This document shows positions 1 through 57,960 of a stretch of DNA of 57,960 nt, piece by piece. Source of the stretch: Balneolaceae bacterium (lineage in GTDB: Bacteria > Bacteroidota > Rhodothermia > Balneolales > Balneolaceae); NCBI GenBank assembly GCA_017643365.1, contig JAEPNO010000018.1, positions 1-57,960 of the forward strand, written 5' to 3'. Positions within the stretch are counted from its first letter, which is position 1; every line of letters begins with the position of its first letter. Under the pieces are notes generated by a model. That model was not told the origin of the DNA and did not search any database. It was given only the letters and a program-made list of their open reading frames with translations. A program made the position numbers and the translations under genes.

Positions 1-198
1 GTCGAGATTAATTCAACATCCTCCGTCTCCCGACTGCTCGTCGGGATCCACCTCCTTCAAAGGAGGACTTTTTCGAAGCTCATTCAATATCAGAATCTTA
101 AATACCAAATTTTTGGTAAAGAGTTTTCTTAAGGTGTGTGGGGTTCGACAGGCTCACCCACCTTCATATATTTTTAGTGGTTTTGTGTTTTAGTGGCG
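1..198 (+). repeat. Dispersed intergenic repeat, copy 1
   Basis: This stretch recurs at 376-559 with the same order of blocks: a GTCGAGATTAATTCAACATC start, an inverted repeat around GACTGCTCGTCGGGATCC, a CCTCCTT..AAGGAGG hairpin, a GGTG..GGTTCGACAGGCTCACCCACC hairpin and an A/T-rich TTTTTAGTGGTTTTGTGTTTTAGTGGC end. A diverged inverted copy lies at about 32776-32945. No protein is encoded. It looks like a non-autonomous dispersed repeat; the outer boundary may lie left of the window. Confidence 0.8.
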
Positions 199-273
199 GA
201 AGGAATTAAGGAATCAGGAGAAAGGAGCCAGATGTCGGCAACCAATAACGATTAACGAATATCAATAAGGTTT

Positions 274-307
274 AAAATAAAAAGCTCCGACGCTGATCAT
301 CGGAGCT
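274..307 (-). terminator. Rho-independent terminator, leftward
   Basis: AGCTCCGA (283-290) pairs with TCGGAGCT (300-307), leaving a nine-base loop. Read on the minus strand, the hairpin is followed by a T-rich run (plus-strand 274-282). It probably ends the transcript of the dehydrogenase gene at 584-1435. A repeat copy now lies between that gene's stop codon and this hairpin. Confidence 0.6.
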
Positions 308-317
308 AGTTTCAAAC

Positions 318-375
318 GGTGGGGTTCGACAGGCTCACCCACCTTCTTATATTTTTAGTGATTTTGTGTATTTGT
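318..375 (+). repeat. Partial copy of the dispersed repeat
   Basis: Only the distal part of the unit is present: the GGTGGGGTTCGACAGGCTCACCCACC hairpin and the A/T-rich end with TTTTTAGTGATTTTGTGTA. It abuts the full copy that starts at 376, so the two form a tandem arrangement. Confidence 0.7.
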
Positions 376-559
376 GTCGAGATTAATTCAACATCCTCCG
401 TCTCCCGACTGCTCGTCGGGATCCACCTCCTTCAAAGGAGGACTTTTTCGAAACTCATTCAATACCAAATTTTTGGTAAAGAGTTTTCTTAAGGTGGGTA
501 GGGTTCGACAGGCTCACCCACCTTCATATATTTTTAGTGGTTTTGTGTTTTAGTGGCGA
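376..559 (+). repeat. Dispersed intergenic repeat, copy 2
   Basis: Nearly identical to 1-198 apart from a short deletion after CATTCAATA. It ends about 25 bases from the stop codon of the dehydrogenase gene, so it sits in that gene's 3' untranslated region, between the stop and the terminator at 274-307. Confidence 0.8.
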
Positions 560-583
560 AAATTTCGTGGCTAAAAACTATTC

Positions 584-1435
584 TCAATACGAATAGAATC
601 CGGCTCCGGTTTTGTTTCCGAGCTTTCCGGCATCTACCATTTTGATTAGAAGTGGACATGGTCGGTATTTCGGATCTTTGAATCCATCGTACAGCACATT
701 GAGGATATCCAGACAAACATCCAATCCGATAAAGTCGGCTAAGCGAAGTGGTCCCATAGGATGCGCCATCCCCAGTTTCATAACTTCATCCACATGTTCG
801 GGAGTGGCAACGCCTTCGTACACAGCGAAAATGGCTTCGTTAATCATCGGCATCAACACACGATTACTCACAAAACCTGGCATATCGTTTACCGGAACCG
901 GTACTTTAGCCAGTACTTTCGAAGTAGCCTCAACCACATCGTAAGTTTCGTCGCTGGTTTCCAATCCACGAACGATTTCAGCGAGTTTCATCACCGGAAC
1001 AGGATTAAAGAAGTGCATCCCGATAAACTTCTCAGGCCGACCGGTTAAGGCCGCAAGTTTTGTAATTGAAATGGAAGACGTATTACTCGCAAAAATAGTG
1101 TGATCAGGTGCAGCAGCATCTACCGCGCTCCACACTGCCTTTTTGATGTCTAGATTTTCGGGCACAGCTTCTACCACTAAATCAACGTCCTTCACTCCTT
1201 CCGCTACATCCAAAAAAACCTGAATGCTGTCGAGCGTGGTAACCTTTTGCTCGGCAGTAATCTTTTCTTTTTGCACCATTCGCTCGAGGTTTTTATCGAT
1301 GGTAGCCATTGCACGATCTGCAAATTCTTGTTTGGTCTCGATCAAATTTACTGGAATTCCGTTCATCGCAAACACATGCGTAATTCCATTTCCCATTGTT
1401 CCGCCGCCAATTACTGCTACTTTTTTGATGTCCAT
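584..1435 (-). CDS. hbd: 3-hydroxybutyryl-CoA dehydrogenase
   Basis: A 283-residue cytoplasmic enzyme that interconverts 3-hydroxybutyryl-CoA and acetoacetyl-CoA with NAD(P), in fatty-acid or butyrate metabolism. The N-terminus carries the Rossmann dinucleotide loop (VAVIGGGTMGNG, residues 6-17). The family substrate site is visible as SNTSS (117-121) and the catalytic pair His141 (HFFNPVPVMKL) and Glu153. The C-terminal helical domain includes NRVLMPMINEA. Length matches single-domain family members, so it is not the large fused FadB/FadJ type. The ATG start gives an intact Rossmann strand directly after MDIKK. It is divergent from the penicillin acylase and appears monocistronic. Family assignment is firm; chain-length preference cannot be read from sequence. 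Confidence 0.93.
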   Translation of the reverse strand: MDIKKVAVIGGGTMGNGITHVFAMNGIPVNLIETKQEFADRAMATIDKNLERMVQKEKITAEQKVTTLDSIQVFLDVAEGVKDVDLVVEAVPENLDIKKAVWSAVDAAAPDHTIFASNTSSISITKLAALTGRPEKFIGMHFFNPVPVMKLAEIVRGLETSDETYDVVEATSKVLAKVPVPVNDMPGFVSNRVLMPMINEAIFAVYEGVATPEHVDEVMKLGMAHPMGPLRLADFIGLDVCLDILNVLYDGFKDPKYRPCPLLIKMVDAGKLGNKTGAGFYSY

Positions 1436-1701
1436 TGTTAATTCTGTTTATCTATTCTTGATGATTGTTTTAAAGGCAAAAGTAAACAGTGAAAAGAGAA
1501 AAATTTTTCACTTCTGCCTTTCAAATATTTTTAAAATCCTTTTCACTTCCGACCTTAAAATGGTACCGACTTTGGAAGCGCTTTTCAAGCTTTTTTGCAC
1601 ATATTATTCTGCCCCTAATTAATTGCAAAGATTGTTGCAGATTCCTTTGTGCCTTTCTGCCTTTGTGCCTATCCTTTAGCCCGTTTTACATATCAGGATC
1701 T

Positions 1702-4161
1702 ATGAATACTTTCTTCAAATTACTGCTCTTTTTCTTCATCCTTTTTATAGGATTTGTTGGCCTCGCTTTTTACTGGACCTTCTACAAACCTCTACCCGAT
1801 TACGAAGCCACCATCAAACAAGAATCATTATCCCAAGATGTAACAATCCAATGGGATGAATTTGGCGTTCCTCATATTTTTGCGGAAAACGAGCCCGATT
1901 TATACTATGCCTTTGGCTATGTTCATGCCCAAGATCGTTTGTGGCAGATGACGATTTCTCAATTGGCTGCTGAAGGCCGATTCGCTGAATTTTTTGGTCC
2001 TGACTTAATAGAATTTGATAAATACCAGCGCACTCTAGGTTTTTGGGATGTGGCAGGAAGAATTATTGAAGAAGAAGTATCCGAGCAAGAGCTACATATT
2101 TTACAAGCTTACGCTGATGGGGTTAACGCTTTCATCGAACAAAACAGTAACAAATTACCGGTTCAATTTGCCCTTGCCGAAATGCAACCGCTTGAATGGA
2201 CACCCCGACATTCAGTAGCCTTGGTTCGTTTAATGGGCTGGGAATTAAATTTGAGCTGGTGGAGCGAAGTAACCTACAATTATCTAAAAGACAAATTACC
2301 GGCTGATCATTTTGAGGAATTAATGCTGGGTTGGGATACTGATCTCCCTACTTCACTCGACGACAACGAATCGATTGGTTTAACTTCTACCGCCTTACTT
2401 CCAATGCTACAGTTGGAATTCGAGAAGAGAAAGCTACTCCAAATTGAAGGAAGTCATGTTGGGAGCAACGCCTGGGTGGTTGATGGTTCGCGTACAACGA
2501 GCGGATATCCAATGCTTGCCGGAGATCCACACCTAGGGCTCGATATGCCCGGAAAATGGTACGAGGTTCATCTGAATTTAAACGGCAAAAATGTATCGGG
2601 AGTTAGTGTGGCGGGAATTCCCGGAGTAGTGCTTGGCCAAAACGATAACATGGCGTGGTCGTTTACGAATATTATGGCCGACGACACTGATTTCTTCCTC
2701 GAAAAAACCGATCCCGAAGATCGTGGACGCTATGTGGTCGATTCAACTTATGCCGGACAAGTTGCCTTTGCGCCATTCGAAAAAGTGCGGGAAGTGATAA
2801 AAGTAAAAGATGAAGAAGCGGTGTTGTACGAGTATCGAAAAACGAAACATGGTCCGGTTATAACTGATATGTACCCGAATCAGGCGCTAGTTGTCGATCA
2901 GATTATTGCCATGCAATGGACCGGGCATCAAGTTTCGAACGAATTGCGAACTATGTATCAGATTAACTGGGCTGAAAATTTCCAACAATTTAAGGATGCT
3001 CTAACCCATTTTGCCGTGCCCGGGCAAAATTTTATGTATGGCGATAAAGTCGGAAATATTGCCATGTTTTCTACTGCTCGACTTCCCATCCGTTCCGGCA
3101 ATAAACTAACACTCAGGCGAGGTTGGGTGCCCGAAGATGATTGGCAGGGCTTCATCCCAAATGAAGAAATGCCGCATGTAATTAACCCTGAAAAAGGCTG
3201 GATTGCCAATGCAAACAACAAATTAACCACTAGTAATTATCCACATTACATTGCCAGTTTTTGGGAACCACCGTCACGCATACAACGCATAACCGACCGG
3301 CTCTCATCCGATACACTGGTAACACTTGATGATGTGATTTCTTTGCAAAACGACAGTTATTCGACCTTTGCCGCTACTCTTACTCCTACCCTACTCGAAA
3401 TTATTCGATCGCAAAGCGAGTACGATTTTTCGCTTCCGGTTTCTTATCTCGAAAACTGGGATTTCTACTACACCAAAAGTTCAACTGCTGCTTCTATTTT
3501 TGATGTATTCTTCCTCAAGTTCACTGAAAACACGTTGAAAGATGAATTTGGTGATGCCGCTTATCAGAATTTTGTTGTGCATGAACTTATCCCCGTAAGG
3601 ACGATGGCTGATTTAATTGCCGATAGCAGTGCTTTTTTTGATGATATCCGTACACCGGAATTTGAATCGCGAGAAGACATTGTGCTTAAAAGCATGCAGG
3701 AAGCGATTCTCTTTTTAAGCGATTCGCTTGGTAGCGAACCCTTTGAATGGCGCTGGGAACAACTGCATACCATCACGTTTAAGCCACCATTATTTAGTAT
3801 GGCTGCGGAAGATCCGAACGCCCCAAAAGCGCTCTCGATGATTGTGGATAATATCCTGAGTAAGGGCCCATTTTCGGTGGAAGGTCATGGAATGAGTGTA
3901 AACAACGGTCAGTATAAATGGGATTCTCCTTTCGAAATGACTTTAGGAGCTTCTGTACGGAGAATAGTTGATCTTTCGGATTTGAGTGAGTCTAAATCTG
4001 TATTGCCAACCGGGCAGTCGGGTAATCCTTTGTCCAATCATTACGGCGACCAAACGGATCTTTGGCTAAACAAACAATATCGAACGTTTCAGCATCATAG
4101 TGGCGTCACTGATGGTAGAAACATCCGAACAATGGTGTTAAAGTCATCTGCCGAGGATTGA
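1702..4161 (+). CDS. Penicillin acylase family N-terminal nucleophile hydrolase
   Basis: An 819-residue amidase of the Ntn-hydrolase penicillin acylase family. Such proteins are exported, self-cleave into alpha and beta chains and hydrolyse amides such as beta-lactam side chains or acyl-homoserine lactones. A hydrophobic segment (about residues 4-24) is a signal peptide or anchor. The autocatalytic serine that would begin the beta chain is Ser255 in GSNAWVV, followed by GDPH (274-277) as in the family. The reading frame is open back to 1489, but that extension has no family similarity; ATG at 1702 follows an AGGA and starts directly at the signal sequence. Substrate unknown. It is followed by a GH3/beta-lactamase gene on the same strand after about 95 bases. 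Confidence 0.88.
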   Translation: MNTFFKLLLFFFILFIGFVGLAFYWTFYKPLPDYEATIKQESLSQDVTIQWDEFGVPHIFAENEPDLYYAFGYVHAQDRLWQMTISQLAAEGRFAEFFGPDLIEFDKYQRTLGFWDVAGRIIEEEVSEQELHILQAYADGVNAFIEQNSNKLPVQFALAEMQPLEWTPRHSVALVRLMGWELNLSWWSEVTYNYLKDKLPADHFEELMLGWDTDLPTSLDDNESIGLTSTALLPMLQLEFEKRKLLQIEGSHVGSNAWVVDGSRTTSGYPMLAGDPHLGLDMPGKWYEVHLNLNGKNVSGVSVAGIPGVVLGQNDNMAWSFTNIMADDTDFFLEKTDPEDRGRYVVDSTYAGQVAFAPFEKVREVIKVKDEEAVLYEYRKTKHGPVITDMYPNQALVVDQIIAMQWTGHQVSNELRTMYQINWAENFQQFKDALTHFAVPGQNFMYGDKVGNIAMFSTARLPIRSGNKLTLRRGWVPEDDWQGFIPNEEMPHVINPEKGWIANANNKLTTSNYPHYIASFWEPPSRIQRITDRLSSDTLVTLDDVISLQNDSYSTFAATLTPTLLEIIRSQSEYDFSLPVSYLENWDFYYTKSSTAASIFDVFFLKFTENTLKDEFGDAAYQNFVVHELIPVRTMADLIADSSAFFDDIRTPEFESREDIVLKSMQEAILFLSDSLGSEPFEWRWEQLHTITFKPPLFSMAAEDPNAPKALSMIVDNILSKGPFSVEGHGMSVNNGQYKWDSPFEMTLGASVRRIVDLSDLSESKSVLPTGQSGNPLSNHYGDQTDLWLNKQYRTFQHHSGVTDGRNIRTMVLKSSAED

Positions 4162-4256
4162 TTAAAACAACTTTTACACAATTGTAAGAATAATTCGAAT
4201 AACACAGTTTTCAAGCTGTTAACTTCGAAGGGTTTGTGGGGTTTAACTTCGAAATT

Positions 4257-7118
4257 ATGATTACAAAACGATTGGCTTTATTTGCTATCTCAGTTCTATG
4301 CGTAGCTGGGTTCTCCTCATCCCCAACGCCTGAGCCACGTTTAACCGCAGTGCAGACAGACAGCGCATTTATTGATTCGCTGGTTGAAAACACTCCACTT
4401 CAGGAAAAAATCGGGCAGTTATTTTTTGTACCGGTTAACGGTCGATTTTTAAGCAGCGATGATCATAGGCACAAAGAAATTATCGATTTAATTACGCACG
4501 ATCATGTGGGCGGTCTCATTTTTATGCGTGGCGATATTTACGGGCAGGCAGTACTCACCAATAAACTGCAAAAGCTATCTAAAACCCCACTTTGGATTAC
4601 GCAGGATATGGAAAATGGCGCCGCAATGCGCATCGAGGGAGCTACACAGTTTACTCCGGCTATGGGGGTGGCAGCTTCAAATAATAAGCGGAATGCGTAT
4701 CTGATGGGGAAAATCACTGCGCGCGAAGCAAAAGCAATGGGTGTGCATCAGGTATTTGCGCCCGTGCTTGATGTAAATAACAATCCCGAAAATCCGGTGA
4801 TCAATACTCGGGCTTTTTCGGGCGATCCTGAAATGGTTGCAGAATATGGCATCGCATTTATGCAAGGCGTGCAAAGCGAAGGCATTATTGCTACCGCCAA
4901 GCATTTTCCCGGCCATGGCGACACTGATACCGATTCGCACTACGATTTGCCCATCCTGGATCACGATTATACTCGCCTCGATTCTGTTGAACTCATCCCT
5001 TTTAAACGAGCGATTAACAGCGGACTTGAAAGTATAATGAGTGCTCATATTTCATTTCCTCAGATCAGCGAGACCCCGGAAATTCCCGGCACTTTAGATG
5101 CTGCTATTTTGGGAGATTTGTTGATCGATTCTCTGAATTTTAATGGAATGGTTGTTACCGATGGCCTCGCCATGAATGGAATCACCAAGACATTTTCGCC
5201 GGGTCGGGCTGTTGTTCGCGCTTTACATGCCGGGGCAGACATCATGCTGATTAGTCCGGACATTCATACAGCAATTACTGAGGTGATGGCGTCTGTTGAA
5301 CAGGGGTTAATTACCGAGGAGCGCATCAATCAATCTTATCGAAAAATATTGCTATGGAAACAGCAAGCCGGTTTATTTGAAAACGATAATCTGGTGGATA
5401 TTGAGGGATTGGATGAAGTGTTGAACGCTCGAGCTCATCAGGCTGAAGCAGACCGTATTGCACGCGAATCCATCACCATATTGAAAGATAACGAGAACAT
5501 TCTGCCTCTTGATCCCACTGAGTTTAAAAAAGTATTGTTTGTGGGCGTGTCAGATAAAGTGAATGGAAATGCCGGTACTGCTTTTGTTCGTGCTTTACGC
5601 AATTATCATCCAAATATAAGCTATACCGTTTTTGATAACCGATCAGACGAAGAAGATGCCGATTACATTTTACAACGTGCAAAGTCATCCGATTTAATCA
5701 TAATCGGAACCTTTGTGAACCCCGGTTTTGGGGTAACTTTAACATTGCCCCGAGCTCACAATTCTATGTTGGAAAAGCTACTCGGGTTAAAAAAGAAGTC
5801 GGTGTTGGCGGTTTTCGGAAATCCCTATTTGGTGAAAGAGCTGCCTGAAACGGACGTACATTTAATTGGCTGGGCAAATTCTACTCAACAAATGGAGGCC
5901 GCTGCACCTGCCCTATTTGGCGCAACCGAAGTACGAGGCAAACTTCCCATCGTAATTCCTGAAATGTACGATATGGGCGACGGGCTCGACTTAGATCAAA
6001 CCACTTTGCGATATGGGCAACCTGAAGAAGTTGGCTTGATTTCTCAAGAGCTTTATAAGATTGATGACATTCTTCGTGAGGCCGTGCTGGACTCCGTTTT
6101 TCCGGGAGCCGTAGCAGCGGTTGTAAAAGATGGCGTTCTGGTTTACAAGCACGCGGAAGGCTATCACACCTACGATAAACTAAAAAAAGTACGAAGCTCA
6201 GATATTTATGATCTGGCTTCAATCACCAAAGTGGTAAGTACAACTGCGGCTGTGATGAAATTGATTTCGGAGGAAAAATTAACTCTTGATGATCGTGTAG
6301 CTGACTTTTTCGAAGAATTTGATACCGATGAAAAGCGATCTATTACTATCAAACATCTACTCCAACACGAATCAGGTTTGCCTGCATTTAGAGTGTATGT
6401 AGATGAGCTGCAAACACGGAATGAAATTGTAGAGGCCATCAAAAACGAGCCATTGATTAATCCCGTGGGCACCACCTATGTGTATAGCGATTTGGGAATG
6501 ATTCTACTGGCTGAGATTGTGGGTAAAATCACCAATCAACCTATCGATACTTACATTCGTGATGAGCTTTATATTCCGATGGGGATGAATACAGCGGGTT
6601 TTAATCCCAAAAAACTTAATAGCCGATTCGTGTATCGAATTCCGCCTACCGAAATCGATACCGTTTATCGCGATGCATTGATTCACGCCGAGGTGCACGA
6701 TGAACGAGCTTGGTATATGGATGGCGTGGCCGGGCATGCCGGTTTATTTGCTTCTGTTGATGATCTCGCCATATTCGGAACGATGATACTTAACGGCGGG
6801 CGTTATCGAGGGCATCAATTTATTAACTCAAATGTTATTGATGAGTTTACTGCTCGGCAGTCGGAATTAAGCGGACGAGGACTTGGCTTCGATCGCAAAT
6901 CACCAAATGGTTTTACTACTGCCGGACAGTTATCTACCTTAGAAACCTTCGGCCATCTGGGATTTACAGGAACGAGCATGTGGATCGATAAGGAGAAGAA
7001 TATGATTGTTATCTTACTTACCAATCGCACGTATCCAAACAGGGTGTACGGCAAAAGAATCAGTAGAATCAGAGCGGCGGTGGCTGATGCCGCATTTTCA
7101 AGTATATTAAATAAATAA
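4257..7118 (+). CDS. GH3 beta-N-acetylglucosaminidase fused to beta-lactamase-like serine hydrolase
   Basis: A 953-residue exported two-enzyme protein. After a signal peptide (MITKRLALFAISVLCVAG) comes a GH3 domain (about 45-370) with the NagZ-type signature KHFPGHGDT (215-223), its DSH histidine (His228) and the nucleophile Asp302 in VVTDGLAM. A GH3 C-terminal-like domain follows (about 400-590). The last third (about 600-940) is a class C beta-lactamase/PBP-type serine hydrolase with SITK (Ser655, Lys658), a YSDLG motif and a C-terminal HLGFTGT. Inference: it trims muropeptides in the periplasm. The frame also opens at a GTG at 4236, but the ATG at 4257 begins the signal peptide. Its TAA overlaps the ATG of the next gene (TAATG), suggesting translational coupling. 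Confidence 0.88.
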   Translation: MITKRLALFAISVLCVAGFSSSPTPEPRLTAVQTDSAFIDSLVENTPLQEKIGQLFFVPVNGRFLSSDDHRHKEIIDLITHDHVGGLIFMRGDIYGQAVLTNKLQKLSKTPLWITQDMENGAAMRIEGATQFTPAMGVAASNNKRNAYLMGKITAREAKAMGVHQVFAPVLDVNNNPENPVINTRAFSGDPEMVAEYGIAFMQGVQSEGIIATAKHFPGHGDTDTDSHYDLPILDHDYTRLDSVELIPFKRAINSGLESIMSAHISFPQISETPEIPGTLDAAILGDLLIDSLNFNGMVVTDGLAMNGITKTFSPGRAVVRALHAGADIMLISPDIHTAITEVMASVEQGLITEERINQSYRKILLWKQQAGLFENDNLVDIEGLDEVLNARAHQAEADRIARESITILKDNENILPLDPTEFKKVLFVGVSDKVNGNAGTAFVRALRNYHPNISYTVFDNRSDEEDADYILQRAKSSDLIIIGTFVNPGFGVTLTLPRAHNSMLEKLLGLKKKSVLAVFGNPYLVKELPETDVHLIGWANSTQQMEAAAPALFGATEVRGKLPIVIPEMYDMGDGLDLDQTTLRYGQPEEVGLISQELYKIDDILREAVLDSVFPGAVAAVVKDGVLVYKHAEGYHTYDKLKKVRSSDIYDLASITKVVSTTAAVMKLISEEKLTLDDRVADFFEEFDTDEKRSITIKHLLQHESGLPAFRVYVDELQTRNEIVEAIKNEPLINPVGTTYVYSDLGMILLAEIVGKITNQPIDTYIRDELYIPMGMNTAGFNPKKLNSRFVYRIPPTEIDTVYRDALIHAEVHDERAWYMDGVAGHAGLFASVDDLAIFGTMILNGGRYRGHQFINSNVIDEFTARQSELSGRGLGFDRKSPNGFTTAGQLSTLETFGHLGFTGTSMWIDKEKNMIVILLTNRTYPNRVYGKRISRIRAAVADAAFSSILNK

Positions 7119-7825
7119 TGAACTGGATTAACTTAAAAAAACGAGCACACACTCCTTATTCAAAAAAACCGGTAGTTTGTGTAGTTGAAGGCGATCGGGG
7201 TGATTTCTTCCCCGGAGTTCGCATCGAGAATGTTTCCTTTCCTCTCACCATAAGTGCGGTACAAGCTGCGTGCTCTATCTGTTTGAGCTATCAACAAATT
7301 CCTAAACGAATTTTGTATGTGGATGAAGCCCCATCGCAACTTGAATACTGGAAAAATGAATTTGATTGCACTGCTGAGTTGGTCAGCGATATTAGTTCCT
7401 TCAAACTCATGGATTATCGCTCGCCGGTTCCATCAACCAAAAAAGAAGTATTGGTGCAGCTATTAAGCGAAGCTGTTATTCCAAATTCAGATTTTCCGGT
7501 TTCAGCAATAATATTGAACAAACAAGAAGATGTTTGTTTTACCGGAGTTAATATTGAGGTTAGTGATTGGGCAAAAGGGCTCTGTGCTGAAAGGATTGCT
7601 CTGGCAAAGGCATTGGCTTCGGGAATAAATGATTTTGCCAATATATCAGTACATACTCTTAAAGGCGAGTTCAGCAGCCCGTGCGGCGCGTGCCGGCAAG
7701 TGTTGCACGAACACCTTCCATTATCGAAAGTAGAATTATTTCATGCTGACGCAACCTACTCTGAACATTTTATTATTGATTTACTCCCATTTAGCTTTAC
7801 ATCAAAGAACTTAGGTAAGCTATAA
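7118..7825 (+). CDS. cdd: Two-domain cytidine deaminase with degenerate N-terminal half
   Basis: A 235-residue cytoplasmic protein of the cytidine deaminase fold, which deaminates (deoxy)cytidine to (deoxy)uridine. The C-terminal half (about 108-235) has the catalytic CAE (Cys156, Glu158) and PCGAC (Cys189, Cys192), so three cysteines bind zinc, as in tetrameric deaminases. The N-terminal half (about 8-100) keeps the family look (HTPYS, GVRIENVSFPLTI) but has SAVQ (46-49) where CAER should be, and no PCGAC. It is therefore a duplicated protein whose first half is inactive. The E. coli enzyme is also a duplication, but there the first half is the active one. The start overlaps the stop of the GH3/beta-lactamase gene. 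Confidence 0.85.
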   Translation: MNWINLKKRAHTPYSKKPVVCVVEGDRGDFFPGVRIENVSFPLTISAVQAACSICLSYQQIPKRILYVDEAPSQLEYWKNEFDCTAELVSDISSFKLMDYRSPVPSTKKEVLVQLLSEAVIPNSDFPVSAIILNKQEDVCFTGVNIEVSDWAKGLCAERIALAKALASGINDFANISVHTLKGEFSSPCGACRQVLHEHLPLSKVELFHADATYSEHFIIDLLPFSFTSKNLGKL

Positions 7826-8008
7826 AGTACCCTTTGAGAGATAAAGTTGAGTTTGTCAAGTTCAAATACACAAACCAATTAAAAAAAACTTTGTTTAAAG
7901 TATCAAAAAAGCACTTTTTAATTTGACTCAGTTGTGTTGAATCTCTAGCTTCAACGCAGTTTCAGAAATTTGAAATTCATTTAAACATAAACATAACGGA
8001 GTTATATA

Positions 8009-8185
8009 ATGAGCAGAGTAGACGAACTAAAAGGATTAGTTGAAGACGTATCGTCTGAGATGGAAAAGTTCTACGATAAAGGAAACAAAGCTGCGGGTAC
8101 CCGTGCAAGAAAAGGGCTACAAGATCTTAAAAAATTAGCTCAGGATATTCGTTTAGAAATCCAGGCTAAAAAGAACGAAGGCTAA
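8009..8185 (+). CDS. Hc1-like histone H1 family DNA-binding protein
   Basis: A 58-residue lysine-rich protein, MSRVDELKGLVED followed by KFYDKGNKAAGTRARKGLQ and KKLAQDIRLEIQAKK. It matches the short histone H1-like proteins common in Bacteroidota (Hc1 family), thought to bind and compact DNA. It is almost entirely helical and has no signal sequence. A CATAACGGAG stretch lies about 10 bases before the ATG and may serve the ribosome. It stands alone after a 180-base spacer and is followed by a strong hairpin terminator (8209-8238), so it is probably monocistronic. Confidence 0.85.
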   Translation: MSRVDELKGLVEDVSSEMEKFYDKGNKAAGTRARKGLQDLKKLAQDIRLEIQAKKNEG

Positions 8186-8208
8186 TTCCTTTTTTTAGTT
8201 TTACTTGT

Positions 8209-8238
8209 AAAAAGCCATGGTGGAAATCATGGCTTTTT
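8209..8238. terminator. Bidirectional rho-independent terminator
   Basis: AAAAAGCCATG (8209-8219) pairs perfectly with CATGGCTTTTT (8228-8238) around an eight-base loop. Flanking A and T runs make it work on both strands, for the Hc1-like gene on the plus strand and the NTF2-like gene on the minus strand. Confidence 0.85.
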
Positions 8239-8250
8239 TCAATTTAGGGC

Positions 8251-8718
8251 CTATTCAGGGCAATCAGTGCCTCTTCTGGTATCAACAATGTACATTATCT
8301 TCCACTGCCCGCCCAGCTTAGCCATCTGAAATGAGTTCACTCCACAGTGCGAAAAGTTGTCGCCCAAGTAAAATTTATAGGGCGTCCAAGCGGATGCAAG
8401 ATCACCATCAATTTGGATATTAAACGACGAAATTTGCTCGTCCCAAACTTCAGGATGTGGCGTTCCCACAGCATTTAGGAAGCGATCGAGAGAGCCAACT
8501 GAACGTACAACTTCCCCATTTCGATTGGTAAAAACTGTGTTCATAGGAGCGTCTTTTAAGAAAACGCTGGCCACCATCGACGAGTCTCCCGCTCTCATTC
8601 CATCAAACATTTTAATGATTGTAGCTTTTACAGCTTCTACATCTTTCGTTTGTGCGTTGGCTGATGGAGCCATTGCACAAAGTATTAGGATACAAATACT
8701 CAGGATTCTGATTCTCAT
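8251..8718 (-). CDS. Exported NTF2-like (SnoaL/DUF4440-type) protein
   Basis: A 155-residue protein with a clear signal peptide ending in ANAQ (about residue 22). The mature part has the shape of the NTF2/SnoaL fold: an N-terminal helix VEAVKATIIKMFDGMRAGD, then SVFLKDAPMNTVF and, at the end, WKIMYIVDTR. Members are small cone-shaped dimers that bind or transform small ligands; no catalytic residues can be named here. It is convergent with the Hc1-like gene and shares its terminator. Function unknown. Confidence 0.72.
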   Translation of the reverse strand: MRIRILSICILILCAMAPSANAQTKDVEAVKATIIKMFDGMRAGDSSMVASVFLKDAPMNTVFTNRNGEVVRSVGSLDRFLNAVGTPHPEVWDEQISSFNIQIDGDLASAWTPYKFYLGDNFSHCGVNSFQMAKLGGQWKIMYIVDTRRGTDCPE

Positions 8719-8891
8719 AGATCAATTGGTTTAATTAAAAAGGATTAGTGACGAATCAACACCTCACAAGATGCATAAACATCACTTTTTTACAAGAAAT
8801 AAAATGTTAAGTGCAAAATGTAGATTTAAATAAGAACCAAACGAAACCAATCATTGTTAGCACATTGAAATCAAAATAAACGACTATTCCA

Positions 8892-9815
8892 GTGAGTTCA
8901 AAAAGCATTCAATCTCGTTTGGCAAAGGGCTATTTCTATCTAACCGATCGTAAGAGTAAACATTCGAAAAAATGGTTTTTAAAGAATAATCAAAGTTCAG
9001 AGCCTTATTCAAATATTAGCAATCAAATTATACTGCAAGAGTCTTTTAATGATCGACCATTATGGAAGATTCGCCCTGCTAACAATGTGTCGGAGCGTAC
9101 TATCATGTTTGTTCATGGCGGAGCCTTTGCTAAGAACTTTCAGCCGCTACATTGGAAATTTGTGAGTCGTTTGGTGACAAATCTAAATGCAGAAATCATT
9201 GCGCCCGATTATCCGCTCTTACCAACTGCTACCTTTGCCGTAACTCATCAATATTTTCTCGATCTGTTTCGGGAGTTAGCCAGCCAAATCAACATCGAAG
9301 AGATGTATATCATTGCCGATACAAGCGGAGCTACCATTGCATTGAATGCAGTTCAACAATTTCGAAACTACGGCATCCCTCAGCCTAAAGAATTAATATT
9401 GCTCTCCCCTTGGCTAGATTTGAGTCTTTCAAACCCAAATATCGATTCTCTCGTTGATTCAGATCCTATTCACGATCGTGAAGTATTGCAAGATTTAGCA
9501 ATCGATTATGCTCACAACCTTCCGGTTAATGACCCATCCATATCCCCTATTTATGCGGATACCCGAAGGATTGCACCAATTACAGTATTTGTAGGCACTC
9601 ATGACATTTTATGGGCAGATTGTAGAAAGTTGAAGACATTATCAGAATCGAAACCTGTAGTATTCAATTACCGCGAGTTTGATGGAATGTTTAATAATTG
9701 GATGTATTATGATATTCCTGAAGGACGAAAGGCACGTGAACAGTTATTTTTTCATATTATGAGTGAGCCTTCAGAATTCGAAAAAGCCATGCAAGAGAAT
9801 ATATTAGCATGGTAA
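8892..9815 (+). CDS. Alpha/beta-hydrolase, HSL-like, probable pseudoenzyme
   Basis: A 307-residue cytoplasmic protein of the hormone-sensitive-lipase-like alpha/beta-hydrolase group. The oxyanion motif HGGAF (75-79) is intact. The nucleophile elbow, normally GDSAG, reads ADTSG (142-146), placing Thr144 where the serine should be. The acid is Asp238 (VGTHDILWADC). The histidine, normally in GMFH, is replaced by Asn268 in GMFNNW. Two of three triad positions are therefore changed and ordinary esterase activity is doubtful. No signal peptide. The start is a GTG at 8892, chosen because no ATG lies before the first conserved strand. It precedes the sensor kinase gene by about 70 bases on the same strand. 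Confidence 0.75.
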   Translation: MSSKSIQSRLAKGYFYLTDRKSKHSKKWFLKNNQSSEPYSNISNQIILQESFNDRPLWKIRPANNVSERTIMFVHGGAFAKNFQPLHWKFVSRLVTNLNAEIIAPDYPLLPTATFAVTHQYFLDLFRELASQINIEEMYIIADTSGATIALNAVQQFRNYGIPQPKELILLSPWLDLSLSNPNIDSLVDSDPIHDREVLQDLAIDYAHNLPVNDPSISPIYADTRRIAPITVFVGTHDILWADCRKLKTLSESKPVVFNYREFDGMFNNWMYYDIPEGRKAREQLFFHIMSEPSEFEKAMQENILAW

Positions 9816-9884
9816 AAACTACTAAAGTATTTTAGATTTTTAACGATAATAAACGGAATACGTTAAATACTCTCACCCACAGTT

Positions 9885-11684
9885 TTGAAGCCAAGCGAAT
9901 ACCCTTTACAAATTGCATTAATCGCAGAAAAAAACACTGTGATCGAAGGTTTCGAAAGTGTGATATCTGAGCATGCTCCAAAAGGAGTAGTACGAATTTT
10001 CAGTGATTTAACTTCGCTCAGAGAAAGTCATACCTTATATCATTCTACTGATCTATGCTTTATTCATTCCTCAAAATTAGAGGACTTTTCAGCATCCGAA
10101 TTATGTCTTTTAGCTGAACATTCCTGTGTGTATGCCTTAGGTGATCGATCTACTAAATTAGTTTTGCAAGGTATTAGAGCTGGATATTTAGCCGGTATCT
10201 GCAGTTTAGGTGTTCTTTCAGGAACATTATTTCAACATTTAAGATCATTTTCGATAACCCCGGAACCTCCAATTCCCTCAGTTCATACTTCGAGGTATTC
10301 AGAGCACTTTCAAAGCATAGCAGATAATATGCTGTCAGGTGTAGTAAGGGTGTTGGATAAAAAGAATGGAGAAAGAGAAGTACTCTTTTCCAATGCAGGT
10401 TATTATAAATTGTTTGAAGTTAGCAGAGAAGCTGTTGAAAAAGACTTTACAATCGTAATGAGGATGGTTCATCCTGACGATACAACTTTAGATATCCATC
10501 AGATATTAAATCAGATCAAGCAAACGAATAAAGCTGTACATCAGTATTTCAGAGTTATTACTCAAACTAAAAAATTGAAATGGATTCACCTGATTTCAAA
10601 TGCTACCGAAACAGATGATGGTGATATATTGCATGATTTCATTGCAACAGATATTACCGACCAAAAGAGAAAAGAGCAGTTTTTTAAAGAAATAAGTAAG
10701 GTTTCGGTAAATGGTGGTTGGGAACTAGACTTAATCAGCGACAAACTATTTTGGACCCAAGAAACCAAAAACATCCACGAAGTTTCATCAGATTTTAAGC
10801 CTACCCAGGAAAATGCTCTTACTTTTTATGTGAATGAAAATTCAAGAGCTCGAGTAACAGAATGTTTTGATCGAATTAAAGAATCGGGTGTTCCATTCGA
10901 CGAACGATTTGAAATAATAAGTGCTAAAGGAACCAAAAAATGGGTTCGTATTAAAGCGAAGACGGATAAAGTTGGAAATAAGATTTTACGGGTTTACGGT
11001 ATTTTTCAGGATATAACTGAGCTGGTTGAAAATGAGAATAGAATGCTGAGTAATATTGCCGAGAAAAGTGCCTTATTAGGTGAAATTCACCATCGTGTAA
11101 AAAACAATCTTGCTATCATTTCAGGTTTACTGCAATTGGAGTTAATGAAAAAAACCAATGCAACTATATCATTAACCGATGCCGTTAATAGAATTCAATC
11201 AATTGCTACCGTACATGAAATCCTATACAATACCGATAACTTCCACGAAATTGATATTGAAAAATATATCAATAAGCTGGTAAGTAATATTAGTGGCACC
11301 TATCCTAAGCTTCGAATGAATGTCGAAATTCATTGCGAAATCGATCAGGTGAATTTATCTATTAATCAATCGGTTCCTTTAGGATTACTGCAAAATGAGT
11401 TGATTACCAATTCAGTAAAACACGCATTTAACAATGACGAATCCGGTTTCATCTCTATAGATATTAAGAAAATTGATAGCCGTACCCTTGCAATGAGTTA
11501 CAAAGATTCCGGGAATGGATTCGATAAACAGAAACTGGGTGATTCGAATTCATTAGGATTTACTCTGATTAAAACCTTACTCAATCAATTAGAGGCTACT
11601 TTTGAAATTGAAACCGAAAAAGGATTCCACCTAACTTGTACTTTTCCAATCGAAGAAGTTGATCATACTGTAGTGTTTACCTGA
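9885..11684 (+). CDS. Soluble sensor histidine kinase (HisKA_2 type) with two PAS domains
   Basis: A 599-residue cytoplasmic kinase with no membrane segment. An N-terminal receiver-like domain (about 8-120) is followed by two PAS/PAC modules (about 145-262, ending in FIATDITDQ, and 275-382, ending in GIFQDITEL). Next is a HisKA_2 dimerization domain with EIHHRVKNNLAIISGLL (400-416, phosphorylated His probably 403) and a HATPase domain (about 490-595) with the N-box NELITNSVKHAF and a GNGFD glycine loop. The receiver-like part lacks the acidic pocket and phospho-acceptor Asp, so it is probably not phosphorylated. The start is an unusual TTG at 9885. No response regulator is adjacent. The TGA is the first half of a palindromic TGATCA whose other half is the stop of the next, convergent gene. 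Confidence 0.88.
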   Translation: MKPSEYPLQIALIAEKNTVIEGFESVISEHAPKGVVRIFSDLTSLRESHTLYHSTDLCFIHSSKLEDFSASELCLLAEHSCVYALGDRSTKLVLQGIRAGYLAGICSLGVLSGTLFQHLRSFSITPEPPIPSVHTSRYSEHFQSIADNMLSGVVRVLDKKNGEREVLFSNAGYYKLFEVSREAVEKDFTIVMRMVHPDDTTLDIHQILNQIKQTNKAVHQYFRVITQTKKLKWIHLISNATETDDGDILHDFIATDITDQKRKEQFFKEISKVSVNGGWELDLISDKLFWTQETKNIHEVSSDFKPTQENALTFYVNENSRARVTECFDRIKESGVPFDERFEIISAKGTKKWVRIKAKTDKVGNKILRVYGIFQDITELVENENRMLSNIAEKSALLGEIHHRVKNNLAIISGLLQLELMKKTNATISLTDAVNRIQSIATVHEILYNTDNFHEIDIEKYINKLVSNISGTYPKLRMNVEIHCEIDQVNLSINQSVPLGLLQNELITNSVKHAFNNDESGFISIDIKKIDSRTLAMSYKDSGNGFDKQKLGDSNSLGFTLIKTLLNQLEATFEIETEKGFHLTCTFPIEEVDHTVVFT

Positions 11685-14600
11685 TCAATTTTTTTGTAGT
11701 AAAACCGGTGAGTTGTCGTTTCTTAAGATCATAAGTTCATTTCCAAGCGAAAGTACCTGCCGCACTTCCCCTTCTACTTTAAAGCCACTTTCTTCCGCGG
11801 ATATCACTTCGATATTCCGATTTCCATCCACACGTAGCACCACACCATTCGAGGCATCATAACGACCGGCTTCCGGTTTTACGCCGTATAGATTTCCGCC
11901 AAGAATTAGTTCTTCATTTCCGGCTCCATCTAAATCAACAAATGCTCCCGCATACATCGGGGAAAGCTGCGCCTGCCAAGGGAGTTCTTGTCCTTTGCTA
12001 AAAGTTCCATCACCATTGCCCCACCACACGGTGCTCGCTAATGTGTACGCTTTCAACTCAGTAGCGGCTTCGAGTTGTTCCGGGGTAAAAATGTCGGTGA
12101 TCGTCTGCCCTTTGTAGGATTCGTATTTCAGGTACTTGCGCTTGAGCCCCGGGAGTTGATTCACCAAATCATGGCGCAGCACCATCGGGTAGGACTCATC
12201 ACCGTTGTAGGTCGTCAGGATTTGTTCGGTAGAACCGTTTCCATCAAAATCACTTACCCACAGCGTTGCCGGTTGCTCATCAGTGGCTCGGAAACGTGAG
12301 TTCAGTCCATGGTTGAGTGCAATAATGTCGAGATTTCCGTCACCGTCCCAATCGCTTAGGATCAACTCATTCCACCAACCGTTAGAACCGGGAAGTTGGC
12401 TCTCGCTAAAGCTTCCATTTCCATCGTTTTGCAGGATGCGCACGGGCGCCCACTCTCCTGCCGTAATTAAATCCATATCTCCATCGCCGTCAATATCTCC
12501 AAAAGCTGAACCGGTAAACATGCCCGAGTTAAGCAACTCTGGCGCTGCCGTTTGGGTGATGTCGGTGAAGATTCCGCTACCATCGTTTTGCAGAAGGCGT
12601 CCACTTACCGGAGTGCCGAGGGCAAAGGGTTTGAGTCGCTCGCCCACAAATAAGTCGATGTCTCCATCACCATCGATATCGCCCACGCTCATGGTTCCAT
12701 TGGAGTAAAAGCCGTTGGCGCTGCCTAGTCCATCAGATTTCTCCCACACTCCATTTTCGCGCGTATAGAGTCGATCAAAAAGACCGTCGGAGCTCGTGCT
12801 GAATTCGTTGCCTCCACTAGTTACGTACAATTCGTCGACTCCATCACCATCGGCGTCAAAGAATACACAATCGGTGTCTTCGGGCAGGGCTTCGGTGGCG
12901 AAAACTTCGCGCCAGCCCAATTTCGTTTTTTGTTGAACGCTTCCCGGTTGATCTTTCGCTCCGCCCAGGTAGATAAAGCGCTCATCAGAGCTTACGCATC
13001 CGGCAGGACCTTCGGTCGAACGCATGTGGAACAGCAGTCGGTCGCGGTCGAAATCCACAAACGTATTTTCGGTGTGGCGCCAATCCAGTCGAGTATTGGT
13101 AGGAATGAGCAGAGGCTCAATATCGGATGCTGCCATTGGGGGTTGCTCTGCCTGGGAATCAGTTTGATTCAACGTGAGTTGCTGATTTACTGCCACATTT
13201 TCCATACGGGTGATGCTTCCATCCGGCCACACGAGCCGCAGCGAATCAATCTCAGTAGCTTGCCCAAGCCCGACATGTAAACGAGCGTCTACGGTACTCT
13301 GGAAGCCCCGCTGAAGCACCTGCTCGCGCCAGTGCAGCGTTCCATTGGTCCATACGCTGAGTTGAGCGCCCACGGCTTGAGTGTTGCCACCCTCGCCCTG
13401 TAATTTTACCATCAACCAATTGCCGAGACCACGATCTGCGGCGGTGTTTTTATACACAAAAGCCGGCATGTTTACATTGTTAACCACCAAATCCAGATCG
13501 CCGTCGTTGTCGAGATCGCCGTAGGCCGAACCGTTGGAAAAACTCGGCGTAGCTAGTCCCCACTCCTCGGCTTTGTTTTCGAAATTCAAATCACCCTGGC
13601 CGGCAAATAGGTAATTGGGTACGGGACGAGATGGGATCAAATCGATGAGCTTTTGGTAATCAACCTCATCACCTTCGGTAATCGTTTGAATGATTTCGTT
13701 ACTGGAAACATAGGTGATGTAATCCTGATCGGTCAAATCCTGATAGATTCCATTGGCTACGAACAAGTCGGTGTGTCCGTTGTGATCGTAATCTCCCATG
13801 AGCGCTGCCCAACTCCAATCGGTGGCTTCAACCCCGGTAAAACGACCGATTTCAGCAAAGCTTCCGTCGCCATTATTGAGTTGAAACATATTCCGGGTAA
13901 ACTGATGATAATATCCGTTACTCACGCTGAACTGGTATTTATCCCAACTCTCGAAAGTGGTAACGGTCTTCACGCGCTCTTCAGGCTCAGGTAGCATTTC
14001 CGTGACGAATATTTCAGGGTAACCATCGTTGTTGATGTCGGCGGCATCCGCGCCCATCGACGCTCCGCTTATACTTTTGATCGATGACACCAATACCTCT
14101 TTGAAGCTTCCATCCTGCTGGTTGATGTAGAGATAATCACGCTCGAAAAAATCATTCGAAACGTATAAATCCTGCCAGCCATCTCGGTTGACATCAGCGA
14201 TGGTAACTCCCAATCCAAATCCAATGATACTACCATAAATCCCAGCTTCGGCGCTAACATCCGTAAAAGAATCCCCATCGTTTCGATATAATTTATCGCC
14301 TCCCACTTCATCGCGGGAACCTCGCTCGTTCATTTGCAGATTGAAACTACCGATCGCACGATAAGAGTTATTCAGGAGATACAAATCAAGGTCGCCATCT
14401 TTATCATAATCGAAAAAAGAAGCTTGCGTTGAAAAACCCCGATCTGCAAGTCCAAATTCTTCAGCCCGCTCGGTAAAAGTGAGATCTCCGTTGTTAATAA
14501 ACAGCTCATTTTGTTTGTTATCGCCGGCTACATCCCCTGAATTTGAAATGTAGATATCGATAAGGCCATCGCCGTTAATATCAGCCAGACTAACCCCGGT

Positions 14601-14945
14601 ACTCCAAGATCGTTCACCCGCAACTCCGGCCGTTTCCGTGATATCTTCGAACTGAAAATCTCCTTTGTTTAAGTACAGACGATTATCGCGCATATTTGCG
14701 GTCATGAACACATCCAGCAACCCATCGTTGTTGATATCGCCAAAAGCTACACCACCGCCGTTGTAAAAATTCCGGTATTTGTAAATGTTGAAGTCTGCAT
14801 CAAAATCGAGTGGATTCTCAAACTCCAAACCAATTTCTTTGAGGTTCAACTGTTCGAAAAGAGGCGGTTCTTGAGGCGCTCGATTACAACTTGCAATCAA
14901 CAGTAAAGCAGACAGTACACACAAATATTTAGATCGAAAAAGCAT
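11685..14945 (-). CDS. CRTAC1-type FG-GAP/VCBS lipoprotein with ASPIC/UnbV domain (paralogue B)
   Basis: A 1086-residue exported lipoprotein (lipobox LIASCN near residue 20). Most of the chain consists of FG-GAP/VCBS repeats with calcium-loop motifs such as DINNDGLLDVF, DYDKDGDLDLYL and DIDGDGDIDLFVG, predicting a beta-propeller-rich surface protein. The ASPIC/UnbV region is near the middle (GAQLSVWTNGTLHWREQ to RLVWPDGS). Such proteins often sit beside SusC/SusD genes; their role is unknown. From about PNYLFAGQGDLNF to the C-terminus it is almost identical to paralogue A at 18261-21512, while the N-terminal 430 residues are clearly diverged. It lies two bases after the small lipoprotein gene and is probably last in an operon. 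Confidence 0.88.
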   Translation of the reverse strand: MLFRSKYLCVLSALLLIASCNRAPQEPPLFEQLNLKEIGLEFENPLDFDADFNIYKYRNFYNGGGVAFGDINNDGLLDVFMTANMRDNRLYLNKGDFQFEDITETAGVAGERSWSTGVSLADINGDGLIDIYISNSGDVAGDNKQNELFINNGDLTFTERAEEFGLADRGFSTQASFFDYDKDGDLDLYLLNNSYRAIGSFNLQMNERGSRDEVGGDKLYRNDGDSFTDVSAEAGIYGSIIGFGLGVTIADVNRDGWQDLYVSNDFFERDYLYINQQDGSFKEVLVSSIKSISGASMGADAADINNDGYPEIFVTEMLPEPEERVKTVTTFESWDKYQFSVSNGYYHQFTRNMFQLNNGDGSFAEIGRFTGVEATDWSWAALMGDYDHNGHTDLFVANGIYQDLTDQDYITYVSSNEIIQTITEGDEVDYQKLIDLIPSRPVPNYLFAGQGDLNFENKAEEWGLATPSFSNGSAYGDLDNDGDLDLVVNNVNMPAFVYKNTAADRGLGNWLMVKLQGEGGNTQAVGAQLSVWTNGTLHWREQVLQRGFQSTVDARLHVGLGQATEIDSLRLVWPDGSITRMENVAVNQQLTLNQTDSQAEQPPMAASDIEPLLIPTNTRLDWRHTENTFVDFDRDRLLFHMRSTEGPAGCVSSDERFIYLGGAKDQPGSVQQKTKLGWREVFATEALPEDTDCVFFDADGDGVDELYVTSGGNEFSTSSDGLFDRLYTRENGVWEKSDGLGSANGFYSNGTMSVGDIDGDGDIDLFVGERLKPFALGTPVSGRLLQNDGSGIFTDITQTAAPELLNSGMFTGSAFGDIDGDGDMDLITAGEWAPVRILQNDGNGSFSESQLPGSNGWWNELILSDWDGDGNLDIIALNHGLNSRFRATDEQPATLWVSDFDGNGSTEQILTTYNGDESYPMVLRHDLVNQLPGLKRKYLKYESYKGQTITDIFTPEQLEAATELKAYTLASTVWWGNGDGTFSKGQELPWQAQLSPMYAGAFVDLDGAGNEELILGGNLYGVKPEAGRYDASNGVVLRVDGNRNIEVISAEESGFKVEGEVRQVLSLGNELMILRNDNSPVLLQKN
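11784..13608 (-). repeat. Near-identical tract shared by the FG-GAP paralogues, copy B
   Basis: This part of paralogue B aligns without a net gap to 18372-20196 of paralogue A: the two anchors GCCACTTTCTTCCGC and CCCTGGCCGGCAAA are exactly 1810 bases apart in both. In one 60-base stretch compared by eye, six bases differ, mostly silently. Similarity drops sharply beyond 13608. Recent gene conversion or segmental duplication is the likely cause. Confidence 0.8.
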
Positions 14946-14947
14946 AA

Positions 14948-15523
14948 TTAATTGGTCCCAGTGCTTAGGATTCTAAGGTCGGAAAAAGTTACTCGAATTT
15001 TTTGTTCGTCGATGGTTTCGATACGGATTTCACGATTGCCGGAAACATCGTACAACACAGTGTCGCCACTTTCCACAACTCGTGGCTCGAAGGTAGCATC
15101 ATACTGGTTGGAAAGGTAGTTTTTTACATCGATCAACAGGCTATCTGCCACCAGATGATTATTCCATGGCGCCCAGCCATTGTAGCTATAAATTAATGGG
15201 AATTGAGCGATTTTATCATCTACAAAGTTTGGATAAAAACTACGTCTGGCAGGAAAACTCAGCCAATCCACATCTTCCACAATTTCCGCTCCGGCTCCGT
15301 TTACAACCAACCCCTGCTTGTTGATTTCCCATGAGTATTCGAAAAAATCTTCCTGAGACATTCCAAATTTATAGTCAAAAATCAGACTGTCGTAGGTTTG
15401 TCCGGTTTCCAGAGCAAGATCAATTTCTTTCTGATACTCGCTTCGTTGGTCGCAACCAATAAACATTGTTGAAATAGCGATAAACAGGAAAATAAATGAA
15501 AGATTTTTGCTTTGGTTGATCAT
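14948..15523 (-). CDS. Small lipoprotein of unknown function
   Basis: A 191-residue protein with a lipoprotein signal (TMFIGCDQR, Cys at about residue 24). I recognise no family. The mature part is acidic, contains two tryptophan-rich patches (DVDWLSFPARRSFYPNF and YSYNGWAPWNNHLVADS) and ends in beta-rich sequence with GNREIRIETIDEQKIRVTFS. It sits between the SusC-like receptor (32 bases upstream) and FG-GAP paralogue B (2 bases downstream), so it is probably co-transcribed with both. It could be a surface ligand-binding partner of the receptor, in place of a SusD, but nothing in the sequence proves this. Confidence 0.7.
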   Translation of the reverse strand: MINQSKNLSFIFLFIAISTMFIGCDQRSEYQKEIDLALETGQTYDSLIFDYKFGMSQEDFFEYSWEINKQGLVVNGAGAEIVEDVDWLSFPARRSFYPNFVDDKIAQFPLIYSYNGWAPWNNHLVADSLLIDVKNYLSNQYDATFEPRVVESGDTVLYDVSGNREIRIETIDEQKIRVTFSDLRILSTGTN

Positions 15524-15555
15524 GAATTACAATCGTTGAATAGTTTTATTAGTGG

Positions 15556-18264
15556 TTAAAATTCGAGCCTTGCCCCAATTAAAATTGTTCGAGCCGGAAG
15601 GTAATTCGTCCTACGATCTATTCCAGGTGAAAGTGGATCGGCGGTCGTGTTTAGGAACCCTCCATTGTCAACCGGACCGAAATCATCGAATACCGGATCC
15701 GGACTAACACCTGTATATTTTGTAATTGTAAACACATCTTCTAAAGTAGCTGATAATTGAACAGCCTTAAGCCTTTTTAATTTAGTCAAATCAAACATAT
15801 AGCCCAGCGTCAGATAATCGAGTGTGATAAAATCTGCACGTTCTACAAATAATGAGCTGTAGTAGGATTGGGTTAACCCTTGTGCTGCTTTATCACTATT
15901 AACCCGATTGTAGGAATTAATTGCTCCCTGATCGATCGGCTCGTAAAACATGCGATTCAGATTTACTTTACTATGGCCTATTGCTCCACGAAAATGCGCT
16001 TCAGCAAATAAATTTCCACGCTGATATGTATTCGTCCATCCAAATTCGAAATCGGGATAAGCATTTCCAATTACCGTGAAGTCGGTGTCCTCATCCAATG
16101 CCTGGAACATTGCCGTTTTTTTGATCCCATCGCCGTTCACATCCTTAAAAATGGGTTCCCCGGCAGAATAGGTGTAGGTGTAAGTTTGTCCGCCGCCATA
16201 AGTAAGGGTTTCCGTTTCGCCTTCTCGAGCAACCCGATCGAATACCGGACCCCAAATTTGCCCGACTTCCTCTCCCACTGCTAAACGTATAAGCTGAGTT
16301 GAACCTTGTCCCGGCGCTCCCGGTGAAGCTCTTAATGATTTATCGATTATGTAATGGTCTACCATCACTTTAGAGGAACTGATAATAAATCTCGTTTCGT
16401 AACTAGACGTATTCTCAAATTGATGAACATATGAGATAATCGCTTCCAATCCATTCGAACTTAAATCCAACTCATTTCCATACCTGATGGCAGCACCGGT
16501 AATGGATTCATTAGCAGGAATGAACTCTTTTATGAGTACACCTTTAACATTCCTACGGTAATACTCAATACCAATTTCGACGGTGTTATCAGCCATTTTC
16601 GTACGAAGTCCCAATGACTTTTCATCGACAGTTGAAATTACTAAATCCGAATTAGGATCACGGGTAAAACGCTCAGTTTGAGCCGTTCTATCAAAAGTAC
16701 TTTGAGCCAACGCTGCCCCAAAGAATCCCGGATAAGTGGCCGTTTTTGAGGCTGAAAACCTGAGCCATAATTCGTCTGTGGGTTCAAACTTGGTCAATTC
16801 TTTGAAATCGATATCGGCAATAACATCGCCAAACCAATCGCTTTCGTTCGGACTCCCTAACACATTGTAGCTTTCTCGGCGTACTCGAGAATCAACAGTT
16901 ACCGATTGTTTATGAAATAGCCCACCAAGATAAAACGTAGAATTTTTCAACGTAGGCGACTGATAACTACTATTTTTAGAATACTGAGCCTGATTCATCC
17001 CTATCGTATAACCTTCAGGATCTTCATTAAAATTGCTTGATTCCAGCTCTGTAAAGCTTTCTTTCTTCTGCCAACTATTGTACCCCGCATAAAGCTCTAG
17101 CTGAGATTTATTTAAGGGAATCGAGTAACGTGCTTCATTTCGAAAGCTTTCATATTCTAAATAACTATCTGTTCTTATAACAAGACCATTTCTATTTAAT
17201 CCTCGAAAAAAGGATCTTGGTGAATAATACTGTCCATGAAAATTATTTTGGTTAGAAAGACTGTAGGATGATTGAATCGAAAGCCCATCGATTGGTAAAA
17301 ATAGTACTGAAATTACACCGCCATTTTCTTCACGCTCTGCTTCGTTCAGGTTTTGCCCGATAATACCTGCCGGATTGAAATTATCGAAGAGAATTGCCTC
17401 AAAGTATTCGCCATTTTCAAAACGAATAGGTGCGGTTGGATTGTAAACGGTAGCATATCGAAAACCCTCCACAAACGATCGATCTTCATTACGGGCGCTC
17501 AAATATCCATTCGCATTAATTAATAAACGATCGTCAAAGCTTTTGTTACTAACCCCAAATCGTAATGATTTACGATCAAACCCGGATTTATCCAGCACAC
17601 CTTCACGTTTTTCTAAACTAACTTTTGCCGAGTATCGAAATGACGATTGTTTACCAGATATTCCCAATTGATGAAATCCTGAAATCCCGGTACGAGAAAC
17701 TTCATCTTGCCAGTTAGTATTCCCTCCCAAATCATTGCCACCTGCGGCAATAAAGGTTTCTCGATTCATCACCGGAACGGTATTCGACTTCGCCGATCTT
17801 GCAAAATAGGTTGAGTAATTCGCATCGATGTAATCACTACCCAACGTGTGTGAATTAAATTGGTTTGTTTGAATTTCAATCACGCCATCCGCACCCCTCA
17901 ACCCATAGATTGAGCTTTCAGCCAGCGATTTCCGCACTTTTATCGAAACAATCTCATTAGGATTCAGAAAATCCTGATCAGCTTCCGCAATTCCATCCAC
18001 GATAATTAGCGGCCGAATATCTTGAAGGCGATTAAATCCTCGAATACGGTAATTGATTCTACCATTCGGATTCCTATCCTGATACACGCTTAAACCGGGA
18101 ATTTTCCCTTGAACCAACAACATCGGATGGTTTAAATGTCTGGGAGCACGATCATCAATAAACAAAAGAGAATCGCTTGAATAAACTTCATTTTGAGCAA
18201 AAATTGAAGTCGAATAACAGACTAATAAACCCAGCGCAATTAAAATCCTGTGTTTCATTCTCAT
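15556..18264 (-). CDS. SusC/RagA-like TonB-dependent receptor lacking the N-terminal extension
   Basis: A 902-residue outer-membrane receptor with a signal peptide (ending in IFAQ). The plug is recognisable (VQGKIPGLSVY, RIRGFNRLQDIRPLIIVDG, YGLRGADGVIEI), followed by a 22-strand-type barrel ending in TILIGARLEF. Unlike the SusC protein at 23162-26182, it has no carboxypeptidase-regulatory-like domain and no VVVVGYG-type TonB box before the plug. The barrels are otherwise clear paralogues, for example YNPTAPIRF and AILFDNFNP in both. No SusD is adjacent. The ATG at 18264 overlaps the stop of FG-GAP paralogue A by four bases (ATGA), implying coupling; an ATG at 18258 is equally possible. Coupling to TonB is uncertain. 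Confidence 0.85.
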   Translation of the reverse strand: MRMKHRILIALGLLVCYSTSIFAQNEVYSSDSLLFIDDRAPRHLNHPMLLVQGKIPGLSVYQDRNPNGRINYRIRGFNRLQDIRPLIIVDGIAEADQDFLNPNEIVSIKVRKSLAESSIYGLRGADGVIEIQTNQFNSHTLGSDYIDANYSTYFARSAKSNTVPVMNRETFIAAGGNDLGGNTNWQDEVSRTGISGFHQLGISGKQSSFRYSAKVSLEKREGVLDKSGFDRKSLRFGVSNKSFDDRLLINANGYLSARNEDRSFVEGFRYATVYNPTAPIRFENGEYFEAILFDNFNPAGIIGQNLNEAEREENGGVISVLFLPIDGLSIQSSYSLSNQNNFHGQYYSPRSFFRGLNRNGLVIRTDSYLEYESFRNEARYSIPLNKSQLELYAGYNSWQKKESFTELESSNFNEDPEGYTIGMNQAQYSKNSSYQSPTLKNSTFYLGGLFHKQSVTVDSRVRRESYNVLGSPNESDWFGDVIADIDFKELTKFEPTDELWLRFSASKTATYPGFFGAALAQSTFDRTAQTERFTRDPNSDLVISTVDEKSLGLRTKMADNTVEIGIEYYRRNVKGVLIKEFIPANESITGAAIRYGNELDLSSNGLEAIISYVHQFENTSSYETRFIISSSKVMVDHYIIDKSLRASPGAPGQGSTQLIRLAVGEEVGQIWGPVFDRVAREGETETLTYGGGQTYTYTYSAGEPIFKDVNGDGIKKTAMFQALDEDTDFTVIGNAYPDFEFGWTNTYQRGNLFAEAHFRGAIGHSKVNLNRMFYEPIDQGAINSYNRVNSDKAAQGLTQSYYSSLFVERADFITLDYLTLGYMFDLTKLKRLKAVQLSATLEDVFTITKYTGVSPDPVFDDFGPVDNGGFLNTTADPLSPGIDRRTNYLPARTILIGARLEF

Positions 18265-21200
18265 TCTGAATCTCTGTTTAACGAAAATACTTTTGGTGAA
18301 TCATTGCTTCGTAAAATCAGCAATTGGTTATCTAGCGAAAGTATCAGACGAACTTCTCCGTTTACTTTAAAGCCACTTTCTTCCGCAGGAACCACTTCGA
18401 TATTCCGATTTCCATCCACACGAAGCACCACGCCACTCGAGGCATCGTAGCGACCGGCTTCCGGTTTTACCCCGTATAGGTTTCCTCCCAGAATCAGCTC
18501 GTCGTTTCCGGATCCATCCAAATTGATGAGCGCTCCTGCGTACATCGGCGAAAGTTGTGCTTGCCAAGGGAGTTGCTGTCCCTCGGTAAAAATGCCATCG
18601 CCATTGCCCCACCACACGCTGCTCGCCAGTGTGTACGCTTTCAGCTCAGTAGCGGCTTCAAGTTGCTCGGGGGTAAAAATGTCTTTTATCGTCTGCCCTT
18701 TGTACGATTCGTATTTCAAATATTTGCGCTTTAGCCCCGGAAGCTGATTCACCAAATCGTGACGAAGTACCATTGGGTAGGCCTCCTCACCGTTATAAGT
18801 CGTCAAAATTTGTTCGGTAGAACCGTTTCCATCAAAATCACTCACCCAAAGAGTAGCCGGCTGCTCCTCGGTGGCTCGAAATCGTGAATTCAGTCCGTGG
18901 TTGAGGGCAATGATGTCCAGATTTCCGTCACCGTTCCAATCACTCAAGATCAACTCGTTCCACCAGCCATTAGATCCGGGAAGTTGGCTCTCGCTAAAGC
19001 TTCCGCTTCCATCGTTTTGCAGGATGCGCACGGGTGCCCACTCTCCTGCCGTGATTAAATCCAGATCTCCATCACCATCGATATCCGCAAAAGCTGAGCC
19101 GGTAAACATGCCTGAGTTAAGCAATTCAGGTGCTGCCGTTTCGGTGATGTCGGTGAAGGTTCCGCTTCCATCGTTTTGCAGGATGCGTCCACTTACCGGT
19201 GTACCCAAAGCAAAAGGTTTGAGTCGCTCGCCCACAAATAAGTCGATGTCTCCATCGCCATCGATGTCGCCCGCGCTCACTGTGCCATTGGAATAAAAAC
19301 CGTTAGCGCTATTTAGTCCGTCTGATTCCGTCCAAACTCCATTTTTGCGAGTGTAGAGTCGGTCAAAAAGACCATCGGAGCTGGTACTAAATTCGTTGCC
19401 ACCACTGGTGACGTACAACTCGTCGCTTCCATCGCCATCGGCGTCAAAGAACACGCAATCGGTGTCTTCGGGTAGGGCTTCGGTGGCGAAGACTTCTCGC
19501 CAGCCCAATTTCGTTTTTTGTTGGATGCTCCCTGGTTGATCTTTGGCTCCGCCCAGGTAGATAAAACGCTCATCTGAGCTTACGCAGCCGGCAGGACCTT
19601 CGGTTGAGCGCATATGGAAGAGCAGCCGGTCGCGATCAAAATCCACAAAGGTGTTTTCGGTGTGACGCCAATCCAGTCGAGTATTGGTGGGAATGAGCAG
19701 TGGCTGAATGTCGGATGCTGCCATTTGGATTTGCTCTGCCAGGGAATTAGCTTGATTCAACGTGAGAAGCTGATTTACCGCCACGTTCTCCATGCGGGTG
19801 ATGCGTCCATCCGGCCACACGAGCCGCAGCGAATCAATGACCGAAGCTTGGCCTAGCCCAACATGCAAACGGGCGTCTACGGTGCTCTGGAAGCCCCGTT
19901 GAAGCACTTGCTCGCGCCAGTGCAGCGTTCCATTGGTCCATACACTGAGTTGAGCGCCCACGGCTTGGGTGTTGCCTCCTTCGCCCAGTAATTCTACCAT
20001 CAGCCAATTGCCGAGCCCACGTTCGGAAGCGGTGTTTTTATACACAAAAGCCGGCATGTTCACGTTGTTCACCACCAAATCCAGATCGCCGTCGTTATCA
20101 AGATCGCCATAAGCCGAACCGTTGGAAAAACTCGGCGTAGCAAGCCCCCACTCCTCGGCTTTGTTTTCGAAATTCAAATCACCCTGGCCGGCAAACATAT
20201 AATTAGGGACAGGAACAGAAGGGATATCCTGGAAGAGTTCATCAATGGGTCGGTTCTCGCGAATCACTTCAGTGAATTTATCCGGATCGGAATAATAGGT
20301 TACGTAATCCATGTCGGTGAGATCCTGATAAATTCCGTTGGCCACAAATAAATCGTTATTCCCGTTCAGGTCGAAGTCGGCGATAAGTGCTGCCCAGCTC
20401 CAATCGGTTGCTTCAACATCCAGCCAGCGACCCAATTCTGAAAACTCTGCATTCCCTGAATTAAACAACAAAGCATTGCGCGTGTACTGATGATGGTATC
20501 CCGTTCTTACTTTTTGTTGATAACGATCCCAACTGTCGAAGGCTGTTTTGGTTTTAAAGCGTTCTTCAGGCTCAGGAAGCATATCGGTTACAAACACTTC
20601 GGGCTTACCGTCGTGGTTAAGATCGGCAATATCGGCTCCCATCGAGTTCATACTTATGGAACCGGCTTTGGATTCGATCACTTCATGAAAAGTGCCGTCC
20701 TGATTGTTGAGATAGAGATAATCTCGTTCAAAAAAATCGTTGGAAACATAGATATCCGGCCAGGTATCGCCATTTAAATCGCCGACACTAACCCCTAATC
20801 CGAAACCAATTTTACTACCATAGATTCCGGCCGATTCGCTAACATCCGTAAAGCTATTTCCGTCGTTTCGATAGAGTTTATTCCCGCCTTCTGGATCACG
20901 GATTTCCCGCATTCCTTCTTTCATATCAAAACCGCCAACAGGCGAAAAGGAGTTGTTTAGCAAATAGAGATCGAGATCACCATCTTTATCGTAATCGAAA
21001 AAAACCGAGTGGTTGGACAAGCCTAAATCGTCGATTCCATATTCGGCAGCTTTTTCGGTAAAGGTGAGATCACCGTTATTAATAAATAGTTCGTTATTTC
21101 GATTTTGCCCGGTTGGCGTTCCAGATTTTGATACGTAAATATCTAAAAATCCATCGGCATTTACATCGGCAAAACTAACCCCGGTTGACCATACATTTTT

Positions 21201-21512
21201 TGAAGCCACCCCGGCTTTTTCTGTAATATCTTCGAATTGAAAATCGCCTTTGTTCAGGTAAAGTTTGTTATCAACCAAATTCCCGACAAAAAAAATATCT
21301 ACCAAACCGTCGTTGTTGATATCACCTAAACCAACTCCTCCACCGTTGTAAAAATTACGGTAGGTATAAGGGTTTAAATCACGGGTAAATTCCAGATTAT
21401 TTTCAAAGCTAATTCCGGATTCATTCTGTTGTTCTTCGAATAAAGAATCCTGCTGCGAAGAACACGAAATCAAAATAAATAGTAAAAATACCGTGAGTGA
21501 TCTTTGATGCAT
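18261..21512 (-). CDS. CRTAC1-type FG-GAP/VCBS lipoprotein with ASPIC/UnbV domain (paralogue A)
   Basis: A 1083-residue lipoprotein (signal with LISCSSQ) built like paralogue B: N-terminal FG-GAP repeats (DINNDGLVDIFFVG, DLNGDTWPDIYVSNDFFERD), a central ASPIC/UnbV segment (GAQLSVWTNGTLHWREQ to LRLVWPDGR) and further FG-GAP repeats. It lies between the SusD gene and the truncated SusC-like gene. Its ATG is only nine bases beyond the T-tract of a hairpin terminator that follows SusD, so its expression depends on read-through or on a separate start nearby. Its stop overlaps the next start by four bases. Likely surface-exposed; molecular function unknown. Confidence 0.88.
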   Translation of the reverse strand: MHQRSLTVFLLFILISCSSQQDSLFEEQQNESGISFENNLEFTRDLNPYTYRNFYNGGGVGLGDINNDGLVDIFFVGNLVDNKLYLNKGDFQFEDITEKAGVASKNVWSTGVSFADVNADGFLDIYVSKSGTPTGQNRNNELFINNGDLTFTEKAAEYGIDDLGLSNHSVFFDYDKDGDLDLYLLNNSFSPVGGFDMKEGMREIRDPEGGNKLYRNDGNSFTDVSESAGIYGSKIGFGLGVSVGDLNGDTWPDIYVSNDFFERDYLYLNNQDGTFHEVIESKAGSISMNSMGADIADLNHDGKPEVFVTDMLPEPEERFKTKTAFDSWDRYQQKVRTGYHHQYTRNALLFNSGNAEFSELGRWLDVEATDWSWAALIADFDLNGNNDLFVANGIYQDLTDMDYVTYYSDPDKFTEVIRENRPIDELFQDIPSVPVPNYMFAGQGDLNFENKAEEWGLATPSFSNGSAYGDLDNDGDLDLVVNNVNMPAFVYKNTASERGLGNWLMVELLGEGGNTQAVGAQLSVWTNGTLHWREQVLQRGFQSTVDARLHVGLGQASVIDSLRLVWPDGRITRMENVAVNQLLTLNQANSLAEQIQMAASDIQPLLIPTNTRLDWRHTENTFVDFDRDRLLFHMRSTEGPAGCVSSDERFIYLGGAKDQPGSIQQKTKLGWREVFATEALPEDTDCVFFDADGDGSDELYVTSGGNEFSTSSDGLFDRLYTRKNGVWTESDGLNSANGFYSNGTVSAGDIDGDGDIDLFVGERLKPFALGTPVSGRILQNDGSGTFTDITETAAPELLNSGMFTGSAFADIDGDGDLDLITAGEWAPVRILQNDGSGSFSESQLPGSNGWWNELILSDWNGDGNLDIIALNHGLNSRFRATEEQPATLWVSDFDGNGSTEQILTTYNGEEAYPMVLRHDLVNQLPGLKRKYLKYESYKGQTIKDIFTPEQLEAATELKAYTLASSVWWGNGDGIFTEGQQLPWQAQLSPMYAGALINLDGSGNDELILGGNLYGVKPEAGRYDASSGVVLRVDGNRNIEVVPAEESGFKVNGEVRLILSLDNQLLILRSNDSPKVFSLNRDSE
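18372..20196 (-). repeat. Near-identical tract shared by the FG-GAP paralogues, copy A
   Basis: Counterpart of 11784-13608; see that entry for the anchors and comparison. The two tracts are direct repeats about 6.6 kb apart, so recombination between them would delete the truncated SusC-like receptor and the small lipoprotein gene. Confidence 0.8.
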
Positions 21513-21520
21513 ATCGGATA

Positions 21521-21555
21521 AAAAAATAGGGCTGCTATGAATATAGCAACCCTAT
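21521..21555 (-). terminator. Rho-independent terminator between SusD and FG-GAP paralogue A
   Basis: On the plus strand ATAGGG-C-TGCTAT (21526-21538) pairs with ATAGCA-A-CCCTAT (21543-21555), with a single C/A mismatch and a GAAT loop. Read on the minus strand the hairpin is followed by six T residues. It starts 26 bases after the SusD stop and ends nine bases before the ATG of the next gene, so it can limit transcription of the downstream genes relative to SusC/SusD. Confidence 0.82.
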
Positions 21556-21580
21556 GAATTTGTTGTTCAACAATGATTAA

Positions 21581-23143
21581 TTAGTAATCAGCATGTTGAG
21601 TTAATGAACCATCAGTGGTTGCATTAATTTGATCTAGAGGGATCGGCATAACGTTTTTGTAGCTGTCGCTATGACCATCTTTTTCCCACCAAGAATTACC
21701 CCAAGCGTCGAAACGAATGAGATCCATTCTACGCTTAGATTCCTGGAAGAACTCACGACCTAGCTCAGCAAGAAATTCACCTTCGGTTAAAGAAGAATAA
21801 GTACTTGCATTTGCTCTAGTTCTGATTTGGTTAACCAAAGCTAAGGTAGTTGGATCACTCCAATTGTTATTTAAACGAGCAGTAGCTTCTGCTTTAGCCA
21901 TTAATACATCAGCATAACGTAGAATGGTGTAATCGTTATCCATTTCGTTGCCTTGCCCAATTTTAAAAGAGAACTTACCTAATCGTGCACCCGCTTGGCG
22001 AGAACCATTAGGAGCTAACTCGTTAATTGCAGGTGTATAATTAATAGGCGCTCCATCGGGATCCGCTTTATCAAAAGCTACATCCAAGATTGGGTTCCCA
22101 TTCAAGTCGGTTTGTGCGCCTGCAATGAATGATGCTTCTTTACGGTCATCGTTATCATCAAAAGAATTGTAGAATTCCTCCAATGTAGAGTATCCGTTCC
22201 AAGGTTGGTTTTGTAAATCAAAGGTCAATTGCGACGGATAGTGAAGAGTCATTTGAGCAAAATTCATTCCTGCACCAGTTGACTCATCAAATGGTACGAT
22301 AAAGATATGCTCTACATTATCAACATTTGCCGGATCGAAAACCTCAGAAAAATCTGAGTGTAAATCATAACTACCATTATTTATTACGTAGTCAGCAGCA
22401 TCAATTGCATCTTGCCATGCAGGTGTTCCTGTCCCCGGAGTATACGGGTAAGGACGAGTATAAACTTCAGCGTTAAGGTAAAGTTTAGCCAGCATCGCAT
22501 AAGCAGTGAACTCATTGATTCGAGAATAACCATTATCAGTTCCCAAATCTGGGATAGCAGCAGTAATCTCATCAATTACAAATTGATAAACTTCTGGTCG
22601 ATCAACCTGTGGAGAGTTTTGATTAGGGGCTGTTACAATTTTTATTCTACCAAAGGTATCCATTAAACGCCAGTAGAAATATGCTCTCAGAACTCTTAAT
22701 TGAGCTGTTTGATTTGCATCTAAATTTCCACCTGCCAATAATGTATTACATTGATTCACACCACCATAGCTTTGTGTCCACGCACCATTTAGTCCAGGAT
22801 TAGTTGATCGAAAATCATGGCGATGCATATTTAGCCAGATACCGCCATCAAACCAGTCACCACCTTTTTGGGTAATAACTGCTTCATCGGTAGAAACTTC
22901 AGTAATTGAAAAGTATCCACCATGGTTAGCTGTACCATTTAATAATTCTGCATAAGCAGGACTTAATCCATCATTTGGAATGTTTCCATTTACATTTGGA
23001 GTTTTGCCAAAATCTGGATTATTCACATCAGACTCTTCAGTTACACCAGTAAGCCCTCCGTTAAGATTCTCATCAAGATCGGCGCATGAATACACCAATG
23101 ATGAGGCTATAAGTATTAAAAGTAATCTATTTAATAATTTCAT
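21581..23143 (-). CDS. SusD/RagB-like nutrient-binding lipoprotein
   Basis: A 520-residue surface lipoprotein (signal with VYSCADLDE, Cys about residue 20). It is the partner of SusC-type receptors: it binds oligosaccharide or peptide ligands and closes the receptor like a lid. Family features are the N-terminal PAYAELLNGTANHGGYF region, helical repeats such as RVLRAYFYWRLMDTFG and AYAMLAKLYLNAEVY, and the C-terminal ILRYADVLMAKAEATARLN, LNQ/NQIRTRA and FFQESKRRMDLIRF blocks. Length is typical. It follows the SusC gene by 18 bases and is followed by a terminator. Ligand unknown; it does not lie in the beta-glucan locus 13 kb away. Confidence 0.93.
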   Translation of the reverse strand: MKLLNRLLLILIASSLVYSCADLDENLNGGLTGVTEESDVNNPDFGKTPNVNGNIPNDGLSPAYAELLNGTANHGGYFSITEVSTDEAVITQKGGDWFDGGIWLNMHRHDFRSTNPGLNGAWTQSYGGVNQCNTLLAGGNLDANQTAQLRVLRAYFYWRLMDTFGRIKIVTAPNQNSPQVDRPEVYQFVIDEITAAIPDLGTDNGYSRINEFTAYAMLAKLYLNAEVYTRPYPYTPGTGTPAWQDAIDAADYVINNGSYDLHSDFSEVFDPANVDNVEHIFIVPFDESTGAGMNFAQMTLHYPSQLTFDLQNQPWNGYSTLEEFYNSFDDNDDRKEASFIAGAQTDLNGNPILDVAFDKADPDGAPINYTPAINELAPNGSRQAGARLGKFSFKIGQGNEMDNDYTILRYADVLMAKAEATARLNNNWSDPTTLALVNQIRTRANASTYSSLTEGEFLAELGREFFQESKRRMDLIRFDAWGNSWWEKDGHSDSYKNVMPIPLDQINATTDGSLTQHADY

Positions 23144-23161
23144 TTTCTATAGTTTTTTAAG

Positions 23162-26100
23162 TTAAAAACCAATATTGACACCAAACGTAAATGTACGTGC
23201 GGTGAAATAATTATATCGTCTGTCAATACCCGGTGAGAGTACATCAGGAGTAGTAGACGGACGTCCACCATTATCTACAGTGCCAAAATCTTGAAGCACC
23301 GGCTCAGGGTCGAGACCTGAGTAGTTTGTAATTGTGAACGCATTTTGAATACTTAAGTATGCTCTAAGCTTTCTAAATGTAGTGTTATTACTTACATCGA
23401 AATTATAACCAACTGTGAAGTTATCGAGTTTCACGAAATCGGCTTTTTCTACATATAGAGAGCTAAATTGAGAAACGGTTAAACCATCAACAGATTTATC
23501 GCTTTTAATTCTGTTATAAGAATTTATTGCTCCTGGATCGATCGGCTCGTAGAATGCACGGAAAGTGTTTACTAAGCTGTGACCAAAAGCCCCTCTGAAG
23601 AATGCATTTACGTCCCAATTTTCATAAGAAAAAGTGTTAGTCCAACCTAATTCAAAATCAGGAATACCATTTCCAAGTGCTTGGAAATCGCCATCATCTG
23701 CTAGTGCACTACCAGGATCACCAATTACTTGCCCATCACCGTTTAAGTCTTTGAAAGTTGGAGATCCGTCAGCGGCTACACCATCAAAAACCGGGCCCCA
23801 AATCTGTCCGATTTCTTCACCTACAGCAACTCGTACCATACTTGTTGAGTTTTGACCTGGAGCACCAAGATTCGCTCTCATCTGCTCGTCAATGGTAAAT
23901 TCTTCTAATGTCGTGTTGTAGGTACTGAAAACAAGACCGGTTGTCCAGCTCATATTCTGATCTACAATTGCGTCATAATTAATCGAAAATTCCATACCAT
24001 TTGTTTTCAGCTCGCCAACATTCTGATATTGAGTTTCTGCACCAGTTATTGACTCAGCAGCTGGAATCGCAACTTCAAGAATGAAATCATTAATTGTTCG
24101 AGTATAGATATCAAGCGAACCACTGATTCTATCATCCATAAGTGCATAGTCAACACCAAAATTAATCTCAGTTTTTTCTTCCCATTTTAAATCTGGGTTG
24201 GGATCTAAAGATGCACGATAGAAACCACCCTGGTCTCTAACATATTCGTACTGAGCTTGAGATAATCCAGAATCGTTTGGTAGCGCACCTGTTACTCCAT
24301 AACCAAGTCGAACTTTTAGTTGAGTCATGAAATCTAAAGGAGCATAGCTTAAAACATCTACACCAACACCTGCTGCAGGGAAAAGTCCCCAACGGTTGTC
24401 GTTACCTAATTTGGTAGAACCTTCTTGTCGTAAAGATGCATTCAAAAATATTGAGTTATCAAAAGTTAGATTAACTCTACCGAAATAGGCTAAAATTCTT
24501 TCGTTTGGTGAAGCAAATGATTGAATATCAAAACCATCTCTTAATGCCGATGTTACTTCAACAGGAGTTAAGTCAATCCCATAGTAACCAAGCTCATCGG
24601 TTGGAAGGTTATCTGCAGAAATGAAGAAGTTTTCATAGAATTCTTCTTGAAAAGAATACCCTACTGTTGCAGCAAGATCTAACTTATCAATTGAGTTGCG
24701 ATAATTTGCATAAGTTTCAAACAAAGTAAACTCGCGATCTTCAAAAAATCTTCGAGCTAATCCACCTGCATTTAAACCGCGAAAGAATGAAGTACTTGGG
24801 TAATACTCACCATTTACAATTGAATTGTACTGTTGTCCAATATTAGCATTAACAGAAATGTCATCTGTTATTGAAAACTCGGCCTGTAGGTTAAAGTTAA
24901 TATCCTTGTTTTCTCCTTCATTTACATTCTGATCAAGAATTGCAACCGGATTAAAGTTGTCAAACAAGATAGCTTGAAAATACTGCCCATTATCAAATCG
25001 AATAGGTGCTGTAGGATTATAAAGTGCTGCGTAACGAAGAGCTTCATTGAATGAATATTGAGACTCTCTTTTAGTAGCCGAAACATTCATAGTCAGGTTT
25101 AATCTATCATCTAGGCCAGTATGATTGATATTAGCACGAGCATTGATTTGATCGAAGCCCGAACCTTCAAGAATACCGTTAATGTTTCGAATGTTTGTAG
25201 ATACTCGGTAAATAGTATTTTGTGAGCCACCAGAAACAGACAGATTATGTACTTGAGAAAGAGCGGTTCTGGTTACTTCATCAACCCAGTCAGTATTACC
25301 ACCTAAATCATTACCACCTGCATCAATGTATTCTTGCGCAGACATATTATCTATTTGGTTTTGAACCGCATCGATTGCTAAATAGCCATTATAATCAAAC
25401 TGAGTGTTATCATCTCCTGATGAACCAGTTGAAGCACGAACACCCTTCTTAGTAGTTACTAGAATTACACCGGAAGAACCACGCGTACCGTAAATAGCAG
25501 CAGCAGAACCATCCTTTAATACGTTGATAGACTCAATATCATTTGGATCTACGTTATCAAGTGAAGCACCAATTACGCCATCAATTACTACTAATGGTTC
25601 GGTGTTTGCACCCACTGTAGAGATACCACGAAGTCGGATGGTTGGAGTAGAGTTTGGATCTCCCCCTTTGTTGTAGATACTTAAACCGGGAACTTTACCT
25701 TGCAATAATTGTGCAGGGGCATTCACATTCCCTTGGTTGAATTCTGCTTCGCCAATTGTGGCAACAGAAGAAGTAATTTCTTTTTCGTCTTGAGCACCGT
25801 AGCCGACAACAACAACATCATCGAGGAACTGAATGTCTTGCGACATTTCAACATCGATTGTGCTGCGTCCGTCAATTTCAACTTCAATTGTTACATAACC
25901 GATTGAAGAGAAAACTAAGGTAGCTGCATCTGTGGGTACAGAGAGTGAGTATGTACCGTCTACACTAGTGGATGTACCTATTAAAGTACCTTTAACTAAT
26001 ACGTTTACCGCCGGAATTCCTATCCCGTCGGCTGCATCAGTAACAGTACCTGTAATTGTACGTCTTGATTGTGCTGAACTTGTATCCGTAGCCAGAATTA

Positions 26101-26182
26101 CTAAGAATACTCCCAATGCCAAGCAAAGGAAAGATTTTGCAATCCGAGCCAGCATCTTGGATGATATCCAATTTTTGAGCAT
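23162..26182 (-). CDS. SusC/RagA-like TonB-dependent outer-membrane receptor
   Basis: A 1006-residue receptor. It has a signal peptide (to about residue 37, SAQS), a carboxypeptidase-regulatory-like domain (about 40-115, TITGTVTDAADGIGIPAVNVLV), a TonB-box-like DDVVVVGYGAQ and a plug (QGKVPGLSIY, GAAIYGTRGSSGVILVTTKKG-type end). A large barrel follows, ending in RTFTFGVNIGF. Together with the SusD protein encoded next it would import a ligand across the outer membrane using TonB energy. It is first in its operon, behind a 527-base spacer. The shorter receptor at 15556-18264 appears to be a paralogue that lost the N-terminal domains. Confidence 0.94.
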   Translation of the reverse strand: MLKNWISSKMLARIAKSFLCLALGVFLVILATDTSSAQSRRTITGTVTDAADGIGIPAVNVLVKGTLIGTSTSVDGTYSLSVPTDAATLVFSSIGYVTIEVEIDGRSTIDVEMSQDIQFLDDVVVVGYGAQDEKEITSSVATIGEAEFNQGNVNAPAQLLQGKVPGLSIYNKGGDPNSTPTIRLRGISTVGANTEPLVVIDGVIGASLDNVDPNDIESINVLKDGSAAAIYGTRGSSGVILVTTKKGVRASTGSSGDDNTQFDYNGYLAIDAVQNQIDNMSAQEYIDAGGNDLGGNTDWVDEVTRTALSQVHNLSVSGGSQNTIYRVSTNIRNINGILEGSGFDQINARANINHTGLDDRLNLTMNVSATKRESQYSFNEALRYAALYNPTAPIRFDNGQYFQAILFDNFNPVAILDQNVNEGENKDINFNLQAEFSITDDISVNANIGQQYNSIVNGEYYPSTSFFRGLNAGGLARRFFEDREFTLFETYANYRNSIDKLDLAATVGYSFQEEFYENFFISADNLPTDELGYYGIDLTPVEVTSALRDGFDIQSFASPNERILAYFGRVNLTFDNSIFLNASLRQEGSTKLGNDNRWGLFPAAGVGVDVLSYAPLDFMTQLKVRLGYGVTGALPNDSGLSQAQYEYVRDQGGFYRASLDPNPDLKWEEKTEINFGVDYALMDDRISGSLDIYTRTINDFILEVAIPAAESITGAETQYQNVGELKTNGMEFSINYDAIVDQNMSWTTGLVFSTYNTTLEEFTIDEQMRANLGAPGQNSTSMVRVAVGEEIGQIWGPVFDGVAADGSPTFKDLNGDGQVIGDPGSALADDGDFQALGNGIPDFELGWTNTFSYENWDVNAFFRGAFGHSLVNTFRAFYEPIDPGAINSYNRIKSDKSVDGLTVSQFSSLYVEKADFVKLDNFTVGYNFDVSNNTTFRKLRAYLSIQNAFTITNYSGLDPEPVLQDFGTVDNGGRPSTTPDVLSPGIDRRYNYFTARTFTFGVNIGF

Positions 26183-26709
26183 AACTAAGAATTTAGATTA
26201 TAGGTTAGATTGAGAATGAGTAGGGAAACTATGCGTGTAATCGCAGCTGATATTATATAGTAGCGCTTCCAAAGCTAGTTTGTGAGTGATTACGAAGATG
26301 ACCATAGTGAGTGTTCCTGACTCCACCAAAAAAATGGGCATACTAGTTGTAAATAGCAACTGAAATAAATTCGTACAATTATGGGAAAAATTCCCACAGT
26401 GTTTAGTAATTCTTTCAAGCTAAACACTTTAACATTAAATAAATTACTCGATGAATTTACTTAATTAGCGATTTTTGGAGTGGCAATTACATAATTTTTA
26501 AGAACTTGAAGGCTTATTAATAATTCGATCTATCGCTAAAAACTATATTAAAATAATTGGAAAATTGACTGTTTGATTAATTTAAATCCATCTCAGTTTC
26601 CTTCACTTTGCCTGTAACGGATTCATTTACCAGCGTAAATGAGAGAATTTTTCCAATACCTTATTACAGGGATATATATTAATTGATTTCAACAACTTAA
26701 ATAGCTGCT
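26183..26709 (-). promoter_or_regulatory. A/T-rich spacer with likely promoter of the SusCD operon
   Basis: No credible gene is present. The region separates two leftward operons and should hold the SusC promoter. On the minus strand TAGCTTTG (plus 26270-26277) matches the Bacteroidota -7 consensus TAnnTTTG, about 90 bases before the SusC ATG; the expected upstream TTTG element is only partly matched (TTCG near 26293). The 26400-26700 part is very A/T-rich and shows no clear terminator for the upstream haloperoxidase operon. Confidence 0.35.
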
Positions 26710-28059
26710 TTAATTTTCAGTAATTGGCTCATTTTCTAGGCTGATTTGACCGGCTACTAACCTCCCTACTCCTTCGCCTTGTGTGATACCATGTTCCGCT
26801 GCCATTCGGTAGTGAATCCCACCATATAGCCTACTCACGGCGGCTTCGTCTGAGGCTTCGATGAAAGAGTTAAACGATCTAACCGGTAATCCGTACTTTA
26901 ACTCGGTGGTATCTTCGAAATAGAATTCATCGCCATAAATAGAAGTAAGAGCTTCAGCAGCGGCACGTGAAATCACGCTATGTCCACTGGTATATTCAGG
27001 AAATGGCGGTGTTTGTAGCAAAGGAACCCATTCCGGGTCGATGTGTTGATTAATTACCGTTTCAGGTCGAATTAAATTACTTCTGAATTTTTCATCCCAA
27101 GAACTAATGAAACCATCAAATAAAGCAATTGAGGTTAATGCATAGGTCGCAGCTGATTTTGCGTAATCTGCTTCTACCGATTTAGCAACAATTCCTGCAA
27201 TGCCCATCCAATGTCCACCGGGGGTTAATTTCTTGATGGAAAACATAAAATGACCTCGTAATTGCATCGCAAATGGATTGCAGTCCCAAAATTTGGCGAT
27301 TTCAATTTGTTCGTCGGTCAGATTTTCACCGATTTCGTACACCTCGTACGTTTGCTTATAAAATTCAGAATCTTCATCTAGGCTGAATGGAACCGGAGGA
27401 ACGGGTTTAAATTGATCAGCACTTGTCATTACAAACGGCCGGATTTTATTCCAGCTTGGTTCAATGGCATCCATATACGCCGGCGGGGTTGGAATCCAAC
27501 GACCGGGTTCATCGGTAACCGGATACTTTTCGGTGCCACGCGTTTGTTTGTAATTATCGGTACTTAAGTATGCAATTACGTGGTCTGCAACTTGTTGGCC
27601 GTACGCCAAAGATGCTTCAAGGTTTTTTTTCGAAAGACCGTTATTTCGTAATTGCTTGTACACCGAATCTCGATAGTTGTGCAACATTTCTGTTGAAAAC
27701 AGCAACTCATCCCCTATCTCAAAAAAAGCATGTAAACTGGCTAATTCCAGCACTACATTTTCATCTTCATTCTTTGGGCCTTCGGTGAATTCATTAATCT
27801 GCCCAGCTAAACTTTGGTACTCTGGGATATTCAACGCCATAGTTTCGTAGGCCGCAATCGATGCATACGAGTGTACCCGACTTGCAACCGGTGGCGAGAA
27901 AATATCATGCACCATGATGTCGGTTACCTGTTCCATGGCATCATGCAGTAGGTCGGGGTTGGTAGCTCCGGCTTCTTCCGGACTTTTAATCTCCTGACAA
28001 CCTGAGACTATACAAATGATTAGAGTGACAACTCCGAGTGAGGATTTAAATCGATTCAT
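26710..28059 (-). CDS. Vanadium-dependent haloperoxidase-like (PAP2 family) lipoprotein
   Basis: A 449-residue lipoprotein (VSGCQEIKS). The PAP2/haloperoxidase vanadate or phosphate site is complete: Lys324 and Arg331 (KFRSNLIRPE), Ser358-Gly359-His360 (PEYTSGHS), Arg410 and His416 (SRLYGGIHYR). In haloperoxidases the last histidine binds vanadate; in the related phosphatases it is the nucleophile, so either halide oxidation or phosphate hydrolysis is possible. Members linked to FG-GAP and SusC/SusD genes are common in marine Bacteroidota, but their reaction is mostly unproven. It follows an FG-GAP gene by five bases and ends that operon. Confidence 0.85.
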   Translation of the reverse strand: MNRFKSSLGVVTLIICIVSGCQEIKSPEEAGATNPDLLHDAMEQVTDIMVHDIFSPPVASRVHSYASIAAYETMALNIPEYQSLAGQINEFTEGPKNEDENVVLELASLHAFFEIGDELLFSTEMLHNYRDSVYKQLRNNGLSKKNLEASLAYGQQVADHVIAYLSTDNYKQTRGTEKYPVTDEPGRWIPTPPAYMDAIEPSWNKIRPFVMTSADQFKPVPPVPFSLDEDSEFYKQTYEVYEIGENLTDEQIEIAKFWDCNPFAMQLRGHFMFSIKKLTPGGHWMGIAGIVAKSVEADYAKSAATYALTSIALFDGFISSWDEKFRSNLIRPETVINQHIDPEWVPLLQTPPFPEYTSGHSVISRAAAEALTSIYGDEFYFEDTTELKYGLPVRSFNSFIEASDEAAVSRLYGGIHYRMAAEHGITQGEGVGRLVAGQISLENEPITEN

Positions 28060-28064
28060 TGCTT

Positions 28065-31000
28065 TTAATTCTGCTCTTTTGGCTGATTTATAGTTAGTAT
28101 AACGAGTTCTCCATCATTTTGCGATACCAATAATGCCGTTCTGCCATCACTTAGAGAAATAGATTCAACATCTCGAACCTGATTCCGTTGATATTCGCCG
28201 AGGGTTTCAAAAGGTGCTGATGAAAACGAAAAAGCGGAGTCTTGAATCAAAACTTCGCCAAAATTGGCATCGTAACGACCCAAAAGAGGACGAACCCCAT
28301 AGAAGTTTCCATTTAGATAAAGGTCATTGATGCCATCAGCATTGGCATCGAACAAGGTGGCTGAATAGATCGGAGCGAATTGCGCCGACATTGGCAATCG
28401 ATGAATTTCAAACTCTACACCTGTTTTATTTTCTAGAACCACGCTTTCAAAGAATACAGCTGTTTTTTGGATGGATGAATCTAGTGCAGCTTGATAAAAC
28501 CAATCTTTTAAACTGTATGATGAAACGGCTTGGTAGCTATTAAAGTTTTTACGTAATCCGGTGAGTTGCTCGAATAGTTCATCCACCATTGCCAACGGAT
28601 ATTCCTTTCCATCAACAGTTCGGACAACGATTGGGTCTGCTTTTTGATCAACGTTGAAATCATTTAAATACAACTTCACCGGTTCTTCCAGGGATGCATT
28701 CAAATAGGAATTCAATCCCAAATTTCCGGCAACTATGTCCAAATCACCATCTCCGTCAATATCTACTGCGTCGAGGCTATTCCACCATCCTTCTGTGTTT
28801 AATAAGCCTGATTCTTCCGTAACTTCTTCAAAAATAGTACTGATGGTATCAGCATTGGCCACATCGCTTAAGATGTTCGAAAAGACTTTGATGGGCATCC
28901 ACTCACCCGTTACTACCAAATCCTGATCCCCATCTTCGTCAGTGTCCAACCAAACTGCATCGGTTACCATGCCCACGTTTCGCAATTGAGGGGCGATGAT
29001 ATCGGTTACGTCGGTAAAATTTCCACGACCATCATTTTGGAGCAAGAAACTAACCGGATCGAGTCCATAAAGCCCCGGGACGCTTAATCCACCAATGAAC
29101 AAATCCTGATCTCCGTCGTTGTCAAAGTCGCCGTTGGTGGCCACCGATGAATTGGCGTACATCGCCGGGAAAGTTTGGGAATACACGAACGAACCATCAC
29201 CACGATTCAAATACAATCGATCTAACAACTCGCGGAATTGCCCCACAATTTGCCCGCCACCACTTGTTACCAATAAATCAGGAAACTCATCCCCGTTTGC
29301 ATCAAAAAATAGAGCGTCGGTGTCTTCATTAAAACGATCTTCGAATAGTTCGGGGTTTTCCTTTTTTTGGAAGGTTCCCTCTAATGTTTGAAGCCAAATC
29401 TCGCCGATTTGCAAAGCTGCATTTCCAATAAAAAAGTCTTCCAAGCCATCGTTGTTCACATCTGCAACTGCCAAAGGCGGACCGATCGTTGAAAGTTTAT
29501 GTGGAATCAGGCGTTCGTTATCAAAATCGATGAATTCGTTTTCGTTGTGCTTAGCGTTTACACCTAGATCGGAAGTCACATCGGTGAATATTGGTGTCTC
29601 GAATATTTTGGTTTGATAAGAATACGTTTCCCTTGCAAAAGCCTGATCGAGATGAATGAGTGTATTTGCTGAATTATTGCTGAGTAATTGAGTTCGATCA
29701 TCCGGCCAAATCACCCGAATCGAATCGATAGTATCGGATTCGCCTAATCCCAAATGAAGGGTGTGGCTCATCGACGATTGAAATCCTCGAACCGGAGACT
29801 GTTCTAACACAAAACGAGTTCCTTCCGCAAAAACCCAAATTTTTGCCCCGATTCCTGAAGTGTTGGCGTCATCGCCCATCAAATGGAACTGTACAAAATT
29901 ACTGGATTGCTCTTCGGAGTTGGTTTCGTTGCGATAGATAAACGCCGGCTGGTTCACATTGTTTACGATCAAGTCGAGATCACCGTCGTTATCCAGATCA
30001 GAATAAGTAGCGCCGTTCGAGTAGCTTTCCTCCCCTAAACCCCAATCCGTTGATAAATCAGAAAAAGTTAAATCTGCATTATTTTTGAATACGGCATTAG
30101 GAATCTTTAGCTGAGGCATTCGCTGTACCAACTTCAGATTTTCAGGATTAACTCCCTGCTGTAGTGAAAGTTGCACATCGGAACCTGAAATAAATTTTAT
30201 GTAGTCAAGATCGTTCGGTCGGCGAAAGATTCCGTTGGCAATGTAAAAATCACGAAATCCGTCGTTGTCTAAATCGGCCAGCAAGCCGGACCAACTCCAA
30301 TCGGTTGCTTCGATGCCGGCCAGATATCCGATCTCGCTAAATAATGGTAAACCGGTTGGGGTTTTCCCTCGATTCAACTGCAGCATATTGCGCGAATATT
30401 GCGGGTAATACCCATAACTTTCTTTGATTCGAGCAACCTGATACGTATCTCCACCACCCGATTTTTTCAGGATTTCTTCCTCGTAAGGAAGCATGTCGGT
30501 GGTGGCTATATCCTGTTTTCCATCGTTATTGATGTCGGCAATATCCACACTCATACTAAACTGACTGGTATGCTGCACCACTTCGCGAATGGATTCGGTG
30601 AATGTGCCATCCTGATTGTTGATGTACAAATAATCGTCTTCGTGGAAATCGTTGGCCACGTAAATATCCGGCCAGCCGTCTTCGTTGATGTCGCTGATGG
30701 TAACCCCCAAGCCGAAGCCAAGTGCACTGCTGAAAATCCCGGCTTGCTCGCTCACTTCCGTAAACGCATCCCCATCATTACGATAGAGCTTATCGCCAGA
30801 TTTCGGATCGATCCGCTCTCGGCTTTCAATAGGCGCATAGCTGTAGATAGAATGCACGGAATGGTTCAAAAGAAAAAGGTCGAGATCGCCGTCTTTATCG
30901 TAATCAAAAAAAGCAGCTTGTACCGAATATCCTTCGAAATCTAAACCAAAGTTTGCCGATTGTTCACTAAAAGTCTCATCCTGATTGTTGATGAAAAGCT

Positions 31001-31427
31001 GATTGTGTCCTGTTCTGCTCAAATAGTTTACGTTACTCACAAAAATATCGAGCCAACCATCGCCATTAACATCGGCCATAGCAACACCGGTGCTCCAGCT
31101 TCCCTCCTGATGAATGACTCCTGCTTGTTGGGTGATGTCATCGAACTGAAAATCTCCCTTGTTCAGGTATAATTTGTTCTCATTTTGATTGGAGGTGAAA
31201 AAGAGATCGTCTAAACCGTCGTTGTTGATGTCTCCTGCAGCAACTCCACCACCGTTGTAGTAATACAGGTAGTTCAAAAAGTTGAAAGTGGTGTCTTCTA
31301 CTAAAGTATTTTCAAAATCCACACCCGATGTTGAAGGAGGTATTTTTTCGAAACGAGTATTTCCCGAACAAGCGGTCAACAGCATTACAACTGCTCCTAA
31401 TAAGGAGAGTGTCGTGTAATTTCGCAT
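28065..31427 (-). CDS. CRTAC1-type FG-GAP/VCBS lipoprotein with ASPIC/UnbV domain (paralogue C)
   Basis: A 1120-residue lipoprotein (LLTACSGNT) with the same architecture as the two paralogues at 11685-14945 and 18261-21512: N-terminal FG-GAP repeats (DINNDGLDDLFF, DVNGDGWLDIFVS, DYDKDGDLDLFLLN), a central ASPIC/UnbV segment (GIGAKIWVFAEGTRF to RVIWPDDR) and C-terminal FG-GAP repeats. It is evenly diverged from them along its whole length and does not share the near-identical tract. It is co-transcribed with the haloperoxidase-like gene (five bases apart). Probably a surface protein; function unknown. Confidence 0.88.
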   Translation of the reverse strand: MRNYTTLSLLGAVVMLLTACSGNTRFEKIPPSTSGVDFENTLVEDTTFNFLNYLYYYNGGGVAAGDINNDGLDDLFFTSNQNENKLYLNKGDFQFDDITQQAGVIHQEGSWSTGVAMADVNGDGWLDIFVSNVNYLSRTGHNQLFINNQDETFSEQSANFGLDFEGYSVQAAFFDYDKDGDLDLFLLNHSVHSIYSYAPIESRERIDPKSGDKLYRNDGDAFTEVSEQAGIFSSALGFGLGVTISDINEDGWPDIYVANDFHEDDYLYINNQDGTFTESIREVVQHTSQFSMSVDIADINNDGKQDIATTDMLPYEEEILKKSGGGDTYQVARIKESYGYYPQYSRNMLQLNRGKTPTGLPLFSEIGYLAGIEATDWSWSGLLADLDNDGFRDFYIANGIFRRPNDLDYIKFISGSDVQLSLQQGVNPENLKLVQRMPQLKIPNAVFKNNADLTFSDLSTDWGLGEESYSNGATYSDLDNDGDLDLIVNNVNQPAFIYRNETNSEEQSSNFVQFHLMGDDANTSGIGAKIWVFAEGTRFVLEQSPVRGFQSSMSHTLHLGLGESDTIDSIRVIWPDDRTQLLSNNSANTLIHLDQAFARETYSYQTKIFETPIFTDVTSDLGVNAKHNENEFIDFDNERLIPHKLSTIGPPLAVADVNNDGLEDFFIGNAALQIGEIWLQTLEGTFQKKENPELFEDRFNEDTDALFFDANGDEFPDLLVTSGGGQIVGQFRELLDRLYLNRGDGSFVYSQTFPAMYANSSVATNGDFDNDGDQDLFIGGLSVPGLYGLDPVSFLLQNDGRGNFTDVTDIIAPQLRNVGMVTDAVWLDTDEDGDQDLVVTGEWMPIKVFSNILSDVANADTISTIFEEVTEESGLLNTEGWWNSLDAVDIDGDGDLDIVAGNLGLNSYLNASLEEPVKLYLNDFNVDQKADPIVVRTVDGKEYPLAMVDELFEQLTGLRKNFNSYQAVSSYSLKDWFYQAALDSSIQKTAVFFESVVLENKTGVEFEIHRLPMSAQFAPIYSATLFDANADGINDLYLNGNFYGVRPLLGRYDANFGEVLIQDSAFSFSSAPFETLGEYQRNQVRDVESISLSDGRTALLVSQNDGELVILTINQPKEQN

Positions 31428-31504
31428 AGATGAGTGATTGTAAGTAGTTGCTTGCGATTAGATTCCCTTGAAAATAGGAATTGACATGACAAAAAGAAGC
31501 GACT

Positions 31505-32491
31505 CTACAACAGTTTAATAATCAAGCCGACTGCTATGGATTGGCGCATTTGTAGTTTCTTGGTCACATCGTCGTCGTACATCAATTCGAATTGCAATAT
31601 TGTTGATAGAAAACTATTAAGTTTGCCTGATAGGGAGTTTCTGAAAATAATATCCGTTCGGCGAACGGGAAGCAACAAATTGGTAAAGGTGCTGAGTTCT
31701 GTAGTGTAGTTAAATGTTTCGGCAAAGGCTTTATCCCAATGAATGGAAATGGTGAAACCACCCTCCGAACGCATGTTTTTGCCTTCACGTAATCCATAAA
31801 GTTGGCCAAGCGAATCTACTTGCACAAAGGTCTGTTTTAAACCCAAACCGGTTTGCACCGAGAAAAACTCATCGGGTTGATAGGATAAACCAATGGATTC
31901 GGTTAGATATCCGGGGGCCATAAAATCTGACACGATATTTTCATTATCGTCATCATAGCCTTCTACAAATTGGGTCCTGAAATCAATTTCGGTAAACGTA
32001 CTGAGTTGATACGATCCCAGAAAATAATCGAGTTTGTATCGAAAGTTGATGAGATCCGCTGTTTTTTTCGATCCTTCGCCATCCAACCATGTTTGTCCGT
32101 ACTGCAAGTTAAAGCGTATGGTGTTTGAAAAGGAATCGCCTGAGTATTTAAATCTCGCCAAAGTTGAAGCTGTTGTTGCCACTGTATTCACACCACCCTG
32201 GCTCCAATTTCGATAACTGGCCTGATTCCCATTAATATTCAAATTCCATGATCTCGTCCACGGATTGGGTTTTTCCTCTTCAGCCGTGCTATCATTTTCT
32301 GCAGCTACCGGTATAATTTTCTCGAACTTATCTGCTTGTTCTTCCAGAATTTCACGTACTTCTGCCTCCCCCGGTGTTGTTGCCTGATAAGCTTCTACCT
32401 GATTACTAAGTGCAAAAAGAATGGAAACGAGTAAAAAAGATAACGATGTGCGTCGAATAGCAGGAGTGCAAAGCCCTCTATTTGAAGTCAT
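31505..32491 (-). CDS. DUF3078 family outer-membrane beta-barrel-like protein
   Basis: A 328-residue exported protein. A signal segment (SLSFLLVSILFALSNQVEAYQ) precedes an acidic linker and then a DUF3078-type domain starting WTRSWNLNINGNQASYRNWSQGG, with repeated amphipathic strands (NTIRFNLQYGQTW, INFRYKLDYFLG, STFTEIDFRTQF) up to the final leucine-rich strand. Such proteins are predicted small outer-membrane barrels of unknown role. It lies 77 bases upstream of FG-GAP paralogue C on the same strand. An internal start nearer the signal peptide cannot be excluded. Confidence 0.8.
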   Translation of the reverse strand: MTSNRGLCTPAIRRTSLSFLLVSILFALSNQVEAYQATTPGEAEVREILEEQADKFEKIIPVAAENDSTAEEEKPNPWTRSWNLNINGNQASYRNWSQGGVNTVATTASTLARFKYSGDSFSNTIRFNLQYGQTWLDGEGSKKTADLINFRYKLDYFLGSYQLSTFTEIDFRTQFVEGYDDDNENIVSDFMAPGYLTESIGLSYQPDEFFSVQTGLGLKQTFVQVDSLGQLYGLREGKNMRSEGGFTISIHWDKAFAETFNYTTELSTFTNLLLPVRRTDIIFRNSLSGKLNSFLSTILQFELMYDDDVTKKLQMRQSIAVGLIIKLL

Positions 32492-32642
32492 GAAATAAGT
32501 CTGTAGAAATTGCCCTTTTAGAGAACAGCAAATATAAGGCTGTTTGGGTTAAATATTGCGCATAAATGCGTTAAGAGATGTTATTTCACTTTACTAAATA
32601 TTTATAAGGAGGTTTAGAGGAAGCTTTATACACCTCACCCAA

Positions 32643-32662
32643 CCCTCTCCTCAAGGAGAGGG
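32643..32662 (+). repeat. REP-like hairpin 1
   Basis: CCCTCTCC-TCAA-GGAGAGGG, a perfect eight-base-pair stem, preceded by CACCTCACCCAA and followed by CTTTTTT. The T run could let it terminate rightward transcripts. Four more copies lie at 33200, 33355, 33923 and 34032. Confidence 0.85.
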
Positions 32663-32675
32663 CTTTTTTGAATAT

Positions 32676-32729
32676 GAAGCAATCTCAGGATCTAGAATCT
32701 ATCATCAAACTTATTGTAGAGATCACTTC
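32676..32729 (+). repeat. 53-base direct repeat, left copy
   Basis: The block GAAGCAATC..AGGAT.TAGAATCTATCATCAAACTTATT.TAGAGATCACTTC occurs here and at 33001-33053 with few differences. It is non-coding. Confidence 0.75.
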
Positions 32730-32775
32730 TCGCTACAACTGTCGGGATCGTGAATGGTTCCTTTCTCCTGATTCC

Positions 32776-32945
32776 TAAAATCTATTTCGCCACTAAAGCA
32801 CAAAATCACTAAAAGTGTAAGAAGGTGGGGTTCGACAAGCTCACCCACCACTTCATTCAACTAATGTAGAAAAGTCCTCCTTTGAAGAAGGTGGATTCCG
32901 ACGAGCAGTCGGATGTCGAATTTAACCTCGACACAAAAGCACTAA
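32776..32945 (-). repeat. Inverted, diverged copy of the dispersed repeat
   Basis: Read on the minus strand it shows the blocks of the copies at 1-198 and 376-559 in the same order: TGTGTCGAG, GACTGCTCGTCGG, ATCCACC..TTCAAAGGAGGACTTTT, the GGTGGG..CCCACC hairpin, TTTTTAGTGATTTTGTGCTTTAGTGGCGA-type end. The outer TTTCTCCTGATTCC at 32762-32775 also matches the flank of copy 1. Confidence 0.72.
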
Positions 32946-33000
32946 AACACGGATGTAACTTAATTAATCCATTTGCGAGGATCCGACCTGTCGGGGAGAC

Positions 33001-33053
33001 GAAGCAATCCTAGGATTTAGAATCTATCATCAAACTTATTATAGAGATCACTT
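33001..33053 (+). repeat. 53-base direct repeat, right copy
   Basis: Second copy of the block at 32676-32729. The two copies enclose the inverted dispersed repeat, which may therefore have been inserted together with them or between them. Confidence 0.75.
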
Positions 33054-33096
33054 CACTTCACTCGTGAATTGAAGAAACTTAGATCTAGATCTTTTT

Positions 33097-33220
33097 ACAC
33101 CTCACCCAAGCCAAGATTAATTTTCCATTCTAAAAAATGGGAATGCTTCGATTTATGTTTGTTGGCTAGATCGCCGGAATCATTGATCACCTCACCCAAC
33201 CCTCTCCTCAAGGAGAGGGA
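33097..33220 (+). repeat. 120-base unit, left of the DUF559 gene
   Basis: The unit begins CACCTCACCCAA, has a variable middle and ends TCATTGATCACCTCACCCAA plus the CCCTCTCC-TCAA-GGAGAGGG hairpin (33200-33219). A second copy in the same orientation lies at 33824-33943, so the DUF559 gene is bracketed by direct repeats. Confidence 0.75.
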
Positions 33221-33354
33221 TATAAGCATAGATATTAATAATCATTTCTATGTATTTCCGAAATAAGCTGATTCAACTGTTTGTGAGTATTTTTTGATAT
33301 TGGTTGAGTGTCCTTTTGATATCTTAAACTCTAATATTTGCTCATTAGTAGGTT

Positions 33355-33387
33355 CCCTCTCCTTCAGGAGAGAGTTAGGGAGAGGTG
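33355..33387 (-). repeat. REP-like hairpin in reverse orientation, overlapping a gene end
   Basis: CCCTCTCC-TTCA-GGAGAGAG (33355-33374, one mismatch) followed by TTAGGGAGAGGTG. On the minus strand this is CACCTCTCCCTAA plus the hairpin. The last three codons and the TAA stop of the DUF559 gene lie within it. Confidence 0.8.
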
Positions 33388-33764
33388 TCATTTTTGATAA
33401 TATCACGTAACTCAGATAAACAACCCTCAATATTTTCAATCACTTTAGCATTTGAAAATCGAACAACTTGCAAACCTAGCTTCTCAAGTTCGGAAGTACG
33501 CGATTCATCCCTTCTTTTTTGCTCAATTTTATTATGGTATCCTCCATCAACTTCGATGATTAGTCTCTTCTCATGACAGTAGAAATCTGCAACATAAGAA
33601 TGTATCGGATGTTGACGCCTGAATTTTAGATTCTCAAACCTTCTTGCTCTTAAATATTGCCACAATACATCTTCAGCATTAGTCTGATTTAAACGTAATT
33701 GTTTAGCATTTTCAAATACTTGTGAATGAGCCCCGGCGTGTAAATTATTTTTGAACTTCACCAT
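33375..33764 (-). CDS. DUF559 endonuclease-like protein
   Basis: A 129-residue protein of the DUF559 family, related to Vsr-type and PD-(D/E)XK nucleases. Visible family blocks are LWQYLRARRFENLKFRRQHPI, the catalytic core VADFYCHEKRLIIEVDGGYH (Asp, Glu and the Glu-x-Asp-Gly-Gly pattern) and LGLQVVRFSNAKV. It has no signal peptide. Family members are widespread singletons with no settled biological role. Here the gene stands alone, bracketed by REP-like hairpins and 120-base direct repeats, and its C-terminal Thr-Ser-Pro-stop is encoded by a repeat. That arrangement suggests association with, or mobilisation by, the repeats. Confidence 0.85.
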   Translation of the reverse strand: MVKFKNNLHAGAHSQVFENAKQLRLNQTNAEDVLWQYLRARRFENLKFRRQHPIHSYVADFYCHEKRLIIEVDGGYHNKIEQKRRDESRTSELEKLGLQVVRFSNAKVIENIEGCLSELRDIIKNDTSP

Positions 33765-33823
33765 TTATATCCCCTATTGTATCCGAACCGCAATAAAATG
33801 AATTCAAAGTAATTTCGCCACTT

Positions 33824-33943
33824 CACCTCACCCAAGGTTATTCTAACTTGAAATAAAAGGTTTTGGTATTCGATTGTTATAATTCCAGCTAGCTCGTCAG
33901 ATTCATTGATCACCTCACCCAACCCTCTCCTCAAGGAGAGGGA
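33824..33943 (+). repeat. 120-base unit, right of the DUF559 gene
   Basis: Second copy of the unit at 33097-33220; the most conserved part is TCATTGATCACCTCACCCAA and the hairpin at 33923-33942. It lies just upstream of the DUF559 coding region, within a 359-base spacer that otherwise holds only the reverse hairpin at 34032 and the leader of the GH13 gene. Confidence 0.75.
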
Positions 33944-34031
33944 TTTTGGACTTTGAATCAAATCAAACTATGAAACCTTAAAATCCTTTGATAAATAAAT
34001 TTGAATGAGTGTCGAACTGATTGAAATAGTC

Positions 34032-34064
34032 CCCTCTCCTTGAGGTGAGGGCTAGGGTGAGGTG
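34032..34064 (-). repeat. REP-like hairpin in reverse orientation
   Basis: CCCTCTCC-TTGA-GGTGAGGG followed by CTAGGGTGAGGTG, an imperfect copy in the opposite orientation to the hairpin at 33923. The pair could fold into a larger structure about 60 bases upstream of the GH13 start. Confidence 0.75.
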
Positions 34065-34123
34065 CTATAGTGCATTTCTCCCAAATTGTTGATACTCTCT
34101 TTTCTCAATAATCAATCTCACTC

Positions 34124-36040
34124 ATGCGTACGTACTTCTTCCTATTTAGTCTTTTTTCGATCACTTTTCTTGCTTGCTCGGGTTCTAATCAATCAAACAT
34201 GCAATCAACCACGGCATTCGATGAACCACCGGAATGGAGTAAGGAAGCAATTTGGTATCAGATTTTTGTTGAACGATTTCGCAACGGGGATCCCACTAAT
34301 GATCCAACTCCAACTGATATCAAGGGATCGTATCCCGGCACAGTTCCTGAAAACTGGCAAACAACCGCATGGACACACGATTGGTACGCCCCAGATCCAT
34401 ACTGGGATGAGTTGGGCGATGTAACTGATTTTTTTGGAAATGAATTAACCTACTTTGGACAAAAAGCACAGCTTCGCAGATATGGTGGCGATCTCCAGGG
34501 AGTGTTAGATAAAATCGACTATTTGGATTCGCTCGGAGTTACCGCAATTTATTTCAATCCCTTAAACGACGCCCCTTCCCTTCATAAATTCGATGCCCGT
34601 TACTGGCATCATATCGATCGGAATTTCGGTCCCGACCCTGTTGGGGATAAGACTATGATTGAAAGTGAAAACCCGGCTGATCCCGATACCTGGGTTTGGA
34701 CACGTGCCGACAAAATGTTCTTAAAAGTGATTGAAGAACTTCATAAACGCGATATGAAATTGATTTTAGATTATAGTTGGAATCATACCGGAATTGAGTT
34801 TTGGGCATGGAAAGACATCCTTCAAAACCAAGCCGAAAGCGAGTACGCCGATTGGTATTTTGTGGATGAGTTTGACGATCCAAATACTGAGGAAAACGAA
34901 TTTGCTTATCGAGGTTGGGTTGGTGTATACACACTTCCTGAAATCCGCGAGACATATAGAGTTGATCATAGCGATGGCATCCATATTTTTGATGCAGACA
35001 TATACGCAGAGCAAGCCAAACAGCATATTTTTGATGTTACCCGACGATGGTTAGATCCAAATGGAGATGGTGATCCAAGTGATGGAATTGATGGTTTTCG
35101 GTTGGATGTAGCCGCAGAAGTTGGACTCACTTTCTGGCGCGATTATCGCAAATTTGTCCGCGGGATTAACCCCGATGCTTACCTCTTGGGAGAACTTTGG
35201 TGGCAGCAATATCCGGATGATTTACTTAATCCTGAGCAAATGTTGCGTGGTGATGTTTTCGATGCTCCAATGAATTATCGGTGGTACCGAGCTACTCGCC
35301 ATTTCTTTAATCAGTCTCCGGATAAGATCTCTGTAAGTGAATACGTGGATAGCCTGAAATCCTTCCAATCGAATATCAGAAAAGGGAATAATTATGCCAT
35401 GATGAACATGACGGCCAGTCATGATACTCCCAGATTCGGCACTTCGATCTACAACAAGAACAAATACATGTATCAGCCGAAACCGGATGATAATCCTGAG
35501 TATAAGATCGACAAACCGGATGCGAAGACTTATCAAACCATGAAGCTGATTCTCACTCAGCAATACACTTACATTGGTGCGCCTCAAATCTGGAACGGGG
35601 ATGAAATGGGAATGTGGGGTGCAAATGATCCATCAACCAGAAAGCCATTGATTTGGAAAGATTACGATTTTGAAAGCGAAACTACGCATCCACTTGGTTT
35701 CGATCGACCTCACAACGAAGTTCGTTTCAATGATGATTGGTTCAATTTTATGCGTGATTTAATCCACATGAGAAAAAGCAATCCCGTGTTAGCACATGGA
35801 GATTTAGAATATTTGCTAATTGATGATAATAATGAAGCTCTAGCCTATTCCAGATATGATGACGAGCATGAAATTATCACGGTTTTTAACGCAAGCAATC
35901 AATCTATTGTAGTTGAAATCCCAACCAAGTTTAGTTCTATGTACGAAACACTTCTTTACAGTACGACCTTCGAACAAAGCAACGACGGATTATCGATTGA
36001 GCTAGCGCCAAGATCCGCTGCCGTGCTTTCATCGAAATAA
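34124..36040 (+). CDS. GH13 alpha-amylase family lipoprotein
   Basis: A 638-residue lipoprotein (FLACSGS) of glycoside hydrolase family 13, acting on alpha-glucans. The four GH13 regions are present: region I as LDYSWNHTG (215-223), region II GFRLDVA with nucleophile Asp328, region III LGELWW with acid/base Glu357, and region IV ASHDTPR with Asp434. The insert DPNGDGDPSDGIDG before region II is typical of neopullulanase/cyclomaltodextrinase-like enzymes, so small or branched alpha-glucans are likely substrates. A C-terminal beta domain follows. It is convergent with the LuxR-type gene (10 bases apart). It is the only alpha-glucan enzyme beside a beta-glucan locus; co-regulation is possible but not shown. 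Confidence 0.9.
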   Translation: MRTYFFLFSLFSITFLACSGSNQSNMQSTTAFDEPPEWSKEAIWYQIFVERFRNGDPTNDPTPTDIKGSYPGTVPENWQTTAWTHDWYAPDPYWDELGDVTDFFGNELTYFGQKAQLRRYGGDLQGVLDKIDYLDSLGVTAIYFNPLNDAPSLHKFDARYWHHIDRNFGPDPVGDKTMIESENPADPDTWVWTRADKMFLKVIEELHKRDMKLILDYSWNHTGIEFWAWKDILQNQAESEYADWYFVDEFDDPNTEENEFAYRGWVGVYTLPEIRETYRVDHSDGIHIFDADIYAEQAKQHIFDVTRRWLDPNGDGDPSDGIDGFRLDVAAEVGLTFWRDYRKFVRGINPDAYLLGELWWQQYPDDLLNPEQMLRGDVFDAPMNYRWYRATRHFFNQSPDKISVSEYVDSLKSFQSNIRKGNNYAMMNMTASHDTPRFGTSIYNKNKYMYQPKPDDNPEYKIDKPDAKTYQTMKLILTQQYTYIGAPQIWNGDEMGMWGANDPSTRKPLIWKDYDFESETTHPLGFDRPHNEVRFNDDWFNFMRDLIHMRKSNPVLAHGDLEYLLIDDNNEALAYSRYDDEHEIITVFNASNQSIVVEIPTKFSSMYETLLYSTTFEQSNDGLSIELAPRSAAVLSSK

Positions 36041-36050
36041 GAACCAGTAT

Positions 36051-36701
36051 CTATTTTAAAGCGAGAAACCCATGAAGATCATCGGTGGGAAGGAGTCCGA
36101 GTTTCTTTCGAAGTCTGGAACGACTTATATACACGCTTGAAGGTTTAATGTGGAGTAATTCGGCAATTTCCTTGGCCGACATTCCAATTTTAATGTATGC
36201 ACACATTCTCAAATCGTTTGTTGTCAATTCCGGAAATTCTTGTTTTAAACTTGCGTAAAAACGCTTATTTAGTTCATCGATTTGAATATTGAAGGAGTCC
36301 TCTCCTTTTTCGGTGACTGAATTTATTTTAGCCAATATCTCTTTTGAATTTCGCGCCGTACTGTTTGGGTTCTTTTGAATTTGAACAATCAACATTTTTA
36401 TTGATTCCAGCACATCTGCTTTGGCGTCATTCTCCCGGGCAATTTTAGCTAACTCAATCGTCTTATTCTTTAACTCGGCTTTTAATTCTTCAAGTTCTCT
36501 TATAAGTATATTATCTGATTTCTTTTCAGAGTATTCAAAATCAACTTCGGAAATTAACTCATTGCGCTCTGACTGATTAGTTCTGATACCTGAAATGATG
36601 GACTTAATATTTCTGAATTGCCAGGCAACGAGTATGATAATAATCAGTGTAATTGCTGAAAACGCAATTAGTAATACCTCGGCTGTTAATAACGCCATCA
36701 A
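36051..36701 (-). CDS. Membrane-tethered LuxR-type HTH regulator
   Basis: A 216-residue protein with one N-terminal transmembrane segment (about 7-28), a charged coiled coil (about 45-100) and a C-terminal LuxR-type helix-turn-helix (about 155-216: LTTNDLRMCAYIKIG, SAKEIAELLHIKPSSVYIS, RSRLRKKLGL). Bacteroidota have larger regulators with this same C-terminal half preceded by periplasmic beta-propeller or TPR sensor domains; here the sensor part is missing. It would bind DNA while anchored in the inner membrane. Lying between the GH13 gene and the beta-glucan locus, it is a candidate regulator of either. A terminator separates it from the gene upstream. Confidence 0.8.
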   Translation of the reverse strand: MMALLTAEVLLIAFSAITLIIIILVAWQFRNIKSIISGIRTNQSERNELISEVDFEYSEKKSDNILIRELEELKAELKNKTIELAKIARENDAKADVLESIKMLIVQIQKNPNSTARNSKEILAKINSVTEKGEDSFNIQIDELNKRFYASLKQEFPELTTNDLRMCAYIKIGMSAKEIAELLHIKPSSVYISRSRLRKKLGLLPTDDLHGFLALK

Positions 36702-36751
36702 AGATTAAATTAGTTATCAGATTGTGTCAAATTTGAACTCAGGTAGATACT

Positions 36752-36782
36752 AAAAAAGCCGGACTGAAACAGACCGGCTTTT
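36752..36782 (-). terminator. Rho-independent terminator of the beta-glucan locus
   Basis: AAAAGCCGG (36754-36762) pairs with CCGGCTTTT (36774-36782); an inner CTG/CAG pair extends the stem. Read on the minus strand it ends in CCGGCTTTTTTA. It lies 23 bases after the stop of the T9SS-sorted protein, marking the likely end of the long leftward operon. Confidence 0.87.
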
Positions 36783-36804
36783 GAAATATTTTAAGCTAAC
36801 TTTA

Positions 36805-38181
36805 TTATTTAATCAGCATCATTTTCTTTACGCTTACAGAATTACCAGCTGTTAAGCGATAAACATATATCCCGGAAGAGAGATTAGAAGCATCGAATGC
36901 AACCGTATGAGATCCGGCATTTTGCACACCATTTACCAAGCCGGCTACTTTCTGCCCTTTCAAGTTGTAAACATCTAAACTTACCTTACCTGATACAGGA
37001 ATAGAATAGGAGATATTTGTAGTAGGATTAAATGGGTTTGGATAATTTTGCTCTAAGCCAAAACCATCGGGTACTTCTGAAAATTCGTTGCTTGTTGCAT
37101 CTGCATTGTAGAAGTACATATTATCGATAAATGCAGTTGTACCACCAGCAGGTGCTGCACTAAAGATAAATTGAGCCAAGTTGGTGGTGTTCGTTAATCC
37201 GGTAAAATCTGTTAATGATAGATCATAGCTAATCCATTCGCCCTGAGCAGGATTTTCCCAAACTAGTTCATGTTCTGTATCATCGCCTTGCCCGTCACCA
37301 CCTTCACCGCTGTATCCACCGGTAGGTCCGAAATCAACTATTTTAAATCGAAAAGTAGTAGCATTAGGCGTCCACAAATCAAAACGAACATGAGTCATGC
37401 TGCTTGCATCAATTTGACTTGAAACCGTTTCGATTCCCACAAAATTTAAGTTGGAGTACTTTTTTGTGGCATTACCGTCTACAGTTACATCAGCAAATCC
37501 TGAATTCGACCAACCTGTTTGCCAAGTATCCACAGCAACATCGGTGTATGCATCGCTAAACAATGAGATCACATTAGCTGCGTCTTCGGTTGGAGTTGGC
37601 GCTGCCGTTTCCGGGGCAAGCCCACCACTGCTTAAATCGCCAAAAGTTACGTTATCGAAGTAGATCACATTTTCCTGACTTCTCGCAGTAAAATCCGGGA
37701 AAATAGTAAGCTTAGCGAACACACCACCTTCACTTGCCGGTGGATTATTTTTATCCGAGAAATCGAAAGTCAGTTCTTCCCATTGATTAGTTACTGTATT
37801 AGCAACTTTGATTTCGCCTTCCGACCAACCACCTGCTGCTTCCAGTTTAATTCCTACGTCGGAGATAGTTGATTTCCAAACCATGATTTTAATGGTTCGA
37901 TTGTTGTCGTCTAAAGTAAACGTTCCGATGCCATCGGTGGTAACTCCGGCAAAGGTTGCGCCAACAACTCTGGCGGTAAACTTAGCCACTTTAGCTGATG
38001 TGTTTGGGTCGGTCGCATCCGGATTATCAATGACCTCTAGCGCCGGGTTATCAGTATTTTCAAATACTTCCCAGGTCCAGTCGGCTCCGTTGCCATCGGC
38101 TTCGAAATTAACAGGGCTATTTTGTGCTACCAGCGATGTTGAAAAAGCTAATAGCATTAATGTTAGTAAATATGGTTTCAT
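36805..38181 (-). CDS. Secreted two-module glycan-binding-like protein with T9SS sorting domain
   Basis: A 458-residue protein with a signal peptide (ending LVAQ), two beta-sandwich-like modules and a C-terminal type IX secretion sorting domain (about 375-458: [44 protein letters not shown]). Module X (about 22-183) has the pattern [17 protein letters not shown] ... WEELTFDF ... KLTIFPDF ... IYFDN. Module Y (about 200-360) starts [16 protein letters not shown] and includes NLNFVGIET. Both modules recur in the lipoprotein at 49703-52219. No catalytic residues are seen, so a role in binding glucan outside the cell is inferred. The frame opens upstream at 38256, but ATG at 38181 begins the signal peptide. 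It is the only T9SS-sorted protein in the window. Confidence 0.85.
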
Positions 38182-38266
38182 AATAGATTTTTTAAAATGT
38201 GTTTTAATTGTAGCGAAGTGTATAATGTTATTTCTCCTTGATTTATATTTGCGCACTTACCTAATA

Positions 38267-39211
38267 CTAATGCGTTGACTTTTGGCGGATATAATTAGGA
38301 TTAACTGCCAGTTTTGGGGTACGATCAGCCCGGTAAATTCCCCAGTGTTTTTCCGGTTCCCATGGGTCGGGCGATCCTTTCCAATTTTCATCAAAAGCTT
38401 CGAAGAAAAAGGTCAAAATGCCTTCTTTCTCAGTCCATTCCATCAGTTCAGAATAATATTTCTTCTGAAATCCTTCGTTCACATTGCTAACATCAATCCC
38501 TTGCCCATTTGATTTGGTCGCCCAACCGGCTTCGGTAATCACCACAGTTTTATCGGGATATTTTTCTGCAACGGAGTAGTAATTTGCTTTGGTGAATGCG
38601 AGTCCTTCTTTAATGCTTTTGTATTCCCAAACGGGATAAGTGTGTATAGAAATAAAATCCAGAAATTCTCCCAGTTCAGTAAGCTTGTCTAGCCATGGAA
38701 CATAGTTTTCGCAAAATGTAACCTGTTGATTGGTATTAGCTTTCACTTTTTGAGCATAACTTAGAACGTTTTTTTCCGGAACTAAATGGTCGGTCCACTC
38801 AACACAAGTTTCGTTGCCAATCGAAAGTGAAAAAATGATTTCAGGGTACTTATTCCCCATTTCAATCAGTCGGTCAATTTTGGCCTGATTAACCTTCTTA
38901 TTCTTGTCGAGCTGAACTTCATCATAAACTCCACCCCACGGACAATTAGGATTGCTGATTTCAGCGCCGATATCGGCACCCAGCATTATTTTGAAATCCA
39001 GGCCTTCTTTATCAATTACATCCAGCACTGTTTGTGCATGCAAACTGGAATCATACAATCGCAAATACTTCCAATTGTTTTTCAGAATCAGTAAGTCTTC
39101 TTTTATTTCATCGTAGGATGGAAACTCCCCGCCCGGATGTTGTCCATCTCTGAACCCAGAGTAACAAATGGCTTGTCCCGGTGTTAAACCGAGGTTTTCG
39201 AATGTACTCAA
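38267..39211 (-). CDS. GH17-like glycoside hydrolase, cytoplasmic
   Basis: A protein of about 314 residues of the GH17-like clan A group (exo-beta-1,3-glucanase-like). Acid/base and nucleophile are Glu134 in SIGNETCVEW and Glu227 in VITEAGWAT, numbered from the start used here. It has no signal peptide. Start: ATG codons at 39301 and 39277 would overlap the upstream gene by 60-86 bases, and the added residues merely read the upstream gene's conserved C-terminus in another frame. The TTG at 39211 lies four bases after the upstream stop and begins just before the conserved PGQAICYSGFRDG strand, so it is preferred, though an ATG start is not excluded. Closest in the window is the GH17-like lipoprotein at 44025-45299. 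Confidence 0.82.
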   Translation of the reverse strand: MSTFENLGLTPGQAICYSGFRDGQHPGGEFPSYDEIKEDLLILKNNWKYLRLYDSSLHAQTVLDVIDKEGLDFKIMLGADIGAEISNPNCPWGGVYDEVQLDKNKKVNQAKIDRLIEMGNKYPEIIFSLSIGNETCVEWTDHLVPEKNVLSYAQKVKANTNQQVTFCENYVPWLDKLTELGEFLDFISIHTYPVWEYKSIKEGLAFTKANYYSVAEKYPDKTVVITEAGWATKSNGQGIDVSNVNEGFQKKYYSELMEWTEKEGILTFFFEAFDENWKGSPDPWEPEKHWGIYRADRTPKLAVNPNYIRQKSTH

Positions 39212-39215
39212 ATGG

Positions 39216-40121
39216 TTAGTATTTAAGATTGTTATTGCTATCCCAAACGCCCCAATAGGCTCCAACTTCACCTTCATCACTTTTTTTCCAGGCTTCATCA
39301 AACGAAGAGAAGTACATGACTTCGATGTCTTCGTCTTGGGTCCACAAATTTGTATTAATAAAGTATTTCAAGGCATTTTCTTTCGATGGAAGTGCTCCAC
39401 CTAAACCTTCACCTTGGCTAGGCCAACCTGTTTCAGTTATGATCGTTCGCTTACCATTTCCGGCTGCTTTCGCTTGATAATACATTTGGCGCATATGATT
39501 TAGCGAATCCTCGAATGAGGTGCCTTCCCAATACGGATAGCAATTACAGAGAATCACATCGCAATTTTCTGCCAACTCGGGATGTACACTGAATTCGTAA
39601 TACGCATCCACATAGCCAACAGGCACATCGGGTATTTCCTTTTTCACTTGTTGGATGTATTCAACGAGCCTTTCCAGCGATAGATCGTTGCGATAAAGCA
39701 CTTCGTTACCAACTACGGCAATATCAACCATACCTTTTTTGGCTAATTCGATAAGACCGTCGATCTCGCCTTTATTCTTCTCTTCATCATCACCCAACCA
39801 TGCACCTACCATTGTTTTGAGGCCGAATTCTTTGGCTACTTCCGGAACCAATTCGTTGCCTTCGGTGGTAGAAAATGAGCGAATCCATTCACAATGACTT
39901 GCAAGAATTTGCATCCTACGATGGATCTGAGGCTTAGGAATTATATCACCCGGTTCTTGCCCTTCTTCGTACAAACTAAAACAAAAACCATGTATCCCTT
40001 CGGTTAAAATCTCATGGAATAAGTCATTCATTTCCTTTTCGCTTAACCCTTCTAAATAGTCTACTTTAGAAAGCAGCGAGGATTTTTCGAAGCTTAGAAA
40101 TTTTTCTTTTCTATACGACAT
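39216..40121 (-). CDS. GH17 beta-1,3-glucanase, cytoplasmic
   Basis: A 301-residue GH17 enzyme with the family signature TETGWPS (nucleophile Glu230) and acid/base Glu140 in VVGNEVLYR. It has no signal peptide and should act in the cytoplasm on imported laminari-oligosaccharides by hydrolysis or transglycosylation. It closely resembles the C-terminal domain of the preceding transporter fusion, sharing WIRSFSTT, VDAY, NCYP[YF]WEG, SFDE and GLW/GVW blocks and the same 90-residue spacing between the catalytic glutamates. It follows that gene by two bases, suggesting a tandem duplication of the GH17 domain. It is followed by a third GH17-type gene. Confidence 0.88.
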   Translation of the reverse strand: MSYRKEKFLSFEKSSLLSKVDYLEGLSEKEMNDLFHEILTEGIHGFCFSLYEEGQEPGDIIPKPQIHRRMQILASHCEWIRSFSTTEGNELVPEVAKEFGLKTMVGAWLGDDEEKNKGEIDGLIELAKKGMVDIAVVGNEVLYRNDLSLERLVEYIQQVKKEIPDVPVGYVDAYYEFSVHPELAENCDVILCNCYPYWEGTSFEDSLNHMRQMYYQAKAAGNGKRTIITETGWPSQGEGLGGALPSKENALKYFINTNLWTQDEDIEVMYFSSFDEAWKKSDEGEVGAYWGVWDSNNNLKY

Positions 40122-40123
40122 GT

Positions 40124-42502
40124 TTACTTAATTTTTAACTGTTCATTTTTATTCCAAAGTCCCCATCGGGCACCAACATCACCTTCGTGGCGTACTTTCC
40201 AAGATTCATCGAACGATGAGAAGTAATACATATCCACATCGTTAGCTTTACTCCAGGTTGCCATATTGATAAAGTACTTCATCATATTTTCAAGAGATGG
40301 GACTGCATCGCCTACTGTTTGCCCTTCAGATGGCCAGCCGGTTTCAGAAATAATTACTTTTTTACCTTTGCTGATGGAAGACACCAGAGCGTACATTTTT
40401 TCCACCACACTCATCGAATTTTCGATGGAATATCCTTCCCAAAATGGGTAGCAATTAATCATTACTACATCGCAATAATCCAGTAATTCGGGATGATCCA
40501 GGAAAACGAAATAGGCATCAACATAAGCCACCGGTGTATTCGGCAATTTCTCTTTCACTCGCTTGAGGTAATCGATCACTTGCTCTACCGAGAGTTCATC
40601 TCGCATGATGGTTTCGTTACCAACGGTAGCAATATCAACGGCGCCGGTTTTTGCCAACGAAATGAGTTGTTTCATTTCTCTTTCGTTGTTTTGGAGATTG
40701 TCGTCAATCCATGCACCCACTACCGATTTCTTATCGAATTTATGGGCAATCTCCGGAGTTAATTCGTTGCCACCGGTTGTTGAAAATGAACGAATCCATT
40801 GCACGTGTGGAGAAATAATCTTCACTCGTTGCTCAATTTGTGCTTTCGTTAATTGATCGCCAATATTCTGATCATCTTTATAAGGACTGAAGCAAATCCC
40901 TGAAAAACCTTCCGTCATTAATTCCTGGCATTTGGCTGATAATGTGGCAGCGTCGCTATCTAAATGAATAGGCGTATATGGGTTCTCTACCTCAATATTT
41001 GAGAACGAGTTCGCCTTACCAATCTGATAATAACTGGTTTGCTCTCCTTCTTTTTTCTTTACTTTTTTACCACCTTTTCGAGCTTCTAATTTGGCTCTAA
41101 TTTCATTCGCTCGCTCTTCGTCAATGTCGTAACTCCACATAACTAAAATGGCGATGAAAGTACCAAGAATCGGCAATCCGGAGAAGAAAGCGCGAAGACC
41201 GGTAATGCCCGGCCACACCTCGCCGATTTCGATCGGGCCGGGAAGCGCATCCGCACTAAATCCAACAATGCTGAGGATAATTCCGCTCAATCCACCGGCA
41301 ATAGCAAAACCGAATTTAACCATCCACCAGTAAATAGCACCAAAAACGCCTTCGCGACGGATTCCGTAATTCAGCTCATCCAAATCGATCACATCTGCCG
41401 TCATCGACATCATTAGGGTGAATAGGCTACCAATCCCAAAAGAGAAAAACGGAAGCGCAATAATAAACATGTAGGGTTTACCCGGAATCAGTAAAAACCA
41501 AAAGAGTAAATATCCTACTATCGATAGCGATTGTGATACAATGAAGGCTTTTTTCTTGCCCATCATTTTCGACATTTTAGCCACAATCGGTATTACAATA
41601 AAAGTGGTAACGATAGCGCCAAGACTACCAAATAAGGTTGGCCAGATTCCTGCCGCGCCTGCATCCCCACCGAATAAATGATATACAATAACAAAGAAAG
41701 TAAAGGCCGCAACGGTATTAAAAGCGTTGAAGATCAAGAATGTGGAAATACACAATTTTCGGAACGGAACCGACTTAAAAGCTTCTTTAAAGCTGTTAAT
41801 GATTTCCTTAAAACCATTTCCAATATTTGATGCCGTAAGAGGCATGTAATCGTCACGGTCTTCGGTAGATTTTTCTTTGATTATGATGGCCGGAATCATC
41901 GCACAAAACATAAAGATGATACCAACCCAGGTAGCGAGTGTTCGGGTAGCGACTTCAGCAGACTCAAACCACTCCGGGTCGTACATAATTACCCAGAACC
42001 ATGGAGCGATAACCCACGCCCACTGCCCAATCCATTGTGCAATGGCCATAATTTGAGTTCGTTCGTGGAAGTCGTCGCTCATTTCGTAGCCCATTGCTAC
42101 GTAAGGCACACTAAAGATGGTTAGCCCAAGAAAGAATGCCACCGAACAAGCCATGAAATAAGTGAAGTTGTAAATCACGCTATTGTCGGCATACAGCTGC
42201 CACATGATGATAAAACTGAGCCCCATAACAATGGCACCAAGGAAAACATACTGTCGGCGCCGGCCCCATTTTGAACGTGTGTTATCCGAAATAAAGCCCA
42301 TTATCGGATCGGTGAAAGCATCAAAAATACGAGGGAAAAAGAAAATCACGCCCCACATCCACCCGGGAAAGCCCAAATCCTGAACCAATACCACCATAAA
42401 GATGCTCAGTACAGCCGGGAACATCTGATTTGCGAGCATTCCAAATCCAAATGCTAGTTTATATGAATAAGGGACACTCCGTTTTGTAGCCTGTGTAGCC
42501 AT
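40124..42502 (-). CDS. GPH-family sugar:cation symporter fused to a GH17 glycoside hydrolase domain
   Basis: A 792-residue fusion. Residues 1-465 form a 12-segment transporter of the MelB-like glycoside-pentoside-hexuronide family, with the signature DAFTDPIMGFISDNTRSKWG (61-80). A short basic linker (about 465-490, RKGGKKVKKKEGEQ) leads to a GH17 domain (about 500-792) with acid/base Glu630 in TVGNETIMR and nucleophile Glu720 in SETGWPS. With both termini of this transporter class in the cytoplasm, and a lysine-rich linker consistent with that, the hydrolase should act on sugar as it enters the cell. The reading frame is continuous with no sign of a missing stop. The locus context points to laminari-oligosaccharides. 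Confidence 0.9.
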   Translation of the reverse strand: MATQATKRSVPYSYKLAFGFGMLANQMFPAVLSIFMVVLVQDLGFPGWMWGVIFFFPRIFDAFTDPIMGFISDNTRSKWGRRRQYVFLGAIVMGLSFIIMWQLYADNSVIYNFTYFMACSVAFFLGLTIFSVPYVAMGYEMSDDFHERTQIMAIAQWIGQWAWVIAPWFWVIMYDPEWFESAEVATRTLATWVGIIFMFCAMIPAIIIKEKSTEDRDDYMPLTASNIGNGFKEIINSFKEAFKSVPFRKLCISTFLIFNAFNTVAAFTFFVIVYHLFGGDAGAAGIWPTLFGSLGAIVTTFIVIPIVAKMSKMMGKKKAFIVSQSLSIVGYLLFWFLLIPGKPYMFIIALPFFSFGIGSLFTLMMSMTADVIDLDELNYGIRREGVFGAIYWWMVKFGFAIAGGLSGIILSIVGFSADALPGPIEIGEVWPGITGLRAFFSGLPILGTFIAILVMWSYDIDEERANEIRAKLEARKGGKKVKKKEGEQTSYYQIGKANSFSNIEVENPYTPIHLDSDAATLSAKCQELMTEGFSGICFSPYKDDQNIGDQLTKAQIEQRVKIISPHVQWIRSFSTTGGNELTPEIAHKFDKKSVVGAWIDDNLQNNEREMKQLISLAKTGAVDIATVGNETIMRDELSVEQVIDYLKRVKEKLPNTPVAYVDAYFVFLDHPELLDYCDVVMINCYPFWEGYSIENSMSVVEKMYALVSSISKGKKVIISETGWPSEGQTVGDAVPSLENMMKYFINMATWSKANDVDMYYFSSFDESWKVRHEGDVGARWGLWNKNEQLKIK

Positions 42503-42527
42503 CGTATTCCGTTCCTATAGTTAGTTA

Positions 42528-44012
42528 TTATTCCTGTGAATCCAATACAATTGTTTGTAATGCCTGTCCGTCGATGGTAACTGTTTTTTCCACATTCCCC
42601 AGTTTAATCGACATAGTTTTTGCATTTTCTGTTTGATTAAGCACTACCACAGCTATCGATCCATCCGGATTTTGAGCTGCGGTTACCAATAATTCGTCGT
42701 CGTTGTGTTGATGTCCAATTCGATACGCATCCGGACGAATAAAACGGCTGAAGTGTGCCATAGTGTAATACAATGGCGTGAAATAAACTTCATCGGCTTC
42801 AGGATCAACAATTACCGGTGCTAAACACCAGTTATTTGCCCAATTTGGTCCACCCTGTCGATCGAGTACCATATTCCAATCCACCCAGCCATCAACCCAA
42901 TTATTCAGGGTTCCGATAATATCACGAGCATAGCGATACACCGGTACATATTTTGGGTGTAAATATTTTTGCTCTTCCGGAGCCCAATCCCATCCCCAAT
43001 CGGTGGCTTCTTTGGCCCAATACCAGTCATCATCCTGCCAGCGCGGTACATCGGCATCGGCAGTGGCTTCAGATTGAATCAAATACTTGTCCGGAGCGGC
43101 ATTATGAGCGTATTGCAGAGCTTCTTCGAATACATCGTAAGTGCTGGCATACCAGTGAATGGCAGTCCCATCGAAATACTTGGCAGCTTCTTCATCGCCG
43201 TACATTACATCTACCCATTCTTCCAAGTGATCTCGGTTTTGATCGTAGCCTAGTAATACCACATCAGGATGAGTTTTCTCAAGTTGAGGACCTAGATGTT
43301 TGACCACAAACTCGTTCATTTCTTCGGGCGTGTAGTGCATACTTTCCCAGTTCTCGCCATTACCTAAAGGCTCATTTTCAACCGTAATTCCCCAAATGTC
43401 TATGCCTTGCTCGGCATAAGCATCCAGATATTTAGAGAAAAACAGCGCCCAGGTATCGTAGTATTCGGGCAATAACTTCCCTCCTTTCCAGGCTTTGTTG
43501 TCTTTCATCCAGATGGGGGCGGTCCAAGGCGATGAGATAATTTTAAACCCATCTTTCGAAATCGTCATCGCATCTTTTATAGTCGGGATGATGTCGTCCA
43601 TGTCTTCTTCAATCGAGAAGTTTTCGAGGGTAACATCGCCGGGGATAGGCGCATACGAATAGTTGCTCAATGAAAAATCGCTGGAGTTCATATGCGTTCG
43701 GGTTAGCGAATACCTTGCCCCACTTTCCCCAAAATAGGCTTCTAGAATTTTAGTGCGATTTTCATCACTCAATTGATTGAGCAAGTATGCCGTCGACTCA
43801 GTGAACGATCCACCAAAACCGGTAATTTTTTGAAATTTCTCATCCGGATTTAGCGTGATTTCAACAACATCCTCCGTTTCAACGAATTCAGTAACTTCGG
43901 TTAACTGATTTCCATTTGCTGATGTCTCGTACACTTCCATTTTAAGGTCTTGATTTGAATTACATCCGATCATCAGCAAGGCAAGAAAAATAGTTAGTAA
44001 TTGTGTTTTCAT
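42528..44012 (-). CDS. GH30 family glycoside hydrolase lipoprotein
   Basis: A 494-residue lipoprotein (LLMIGCNSN). The chain shows a GH30 barrel plus beta domain: GFGGSFTES near 65, ISSPWTAPIWMK at 159-170, acid/base Glu214 in TVENEP and nucleophile Glu315 in LIQSEA, then a C-terminal beta domain to residue 494. Members related to this one act as beta-glucosidases or beta-1,6-glucanases. In a laminarin-type locus the likely job is removing beta-1,6-linked side chains outside the cytoplasm. It lies between the GH17-like lipoprotein and the transporter fusion with 12- and 25-base gaps. Confidence 0.9.
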   Translation of the reverse strand: MKTQLLTIFLALLMIGCNSNQDLKMEVYETSANGNQLTEVTEFVETEDVVEITLNPDEKFQKITGFGGSFTESTAYLLNQLSDENRTKILEAYFGESGARYSLTRTHMNSSDFSLSNYSYAPIPGDVTLENFSIEEDMDDIIPTIKDAMTISKDGFKIISSPWTAPIWMKDNKAWKGGKLLPEYYDTWALFFSKYLDAYAEQGIDIWGITVENEPLGNGENWESMHYTPEEMNEFVVKHLGPQLEKTHPDVVLLGYDQNRDHLEEWVDVMYGDEEAAKYFDGTAIHWYASTYDVFEEALQYAHNAAPDKYLIQSEATADADVPRWQDDDWYWAKEATDWGWDWAPEEQKYLHPKYVPVYRYARDIIGTLNNWVDGWVDWNMVLDRQGGPNWANNWCLAPVIVDPEADEVYFTPLYYTMAHFSRFIRPDAYRIGHQHNDDELLVTAAQNPDGSIAVVVLNQTENAKTMSIKLGNVEKTVTIDGQALQTIVLDSQE

Positions 44013-44024
44013 GGTATCAGCTTG

Positions 44025-45299
44025 TTACTTGTCGACCATTACTTCTTCCAGTGATGGTGGCACTTTAACCGTTTCCATCATGGCATCATAACCGCCGTTA
44101 AAGGTTTTGGTAATCGGCTTGCCATCGCGCGTTAATCCTTCAAAAATTCCGGCGTCCACCAAATCCCAAATCGCATACTTGGCTTCCGCATCAAGATTGA
44201 TCAACCCGAAGTGGTTTTCTGAACCTTCCGGATTTTGCGCATCTTTCCACTTCTCGTCAAAGGCTTCGAAATAAAACACAGAGATATTCTCCTCGTTCGA
44301 CCACTCACGAATGGCATTGTAGTACACCCCGGATTTATACTCATCGGTTGAGCGGGCGCCATCAATTCCATAATGCTCGTTCGAGATGGTTGCCCAGCCC
44401 GTTTCGCCAATATGAACCGGTTTATCGATGCCTAAACTCTGCATGTATTCCACAACATTTTCGTACTGATTTTGAGCATAGTCCACGGCTCGTTCCATCG
44501 CAAGATCGATCTTTTCTTTATCAGAAAGACCCATTTCGTCATCTCTTACTCCCCAAAATTCGGGATGATAATGTGTGTCGTGCATCGGGTAAGTATGCAC
44601 CGATAAGAAGTCAACGGCTTCGATCAGTTTGTTTAAATCTTCTTTGTGATAGCTGCTATCGCCTCCACCCCAGCTTGCAAAATTATCCGAGCTGGTGATC
44701 CACAAATCGGCCGGTAATTCACCCTCGGCTTTTAAATCCTGCAAGTAATTAACCCATTTCAAAATGATGGTTGGCTCCACGAAATATTCCCAAGCCCAGT
44801 GCACCATCGCTTCGTTACCCACGGCAATTATTTTGATGATATCGGGATATTGCTTTGCGAGATCAACCGCAATGGCGATTTCGGTTTCATTCCGCGGACT
44901 TTCTTCATCCCGAATGCGATCCGGCACTGTAGTCCATGCATTTTTGGCATCAATCCAGGCACCCAACATCACATACATTTCAAAGTTTTCATCTTCTTTT
45001 TTCAACTCATCAATTGCCTTTAACACATTTGATGCATGATCCAAATGTACATTGTAGGTTCTGATTAATTTTATGCCCATTGCCTGTAGAATGAGCATAT
45101 CTTCTTTTAGCTGCGCTACCGTTGGCTGGATTTCACGAGTGATTTCGCGGTATCCACCATAGGAAATTGCTTGATATTCGACATTCCCGAGAATCTCTTG
45201 TGCAGTTTTATCTCTATTCATTTTTTTATCCGATCTGGTACATGTTATACCCATTAGCGATGCTAAGATGAAAATCAATAAATGATGTACGTTTCGCAT
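44025..45299 (-). CDS. GH17-like glycoside hydrolase lipoprotein
   Basis: A 424-residue protein whose N-terminus (LIFILASLMGITCTRS, Cys20) is a lipoprotein signal. The catalytic domain shows the GH17-like pattern: ISYGGYR strand, acid/base Glu163 in AVGNEAMVHW, a SVHTYPMHD strand and nucleophile Glu299 in IGETGWAT, then YFEAFDEKWK. It likely acts on beta-1,3-glucan or its oligosaccharides outside the cytoplasm. It is the only GH17-type protein here with a signal. It is followed by GH30 (12 bases) and preceded by the phosphorylase gene (12 bases). Confidence 0.85.
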   Translation of the reverse strand: MRNVHHLLIFILASLMGITCTRSDKKMNRDKTAQEILGNVEYQAISYGGYREITREIQPTVAQLKEDMLILQAMGIKLIRTYNVHLDHASNVLKAIDELKKEDENFEMYVMLGAWIDAKNAWTTVPDRIRDEESPRNETEIAIAVDLAKQYPDIIKIIAVGNEAMVHWAWEYFVEPTIILKWVNYLQDLKAEGELPADLWITSSDNFASWGGGDSSYHKEDLNKLIEAVDFLSVHTYPMHDTHYHPEFWGVRDDEMGLSDKEKIDLAMERAVDYAQNQYENVVEYMQSLGIDKPVHIGETGWATISNEHYGIDGARSTDEYKSGVYYNAIREWSNEENISVFYFEAFDEKWKDAQNPEGSENHFGLINLDAEAKYAIWDLVDAGIFEGLTRDGKPITKTFNGGYDAMMETVKVPPSLEEVMVDK

Positions 45300-45311
45300 G
45301 CTAACCTCTAT

Positions 45312-48300
45312 TTATGAATTAATAAGTCTGTGTTCTTTTATGGATACTTTTAATATCGTCACCTCACCGGTTCGACCGAAAATCATCGCGCTTGTTTTCT
45401 TATCGAGCGATAATCCATTAAATGATTGGGAAGCGCCGTTTTGCAAATATGCTTCAATTCCATCCTGTTCTTCAATTTTGTAGATCACAGGAACCTGGCA
45501 ATAACTGAATGCCAATGCGTTTTTAGGAACCACAACTTCGTTCTCATTTCCATTTAGATTCGAAATCTGATAAGTGCCGGGCTCGGTTAAAAACTCGGAT
45601 TTACGTAATATAACGGGGTTAAACGACAGTACGCCATCCTCTACTTCGATTCCAAGTTCGCCGATTCTGGCCAGAATATCTTCCTTCACTTGTCCGGTCA
45701 TTCCGGGCTGTTGTGCTCCACGGTGATAAGGTGTATGAGAGTATGGATCGGTTGGAAAAGCGCCATACACTTCGGGAGATTTATGGATTCCGATGCCTTC
45801 ACCAATTTCATAGAAATGTTCGGCAAGTTTGGCTTTTACTTCTTCATCAGAGCCTGCTTTTTCTGCCTGATCGCATACTTCGAAAGCTGCCAGATACAAC
45901 TTCGAAACCATGTGCCAGTAAATAGATCCCAATCCCTCGTAGCCATAAAACGTACCCGAGCGTCCGGTAAATGCTTTGTGATTGAATACATCTTCGAAAG
46001 TATCCAAAATGGCTTCCCTTTCTTTAGCCACGAGATCAGCAAATTCGCTGTCTTCAAGTGAAGTCAATGCTTTATCAAGATCGCCGGCATTTTTGAAATT
46101 ACCATTGAAATGATAACCACCGTTCACATCTTTGCTGATAATTCTGGTATCTCCCGTTTCCACCATCTTACTTAATAATTTGGATGATGACACCGCTGAT
46201 TCCGGCACATTATTGCGTTGTAAAAAGCCCGGCAATTCTTTGTTTGGATACAGAATGTAACTTGCCTGATCCTCGCGATACAAGGTGCTTTGGCGCAATC
46301 CTTCAAGCACTTCCAGCGATTCTTCAGCAGTCAAATATCCTGAACTCAATACCGCAACTTGTCCTTCCAGCATTTCATCAAGATAAGAAATGGAGATTCC
46401 ATCGCCTTCAATACTCATGATATTATAGGCATGGTACAAATTGTCATTTCGCTTGTTTGAGCGAATTGAATGCTCTAAGTACTCGTTTGTAACCGCAACA
46501 AATTCTCGTACAGCTGAAATATCTAAATTTGATAACTCACCGGAAAAACCGTTGTTGTAAATGCTATCTCGATAATCACTAGCTGCTTTACCAAGGGCAT
46601 CGGTGATTGTCTTGCGCTGTTCGTCGCTAACTGCTCCACTGATCACCACTTTGTGAGTATCCAGTGTTTTTTTGATGGAATTGAAGCAGTCTAGTAATTC
46701 AACCGAAACTTCAACGCTATCGTCGGTTACGCTAGCCAGTACATTTTGCATGTGTGCTAAAAATCTGCGCAAGTAATACAAGGTAACCATCGAAACCCCA
46801 TTCCCCACCAAGGCGTTGTTGGCGTCGTTCCATTCCGGACGTTGAGTGTTCATCCAGATGCCGCCTTCGGGAATGAGATTTGATACTTTGGCTAAGGTTG
46901 TAGCCAATAACTTTTCGAGCAGACTTACCCGATGAATTTCATTCTTTTTGTTGATGAGAAGAGCTCCATCTGCCCCGATTTCTGCTACTCGTTCTCGAAT
47001 AGCTTCGTCTCCCTCTGCATCAAAATCGATGGTGTCTTTTGGGTTTTTGGCAATGTCGTCGTAGCTCTTAATTCGATACGGAACGTTGGCATATACAAAT
47101 ACATCTTCATCCATTAAAGCCGGGAAAGCTTCCGGTTGATGCTTCTCGTACAATTCCAAAAACTTGAGTAGATAAATGATTTGATGATCACCCCAATACC
47201 CGATGTACGACCATGGATCGTCGGGCTCGATGGTTTCCCAATCGAAACCGCCTTTTGTAACGCGATAAGGGTTGTAGCCATCAAAAGTTGTGGCATTGAG
47301 GAATTTGAAAATCATACCCTCTAAAAACTTCGGGTACGAATGAGCTAATGCTTCCCAGTTTTGGAAAATGTCGCGCCAGTTACCTTCGTAATCAAGGATC
47401 TTAGTTCCATCTTCATTATGGGTATTGATCGAAAAACGGTTCCAAGGACGAGATGGATCGCCATGTCGGCGACTGAATTTTAGTGGCAGATATTCTTTAA
47501 CTAAACGGATCAGATCGGCATCGTCGCTATTGTCGATGGTTGATAGCAACACCGATTGGTCGAAGACTTCCGGCAGGTCGCTAAGCAGTTTTTGATTTCT
47601 TTGAAAGGTCGGCTTACTGGCGTTATCCAAATATTGGGCAAAATCATCTTTTTCAATCTGATAATGATGATCGAAAATACCGCCACGCATGATGTTAAAT
47701 AACACATTTGAATAATGGCGGGCATCTTTAAGCTCGTCGGCACTTAATTGCATGCCATCAGACTGTGCAACCAGATTCTTCAGTTTTTTGGTGCCTACTT
47801 GTACATTTTGATCCACTTCATGCTGAAGCTCATCCGGATCGGATTTCAAACGCTCGTTAAGGGCAATTGTACCTGCGTGGTTTTGATTCACATTGGCTAC
47901 CAAATTCCAAGACTCATAGGTACCGGCGGCCAAGGTTAATTCAGTACAAACAAAGTACGCGCCTTTTTCACCTTTAATATCATCTTCGGCAGTTACTGAT
48001 GCACCATTTCTAAAAGCATCTAATTGAAGCGATGAGACCAAGTAGGTTGGATTTTTTAAACCGGTAGACCAAACAACATTGGCTTTTAATGCTTCGCTCG
48101 GTTCTGCTTTATCAACAGGAATTGCACTCAGTGCGTAGATGCCTAAGCCCGTTTCCGTAACCATTTCCGATCTTTTATATGCATCAAGCAAGTTGCTTGA
48201 TCTCACCTGAAGATCACTATTTACACTTGCCGGCAGAATATTCTGAATACCATCCAGAATAGTGATGGTAACATCCGAATCTGCAATATTTTGAACCGTT

Positions 48301-48779
48301 GAAGTTCGTACGAAACCGAAATCGTTGCTGGATTTCCACTCGTATTTGAACGATAAATTCAGATCATGATTTATCTCTTCGAATAAAACTTTATTGCCCC
48401 ACCGACTTTTATACAAATTTCGCGAAGTATTGTATCGGTGTTCATCGTGTTTAGAAAACGGCTCCCAAACCTGCTTCTTGCCGTCGACAACCACTTGAAT
48501 GATGGTTTTTGAACCGGTGATATCAGCAAACTCTGTAATTTTATCATCTGTGTAATACGGAAACAACGAAAACTCTGAGTTCTTTCTTCCTGCGGTAAGT
48601 CCGCCATTGCTTGAAATGAACATCCAGTGATTCGAATCACTAACTATGCTCATGAAAAAAGGTCGGATTTTATCCGAATCGGTAATCTTGAAATAGGGCT
48701 CGTTATTAATGGTAACAGCTTCTAATTTGTTACTTGCTGTTTGAGTACCCGTTGAATTTTTGTTTGATGATAGGCTCAT
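45312..48779 (-). CDS. Beta-1,3-glucan phosphorylase, GH149/GH161 type
   Basis: A 1155-residue cytoplasmic enzyme without signal peptide. It is related to GH94 phosphorylases and best fits the long beta-1,3-oligoglucan phosphorylases of GH149 (or sister family GH161), which convert beta-1,3-glucan plus phosphate to alpha-glucose-1-phosphate. An N-terminal beta-sandwich (about 20-310) is followed by an (alpha/alpha)6-type domain with GNWRDIFQNWEAL (466-478), GYWGDHQ (527-533) and RPEWNDANNALVGNG (647-661), the last placing the likely catalytic Asp, and by a C-terminal jelly roll. Family choice between GH149 and GH161 is uncertain by eye; length and GH17/GH30 neighbours favour GH149. It conserves phosphate-bond energy from imported glucan. 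Confidence 0.78.
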   Translation of the reverse strand: MSLSSNKNSTGTQTASNKLEAVTINNEPYFKITDSDKIRPFFMSIVSDSNHWMFISSNGGLTAGRKNSEFSLFPYYTDDKITEFADITGSKTIIQVVVDGKKQVWEPFSKHDEHRYNTSRNLYKSRWGNKVLFEEINHDLNLSFKYEWKSSNDFGFVRTSTVQNIADSDVTITILDGIQNILPASVNSDLQVRSSNLLDAYKRSEMVTETGLGIYALSAIPVDKAEPSEALKANVVWSTGLKNPTYLVSSLQLDAFRNGASVTAEDDIKGEKGAYFVCTELTLAAGTYESWNLVANVNQNHAGTIALNERLKSDPDELQHEVDQNVQVGTKKLKNLVAQSDGMQLSADELKDARHYSNVLFNIMRGGIFDHHYQIEKDDFAQYLDNASKPTFQRNQKLLSDLPEVFDQSVLLSTIDNSDDADLIRLVKEYLPLKFSRRHGDPSRPWNRFSINTHNEDGTKILDYEGNWRDIFQNWEALAHSYPKFLEGMIFKFLNATTFDGYNPYRVTKGGFDWETIEPDDPWSYIGYWGDHQIIYLLKFLELYEKHQPEAFPALMDEDVFVYANVPYRIKSYDDIAKNPKDTIDFDAEGDEAIRERVAEIGADGALLINKKNEIHRVSLLEKLLATTLAKVSNLIPEGGIWMNTQRPEWNDANNALVGNGVSMVTLYYLRRFLAHMQNVLASVTDDSVEVSVELLDCFNSIKKTLDTHKVVISGAVSDEQRKTITDALGKAASDYRDSIYNNGFSGELSNLDISAVREFVAVTNEYLEHSIRSNKRNDNLYHAYNIMSIEGDGISISYLDEMLEGQVAVLSSGYLTAEESLEVLEGLRQSTLYREDQASYILYPNKELPGFLQRNNVPESAVSSSKLLSKMVETGDTRIISKDVNGGYHFNGNFKNAGDLDKALTSLEDSEFADLVAKEREAILDTFEDVFNHKAFTGRSGTFYGYEGLGSIYWHMVSKLYLAAFEVCDQAEKAGSDEEVKAKLAEHFYEIGEGIGIHKSPEVYGAFPTDPYSHTPYHRGAQQPGMTGQVKEDILARIGELGIEVEDGVLSFNPVILRKSEFLTEPGTYQISNLNGNENEVVVPKNALAFSYCQVPVIYKIEEQDGIEAYLQNGASQSFNGLSLDKKTSAMIFGRTGEVTILKVSIKEHRLINS

Positions 48780-48843
48780 CGCTGTTAAACTTTTTGTTGT
48801 GAGTGAAGTTATTGAGTTTGCTTTATTGTACCGCTAGTGCGAG

Positions 48844-49680
48844 TTATCCATCGTAGCTATACACTCGAACGTAATCTACATACATTGCCTGTGGAAATGG
48901 TGTGCTGCTATCCGGTGAGCCTACAAACGACCCGCCAACAGCAACGTTAATAATGATGTAGAACACATTGTCGTTAAAAACCCATTCGCCGTTCACATCA
49001 TCAGGAGTGATTTCGTTATACATTTCATCATCAACGAAATAGCGAATAAAATCCGGACCCCATTCAATAGCAAACACATGAAACTCTGAATCGAATCGGC
49101 CTGACTTTAAATTGTAGGCAGCTCCTTCTGCTTGCCCGGCCGAGTATCCCGGACCATGCACACTTCCGTGAATGATCGTTGGCTCTTGCCCCCGATATTC
49201 CATGATATCAATCTCACCGATTTGTGGCCAAACAACGGTTCCGTTGGAATCGTCGCCGAGTAACCAAAATGCCGGCCAGATTCCTTGCCCAAATGGAAGC
49301 ATAATTCGAGCCTCGTATCGGCCGTAGGTTTGCTCAAAAATTTCTCTGGTTAAAATTTTTGCAGAGGTGTAATTCGAGTTTTCAAAACGCTCTTTACGGG
49401 CTGTTATCTCTAACATGCCGTTTTCAACTTTGATATTATCAGAACGATCGGTGTAATACTGAAGCTCGTTATTACCCCAGCCCGGTGTTCCGAAAATCTC
49501 TACTCCGGTTCCAATATCGAACGACCATTTTGAAGCATCAACGGATCCTTCAGTATCAAATTCGTCTGACCAAACCAGCGTTGCGAATTCGTTTTCCGGT
49601 TCGTTGGTGCTCTCCTTGCATCCCTGTAACACAAGGATGAAGGAAAGTATCAGTGAAAAAACAGTTAGATGTTTGTTCAT
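48844..49680 (-). CDS. GH16 endo-beta-1,3-glucanase (laminarinase) lipoprotein
   Basis: A 278-residue lipoprotein (LVLQGCKES, Cys21). The GH16 catalytic signature GEIDIMEYRG is at 155-164, with nucleophile Glu156, Asp158 and acid/base Glu161. Other family blocks are WSDEFD (37-42), GWGNNELQYYT (67-77), RYEARIMLPFGQGIWPAFWLLG (121-142) and the C-terminal MYVDYVRVY. It should cut laminarin-type beta-1,3-glucan at the cell surface or in the periplasm. The frame opens upstream at 49761, but those 27 residues overlap the preceding gene; ATG at 49680 begins the lipoprotein signal. It is preceded by the binding lipoprotein gene (22 bases) and followed by the phosphorylase gene (64 bases). Confidence 0.93.
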   Translation of the reverse strand: MNKHLTVFSLILSFILVLQGCKESTNEPENEFATLVWSDEFDTEGSVDASKWSFDIGTGVEIFGTPGWGNNELQYYTDRSDNIKVENGMLEITARKERFENSNYTSAKILTREIFEQTYGRYEARIMLPFGQGIWPAFWLLGDDSNGTVVWPQIGEIDIMEYRGQEPTIIHGSVHGPGYSAGQAEGAAYNLKSGRFDSEFHVFAIEWGPDFIRYFVDDEMYNEITPDDVNGEWVFNDNVFYIIINVAVGGSFVGSPDSSTPFPQAMYVDYVRVYSYDG

Positions 49681-49702
49681 AAAACGTAAAGTGAGTTTTG
49701 CC

Positions 49703-52219
49703 TTAGTTTGATTGGATGATGTTATCGATATAGAAGGTACCGGTGGAATTTCCAGGGCCATCCATAAAGATGGTCAAACGAGGGAAGGAAGCAGTTGAAG
49801 TGAATGTAAAGGTTAACTTTTCCCATCCTGAACCGGTATGATTTTGGGGATTTTCATCAAAATCGCCCTGATCAACCTCAATTTTCATTAACACTGGAAT
49901 GGCAGTTGTTGAATACACATCCATAGTTATAGTTTGGCCATTCGCAAAATTGATATTGTTCTCTAAATCAAAATAGATGCCTTCCCATTGCTGGCCAACA
50001 TTGGTGATCGAACCCACTTTAGATGCTGTGTTGTTTGATCCCGAAACATCAGGATTGTCAACCACTTCGTAGGCTGTTCCGTTAAAGGTTGTTGCAGCAT
50101 AAATCACATTCGAATCGTCGAAGGTAATTGGTAATTCAGGGGCAGTTTTTTCGCCACCGCCAGAGCCACCGGTTCCATCGGTATAGTAGTAGATGTTGTC
50201 TACAAAAATATCTGAGATGGTGTCGTCTGAGACAAAGAAAATCAAACCAATTTTATCCTGAGCGGTAAGATTGAAATCGGATAATGGAACGTCGAAACTT
50301 ACCCATTCTCCTTCGCGCAGAGCTCCCGAATTAAAGGTCACAGACCCGGATGATTCGTTGCCTCCAACATCGTTGATAAGCTGGAATCGAATGAAATCGC
50401 CTGCTGTGATGGCTTCGTTTACATAGATATCAACATGAATGTGCGACATTTCCGAAACATCCACCGGTGAGTTGGATTGATTTGGATCAACACCTGTTCC
50501 GATCCCTACAAAATTGAGATCGGTGTAATGAATGATTCCATCGCCATCAATCAATACATCAGCACCCTGAGGTCCACCGTCGAAACCGGTTCCGCCCAGA
50601 GTAGTTTGTCCATCACCATTAAAGAAGCCGTTGTAGTAATCTACAGGTACATTCGTGTAAGCATCGCTGAAGATAGAAATCACGCTATCGGCATCTTCTG
50701 TTGGAACCGGTGCAGTTTCAATATCAACAGGTTCACCACCATTGCCGCCATTACCACCGTTACCGCCTGATCCATCAGTGCCGTCGTCGTAGTAGAAAAT
50801 ATTATCAACATAGATGTTTGAGATAGTGGCATCACTCACAAAGAAGATAAGTCCAAGTGCCGAGCGATCGGCCAATCCGAAATCAGCAAGTGGAATGTCC
50901 AGACTCAGCCAGTCGTTTTCTAGTAATTGATCGTCGGTGATTCTAATCGAACCGGAGGTTTCATTCCCACCTACATCATTGAGTAATTGGATGGTTATGT
51001 AGTCGCCCGGATCTATGCTTTCCTGAACGTTGATATCAACATGCATGTGAGTCATCTCAGTTGCATCAACAGGATTTACATTTAAGAATGTACCAATACC
51101 TACAAAGTTCAGATCGGTATAGTTGATGATTCCATCACCATTTACGACGATATCGGCACCTTGCGGACCGCCATCAAAACCGGTTCCACCTTGAGTTGTT
51201 TGACCATCACCGTTAAAGAATCCGTTGTAATAATCAACCGGAACGTTGGTGTATGCATCACTAAATATCGAAATAACGCTGTCGGCCGGAACCGTTGGCA
51301 CAGGCGCTGACTGGAAAGTTCCATTCGAAATCACCGTTAAAGAACCGTCGGCTTCGGTGCCATCAATCATACCGGTGATTGTTGCAGTTCCTTCTCCAAC
51401 CACGGTTACAACACCGTTTTCATCAACCGTTGCAACTGCCGGGTTTGAAGAAACAAAATCGAAGTAACCGGACGCAACTGTAAGCATTACATCCTGGCTG
51501 ACTGTAGTTTCATCAGCTAAAGTGATGATCGTATTTAAGGTTTGTTCGAAACCCGTAATTGAATAGGAAAGGTTTACAAAACTGGTAATGGTTAGGTCTT
51601 GCCCGTTGTTAATAGCTGGACGTGGTTGAGCTATATTACCAAGTTTTTCGAATTTCAAATCATCCACCCAAAAACTGTAGCCGTCTCCATTTTCAGGTTC
51701 TTCAGCAAACCAGAACATTCCGGTCATTGCTGTTAATTTATTGGAAGCCGGAAATGGTATCACATATTTTTTCCAGTATGTAGATAATTTAAGACCATCC
51801 AAACGAACTTCGAAATCGTTATCGCCTTCAACACCTTGCCCAAAACCTACGCTGTTTATAACTCCTGCCTTCGAACCTTTAGCATAAAAGGTTAATGCGT
51901 CGTATTCTGTGAGATCTCGTCCACCGTTTAAATCTACAAATGCAGCGCCCGCATAAGATCCTGATGGATCTCCTGCATTAGGCACATCGATACGCATGGA
52001 TGCATCCGAATTATTATAAGTTACATCGGTATCAACCTGAAATGCGTCGAGTTTTGCGAAGCCATCATCGTAGGGAAAATATTCCAGTCCGGCACTAAAG
52101 CCATCGATGAAAACATCCGGATTATTGGTTAAGGTCGGCTCGCTAAGTCCGTCTACCGATCGCTGGCAACTTGCTGCAAAAAAGATGACAAGTAAACCTG
52201 CAAATAAAGAACGAGTCAT
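49703..52219 (-). CDS. Multi-module glycan-binding lipoprotein
   Basis: An 838-residue lipoprotein (signal MTRSLFAGLLVIFFAASCQ). Modules in order: a CBM11-like domain (about 30-190, ending YSFWVDDLKFEKL), a bacterial Ig-like BIG_2 domain (about 200-300, FVSSNPAVATVDENGVVTV), module Y twice (about 312-490 and 517-700, each starting SVISIFSDAYTNVPVDYYNG) separated by a GGNGGNGGNGG linker, and module X (about 710-838, ending TFYIDNIIQSN). Modules X and Y also make up the T9SS-sorted protein at 36805-38181. There are no catalytic residues. It probably holds glucan at the cell surface, like SusE/SusF or surface glycan-binding proteins. The frame also opens at 52243; ATG 52219 starts the signal peptide. 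Confidence 0.85.
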   Translation of the reverse strand: MTRSLFAGLLVIFFAASCQRSVDGLSEPTLTNNPDVFIDGFSAGLEYFPYDDGFAKLDAFQVDTDVTYNNSDASMRIDVPNAGDPSGSYAGAAFVDLNGGRDLTEYDALTFYAKGSKAGVINSVGFGQGVEGDNDFEVRLDGLKLSTYWKKYVIPFPASNKLTAMTGMFWFAEEPENGDGYSFWVDDLKFEKLGNIAQPRPAINNGQDLTITSFVNLSYSITGFEQTLNTIITLADETTVSQDVMLTVASGYFDFVSSNPAVATVDENGVVTVVGEGTATITGMIDGTEADGSLTVISNGTFQSAPVPTVPADSVISIFSDAYTNVPVDYYNGFFNGDGQTTQGGTGFDGGPQGADIVVNGDGIINYTDLNFVGIGTFLNVNPVDATEMTHMHVDINVQESIDPGDYITIQLLNDVGGNETSGSIRITDDQLLENDWLSLDIPLADFGLADRSALGLIFFVSDATISNIYVDNIFYYDDGTDGSGGNGGNGGNGGEPVDIETAPVPTEDADSVISIFSDAYTNVPVDYYNGFFNGDGQTTLGGTGFDGGPQGADVLIDGDGIIHYTDLNFVGIGTGVDPNQSNSPVDVSEMSHIHVDIYVNEAITAGDFIRFQLINDVGGNESSGSVTFNSGALREGEWVSFDVPLSDFNLTAQDKIGLIFFVSDDTISDIFVDNIYYYTDGTGGSGGGEKTAPELPITFDDSNVIYAATTFNGTAYEVVDNPDVSGSNNTASKVGSITNVGQQWEGIYFDLENNINFANGQTITMDVYSTTAIPVLMKIEVDQGDFDENPQNHTGSGWEKLTFTFTSTASFPRLTIFMDGPGNSTGTFYIDNIIQSN

Positions 52220-52256
52220 AATAGTTAAATTTAAATCTTTCATTTACTTATCTCTT

Positions 52257-55200
52257 TTAATTTCTGATGTCGATTTGAATGTATGTACGGATTTCCCATT
52301 CTGAACCGTAGCCTAAATCTTCGGCGCCGGGTTGCAGGGTAACTTCGCCGGTAGCATCATCCACATCGGCAAGTGAGTAGCGTGGTGAGTATCGGTTTAA
52401 GCTGCGATAAGTACCGCGTACACCTAAACGTGTTGTAGGCAGATCAAACCAGTCGGGTTTGCCTAATGTGGTCGAGAAATCAGCCATTAACTGCACCGGA
52501 TACGTTTGGTTGAAATCGCGGTTGTAATCAAAAGGCCCCCAATCGTTGAATCTCGCAAAGGAGTTCAATTTCAAATTTTTGTAGATCATTTGAAGATCAG
52601 TACCGAAACGTGTGATTTTTCGTGGATCGTTACCATTGGCCTGACCTTCCCCACCGTAAATCACGGCAACAAAGCCCAGATCTCTATTCAGTTTTGATAC
52701 TACTCGAGCGTTTACTTCAATCAAGTCTTCGGCAGGAGCAGAACCATTAAAGGCAAAAGTTGAACGGCCATCCGGTAGAATACCAATGGCAGCATCTTGT
52801 ACGGTTGGCAAGTGTCTGTAAATAACACCTAAACTGATTGCCAATTTTGCATCTTCCGAACGGTTGCTGTCCCAGTTGTACATCCAGGTTCCCGGAGTTG
52901 GATCCCAGGTTAGAACCAATTCGCCGGAAGTTTGCTCTCGGTTCGAACGCACTGCAAATGGATCGTCGATATAGTTACGAGGACGTGCACCGCCATCTAA
53001 ACCGGCAGGAATTGGACCTTCGATTGGTTTTTGCCATAAGAAATTTGGTGCGATTTGTAAATTTCCGATTGTGTAGGTGAATCCGGAAAGTACATTCATC
53101 TGGTTGCCACTACCGCTGTCTTTTAGTCTCCAGCCGGTAAACGTTTGGGTTTGATCGGCACCACCGTTGGCAACTAAGCCTTGAATGGCTCCCTGACCAT
53201 ACCAATTAATTAAGCCACCTGTATAGGTCAATTTCATTTTGGCACCAAAGTTATCCATTGGTTTGATCTCATCAACGTAGGCATTGTATGTACCATCTTC
53301 GTTTTCGCGAACCAACTGGAATTCACGTCCGTTTAACGGTTGACCAGCCCAAATACCACCCACTTCAACACCTAGTTTTCCAAATTCTTGAGCGGCATAT
53401 AATGTGAGTCTTCTGGTTTTTGGCCGAGGAATAGCAAATGAACTTTCGGTTGTTCTCTGCTGCTCTAAATCTTCATGGAAAATCCCGGTTAGTTGTGTTT
53501 GGCCAACCATCTTGGTGTATTTAATTAAGAAAGCCGGATTGGCTCCCCACCATAATTCAGGACCAAAAGCGGCTTTAAGTCCGTCGAACTGATAACGCCC
53601 TTCAACTTCGAAACCGAATGGTGCAGTACCGTTATAAATATCGATGTTTGGGCCATAATTCGCCTCGGGATATAATCCAAAGAAATCGCCCTCATATCCC
53701 CAGTGATAACGCCCTGTTCGGTAAAATCCGGTGATATCAAAATACTTGCTCGTCCATTCGTACTCGGCGCTGTAAATAGCCACGCGATTGACATCCGTAA
53801 GCGTAACATCACCGTTGGGTCCTTCAACATCTACAGGTCGGCCGCGATTCTCGTAAAAGATTTCGTCGATCGGATTACCAGGAACATTGCCCAAAATACT
53901 GGTAACCAAATTCGCCCGGATATTTGGAGCAGGATTAGCTTCCACTCCGATAAAAAATGTTTCTAAATGATCGAATCCCTGCTGAGTTGGATATTCTCTT
54001 TCGTTTGGATTCGGCTCTTCGGGAGTAGTGATATAAGTTCCGCCGGTGCTGTAGGTTCTAAAATCAGCGGTGAATTGGCTGAGTCGAATAATATCTGCTG
54101 CCGAGCCTTCTAACGCGGCTTTATCGCCACGAGCTTTTAGTACAGCACCTTGAATGGAAATTGCATCGAAATATTTTTCTAAATCGTAAAGAGAGGCGTC
54201 TTCATCATATACATCATAGCGATGCGCTTCTTGCAATACATAATAAGATGCACGTGGGAAAAGCTCATAATAACCAAAAGGATCGGTTGGCCCTTTTGCG
54301 GTAATACCAAACCACTCTTCGTTCATGTTGTTTTGGCCATTCGCAAAATCGAACTGGTAGCCACCATTTGCCCAAGAAGCATTGATATCATGTATATCTA
54401 AATTTTCAACTTGGCCATATTTCCACCAACCATCACTAAACTGGAAAGTAAAACCACCAATAGAATTGTTGTTTTTACCCATTCCGGCTGCGTTCTCGTA
54501 AATCTCTTTCCAGTTTCCTTTTTGATAATATGCCTGATCGCCTTGCGCTTCTTTTAAGGTTCGAGCGTTAAACGCATCTGAGCCAAACTCGGTAAGTAAA
54601 ACAGGCTTGTCGTATTCGTTGGCTACACGCTCGTATAAATCGGTAAATGAAATACCGCGATAGGTGTTAGTTCCAAAAATGTCGATATCCGGGGCATGCT
54701 CAGCAATTTGATCCATAAACAACAAATCACCATTACAGAGCGCAATCGGGTGATTGGTACTGATATTCTTCATCGCCAACGTTGCTTCGTTAAACAACTT
54801 GTACATGTCGATAGCTTTTTGTGTCGACTTTCGATCTTCCATCGGGATGTCTTCGGTTTCAGCACCTTCCCAGAAAAGACCATAGTTGTTTTCGTTCCCT
54901 AATAAGAACAATAGTAAACCCGGAGTGTCTTGATACTCGCTCACTAATTGAGTGGTTTCGGCAAGTAGCAATTCCCGCACTCGTGGATCACCATAATCTG
55001 TGTTTGGGGTCCACACACCATCAAGGGTCAGCCCATATCTACCGAATGAGTGATTAAGCATGGTATAAATTCCGTAGTTCTCGTAGATATAAGTAATCCA
55101 CTCGGGCTGAATTCCGGTATATACCCGAATTGCATTTACTCCCATATTTTGAAGTAAACCCATTTCGTAATCAAGGGCTTGCTTAATAAAAGCCGGTTCC

Positions 55201-55397
55201 TGATTCCATAAACTGTAAGAGTAATTAGTGCCTCTCGGGAAGTAATCCCAATTCATACCATTAATCATTAATGGCTCGCCGTCCACCATCATCACCCAAC
55301 CTTCGTTGGTTTTTTGAACTTGGATATCGTTTGATTGTGCGGCTAGTTGAGTTGAGAAGAGAAAAGAAAGTGCTAAAAACGTGGTAATTTTTTTCAT
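52257..55397 (-). CDS. Clan-A glycoside hydrolase fused to an outer-membrane beta-barrel
   Basis: A 1046-residue protein, first in the locus. After a signal peptide (ending LAAQ) comes a TIM-barrel glycosidase of the GH2/GH5/GH72-like type (about 25-400). Its probable acid/base is Glu169 in FLLGNENNYG and its probable nucleophile Glu270 in LLTEFGSDAF; MINGMNWDYFPRG and NAIRVYTG are typical first strands. The remaining 570 residues (about 475-1046) are alternating amphipathic strands rich in Tyr, Trp and Gly (VAIYSAEYEWTSKYFDITGFY, FGAKMKLTYTGGLINWYGQG, IAPNFLWQKP) ending in RTYIQIDIRN, as expected for an outer-membrane barrel. No TonB box or plug is seen, so it is porin-like. It may cut and pass glucan fragments in one protein; activity on beta-glucan is inferred from context. 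Confidence 0.85.
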   Translation of the reverse strand: MKKITTFLALSFLFSTQLAAQSNDIQVQKTNEGWVMMVDGEPLMINGMNWDYFPRGTNYSYSLWNQEPAFIKQALDYEMGLLQNMGVNAIRVYTGIQPEWITYIYENYGIYTMLNHSFGRYGLTLDGVWTPNTDYGDPRVRELLLAETTQLVSEYQDTPGLLLFLLGNENNYGLFWEGAETEDIPMEDRKSTQKAIDMYKLFNEATLAMKNISTNHPIALCNGDLLFMDQIAEHAPDIDIFGTNTYRGISFTDLYERVANEYDKPVLLTEFGSDAFNARTLKEAQGDQAYYQKGNWKEIYENAAGMGKNNNSIGGFTFQFSDGWWKYGQVENLDIHDINASWANGGYQFDFANGQNNMNEEWFGITAKGPTDPFGYYELFPRASYYVLQEAHRYDVYDEDASLYDLEKYFDAISIQGAVLKARGDKAALEGSAADIIRLSQFTADFRTYSTGGTYITTPEEPNPNEREYPTQQGFDHLETFFIGVEANPAPNIRANLVTSILGNVPGNPIDEIFYENRGRPVDVEGPNGDVTLTDVNRVAIYSAEYEWTSKYFDITGFYRTGRYHWGYEGDFFGLYPEANYGPNIDIYNGTAPFGFEVEGRYQFDGLKAAFGPELWWGANPAFLIKYTKMVGQTQLTGIFHEDLEQQRTTESSFAIPRPKTRRLTLYAAQEFGKLGVEVGGIWAGQPLNGREFQLVRENEDGTYNAYVDEIKPMDNFGAKMKLTYTGGLINWYGQGAIQGLVANGGADQTQTFTGWRLKDSGSGNQMNVLSGFTYTIGNLQIAPNFLWQKPIEGPIPAGLDGGARPRNYIDDPFAVRSNREQTSGELVLTWDPTPGTWMYNWDSNRSEDAKLAISLGVIYRHLPTVQDAAIGILPDGRSTFAFNGSAPAEDLIEVNARVVSKLNRDLGFVAVIYGGEGQANGNDPRKITRFGTDLQMIYKNLKLNSFARFNDWGPFDYNRDFNQTYPVQLMADFSTTLGKPDWFDLPTTRLGVRGTYRSLNRYSPRYSLADVDDATGEVTLQPGAEDLGYGSEWEIRTYIQIDIRN

Positions 55398-55516
55398 AGT
55401 CAGAAGTTGGTTTCACGGTGCGTCAATCTCGAGCTGTTTTATCCGGGTTAGTTGGGATCAGATAAAAACAGTGGTTAAGGATATATTACCTACCTAAGAA
55501 ATTCAAGGCTTACAAG

Positions 55517-55629
55517 GTATATACAAATCCCCTAAAACCGCTTTTTTGATGTTAAAACATTGCTATACACCTTATTAAACGCTTTTTGGGCTTAGCGCTT
55601 TTTACAAAAATAAATATGTGTGTATATAC
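55517..55629. promoter_or_regulatory. Pair of GTATATAC palindromes, candidate operators
   Basis: The palindrome GTATATAC occurs at 55517-55524 and 55622-55629, 105 bases apart, close to ten helical turns, so two bound dimers would face the same side of the DNA. Both are flanked by ACAA/TTTG-type bases. The pair brackets one of the candidate -7 elements. A regulator cannot be named. Confidence 0.3.
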
Positions 55630-55789
55630 TTTGTATAGATAAAATACCGGTGTGATATGAAAATCATTCACTAAAAATCAGAAATCAGTGATTTTTTCAG
55701 GTCAAATATATGGGATTTTTTCTCACCCTGATTCGAGGTATGTCTCAAAAAAGGGGACAATATTTTCGTCTGGAAAATAAGATTGATAC

Positions 55790-55818
55790 AAAAAAAGGAC
55801 TCACCTTTCGATGATCCC
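55790..55818 (-). terminator. Probable rho-independent terminator of the mini-flagellin gene
   Basis: On the minus strand GGGATCA and TGAGTCC form an imperfect stem around TCGAAAGG, followed by seven T residues. It lies about 30 bases after the flagellin stop codon. Confidence 0.45.
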
Positions 55819-55848
55819 TTTAAGAAAACAAACCAAATATTCTAACTC

Positions 55849-56241
55849 TTAAACCATCTTAAGCGCACTACCAATATCGATATTTGCTTGAGCAAACATG
55901 GCGGTGGTACTGTATTGCAGTATTTTATTTCGAATGGCTTCCGATTGAGCTTTCGCCATGTCGGTGTCGATGATTCGACTATTAGCCGACGATAACGCGT
56001 TGATCTTGGCCGCATTCGCTTCCTGATCTCCATCAGATGTTGAGAGGCTCGATTCCGCTTCTAAAGCAGCAATCTGTCCTTTTGTTTTTATCGAGCTTAC
56101 GTACGTAGCTGCAGCGTCTTCGGCTTTATTTACTTTCTCGCCGGAAGATAGTTGTTCACCGGTATCAACAATGTTCTTGTTGATGCGGTGTAGCGTAAGC
56201 ATGTTGTTCCGGATACCCGGATAATCACCTATCGTAGACAT
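55849..56241 (-). CDS. Mini-flagellin (flagellin N- and C-terminal domains only)
   Basis: A 130-residue protein that joins the two conserved ends of flagellin with almost nothing between. Residues 10-60 match the N-terminal D0/D1 region (NNMLTLHRINKNIVDTGEQL, SSGEKVNKAEDAAATYVSS). Residues 85-130 match the C-terminal D1/D0 region (SSANSRIIDTDMAKAQSEA, NKILQYSTTAMFAQANIDIG). Ordinary flagellins are at least about 250 residues, so the outer half of D1 and all surface domains are missing. There is no signal peptide, as expected for flagellar export. A near-consensus sigma-28 promoter sits 35-61 bases upstream and a probable terminator follows, so it looks like an intact, regulated gene rather than debris. 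It could be a thin-filament or junction subunit, or a minor flagellin. No other flagellar gene is in the window. Confidence 0.85.
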   Translation of the reverse strand: MSTIGDYPGIRNNMLTLHRINKNIVDTGEQLSSGEKVNKAEDAAATYVSSIKTKGQIAALEAESSLSTSDGDQEANAAKINALSSANSRIIDTDMAKAQSEAIRNKILQYSTTAMFAQANIDIGSALKMV

Positions 56242-56275
56242 AATTCTAAATTTTTTACTCTTTGACCTATTCAGG

Positions 56276-56302
56276 TTATCGGCGATCTGATTCCATACTT
56301 AA
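56276..56302 (-). promoter_or_regulatory. Sigma-28 (FliA) type promoter
   Basis: On the minus strand TTAAGTAT, 11 bases, GCCGATAA. The flagellar sigma-28 consensus is TAAAGTTT-N11-GCCGATAA: the -10 matches 8 of 8, the -35 matches 6 of 8 and the spacer is exact. The transcript would start near 56268, about 27 bases before the mini-flagellin ATG. Confidence 0.8.
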
Positions 56303-56384
56303 GCGACTTTCTGAATTTTTTTTCACTTTTTTTATTTATTGATTCAATTCCGTGTTTTTATAACCGTAGCCCTATCTTTGAACT

Positions 56385-57368
56385 ATGGATCCTGTAACCC
56401 ACGGTTTTGTTGGCGCAACTAGTGCGCAGTTATTTTCTGATAAGAAATCTTTCAGAGCCGCTTCTTTTGTTGGATGTATTGCTGCCCTAGCTCCTGATTT
56501 GGATGTGTTTTTGGGATCTATTTCTGATCCACTACTTCAGCTTGAATTACATCGCCATTTTACCCATTCCATCGTATTTATCCCATTTGGGAGTTTGTTA
56601 GTATCGGGAATCCTTTGGTGGGTCGTTCGAAAGAAGCTCACTTTTAAGCAGACTTATTTCTTCAGTCTTGCAGGATATGCCACCGCAGGGTTTATGGATG
56701 TGATTACCAGCTACGGCGTGCATCTTCTTTGGCCATTTTTGGATGAACGCTTTTCAATAAATATCATTTCGGTATTCGATCCCCTTTTCACCGTTATCCT
56801 ACTTGGAATCAGTGTTTTTGCACTCATCAAAAAAAGGAAATCGCTTACTCTTGCTGCAGTCGCTTGGGTGATATTTTATTTAAGTATCGGGTTTGTACAG
56901 AAATCGAGAGTTACCGAGCTCGCTCATTCGAAGATTGAAACCGATCAAGAAATCATCGTGAAACCAACGCTGGGCAATCAAATTCTGTGGAGCGTACGTT
57001 ATGTTGAAGATAATCAGCTTTGTGGGATGGGAATTCGTGCGGGATTCTTTTCTGAGCCGAAGATTTACGATGGAACCTGTGCCCCTTTGGTCGACTTGCA
57101 GCAAGAGTATTCGAACTTTGCCGGAACCGTCCTTTATGATGATATTCGTCGATTCTCGGAGCTATCCGATGGATTACTAGTGCGACATCCTGAATATCCT
57201 AATGTACTCGGCGATGGCCGCTATTCGATGCTACCAACCACACTCTCACCGCTATGGGGAATTACGGCGGATACAACCATCGCTGATCAACATGTGCGCT
57301 TTGATTCCTATCGCGATGCGAGTGAAGAAGTTCGCAATGCTTTTTTGGATATGATTCTAGGTAATTAA
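56385..57368 (+). CDS. YdjM/DUF457-like membrane-bound metal-dependent hydrolase
   Basis: A 327-residue inner-membrane protein of the YdjM (LexA-regulated, DUF457) family. The N-terminus shows the metal-site pattern: MDPVTHGFVGATSAQL with His6, ALAPDLDVF and HRHFTHSIVF. About four or five transmembrane segments follow in residues 65-175, then a soluble C-terminal part. The family is predicted to hydrolyse a membrane-associated substrate, but none is proven. It is divergent from the mini-flagellin gene across a 143-base spacer and followed by a weak terminator. Confidence 0.85.
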   Translation: MDPVTHGFVGATSAQLFSDKKSFRAASFVGCIAALAPDLDVFLGSISDPLLQLELHRHFTHSIVFIPFGSLLVSGILWWVVRKKLTFKQTYFFSLAGYATAGFMDVITSYGVHLLWPFLDERFSINIISVFDPLFTVILLGISVFALIKKRKSLTLAAVAWVIFYLSIGFVQKSRVTELAHSKIETDQEIIVKPTLGNQILWSVRYVEDNQLCGMGIRAGFFSEPKIYDGTCAPLVDLQQEYSNFAGTVLYDDIRRFSELSDGLLVRHPEYPNVLGDGRYSMLPTTLSPLWGITADTTIADQHVRFDSYRDASEEVRNAFLDMILGN

Positions 57369-57369
57369 G

Positions 57370-57398
57370 CCGCCCAAAATAATAATGCGGATTTTTTT
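57370..57398 (+). terminator. Weak rho-independent terminator
   Basis: CCGC (57370-57373) pairs with GCGG (57387-57390) and is followed by ATTTTTTT, two bases after the stop of the YdjM-like gene. The stem is short, hence moderate confidence. Confidence 0.4.
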
Positions 57399-57433
57399 CT
57401 TTCGTTAACCTTGTTACTCTCGTTGCGGAGTTC

Positions 57434-57451
57434 TCAGCCTGTGTAAAAACT
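57434..57451 (-). mobile_element. Probable terminal inverted repeat of the insertion sequence
   Basis: AGTTTTTACACAGGCTGA on the minus strand lies about 25 bases beyond the transposase stop, in the position and with the look of an IS1182/IS5-type end. The matching end is outside the window, so the assignment rests on position and resemblance only. Confidence 0.4.
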
Positions 57452-57475
57452 TTAGTTTTGTTCGTTAGGGATTTA

Positions 57476-57960
57476 CTAAGGTATTACCCTGTTATGTTTG
57501 AAGGCTGACGTAAATACCACTGTATTTTTTTGGTGGACATAGGAGGCCATCGCTAATGCTTCCATCAAGGCGTTACTGCCTACGATATTAAGCATTCTCT
57601 TCAGGTTATAGGTGAGCACACTTAAGCTCATCTCTGTGGATACATTCTCTAACCCTTTGCATAAAAAGTATCCATGTCCCATTGCCCTTTTAAGCGTTCC
57701 AAACGGGTGTTCAACGAGTTGAGCACGCAGGGTCATCTTTTCTGGGTGAGCTTTTAAGCGGGCCTTCATAGCCTCAATCACGGACTCATACTTCCAACGG
57801 TACATGCGCCTGTTTCCTCGTTTTGCGCTCGTACATCGTTTCCGTAATGGGCATCTTGTACAGGCTTTAGTCTCGTAAATTCGCGTTTCTTTGCCATTCT
57901 TTACCACTGTTGACTTGTACGGTAATCCTTGCCCAGCCGGGCATTGGTAGCTATCGCTAA
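57476..57960 (-). CDS. IS1182-type transposase, C-terminal part (cut by window end)
   Basis: The frame is open to the last base of the window, so only about 161 C-terminal residues are seen. Blocks typical of IS1182/IS4-like DDE transposases are the zinc-ribbon-like SYQCPAGQGL, CTRCPLRKRCTSAKRG, the YRWKYESVIEAMKARLKAHPEK-type helix, and the catalytic-glutamate region VEHPFGTLKRAMGHGYFLCKG, followed by LTYNLKRMLNIVG. Such enzymes cut and paste the insertion sequence. The gene ends normally at a TAG, so the element is probably complete to the right. An apparent GTG start at 57907 is internal and not the true start. Confidence 0.85.
   Translation of the reverse strand, partial: SDSYQCPAGQGLPYKSTVVKNGKETRIYETKACTRCPLRKRCTSAKRGNRRMYRWKYESVIEAMKARLKAHPEKMTLRAQLVEHPFGTLKRAMGHGYFLCKGLENVSTEMSLSVLTYNLKRMLNIVGSNALMEALAMASYVHQKNTVVFTSAFKHNRVIP

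Follow-up and report, generated by a model that had tools for sequence, protein, structure and literature searches.

The window analyzed here, a 57,960-nucleotide stretch of Balneolaceae DNA, carries a laminarin-type operon, and we lean towards entry of the glucan across the outer membrane through a conserved surface core of barrel, lipoprotein and GH16 enzyme rather than through SusC/SusD. The outer-membrane fusion of enzyme and β-barrel in this core is the new part of the locus, while the symporter fusion further down the operon has already been published. In the open-licence papers, we found no description of the barrel half.

Gene content of the locus

The β-1,3/1,6-glucan genes form a run of ten on the minus strand, from 55397 to 36805 (Table 1), with GH16, GH149, GH30_1-like and four GH17 domains whose catalytic motifs are intact, both catalytic Glu motifs being present in each of the four GH17 domains. 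This enzyme set confirms the laminarin-type locus with four GH17-type domains proposed in a preliminary description of the same DNA, as well as its claim that the operon lacks SusC, SusD and a TonB receptor: no SusC, SusD or TonB plug was detected by Pfam between 36 and 55.4 kb. The adjoining SusC/SusD pair of a canonical Bacteroidota polysaccharide utilization locus (PUL) is therefore missing, and the complete enzyme set of the variant B/variant 1 laminarin PULs (GH16, endo-GH17, GH30, GH149, MFS(-GH17)) is present without the SusC/SusD found inside such loci. Promoter and terminator scans of the locus gave signals at or below chance. In relatives, sensor forms (~900 aa) of the probable HTH (LuxR-type) regulator flank the operon.

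Table 1. Features of the glucan locus and the adjacent probable regulator gene
Feature	Position	Strand	Basis and remarks
Short TM + HTH (LuxR-type) protein, probable regulator	36051..36701	-	
Secreted CBM-like protein, T9SS C-terminal sorting domain	36805..38181	-	Pfam; NCBIfam TIGR04183
GH17, no signal peptide (cytosolic)	38267..39277	-	Pfam E=7.9e-8; exact start uncertain
GH17, no signal peptide (cytosolic, MlGH17B-like)	39216..40121	-	Pfam E=1e-13
GPH/MFS_2 symporter + C-terminal GH17	40124..42502	-	Pfam; NCBIfam gph below cut-off; PDB
GH30 lipoprotein, GH30_1-like, β-1,6-debranching type	42528..44012	-	Pfam E=4.7e-78; PDB; NCBIfam below cut-off
GH17 lipoprotein, endo-laminarinase type	44025..45299	-	PDB 6fcg E=8e-178, residues 1-420
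GH149 β-1,3-glucan phosphorylase, no signal peptide (cytosolic)	45312..48779	-	NF058639; PDB 6hq6
GH16 lipoprotein, endo-β-1,3-glucanase type	48844..49680	-	Pfam E=2.6e-24; EIDIME intact
Glucan-binding-type lipoprotein, Big_2 + CBM-like repeats	49703..52243	-	Pfam; lipobox; directly downstream of fusion
Enzyme-barrel fusion	52257..55397	-	1046 aa, signal peptide

Residues 704-817 of the glucan-binding-type lipoprotein match PDB 8qx6 (E=3e-20), and the GH16 reading frame is open from 49761, its true start probably being an internal Met. The phosphorylase, left between GH149 and GH161 in the preliminary description, belongs to GH149, with 1751.5 bits against NCBIfam NF058639 (cut-off 1150); this score and the top PDB match, 6hq6, rule out GH161. 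The encoded GH149 makes the final phosphorolytic step suggested earlier possible.

The enzyme-barrel fusion

As proposed, the operon opens with an enzyme-barrel fusion, whose architecture was recovered in the AlphaFold fold. A clan GH-A TIM barrel (residues ~25-390) carries the catalytic Glu pair, E169 in GNENNYG and E270 in TEFG, and is followed by a conserved helical linker (403-434, motif 'LxARGDKAAL') and by a predicted outer-membrane β-barrel without plug (438-1045, ~22-24 strands). Model confidence was moderate, with a pTM of 0.53 for the whole fusion and 0.76 for the barrel by itself. The TonB plug models PF07715 and PF13715 had no match in the fusion, which thus lacks the plug domain of SusC-type TonB-dependent transporters, and the Pfam autotransporter model had none in 22 family members; the predicted strand number also departs from the 12-strand barrel of type Va autotransporters.

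Sequence searches of PDB and Pfam returned nothing for the barrel half, and folds were therefore compared. Foldseek matched it to TonB-dependent receptors, LptD and porins, and VIA to AlgE, OprD/Occ porins, chitoporin, maltoporin and ushers (Z 12-16), with Wzi also among the best matches; the VIA matches of the barrel alone are thus general outer-membrane barrels with no one family prominent, and those of the whole fusion model span the enzyme half alone and are uninformative on the barrel. Short turns alternate with long loops and a signal peptide is present, and the C-terminal half is predicted to be an outer-membrane β-barrel protein. Conservation alternates along the strands, 37 aromatics are near-invariant and two long loops are conserved at 90-93%, a pattern that suggests a specific ligand path.

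For the enzyme half, the nearest Foldseek matches were GH158 laminarinases (E down to 7e-14), while GH158 and GH157 were among the top VIA matches with Z ~26, equal to GH2 enzymes. The catalytic Glu pair aligns with that of GH158/GH157, and a sequence relationship to GH158 is possible, with 9oro matched by phmmer (E=1.3e-4) and 6pal by profile (E=2e-7). The BuGH158/GH157 endo-laminarinases of clan GH-A have the same TIM-barrel fold with aligned acid/base (N-E) and nucleophile, but share only ~13-21% identity with the fusion in structural alignments, and the C-terminal Ig-like domain of GH158 was not seen in the fusion, which has the linker and outer-membrane barrel in its place. One Bacteroides homologue is named by NCBI just 'GH2 TIM barrel-domain containing protein', and PF02836 (GH2 TIM barrel) touched 19 of 22 fusion homologues (best 2.5e-11). 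Membership of GH2 was nonetheless ruled out, because PF02836 has no match in the window's own protein and no other GH2 domain (sugar-binding, Ig-like) was found in the family.

Distribution and gene order

The fusion is conserved across Bacteroidota, a gut Bacteroides included, and its relatives are encoded on at least 577 genome stretches. The barrel adjoins the glucan-binding lipoprotein in all 23 further genomes mapped with a full-length fusion and precedes it in 80 of the 80 loci inspected in a genome-collection scan, a constancy which argues that the pairing is not due to chance; GH16 follows the two in 71 of these 80 loci. Bacteroides finegoldii has the trio of barrel fusion, lipoprotein and GH16 with no SusC/SusD beside it, and in Flavobacterium, for instance in F. 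restrictum, the operon also occurs unlinked to SusC/SusD. On the tree, SusC/SusD adjoin the fusion only in one marine Flavobacteriaceae clade (14 entries), so that the fusion is no simple replacement of SusC/SusD. A few fusion relatives retain the enzyme domain without the barrel.

In three near-complete genomes bearing the operon no SusD was found by PF07980, PF12771, PF14322 or PF12741. Two further genomes (G144 and G204) are not counted as SusD-free on account of PF12771 matches, and the source genome, which PF07980 alone credited with a single SusD, has three more SusD-like genes by the further models besides the one at 21.6 kb. All fusion-carrying genomes have other TonB-dependent receptors, with 24 plug matches in the source genome.

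The symporter-GH17 fusion

The symporter fusion reported in the preliminary description is real and lies within the operon. It combines a full-length GPH/MFS transporter with a C-terminal GH17 that has both catalytic Glu, and its PDB matches are MelB and a β-1,3-glucanosyltransferase. The charge distribution places the GH17 domain on the cytosolic side, where it would act after transport, and the relay proposed earlier, with cleavage coupled to each membrane passage, is not supported as a general rule. The same architecture, a 12-TM symporter with C-terminal GH17, is known from FbGH17B of Formosa (FORMB_24740), published in 2018 (PMC6246565), from which our protein differs solely in its Balneolaceae host, and it is therefore not new. 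Marine Flavobacteriia commonly have this fusion (PMC6246565); it is widespread in laminarin PULs of 'variant 1' and was later found in the gammaproteobacterial SAR92 too (PMC10108472).

Symporter and GH17 are fused in other genomes as well, whereas many close relatives keep them as separate adjacent genes; enzyme coupling at the inner membrane is thus optional, and the fusion is not supported as the general rule implied earlier. On the symporter tree, where several 'unfused' labels denote genes truncated at the end of their locus, a single origin was not supported, since G053 falls in the other symporter clade, and the MFS-GH17 fusion appears to have arisen at least twice.

Discussion

The route that we favor would begin at the surface, where GH16 and the binding proteins would cut and hold the glucan, and continue through the plug-less barrel, where oligosaccharides may pass and be shortened at the pore by the attached GH158-like enzyme. 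Simple strand parity would place the enzyme half in the periplasm, although the conserved helix might instead run through the pore, with the enzyme exposed on the cell surface. In the periplasm, the FbGH17A-like GH17 would cut and GH30 debranch the chains, the GPH symporter would bring the oligosaccharides into the cytosol, and the cytosolic GH17 domains, one of them tethered to the symporter, together with GH149 would process them by hydrolysis, transglycosylation or phosphorolysis, presumably to glucose and glucose-1-phosphate. That the barrel core replaces SusC/SusD as entry route, with transport through the barrel, is the most likely reading.

The fusion resembles type V autotransporters with enzymatic passengers in its N-terminal enzyme, conserved helical linker and C-terminal barrel, and the barrel could be an autotransporter-like anchor, with the helix threading the pore, the GH domain on the surface and import left to another TonB-dependent receptor encoded elsewhere. 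The 24 plug matches in the source genome speak for this reading, as does the presence of SusC/SusD in addition to the fusion in some Flavobacteriaceae, in view of which the barrel may be accessory. We consider an anchor rather unlikely. An autotransporter barrel has 12 strands, and the ~620-aa barrel, with about twice as many, matches no Pfam barrel model and has a porin-like conserved pore whose strand pattern and aromatic loops suggest a ligand path; moreover, three carriers have no SusD, albeit a SusC-type receptor might act without SusD in carriers.

Laminarin entry by way of the 21.6-26.2 kb SusC/SusD pair, with the fusion as accessory, has in its favor that the pair lies on the same contig and is kept in the congener G123. 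The pair stands, however, among FG-GAP/UnbV and haloperoxidase-like genes and belongs to another cluster; close relatives of its SusD (E <= 1e-40) are absent from eight of the ten sampled Balneolaceae with a full-length fusion, the two exceptions being the source genome and its congener, whereas many Balneolaceae without the fusion have them. As these relatives do not track the fusion, the phyletic pattern uncouples pair and operon, which answers in part the earlier question of a distant partner and makes this route improbable. Even less credible is a locus that makes, exports or remodels the cell's own β-glucan and whose barrel would serve as exporter or anchor in the manner of AlgE or Wzi: both are among the best VIA matches and transglycosylase activity is possible for GH17 and GH72-like domains, but the operon has no glycosyltransferase by Pfam, its import symporter and phosphorylase indicate catabolism, and the syntenic Formosa operon is laminarin-induced (PMC6246565).

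Among the closest known systems is the variant B/'variant 1' laminarin PUL of marine Flavobacteriia (Formosa Hel1_33_131, Polaribacter, Muricauda lutaonensis), which shares with the locus GH16, GH149, the endo-GH17 lipoprotein, GH30_1, cytosolic GH17 and an MFS transporter often fused to GH17 (gene sets and Formosa laminarin induction: PMC6246565, PMC13188888, PMC6298971, PMC10108472). These PULs are defined with SusC/SusD, whereas our locus and most relatives found have none and start with the barrel fusion; one published variant-1 PUL, from an NS4 MAG, also lacks the pair (PMC10108472). On published maps, only a 'GH2' in the Muricauda PUL (PMC13188888) or a 'GH0' in North Sea PULs (PMC10108472) is shown, and either label may stand for the barrel-fusion gene. 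The Bacteroides 1,3GUL shares the surface glucan-binding protein, GH16_3, a GH158-type fold and the β-glucanase logic, but includes SusC/SusD (PMC7157763), while none adjoins the B. finegoldii trio. A TfGlcB clade described as 'lacking PUL architecture' (PMC13352502) could conceivably be linked to such loci.

Since annotation covers the enzyme half only, a phylum-wide import device may have been overlooked. We suggest, tentatively and with more doubt than conviction, a glycan importer found across the phylum that needs neither SusC/SusD nor plug, in which a laminarinase sits covalently in the pore, which it may gate, together with one binding lipoprotein and GH16. PUL prediction misses this enzyme-barrel core because PULs are defined by SusC/SusD and half of the fusion goes unannotated. 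Few sugars are as abundant in the sea as laminarin. Its uptake in Bacteroidota is generally attributed to SusC/SusD, for example in PMC11345257, where it is noted that these transporters have no direct biochemical assay. The widely conserved enzyme-barrel core, SusD-free in some genomes, is a candidate alternative entry route.

Gene Content of the Laminarin Operon

Ten minus-strand genes, transcribed from 55397 to 36805 with junctions ranging from slight overlaps to gaps of about 65 bases, constitute the operon. The preliminary description of a laminarin-type locus lacking SusC/SusD was borne out, no SusC, SusD or TonB plug being present in the operon stretch; the GH16, GH30 and four GH17 domains it listed were all found with catalytic motifs intact, and the two fusions occupy the places claimed, one opening the operon and one inside it. 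Its GH149/GH161-type phosphorylase belongs to GH149: it reached 1751 bits with the equivalog model of that family, for which the cut-off is 1150, and 6hq6 is its best solved relative. The GH17 lipoprotein matched 6fcg over nearly its whole length (E = 8e-178).

An alpha-amylase lipoprotein gene adjoins the operon end. In relatives, propeller-type sensor regulators of about 900 aa adjoin the operon; a 216-aa TM and HTH protein resembling their C-terminal end is encoded in the window, and the shortened regulator also occurs in the congener G123 and in G187.

Features of the window and of related loci, operon genes in transcription order
Feature	Location	Strand
1, enzyme-barrel fusion	52257-55397	-
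2, glucan-binding-type lipoprotein		-
3, GH16 lipoprotein		-
4, GH149 phosphorylase		-
5, GH17 lipoprotein		-
6, GH30 lipoprotein		-
7, GPH/MFS symporter fused to GH17		-
8-9, two further GH17 proteins, no signal peptide		-
10, CBM-like protein, T9SS-sorted (operon end)		-
Alpha-amylase lipoprotein	34124-36040	+
TM and HTH protein	36051-36701	
Distant SusC/SusD cluster	11685-31427	
Enzyme half only	G293:C14:854032-855258	
Enzyme half only	G239:C23:10808-11989	
Enzyme half only	G100:C47:18329-19558	
Enzyme half only	G119:C39:3598-4797	
Bacteroides finegoldii locus	L194:11867-22903	
MFS-GH17 of the other symporter clade	G053:C12:419350-421890	

The Predicted Outer-Membrane Enzyme-Barrel Fusion

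The fusion protein has a signal peptide, and in its AlphaFold model a TIM-barrel domain is joined by a helical linker to a beta-barrel at the C-terminus. The enzyme half is nearest to the laminarinases BuGH158 and GH158(Pro) by Foldseek, GH158, GH157 and GH2 enzymes being tied by VIA (Z ~25-27), and it keeps GNENNYG (E169) and TEFG (E270), aligned with the GH158 catalytic pair. Four sampled genomes carry this half without the barrel (open frames of 438-465 aa), in G293 with a SusC-like gene a few genes upstream.

The barrel half, modelled alone with a pTM of 0.76, had no sequence match in Pfam or the PDB, even with a 22-member profile, and the fusion has no plug domain. Foldseek retrieved TonB-dependent receptors, LptD and porins, and VIA retrieved AlgE, OprD/Occ porins, chitoporin, maltoporin and ushers (Z 12-16; rmsd mostly 4-7 over 217-366 residues). 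In the prediction, long loops and turns of two residues alternate, giving about 22-24 strands, with both ends periplasmic. The alternating conservation of strand positions, 37 near-invariant aromatics and two conserved loops (alignment positions 155-188, 93%; 335-360, 90%) fit a putative specific sugar path.

Of 296 genomes sampled across the phylum, 26 have the fusion at full length; relatives of the barrel are encoded in at least 577 GTDB genome stretches. Among the best 80 loci of the matches listed, 79 have barrel and enzyme in one protein, the remaining one being cut by a contig end; the binding lipoprotein directly follows in all 80, and then GH16 in 71. The order barrel - lipoprotein - GH16 - GH149 - (GH17) - (GH30) - symporter - GH17 recurs, with changes, in 23 further genomes. 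Carriers named among the matches listed include Balneolaceae, Flavobacteriaceae, Saprospiraceae, Chitinophagaceae and Bacteroidales, and the gut species Bacteroides finegoldii has barrel, lipoprotein and GH16 as a trio upstream of GH3, its fusion being named 'glycoside hydrolase family 2 TIM barrel-domain containing protein' by NCBI. In this human gut locus a fimbrillin-type protein lies between GH16 and GH3, the five genes being consecutive and free of SusC/D; the record (NZ_OY725931.1) is labelled a plasmid yet has a valine-tRNA ligase gene and rpsA, and is therefore probably a chromosome piece. GH3-like genes, recognized by eye rather than by family search, replace or adjoin GH149 in some Flavobacterium and marine loci (L125 and L138, 741 and 764 aa, after GH16; G049, G103 and G111, 577-610 aa), as reported for Muricauda.

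The Inner-Membrane Fusion

The MFS-GH17 fusion is already known: Unfried et al. (2018; PMC6246565) described the same arrangement in Formosa, where the protein acted on debranched laminarin, and reported it as frequent among marine Flavobacteriia. Most variant-1 laminarin PULs have it, and it also occurs in SAR92 (PMC10108472). Charge distribution places its C-terminus in the cytosol, so the fused GH17 would act after import. Symporter and GH17 are separate genes in many close relatives, and in the symporter tree one clade includes 13 of the 14 fused proteins and the other that of G053, an independent event; the fusion therefore arose at least twice. In G042 (C1) the 820-aa fusion carries a GH17 closest to the free-standing GH17b of the window, with no free copy downstream, as if remade by deletion between tandem GH17 copies.

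Proposed Route of Glucan Uptake

We consider it fairly probable that glucan is cut and held at the surface by GH16 and binding proteins, that oligosaccharides enter via the barrel while the fused enzyme trims them at the pore, and that periplasmic GH17 and GH30, import by the symporter and cytosolic breakdown by tethered and free GH17 and by GH149 would follow, the chemistry of GH149 saving energy by phosphorolysis. Alternatively, the barrel could be an anchor for surface display of the enzyme, which we regard as rather unlikely. The fused enzyme may lie on either side of the membrane: strand parity in the model favours the periplasm, while passage of the conserved linker helix through the pore could place it outside.

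Uptake by the distant SusC/D, whose cluster also encodes three large FG-GAP/UnbV-ASPIC proteins and a PAP2/vanadium-haloperoxidase-like protein, appears improbable. Close relatives of the window SusD are absent from eight of the ten sampled Balneolaceae with a full-length fusion and occur in many without it. One such relative, at 46%, is in G115, where the assembly shows a cut or broken fusion. In Balneolaceae the SusD thus does not track with the operon, which argues against dependence on this pair. Five sampled loci have SusC/D next to the fusion, and every one belongs to a single, fully supported clade of 14 rows from marine Flavobacteriaceae. Searches with PF07980, PF12771, PF14322 and PF12741 found no SusD in G066, G051 and G255, three near-complete genomes that carry the operon. 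All carriers have other TonB-dependent receptors, which leave room for an unlinked one. A role in glucan export or remodelling is the least probable reading, and a very improbable one.

We class the operon, with barrel entry as the favoured route, as a variant of the laminarin PUL already described, and one variant-1 PUL without SusC/D has already been noted (PMC10108472). Unreported in the open literature searched are the enzyme-barrel fusion and, around it, a surface core free of SusC/D. The 'GH2' of a Muricauda PUL (PMC13188888) and the 'GH0' of North Sea PULs with high expression (PMC10108472) may correspond to the fusion gene. The apparently new part of this laminarin system is its predicted outer-membrane enzyme-barrel fusion.

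Follow-up and report, generated by a model that had tools for sequence, protein, structure and literature searches.

The SusC/SusD importers of Bacteroidota combine an outer membrane barrel with an adjoining lipoprotein gene, the two leading a glycan locus that carries a GH16 lipoprotein, and the locus described here is arranged in the same way. However, the present barrel has 24 strands, lacks a plug and a carboxypeptidase-like domain, is fused to an enzyme, has no sequence match to TIGR04056 or to the Pfam TonB receptor models, and has a partner without a SusD match. LamB, OprD/Occ, chitoporin, and AlgE, all listed as structural neighbors of the barrel half, resemble it as plug-less barrels with long outer loops. 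These substrate-specific porins and AlgE have 16 to 18 strands and, unlike the fusion, neither an attached enzyme nor a lipoprotein partner. Fimbrial ushers (PapC/FimD) were the sole listed neighbors that aligned over the entire 24-strand half. Ushers differ in that they contain a plug, bind chaperones through dedicated domains, and handle pilus subunits as substrates, whereas the largest insertion between strands here was 36 residues and no Pfam usher or pilus family was found among the scanned locus proteins.

For the enzyme half, the nearest solved relatives are the GH158 endo-beta-1,3-glucanases (BuGH158 and GH158(Pro)), which have the NE and TEFG motifs in common with it but are about 12 to 20% identical. 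BuGH158 ends in an Ig-like domain, not a membrane barrel (PMC7157763). Covalent coupling of transport and hydrolysis has already been published as an MFS-GH17 transporter-enzyme fusion in laminarin loci of Formosa (PMC6246565). Such a fusion also sits in the present locus, but it belongs to the inner membrane and has other folds; the outer membrane counterpart of this coupling is the new part here. In laminarin clusters of Muricauda, a "GH2 beta-glycosidase" lies upstream with GH16 and GH149 and is treated as a GH2 enzyme, with no membrane barrel mentioned in the passages considered (PMC13188888). We infer that it probably belongs to the same family as the enzyme-barrel fusion, a relative of which in Bacteroides finegoldii is recorded under a GH2 name. 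The literature searched, which lay mostly outside subscription papers and bioRxiv preprints, yielded no description of an outer membrane barrel joined to a glycoside hydrolase.

Here, one protein holds a probable glucan-cutting enzyme joined to a predicted outer membrane pore (Table 1). The window, that is, the whole stretch of 57,960 nucleotides of Balneolaceae DNA that was analyzed, had been interpreted from its letters in a sequence-only reading, which placed such a fusion at 52257 to 55397. An open reading frame lies exactly there, with a predicted TIM barrel as its N half and a predicted membrane barrel as its C half. The gene is present as one full copy in its genome, and relatives of the protein were found in at least 586 database stretches (genome_contigs) from hundreds of species, from which a set of 80 loci (59 to 77% identical) was kept. 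A lipobox-like match occurred in 4 of 111 blast-labelled proteins, each time within a hydrophobic stretch.

Table 1. Features of the enzyme-barrel gene and its locus (positions in the window)
Feature	Coordinates	Strand	Basis
Enzyme-barrel fusion protein, 1046 aa	52257..55397	-	ORF, relatives, AF2 model
Signal peptide, residues 1-21, type I by eye, without lipobox	55335..55397	-	Sequence
Clan GH-A TIM-barrel enzyme and its C-terminal helices, residues 22-420	54138..55334	-	Model strands/helices
Glu169 codon, probable acid/base	54891..54893	-	Invariance; aligned with LGNE of GH158
Glu270 codon, probable nucleophile	54588..54590	-	Invariance; aligned with TEFG of GH158
24-strand outer membrane barrel (predicted), residues 437-1046	52260..54089	-	Models, loop pattern, structural neighbors
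Predicted extracellular loop L3, residues 560-593	53619..53720	-	94% mean conservation
Partner lipoprotein: lipobox (AASC), barrel-associated N-domain (residues 29-240), Big_2 and repeated domains	49703..52243	-	
GH16 glucanase, lipoprotein-like N terminus	48844..49761	-	Pfam GH16 2.6e-24
GH149 beta-1,3-glucan phosphorylase, without signal peptide by eye	45312..48779	-	NCBIfam NF058639 1751 bits, cut-off 1150
GH17-like enzyme	44025..45299	-	Pfam GH17 8.4e-6, slightly below cut-off
GH30 enzyme, probably beta-1,6-glucan	42528..44012	-	Pfam GH30 4.7e-78; NCBIfam endo-1,6-beta-glucanase 272 bits, below cut-off 700
MFS/GPH transporter fused to GH17	40124..42502	-	Pfam MFS_2 and GH17
Two more GH17 genes (39216-40121, 38267-39301)	38267..40121	-	Pfam
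Protein with type IX secretion sorting tail	36805..38256	-	Pfam Por_Secre_tail 1.7e-12
LuxR-type regulator	36051..36701	-	Pfam GerE 5.4e-6

The N half of the AF2 model folded as a TIM barrel, with N168-E169 directly after strand b4 (residues 161 to 166) and E270 within strand b7 (residues 266 to 271). Both glutamates were invariant in 64 aligned full-length proteins and in 108 barrel-bearing and 9 barrel-less rows. Clan GH-A enzymes are TIM barrels in which NE follows b4 and b7 ends in a Glu, so the clan-A glycosidase with Glu169/Glu270 proposed from the letters was borne out; glutamates lying off strands 4 and 7, which would have spoken against it, were not found. GH158 was the best match in Foldseek (rank 1 among the matches listed) and in phmmer (E = 1.3e-4, a local match), and a profile match to GH158 gave E = 0.0011; GH158 is a candidate family for the enzyme half. 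Among the VIA matches listed, 9p26 (Z 26.1, rmsd 3.1, 288 residues aligned) was tied with several clan GH-A families, and GH2 folds were also among the neighbors. For the window protein, the Pfam score for GH53 (17.5 bits) was below the gathering cut-off of 24, and no Pfam GH2 TIM-barrel model matched at E up to 0.1.

The C half measured about 608 residues, rather than the roughly 570 estimated earlier. It formed 24 strands in the full-length AF2 model (pLDDT 77, pTM 0.63) and identical strands when predicted alone (pLDDT 78, pTM 0.73), both models being built from a fairly uniform alignment (59 to 77% identity). Loops were longer behind odd strands than behind even ones (medians of 27.5 and 2 residues; permutation P = 6e-5), and hydrophobicity alternated between inside and outside more strongly than in any of 5,000 shuffles. 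All 50 VIA-align matches listed for the C half were outer membrane barrels. The top neighbor was AlgE (Z 15.0, rmsd 6.2, 294 aligned), whose alignment stopped at residue 504 of 651; in the same listing, the ushers aligned from about residue 40 through to the end, the best of them being 7lhh_C (Z 14.0, rmsd 5.0, 363 aligned, 9% identity). TM-scores against solved barrels were low (0.16 to 0.34, by query length). The prediction thus has the marks of an outer membrane beta-barrel, namely an even strand number, amphipathic strands, alternating short turns and long loops, and a fold like that of known barrels. No Plug domain was found in a Pfam search of the fusion protein, in agreement with the plug-less barrel read from the letters. 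A C half of soluble beta-sandwich domains, named in that reading as the outcome that would refute it, was rejected on the basis of both models, the loop alternation, and the barrel-only structural neighbors listed. A PHROGs search and a comparison of the C-half profile with PDB sequences gave nothing useful, and a Pfam search of 64 C halves returned four weak, scattered families, none of them a barrel family, with the first C half lacking any family.

A plug-less 24-strand pore would leave a large hole unless it is closed by its loops, some parts of which have low pLDDT. Pore-facing residues were more conserved than lipid-facing residues (0.79 versus 0.67; P = 1.8e-6); the lumen/lipid split was built on hydrophobicity, which makes composition figures circular and the conservation difference less so. 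Conservation reached 0.90 to 0.98 in outer loops L3, L4, L7, and L11, and L3 is a candidate pore constriction or sugar site. Given this conservation of the pore wall and of four loops, the barrel looks like a channel and not just an anchor. Both barrel termini lie on the short-turn side, and since the enzyme precedes strand 1, the loop pattern would put it at the periplasmic side of the outer membrane. If the cutting at the channel mouth proposed earlier meant the outer mouth, it is therefore probably wrong.

The surrounding genes supported a glucan locus, as had been claimed, with GH16, GH149, GH17, GH30, and MFS-GH17 near the fusion gene. The partner lipoprotein was the next gene in 74/74 loci with room, and the order enzyme-barrel, lipoprotein, GH16 was kept in all 64 loci with enough sequence. 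Across 394 genomes, the partner N-domain (E < 1e-30) occurred in 32/32 genomes whose barrel gene had not decayed and in 0/362 others, among them the nine with a barrel-less enzyme, and no intact barrel without the enzyme was found. Barrel-less enzymes appeared in about five separate parts of the tree, read by eye as about five losses; the tree was built by a quick method with midpoint rooting and no bootstrap, has outgroup rows on very long branches, and leaves many deep forks open, and 3 of 109 barrel rows were left out because they lacked the crop motif. Six of the nine barrel-less loci had neither barrel nor SusC/SusD (at least three of these on short contigs), which means that the channel can be dispensable.

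The fusion protein matched no NCBIfam SusC/RagA or TonB receptor model and no Pfam Plug or receptor barrel, although the same libraries do match the window gene at 23162 to 26182, and neither Pfam nor NCBIfam found a SusD model in the partner lipoprotein. At the mature N terminus, where a TonB box would lie, the enzyme begins directly behind the signal peptide, as judged by eye. The absence of SusC/SusD claimed for the locus held beside the fusion gene but not for the window, which contains a pair at 21581 to 26182, in a different gene cluster at a distance of 26 kb. In the GH149-anchored sample, 25 of the 29 barrel genes had no SusC/SusD nearby, judged with profiles built on eight SusC-like and eight SusD-like proteins from these regions over at most about 36 kb (less on short contigs). 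The other four loci, all from one family, had both, so the barrel is not always a stand-in for SusC/SusD. A link between barrel loss and SusC/SusD gain was not significant (4/29 versus 3/8; Fisher P = 0.16), with rows counted by genome rather than as independent events and with one of the nine barrel-less genomes, G328, left out (enzyme on a 3-kb contig). In one sister pair (support 98), G103 has both systems and G304 has SusC/SusD and the enzyme only, which suggests that the barrel could be given up once SusC/SusD had been acquired. The proposal that the barrel replaces SusC/SusD thus has partial support.

We consider it an even chance that the protein is a substrate-specific outer membrane glucan channel carrying its own enzyme. 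Beta-1,3(1,6)-glucan would be cut and held at the surface by GH16 and the partner lipoprotein, which may contact the barrel physically. The plug-less barrel would pass oligosaccharides by diffusion, guided by the conserved outer loops and pore wall, and the attached enzyme at the periplasmic mouth would shorten them on emergence. Such hydrolytic trapping could keep the gradient inward without TonB, and the last steps would fall to GH17/GH30, the MFS-GH17 carrier, and cytoplasmic GH149.

Type V secretion systems place an N-terminal passenger domain before a C-terminal barrel of 12 or 16 strands. An autotransporter-like display, in which the barrel secretes or holds the enzyme outside as a surface endo-glucanase, would fit the same domain order, the lipobox-like N terminus of several barrel-less relatives, and the linker of about 16 residues (421 to 436), which is modeled with uncertainty and leaves room for threading through the pore. 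However, the barrel has 24 strands, and no autotransporter family matched in the Pfam search of the 64 C halves. Moreover, helix 403-420 was confident only alongside the enzyme (pLDDT blocks of 91 to 93 with it and 53 to 71 without), which indicates packing against the enzyme instead of inside the pore. Display also gives no reason for the conserved outer loops and the obligate lipoprotein partner, and we regard it as unlikely. Alternatively, the barrel may merely anchor a periplasmic glucanase near other importers, with no sugar passing through. The survival of the enzyme after repeated barrel loss would suit this, as would the four loci in which SusC/SusD could import, but the strong conservation of pore-facing residues and four extracellular loops, the disappearance of the partner N-domain from all nine barrel-less-enzyme genomes, and the lack of nearby SusC/SusD in 25 of 29 loci make it rather improbable.

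The coexistence of SusC/SusD with the enzyme-barrel-lipoprotein-GH16 genes in G053, G103, G226, G355, and also L073 (SusC and SusD standing ahead) could instead point to a second importer for another glucan size class, beside SusC/SusD and not replacing it. Most loci have no SusC/SusD nearby, and the G103/G304 pair suggests a barrel that is dispensable once SusC/SusD has arrived, so a second importer of this kind is rather improbable. Polysaccharide export with an editing enzyme, as in the AlgE or PgaA/BcsC systems, draws on the top rank of AlgE, but that lead over the best 24-strand usher was just 1 Z on a partial alignment, the locus includes a phosphorylase along with hydrolases and a sugar symporter, and no Pfam glycosyltransferase family was found among the locus proteins scanned; export is very improbable. 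Returning to the glucan channel with its own enzyme, we put at somewhat below even the broader proposal that it represents a class of TonB-independent glycan importers, with an open 24-strand pore, an exit enzyme driving uptake, and a dedicated lipoprotein at the surface that takes the part of SusD.

If true, an importer common in Bacteroidota and Balneolota, and present in a human gut Bacteroides, has gone unnoticed behind the label "GH2 TIM barrel-domain protein." SusC/SusD pairs serve to detect and tally glycan loci in Bacteroidota, and loci of this kind, which mostly have no such pair nearby, would be overlooked or recorded as incomplete. Laminarin accounts for a very large flow of marine carbon. 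Together with the MFS-GH17 fusion, the protein would couple cutting covalently to transport in both the outer and the inner membrane. The question posed is whether hydrolysis alone, without TonB, can pull oligosaccharides across the outer membrane, and lineages in which the enzyme outlived the barrel offer a natural comparison. The enzyme-barrel protein may be an unrecognized route of bacterial sugar import.

The gene in which the sequence-only reading saw a glycosidase joined to an outer-membrane barrel coincides, at the coordinates it gave, with a single ORF encoding 1046 aa. In Pfam, the protein matched GH53 only, below threshold, and the NCBIfam scan gave no match. The nearest solved relatives of the enzyme half were GH158 beta-1,3-glucanases (phmmer E 1.3e-4; profile E 0.0011; Foldseek rank 1), with which the NE and TEFG motifs align. 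By VIA-align, GH158 (Z 26.1, rmsd 3.1, 288 aligned) was level with GH2, GH5, GH157, and other clan GH-A enzymes. Glu169 and Glu270, previously assigned to strands 4 and 7, occupy these sites in the predicted model: N168-E169 directly follows b4 and E270 lies within b7. Neither glutamate varies among 64 full-length relatives, nor across 108 rows with the barrel and 9 without it. Residues 322-362 (40 residues, including W324, W325, and W362) were poorly modelled, yet mean conservation was 0.84 over 320-364; this stretch may be a substrate loop.

Features discussed and their positions
Feature	Location	Positions	Strand
Enzyme-barrel fusion	window	52257-55397	minus
Partner lipoprotein	window	49703-52243	minus
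GH16	window	48844-49761	minus
MFS/GPH sugar symporter fused to GH17	window, same operon	40124-42502	
Three large FG-GAP/ASPIC-UnbV proteins with SusC/SusD pair	window	11685-31427	
Further SusC-like gene of that cluster, unrecognised by Pfam	window	15556-18264	
599-aa paralogue	L002, own genome (contig C1:20868-22481)	541-2340	
Enzyme gene, stop, 93-residue barrel remnant	L147 (genome G115)	2025-3464	
Fusion locus, Bacteroides finegoldii	L274	9937-22903	

The C-terminal half formed 24 strands, both across residues 437-1044 of the full-length model and when residues 396-1046 were modelled on their own. Since no insertion between strands exceeded 36 residues, there is no plug domain, and the plug-less barrel proposed earlier held in both models. 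Odd strands were followed by long loops (median 27.5) and even strands by short turns (median 2; p 6e-5), and the hydrophobic/polar side alternation exceeded that of all 5000 shuffles. All 50 VIA-align rows listed for this half were outer-membrane barrels, among which only 24-strand ushers aligned all the way to its C-terminal end (7lhh_C: Z 14.0, rmsd 5.0, 363 aligned); AlgE (Z 15.0, rmsd 6.2, 294 aligned) ended at residue 504 of 651. Short turns of outer-membrane barrels point to the periplasm. Because both barrel ends lie on the short-turn side, the enzyme should, on the model, sit at the periplasmic mouth. Model confidence in helix 403-420 was high with the enzyme and lower without it; the helix was thus counted with the enzyme, leaving a linker of ~16 residues.

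The barrel could be a channel or a mere anchor. Pore-facing positions were more conserved than lipid-facing ones (0.79 versus 0.67, p 1.8e-6), and predicted extracellular loops L3 (560-593), L4, L7, and L11 averaged 0.90-0.98, against 0.57-0.81 for the other eight. An anchor would need neither feature, which argues for a channel.

Relatives are encoded in at least 586 stretches of the genome_contigs database. The best 80 (loci L003-L082) have 59-77% identity, nearly full length in all but a few, and the full protein matched 46 of 394 sampled genomes at E 1e-10. Record titles include Balneolaceae, Flavobacterium, Chryseobacterium, Saprospiraceae, Cyclobacteriaceae, and Chitinophagaceae, among others. 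MAG copies are labelled Thermoanaerobaculia (L056), Verrucomicrobia (L064), and Calditrichia (L055); L056, which the tree places close to Saprospiraceae, is probably a binning error. Among the 80 loci, the partner lipoprotein directly follows the fusion in 74/74 with room, and GH16 follows the lipoprotein in 64/64 with more than 5 kb downstream. GH149 (1751 bits in the window; curated cut-off 1150), GH17, GH30, and MFS-GH17 often come next. The MFS-GH17 fusion, found here in a Balneolota-like genome, is known in marine flavobacteria and was published in Formosa (PMC6246565). A gut Bacteroides finegoldii record carries a relative at 58% identity, annotated "glycoside hydrolase family 2 TIM barrel-domain containing protein," followed by a hypothetical lipoprotein, GH16, fimbrillin, a hypothetical protein, and BglX, with no SusC/SusD annotated in the locus. 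This plasmid-typed record bears rpsA and valine-tRNA ligase and therefore may be a piece of chromosome.

The suggestion that the fusion replaces SusC/SusD stood in part. SusC with SusD occurred in 1 of the 80 loci (L073), 51 of which extend at least 8 kb on each side. To obtain an unbiased sample, GH149 was used as the anchor: it was present in 69/394 genomes; in the 63 neighbourhoods analysed (62 plus the window; 6 left out), the fusion occurred in 29. SusC/SusD was not found in 25 of these and lay beside the fusion in four, all of one family (G053, G103, G226, G355). Three of the 63 had SusC/SusD without the fusion. In G066, G204, and G301, the fusion was on another contig or at the region edge.

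The barrel profile matched 34/394 genomes: 31 whole, one split across contigs (G204), one decayed with stops (G231), and G115, a recent loss of the barrel. No intact barrel without the enzyme was found among the 394. The lipoprotein N-domain was detected in 35 genomes at E 1e-5; the 32 below 1e-30 coincide exactly with the barrel genomes once G115 and G231 are set aside, and the three weaker matches (G126, 4e-21; G392; G140) have no barrel match. A close barrel-less enzyme (53-67% identity) occurred in nine genomes, none of which had the N-domain (0/9). Because these nest at about five places among barrel-bearing rows of the tree, the fusion seems ancestral, with several joint losses of barrel and lipoprotein. 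An enzyme-only gene lies behind SusC-SusD in G304, whose sister row, G103, carries both importers (support 98); G100 and G119 also combine SusC/SusD with an enzyme-only gene. Neither importer was seen in the remaining six, some on short contigs, and the overall association of barrel loss with SusC/SusD was not significant. The 599-aa paralogue joins a GH158-like enzyme, an Ig-like stretch (by eye), and a domain resembling the N-domain, which suggests from sequence that the latter is a carbohydrate-binding module.

As reported previously, CAZyme clusters can carry GH149 without susCD (PMC5827456). Muricauda laminarin clusters, which correspond to a laminarin-induced Formosa cluster, have a "GH2 beta-glycosidase" at the same place (PMC13188888); no mention of a membrane barrel in it was found in the accessible literature text, nor any report of this combination of known kinds of parts. 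Most likely, the system is a glucan importer with an enzyme cutting at the pore exit; transport, membrane side of the enzyme, substrate, and TonB independence are what we infer. GH16 and the lipoprotein would cut and bind glucan at the surface, and the plug-less pore would let oligosaccharides through. The tethered enzyme would cleave them at the exit so that products are retained, and GH17/GH30 and the MFS-GH17 carrier would deliver these to GH149. The fusion would be a variant of outer-membrane glycan importer and does not belong to SusC, TonB receptors, ushers, or autotransporters.

Follow-up and report, generated by a model that had tools for sequence, protein, structure and literature searches.

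A putative minimal flagellin under selection in a genus of Balneolaceae

The mini-flagellin gene and its surroundings

The stretch of DNA analysed here (the window, 57,960 nucleotides) corresponds to one contig (C9) of a Balneolaceae genome that is 3.77 Mb in size and 99.8% complete. Close to one of its ends lies a small gene for a flagellin-related protein, termed mini-flagellin in the following. The gene is set apart from the flagellar cluster, which resides on another contig (C50), and adjoins a beta-glucan locus (GH16, GH17, GH30); in this respect the gene content of the window agrees with the first-pass annotation, which had placed the gene away from other flagellar genes and beside a glucan locus. 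The relevant features are as follows, with parts of the protein assigned by alignment with the genome's own full-length flagellins:

55849-56241, minus strand: mini-flagellin gene, 130 aa, ATG start, intact open reading frame
Residues ~1-62 of the protein: ND0 arm, spoke and base of ND1
Residues ~63-82 of the protein: hairpin tip
Residues ~83-130 of the protein: base of CD1, spoke and CD0 arm
56242-56275, minus strand: 5' leader of 34 bp, its first half (GAATAGGTCAAAGAGTA) identical in the orthologue (upstream alignment)
56276-56302, minus strand: sigma-28-type promoter TTAAG-N16-CGATAA (TTAAGTAT-N11-GCCGATAA), core and spacing common to the genome's own flagellins, flhB and chemotaxis genes
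~55788-55820, minus strand: probable intrinsic terminator, composed of a AAGGGAUCAUCGAAAGGUGAGUCCUU hairpin with a trailing T-run (RNA fold)
C50:64669-65334: FliA, above cut-off
C50:77807-78697: FlgL / HAP3
C50:90666-90836: FliS
C50:98136-103972: five full-length flagellins in tandem, ~317 aa each

The glucan utilisation locus extends from 34124 to 52243 of the window and comprises GH16, several GH17-like, GH30 and GH13 genes together with an MFS transporter and a LuxR-type regulator; the open reading frame at 40124-42502 encodes an MFS sugar transporter fused to a GH17-like domain. Between 11685 and 31427, three paralogues of ~1100 aa, in which 'DINNDG/DIDGDGD' (VCBS/FG-GAP-like) motifs recur as judged by eye, accompany TonB-receptor-like and SusD-like genes. 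The C-terminal halves of two of them (11685-14945 and 18261-21512) appear very alike by eye and may have undergone gene conversion. Past a YdjM-like gene, a DDE transposase fragment (PF13751; 57476-57958, minus strand) runs off the contig end, such that mobile DNA is present at the border of the neighbourhood.

A search of the genome for fliA and for hook, rod, export and full-length flagellin genes, as recommended in the first-pass annotation, located all of them on C50. Besides the genes listed above, this contig encodes FlhA, FlhB, FliP, FliO, FliQ/FliR-type proteins, FliM/N, FlgA, FlgH, FlgI, rod and hook proteins, FlgK, FliD and FlgN. With this gene set, which includes FliA and the export apparatus, the cell is equipped to build flagella. 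A GIY-YIG/NUMOD homing-endonuclease-like protein and a HigB toxin gene are encoded in the interval that separates flgL from the flagellin array (G000:C50:80278-84051, G000 denoting the source genome).

Protein anatomy, promoter and expected expression

The assignment of the mini-flagellin to the flagellin family is based on Pfam, NCBIfam and PDB sequence matches. In Pfam, Flagellin_C (PF00700) was detected above its cut-off (25.4 versus 23 bits); Flagellin_N (PF00669) scored just below (22.5 versus 26.6 bits) and was matched at positions 9-81 of 139 only, because the mini-flagellin ends early in this domain. Compared with the full-length flagellins of the same genome, the mini-flagellin retains an N-terminal arm that reaches GQIAALE and a C-terminal arm that begins near ESSLS or AKINALSSANSRIIDTDMAKAQ, and some 180 internal residues including nearly all of D1 are absent. 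Translated into the domain terms of FliC and Hag, the retained parts comprise D0 in full, together with the conserved spoke and a short base of D1. Residues invariant between mini- and full-length flagellins include N13, G34, N38, A40-E41-D42, A44-A45, S88 and I90, and furthermore D92, D94, A96-K97, Q99, I107, Q109, Q118-A119-N120 and L127.

As counted from the alignment, the ND0 arm up to the SSG motif consists of 31 residues as compared to 30 in Hag, and D0 can be taken as complete on account of this near-canonical size. The same arm is six residues shorter than in the full-length flagellins of this genome and of Balneolaceae, which might pose an obstacle to co-assembly with the full-length paralogues. 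A complete D1 domain, on which the outer tube of known filaments depends, is missing according to the alignment with the own flagellins. The AlphaFold2 prediction was poor (pLDDT 42, from an alignment of two sequences only), and its all-helix outline (8-33, 39-65, 70-90, 94-129) was the sole feature that matched expectation. Alignment shows the predicted protein to be a hairpin of two D0 arms, a spoke and a D1 stub. The first-pass annotation had described an intact frame that keeps both flagellin ends and lacks the outer D1, all of which holds; as a minor amendment, the spoke and approximately the first 20 D1 residues are retained in each arm.

The promoter reads TTAAGTAT-GGAATCAGATC (11)-GCCGATAA, and the exact sigma-28 -10 element and exact 11-base spacer that had been noticed just upstream of the gene were both recovered. 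Its -35 element matches the consensus TAAAGTTT at six of eight positions, this consensus being the enteric one. When the core of the genome's own flagellin promoters (TTAAG-N16-CGATAA) is used instead, all 11 of 11 positions agree. This is the sole 11/11 site on either strand of the window, and such a score was attained by 0.01% of shuffles of the 150-bp region upstream of the mini-flagellin gene. The motif or close variants with the same spacing precede the own flagellins as well as those of a congener, G032. Genome searches returned 13 exact sites in the source genome and 11 in the congener, with the reversed pattern as control yielding 5 and 4 sites, respectively; the non-chance sites precede flagellins, flhB, a CheY-like operon and a CheX-like gene, and recur in the congener. 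Two perfect sites that are also conserved in the congener (G000:C3:69970 and G000:C48:15336) lie before an isocitrate-dehydrogenase-like and an NqrA-like gene, both named by eye. These may be non-flagellar sigma-28 targets, or the motif may be common to another sigma factor; given these two conserved sites before metabolic genes, the motif by itself is no proof. At motif level, then, the mini-flagellin gene possesses a sigma-28-type promoter in a FliA-bearing genome. The promoter is preserved in the congener as TTAAG-N16-CGATAC (10/11) at identical distance from the start, and the DNA further upstream has diverged.

The terminator reported in the first-pass annotation is present as a hairpin with a T-run that folds as expected, and the orthologue carries a stretch ending CCTTTTTTTTT at the corresponding place downstream. 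The hairpin is, however, statistically not strong (z ~ -1) and not among the results of a consensus terminator scan. No Rfam elements were found near the gene. A Shine-Dalgarno-like AAAGGTGA, typical before full-length flagellins, is missing from the leader of the mini-flagellin gene and from the other window genes sampled in a start-site comparison. The codon adaptation index relative to the own flagellins is 0.58 for the mini-flagellin versus 0.73-0.77 for the own flagellins themselves, and its codon use is that of ordinary window genes. Because of this ordinary codon use and the missing Shine-Dalgarno-like motif, the protein is probably scarce and a minor component.

Orthologue, selection and distribution

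One orthologue was identified, in the congener G032 (JAEPQH010000023.1, MAG HXMU1428-5). It has the same length of 130 aa, is 84% identical and lies in the same neighbourhood, with the flanking genes on either side being 85% and 58% identical. A same-length relative of this kind had been named in the first-pass annotation as a means of checking the gene. The differences between the two genes are distributed over the three codon positions as 15/9/63, corresponding to dN 0.108 and dS 1.446 (Nei-Gojobori) and a ratio of ~0.075, which is rough since dS is near saturation. The frame is unbroken in both genomes, and the substitutions indicate strong purifying and not relaxed selection. Amino-acid changes cluster in the tip (residues 63-82; Fisher p = 1e-4), where dN amounts to 0.489 as opposed to 0.032 for residues 1-62 and 0.087 for residues 83-130. 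Most pairs of full-length flagellins from the two genomes have dN values of 0.023-0.034, and one pair reaches 0.076. The D0 arms of the mini-flagellin thus appear to be constrained nearly like working flagellins, with drift where D1 was cut away. This selection pattern is the strongest evidence for a protein that folds into, and functions as, a D0 hairpin, and it speaks against a remnant.

An internal deletion in a flagellin gene is the simplest origin of such a sequence, and frameshifted flagellin copies do occur in relatives (G037:C6 is an example), so that a decaying remnant or a fresh internal deletion had to be considered. With equal length and zero stops in both genes, dN/dS at 0.075 for a dS of ~1.4, a preserved promoter and a clade on its own long branch, we consider this explanation highly improbable. 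The two mini-flagellins form that branch in a tree that fixes no attachment point. As judged from sequence, the gene is very probably functional and a member of the flagellar regulon, and the functional, flagellum-regulated minimal subunit proposed in the first-pass annotation is well supported by the presence of FliA and export genes, the same-length orthologue and purifying selection.

No other mini-flagellin was found in 92 genomes of the family, 129 of the order and 394 of the phylum (overlapping sets). The gene is therefore restricted, within this sample, to two genomes of one genus, with dozens of flagellated relatives lacking it, and flagella in general cannot depend on it. Several candidates were rejected. 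Short flagellin hits in G022 (C11 and C13), G060 (C59), G091 (C7 and C42), G088 (C26), G469 (C84) and G027 (C3) stop at contig edges. G037:C6:446244, a flagellin copy within the large array of that relative, is frameshifted, and a hit in Bacillus phage EZ-2018a proved to be a full-length, Hag-like gene of 301 aa. A plasmid search gave zero matches. A third congener, G033, encodes FlhA and no flagellin, mini-flagellin or neighbouring gene; being 82% complete and split into 590 contigs, this genome is too incomplete to count.

Possible roles and comparison with known systems

We propose that the mini-flagellin gene would be transcribed by FliA alongside the late flagellar genes, as suggested at the level of the promoter motif. 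Its product would probably bind FliS via the C-terminal D0 arm, the part of flagellin to which FliS is known to bind (PMC7248283, PMC5466977), and would probably be exported by the flagellar type III apparatus. It could then enter the D0 inner tube as a special subunit of low abundance, for example beside the junction with the hook or at the point where the filament ceases to grow, and would provide D0-D0 contacts without an outer D1 shell. Taken as a whole, this proposal of a FliA-dependent, exported, low-abundance subunit in or at an end of the D0 inner tube is an even call, and for incorporation into the axial structure we see the chances as equally balanced. Constraint on both arms, and on the N-terminal one most, fits export plus packing in the D0 lattice better than a role confined to FliS.

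The main rival is a secreted, non-structural flagellin, which would be exported via the flagellum, remain unassembled and act outside the cell. FlaC of Campylobacter jejuni provides the precedent: it is a short variant beside the structural flagellins that possesses both termini, is bound by FliS on which it depends, and is secreted and not assembled (PMC5466977). The conservation of both termini of the mini-flagellin, bearing the export and chaperone signals, is in line with such a fate, and the missing outer D1 would deprive the subunits of most of their usual contacts, making stable assembly doubtful. However, FlaC retains D0 and D1, lacks only D2-D3 and is much larger (~26 kDa versus ~14 kDa), secretion alone needs no conserved spoke or lower D1, and there is no evidence for a recipient of a secreted protein. 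We therefore regard secretion as the less likely outcome, albeit the first to be weighed against an axial subunit.

Alternatively, the mini-flagellin could remain in the cytoplasm and, by mimicking flagellin, engage FliS or a different protein that binds flagellin, thereby tuning flagellin export or late-gene expression. FliS is encoded, a probably low expression would fit, and a small FliS partner that docks at the flagellin site is known in HP1076 from Helicobacter pylori, a protein with a flagellin-like helical fold (PMC7248283). HP1076 is, however, not described as a truncated flagellin and is regulated by RpoN. Moreover, FliS occupies the C-terminal D0 arm, yet it is the N-terminal arm that is more constrained (dN 0.032 versus 0.087). 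A search of the source genome for FliW, the best-known sensor of flagellin, was negative, and FliW-based sensing was dropped for this reason. A regulatory role is consequently unlikely.

Type III needle subunits are short helical hairpins, and the inner tube of filaments is built from the very parts that the mini-flagellin retains. Mini-flagellin subunits could accordingly form a homopolymer, a thin D0-only tube of similar design. Genes for a dedicated cap, needle or extra export components do not adjoin the mini-flagellin gene and its expression is probably low, which renders this option distinctly unlikely.

The genus may, in more general terms, possess a dedicated D0-only axial protein that either polymerises into a thin inner-core tube or marks a single defined site, such as the junction, the tip or the end point of growth, in a filament made of several flagellins, a notion to which we give somewhat less than an even chance. 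D1 is commonly held to be indispensable for a flagellin. If true, a D0-only flagellin under selection would reveal the capacity of the D0 layer alone and bear on how the flagellar filament and the type III needle, each a hollow tube of helical hairpins, are akin in design. The mini-flagellin, on sequence evidence the smallest natural flagellin under selection found in this analysis, would also lend itself directly, as a natural construct, to tests of D0-only assembly, of the control of filament length or of secretion.

Our literature search yielded no description of a D0-only flagellin under selection, a weak negative with subscription papers outside its scope. YvzB of Bacillus subtilis, which is homologous to the flagellin Hag but smaller and dispensable for filaments (PMC8929632, PMC4793158), resembles the mini-flagellin as a second, smaller flagellin homologue beside a full-length gene. 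This comparison is by description only, and the cited passages describe neither a role nor a conserved sigma-28 promoter for YvzB. Both YvzB and FlaC rank among the nearest known counterparts and are at most putative equivalents of the mini-flagellin; YvzB is at most a putative orthologue. FlgL/HAP3 is a junction protein of the flagellin superfamily with D0 arms, but the mini-flagellin is far closer to flagellin (49 bits for flagellin Hag versus 17.5 bits for NCBIfam FlgL); with TIGR02550 requiring 127.2 bits and a separate flgL in the genome, an identity as FlgL was rejected. The genome's own full-length flagellins share the terminal arms (~44% identity over shared columns) and the promoter architecture with the mini-flagellin, whereas the latter differs by the absence of the ~180 internal residues and of the Shine-Dalgarno-like motif, by its ordinary codon use and by its location on another contig.
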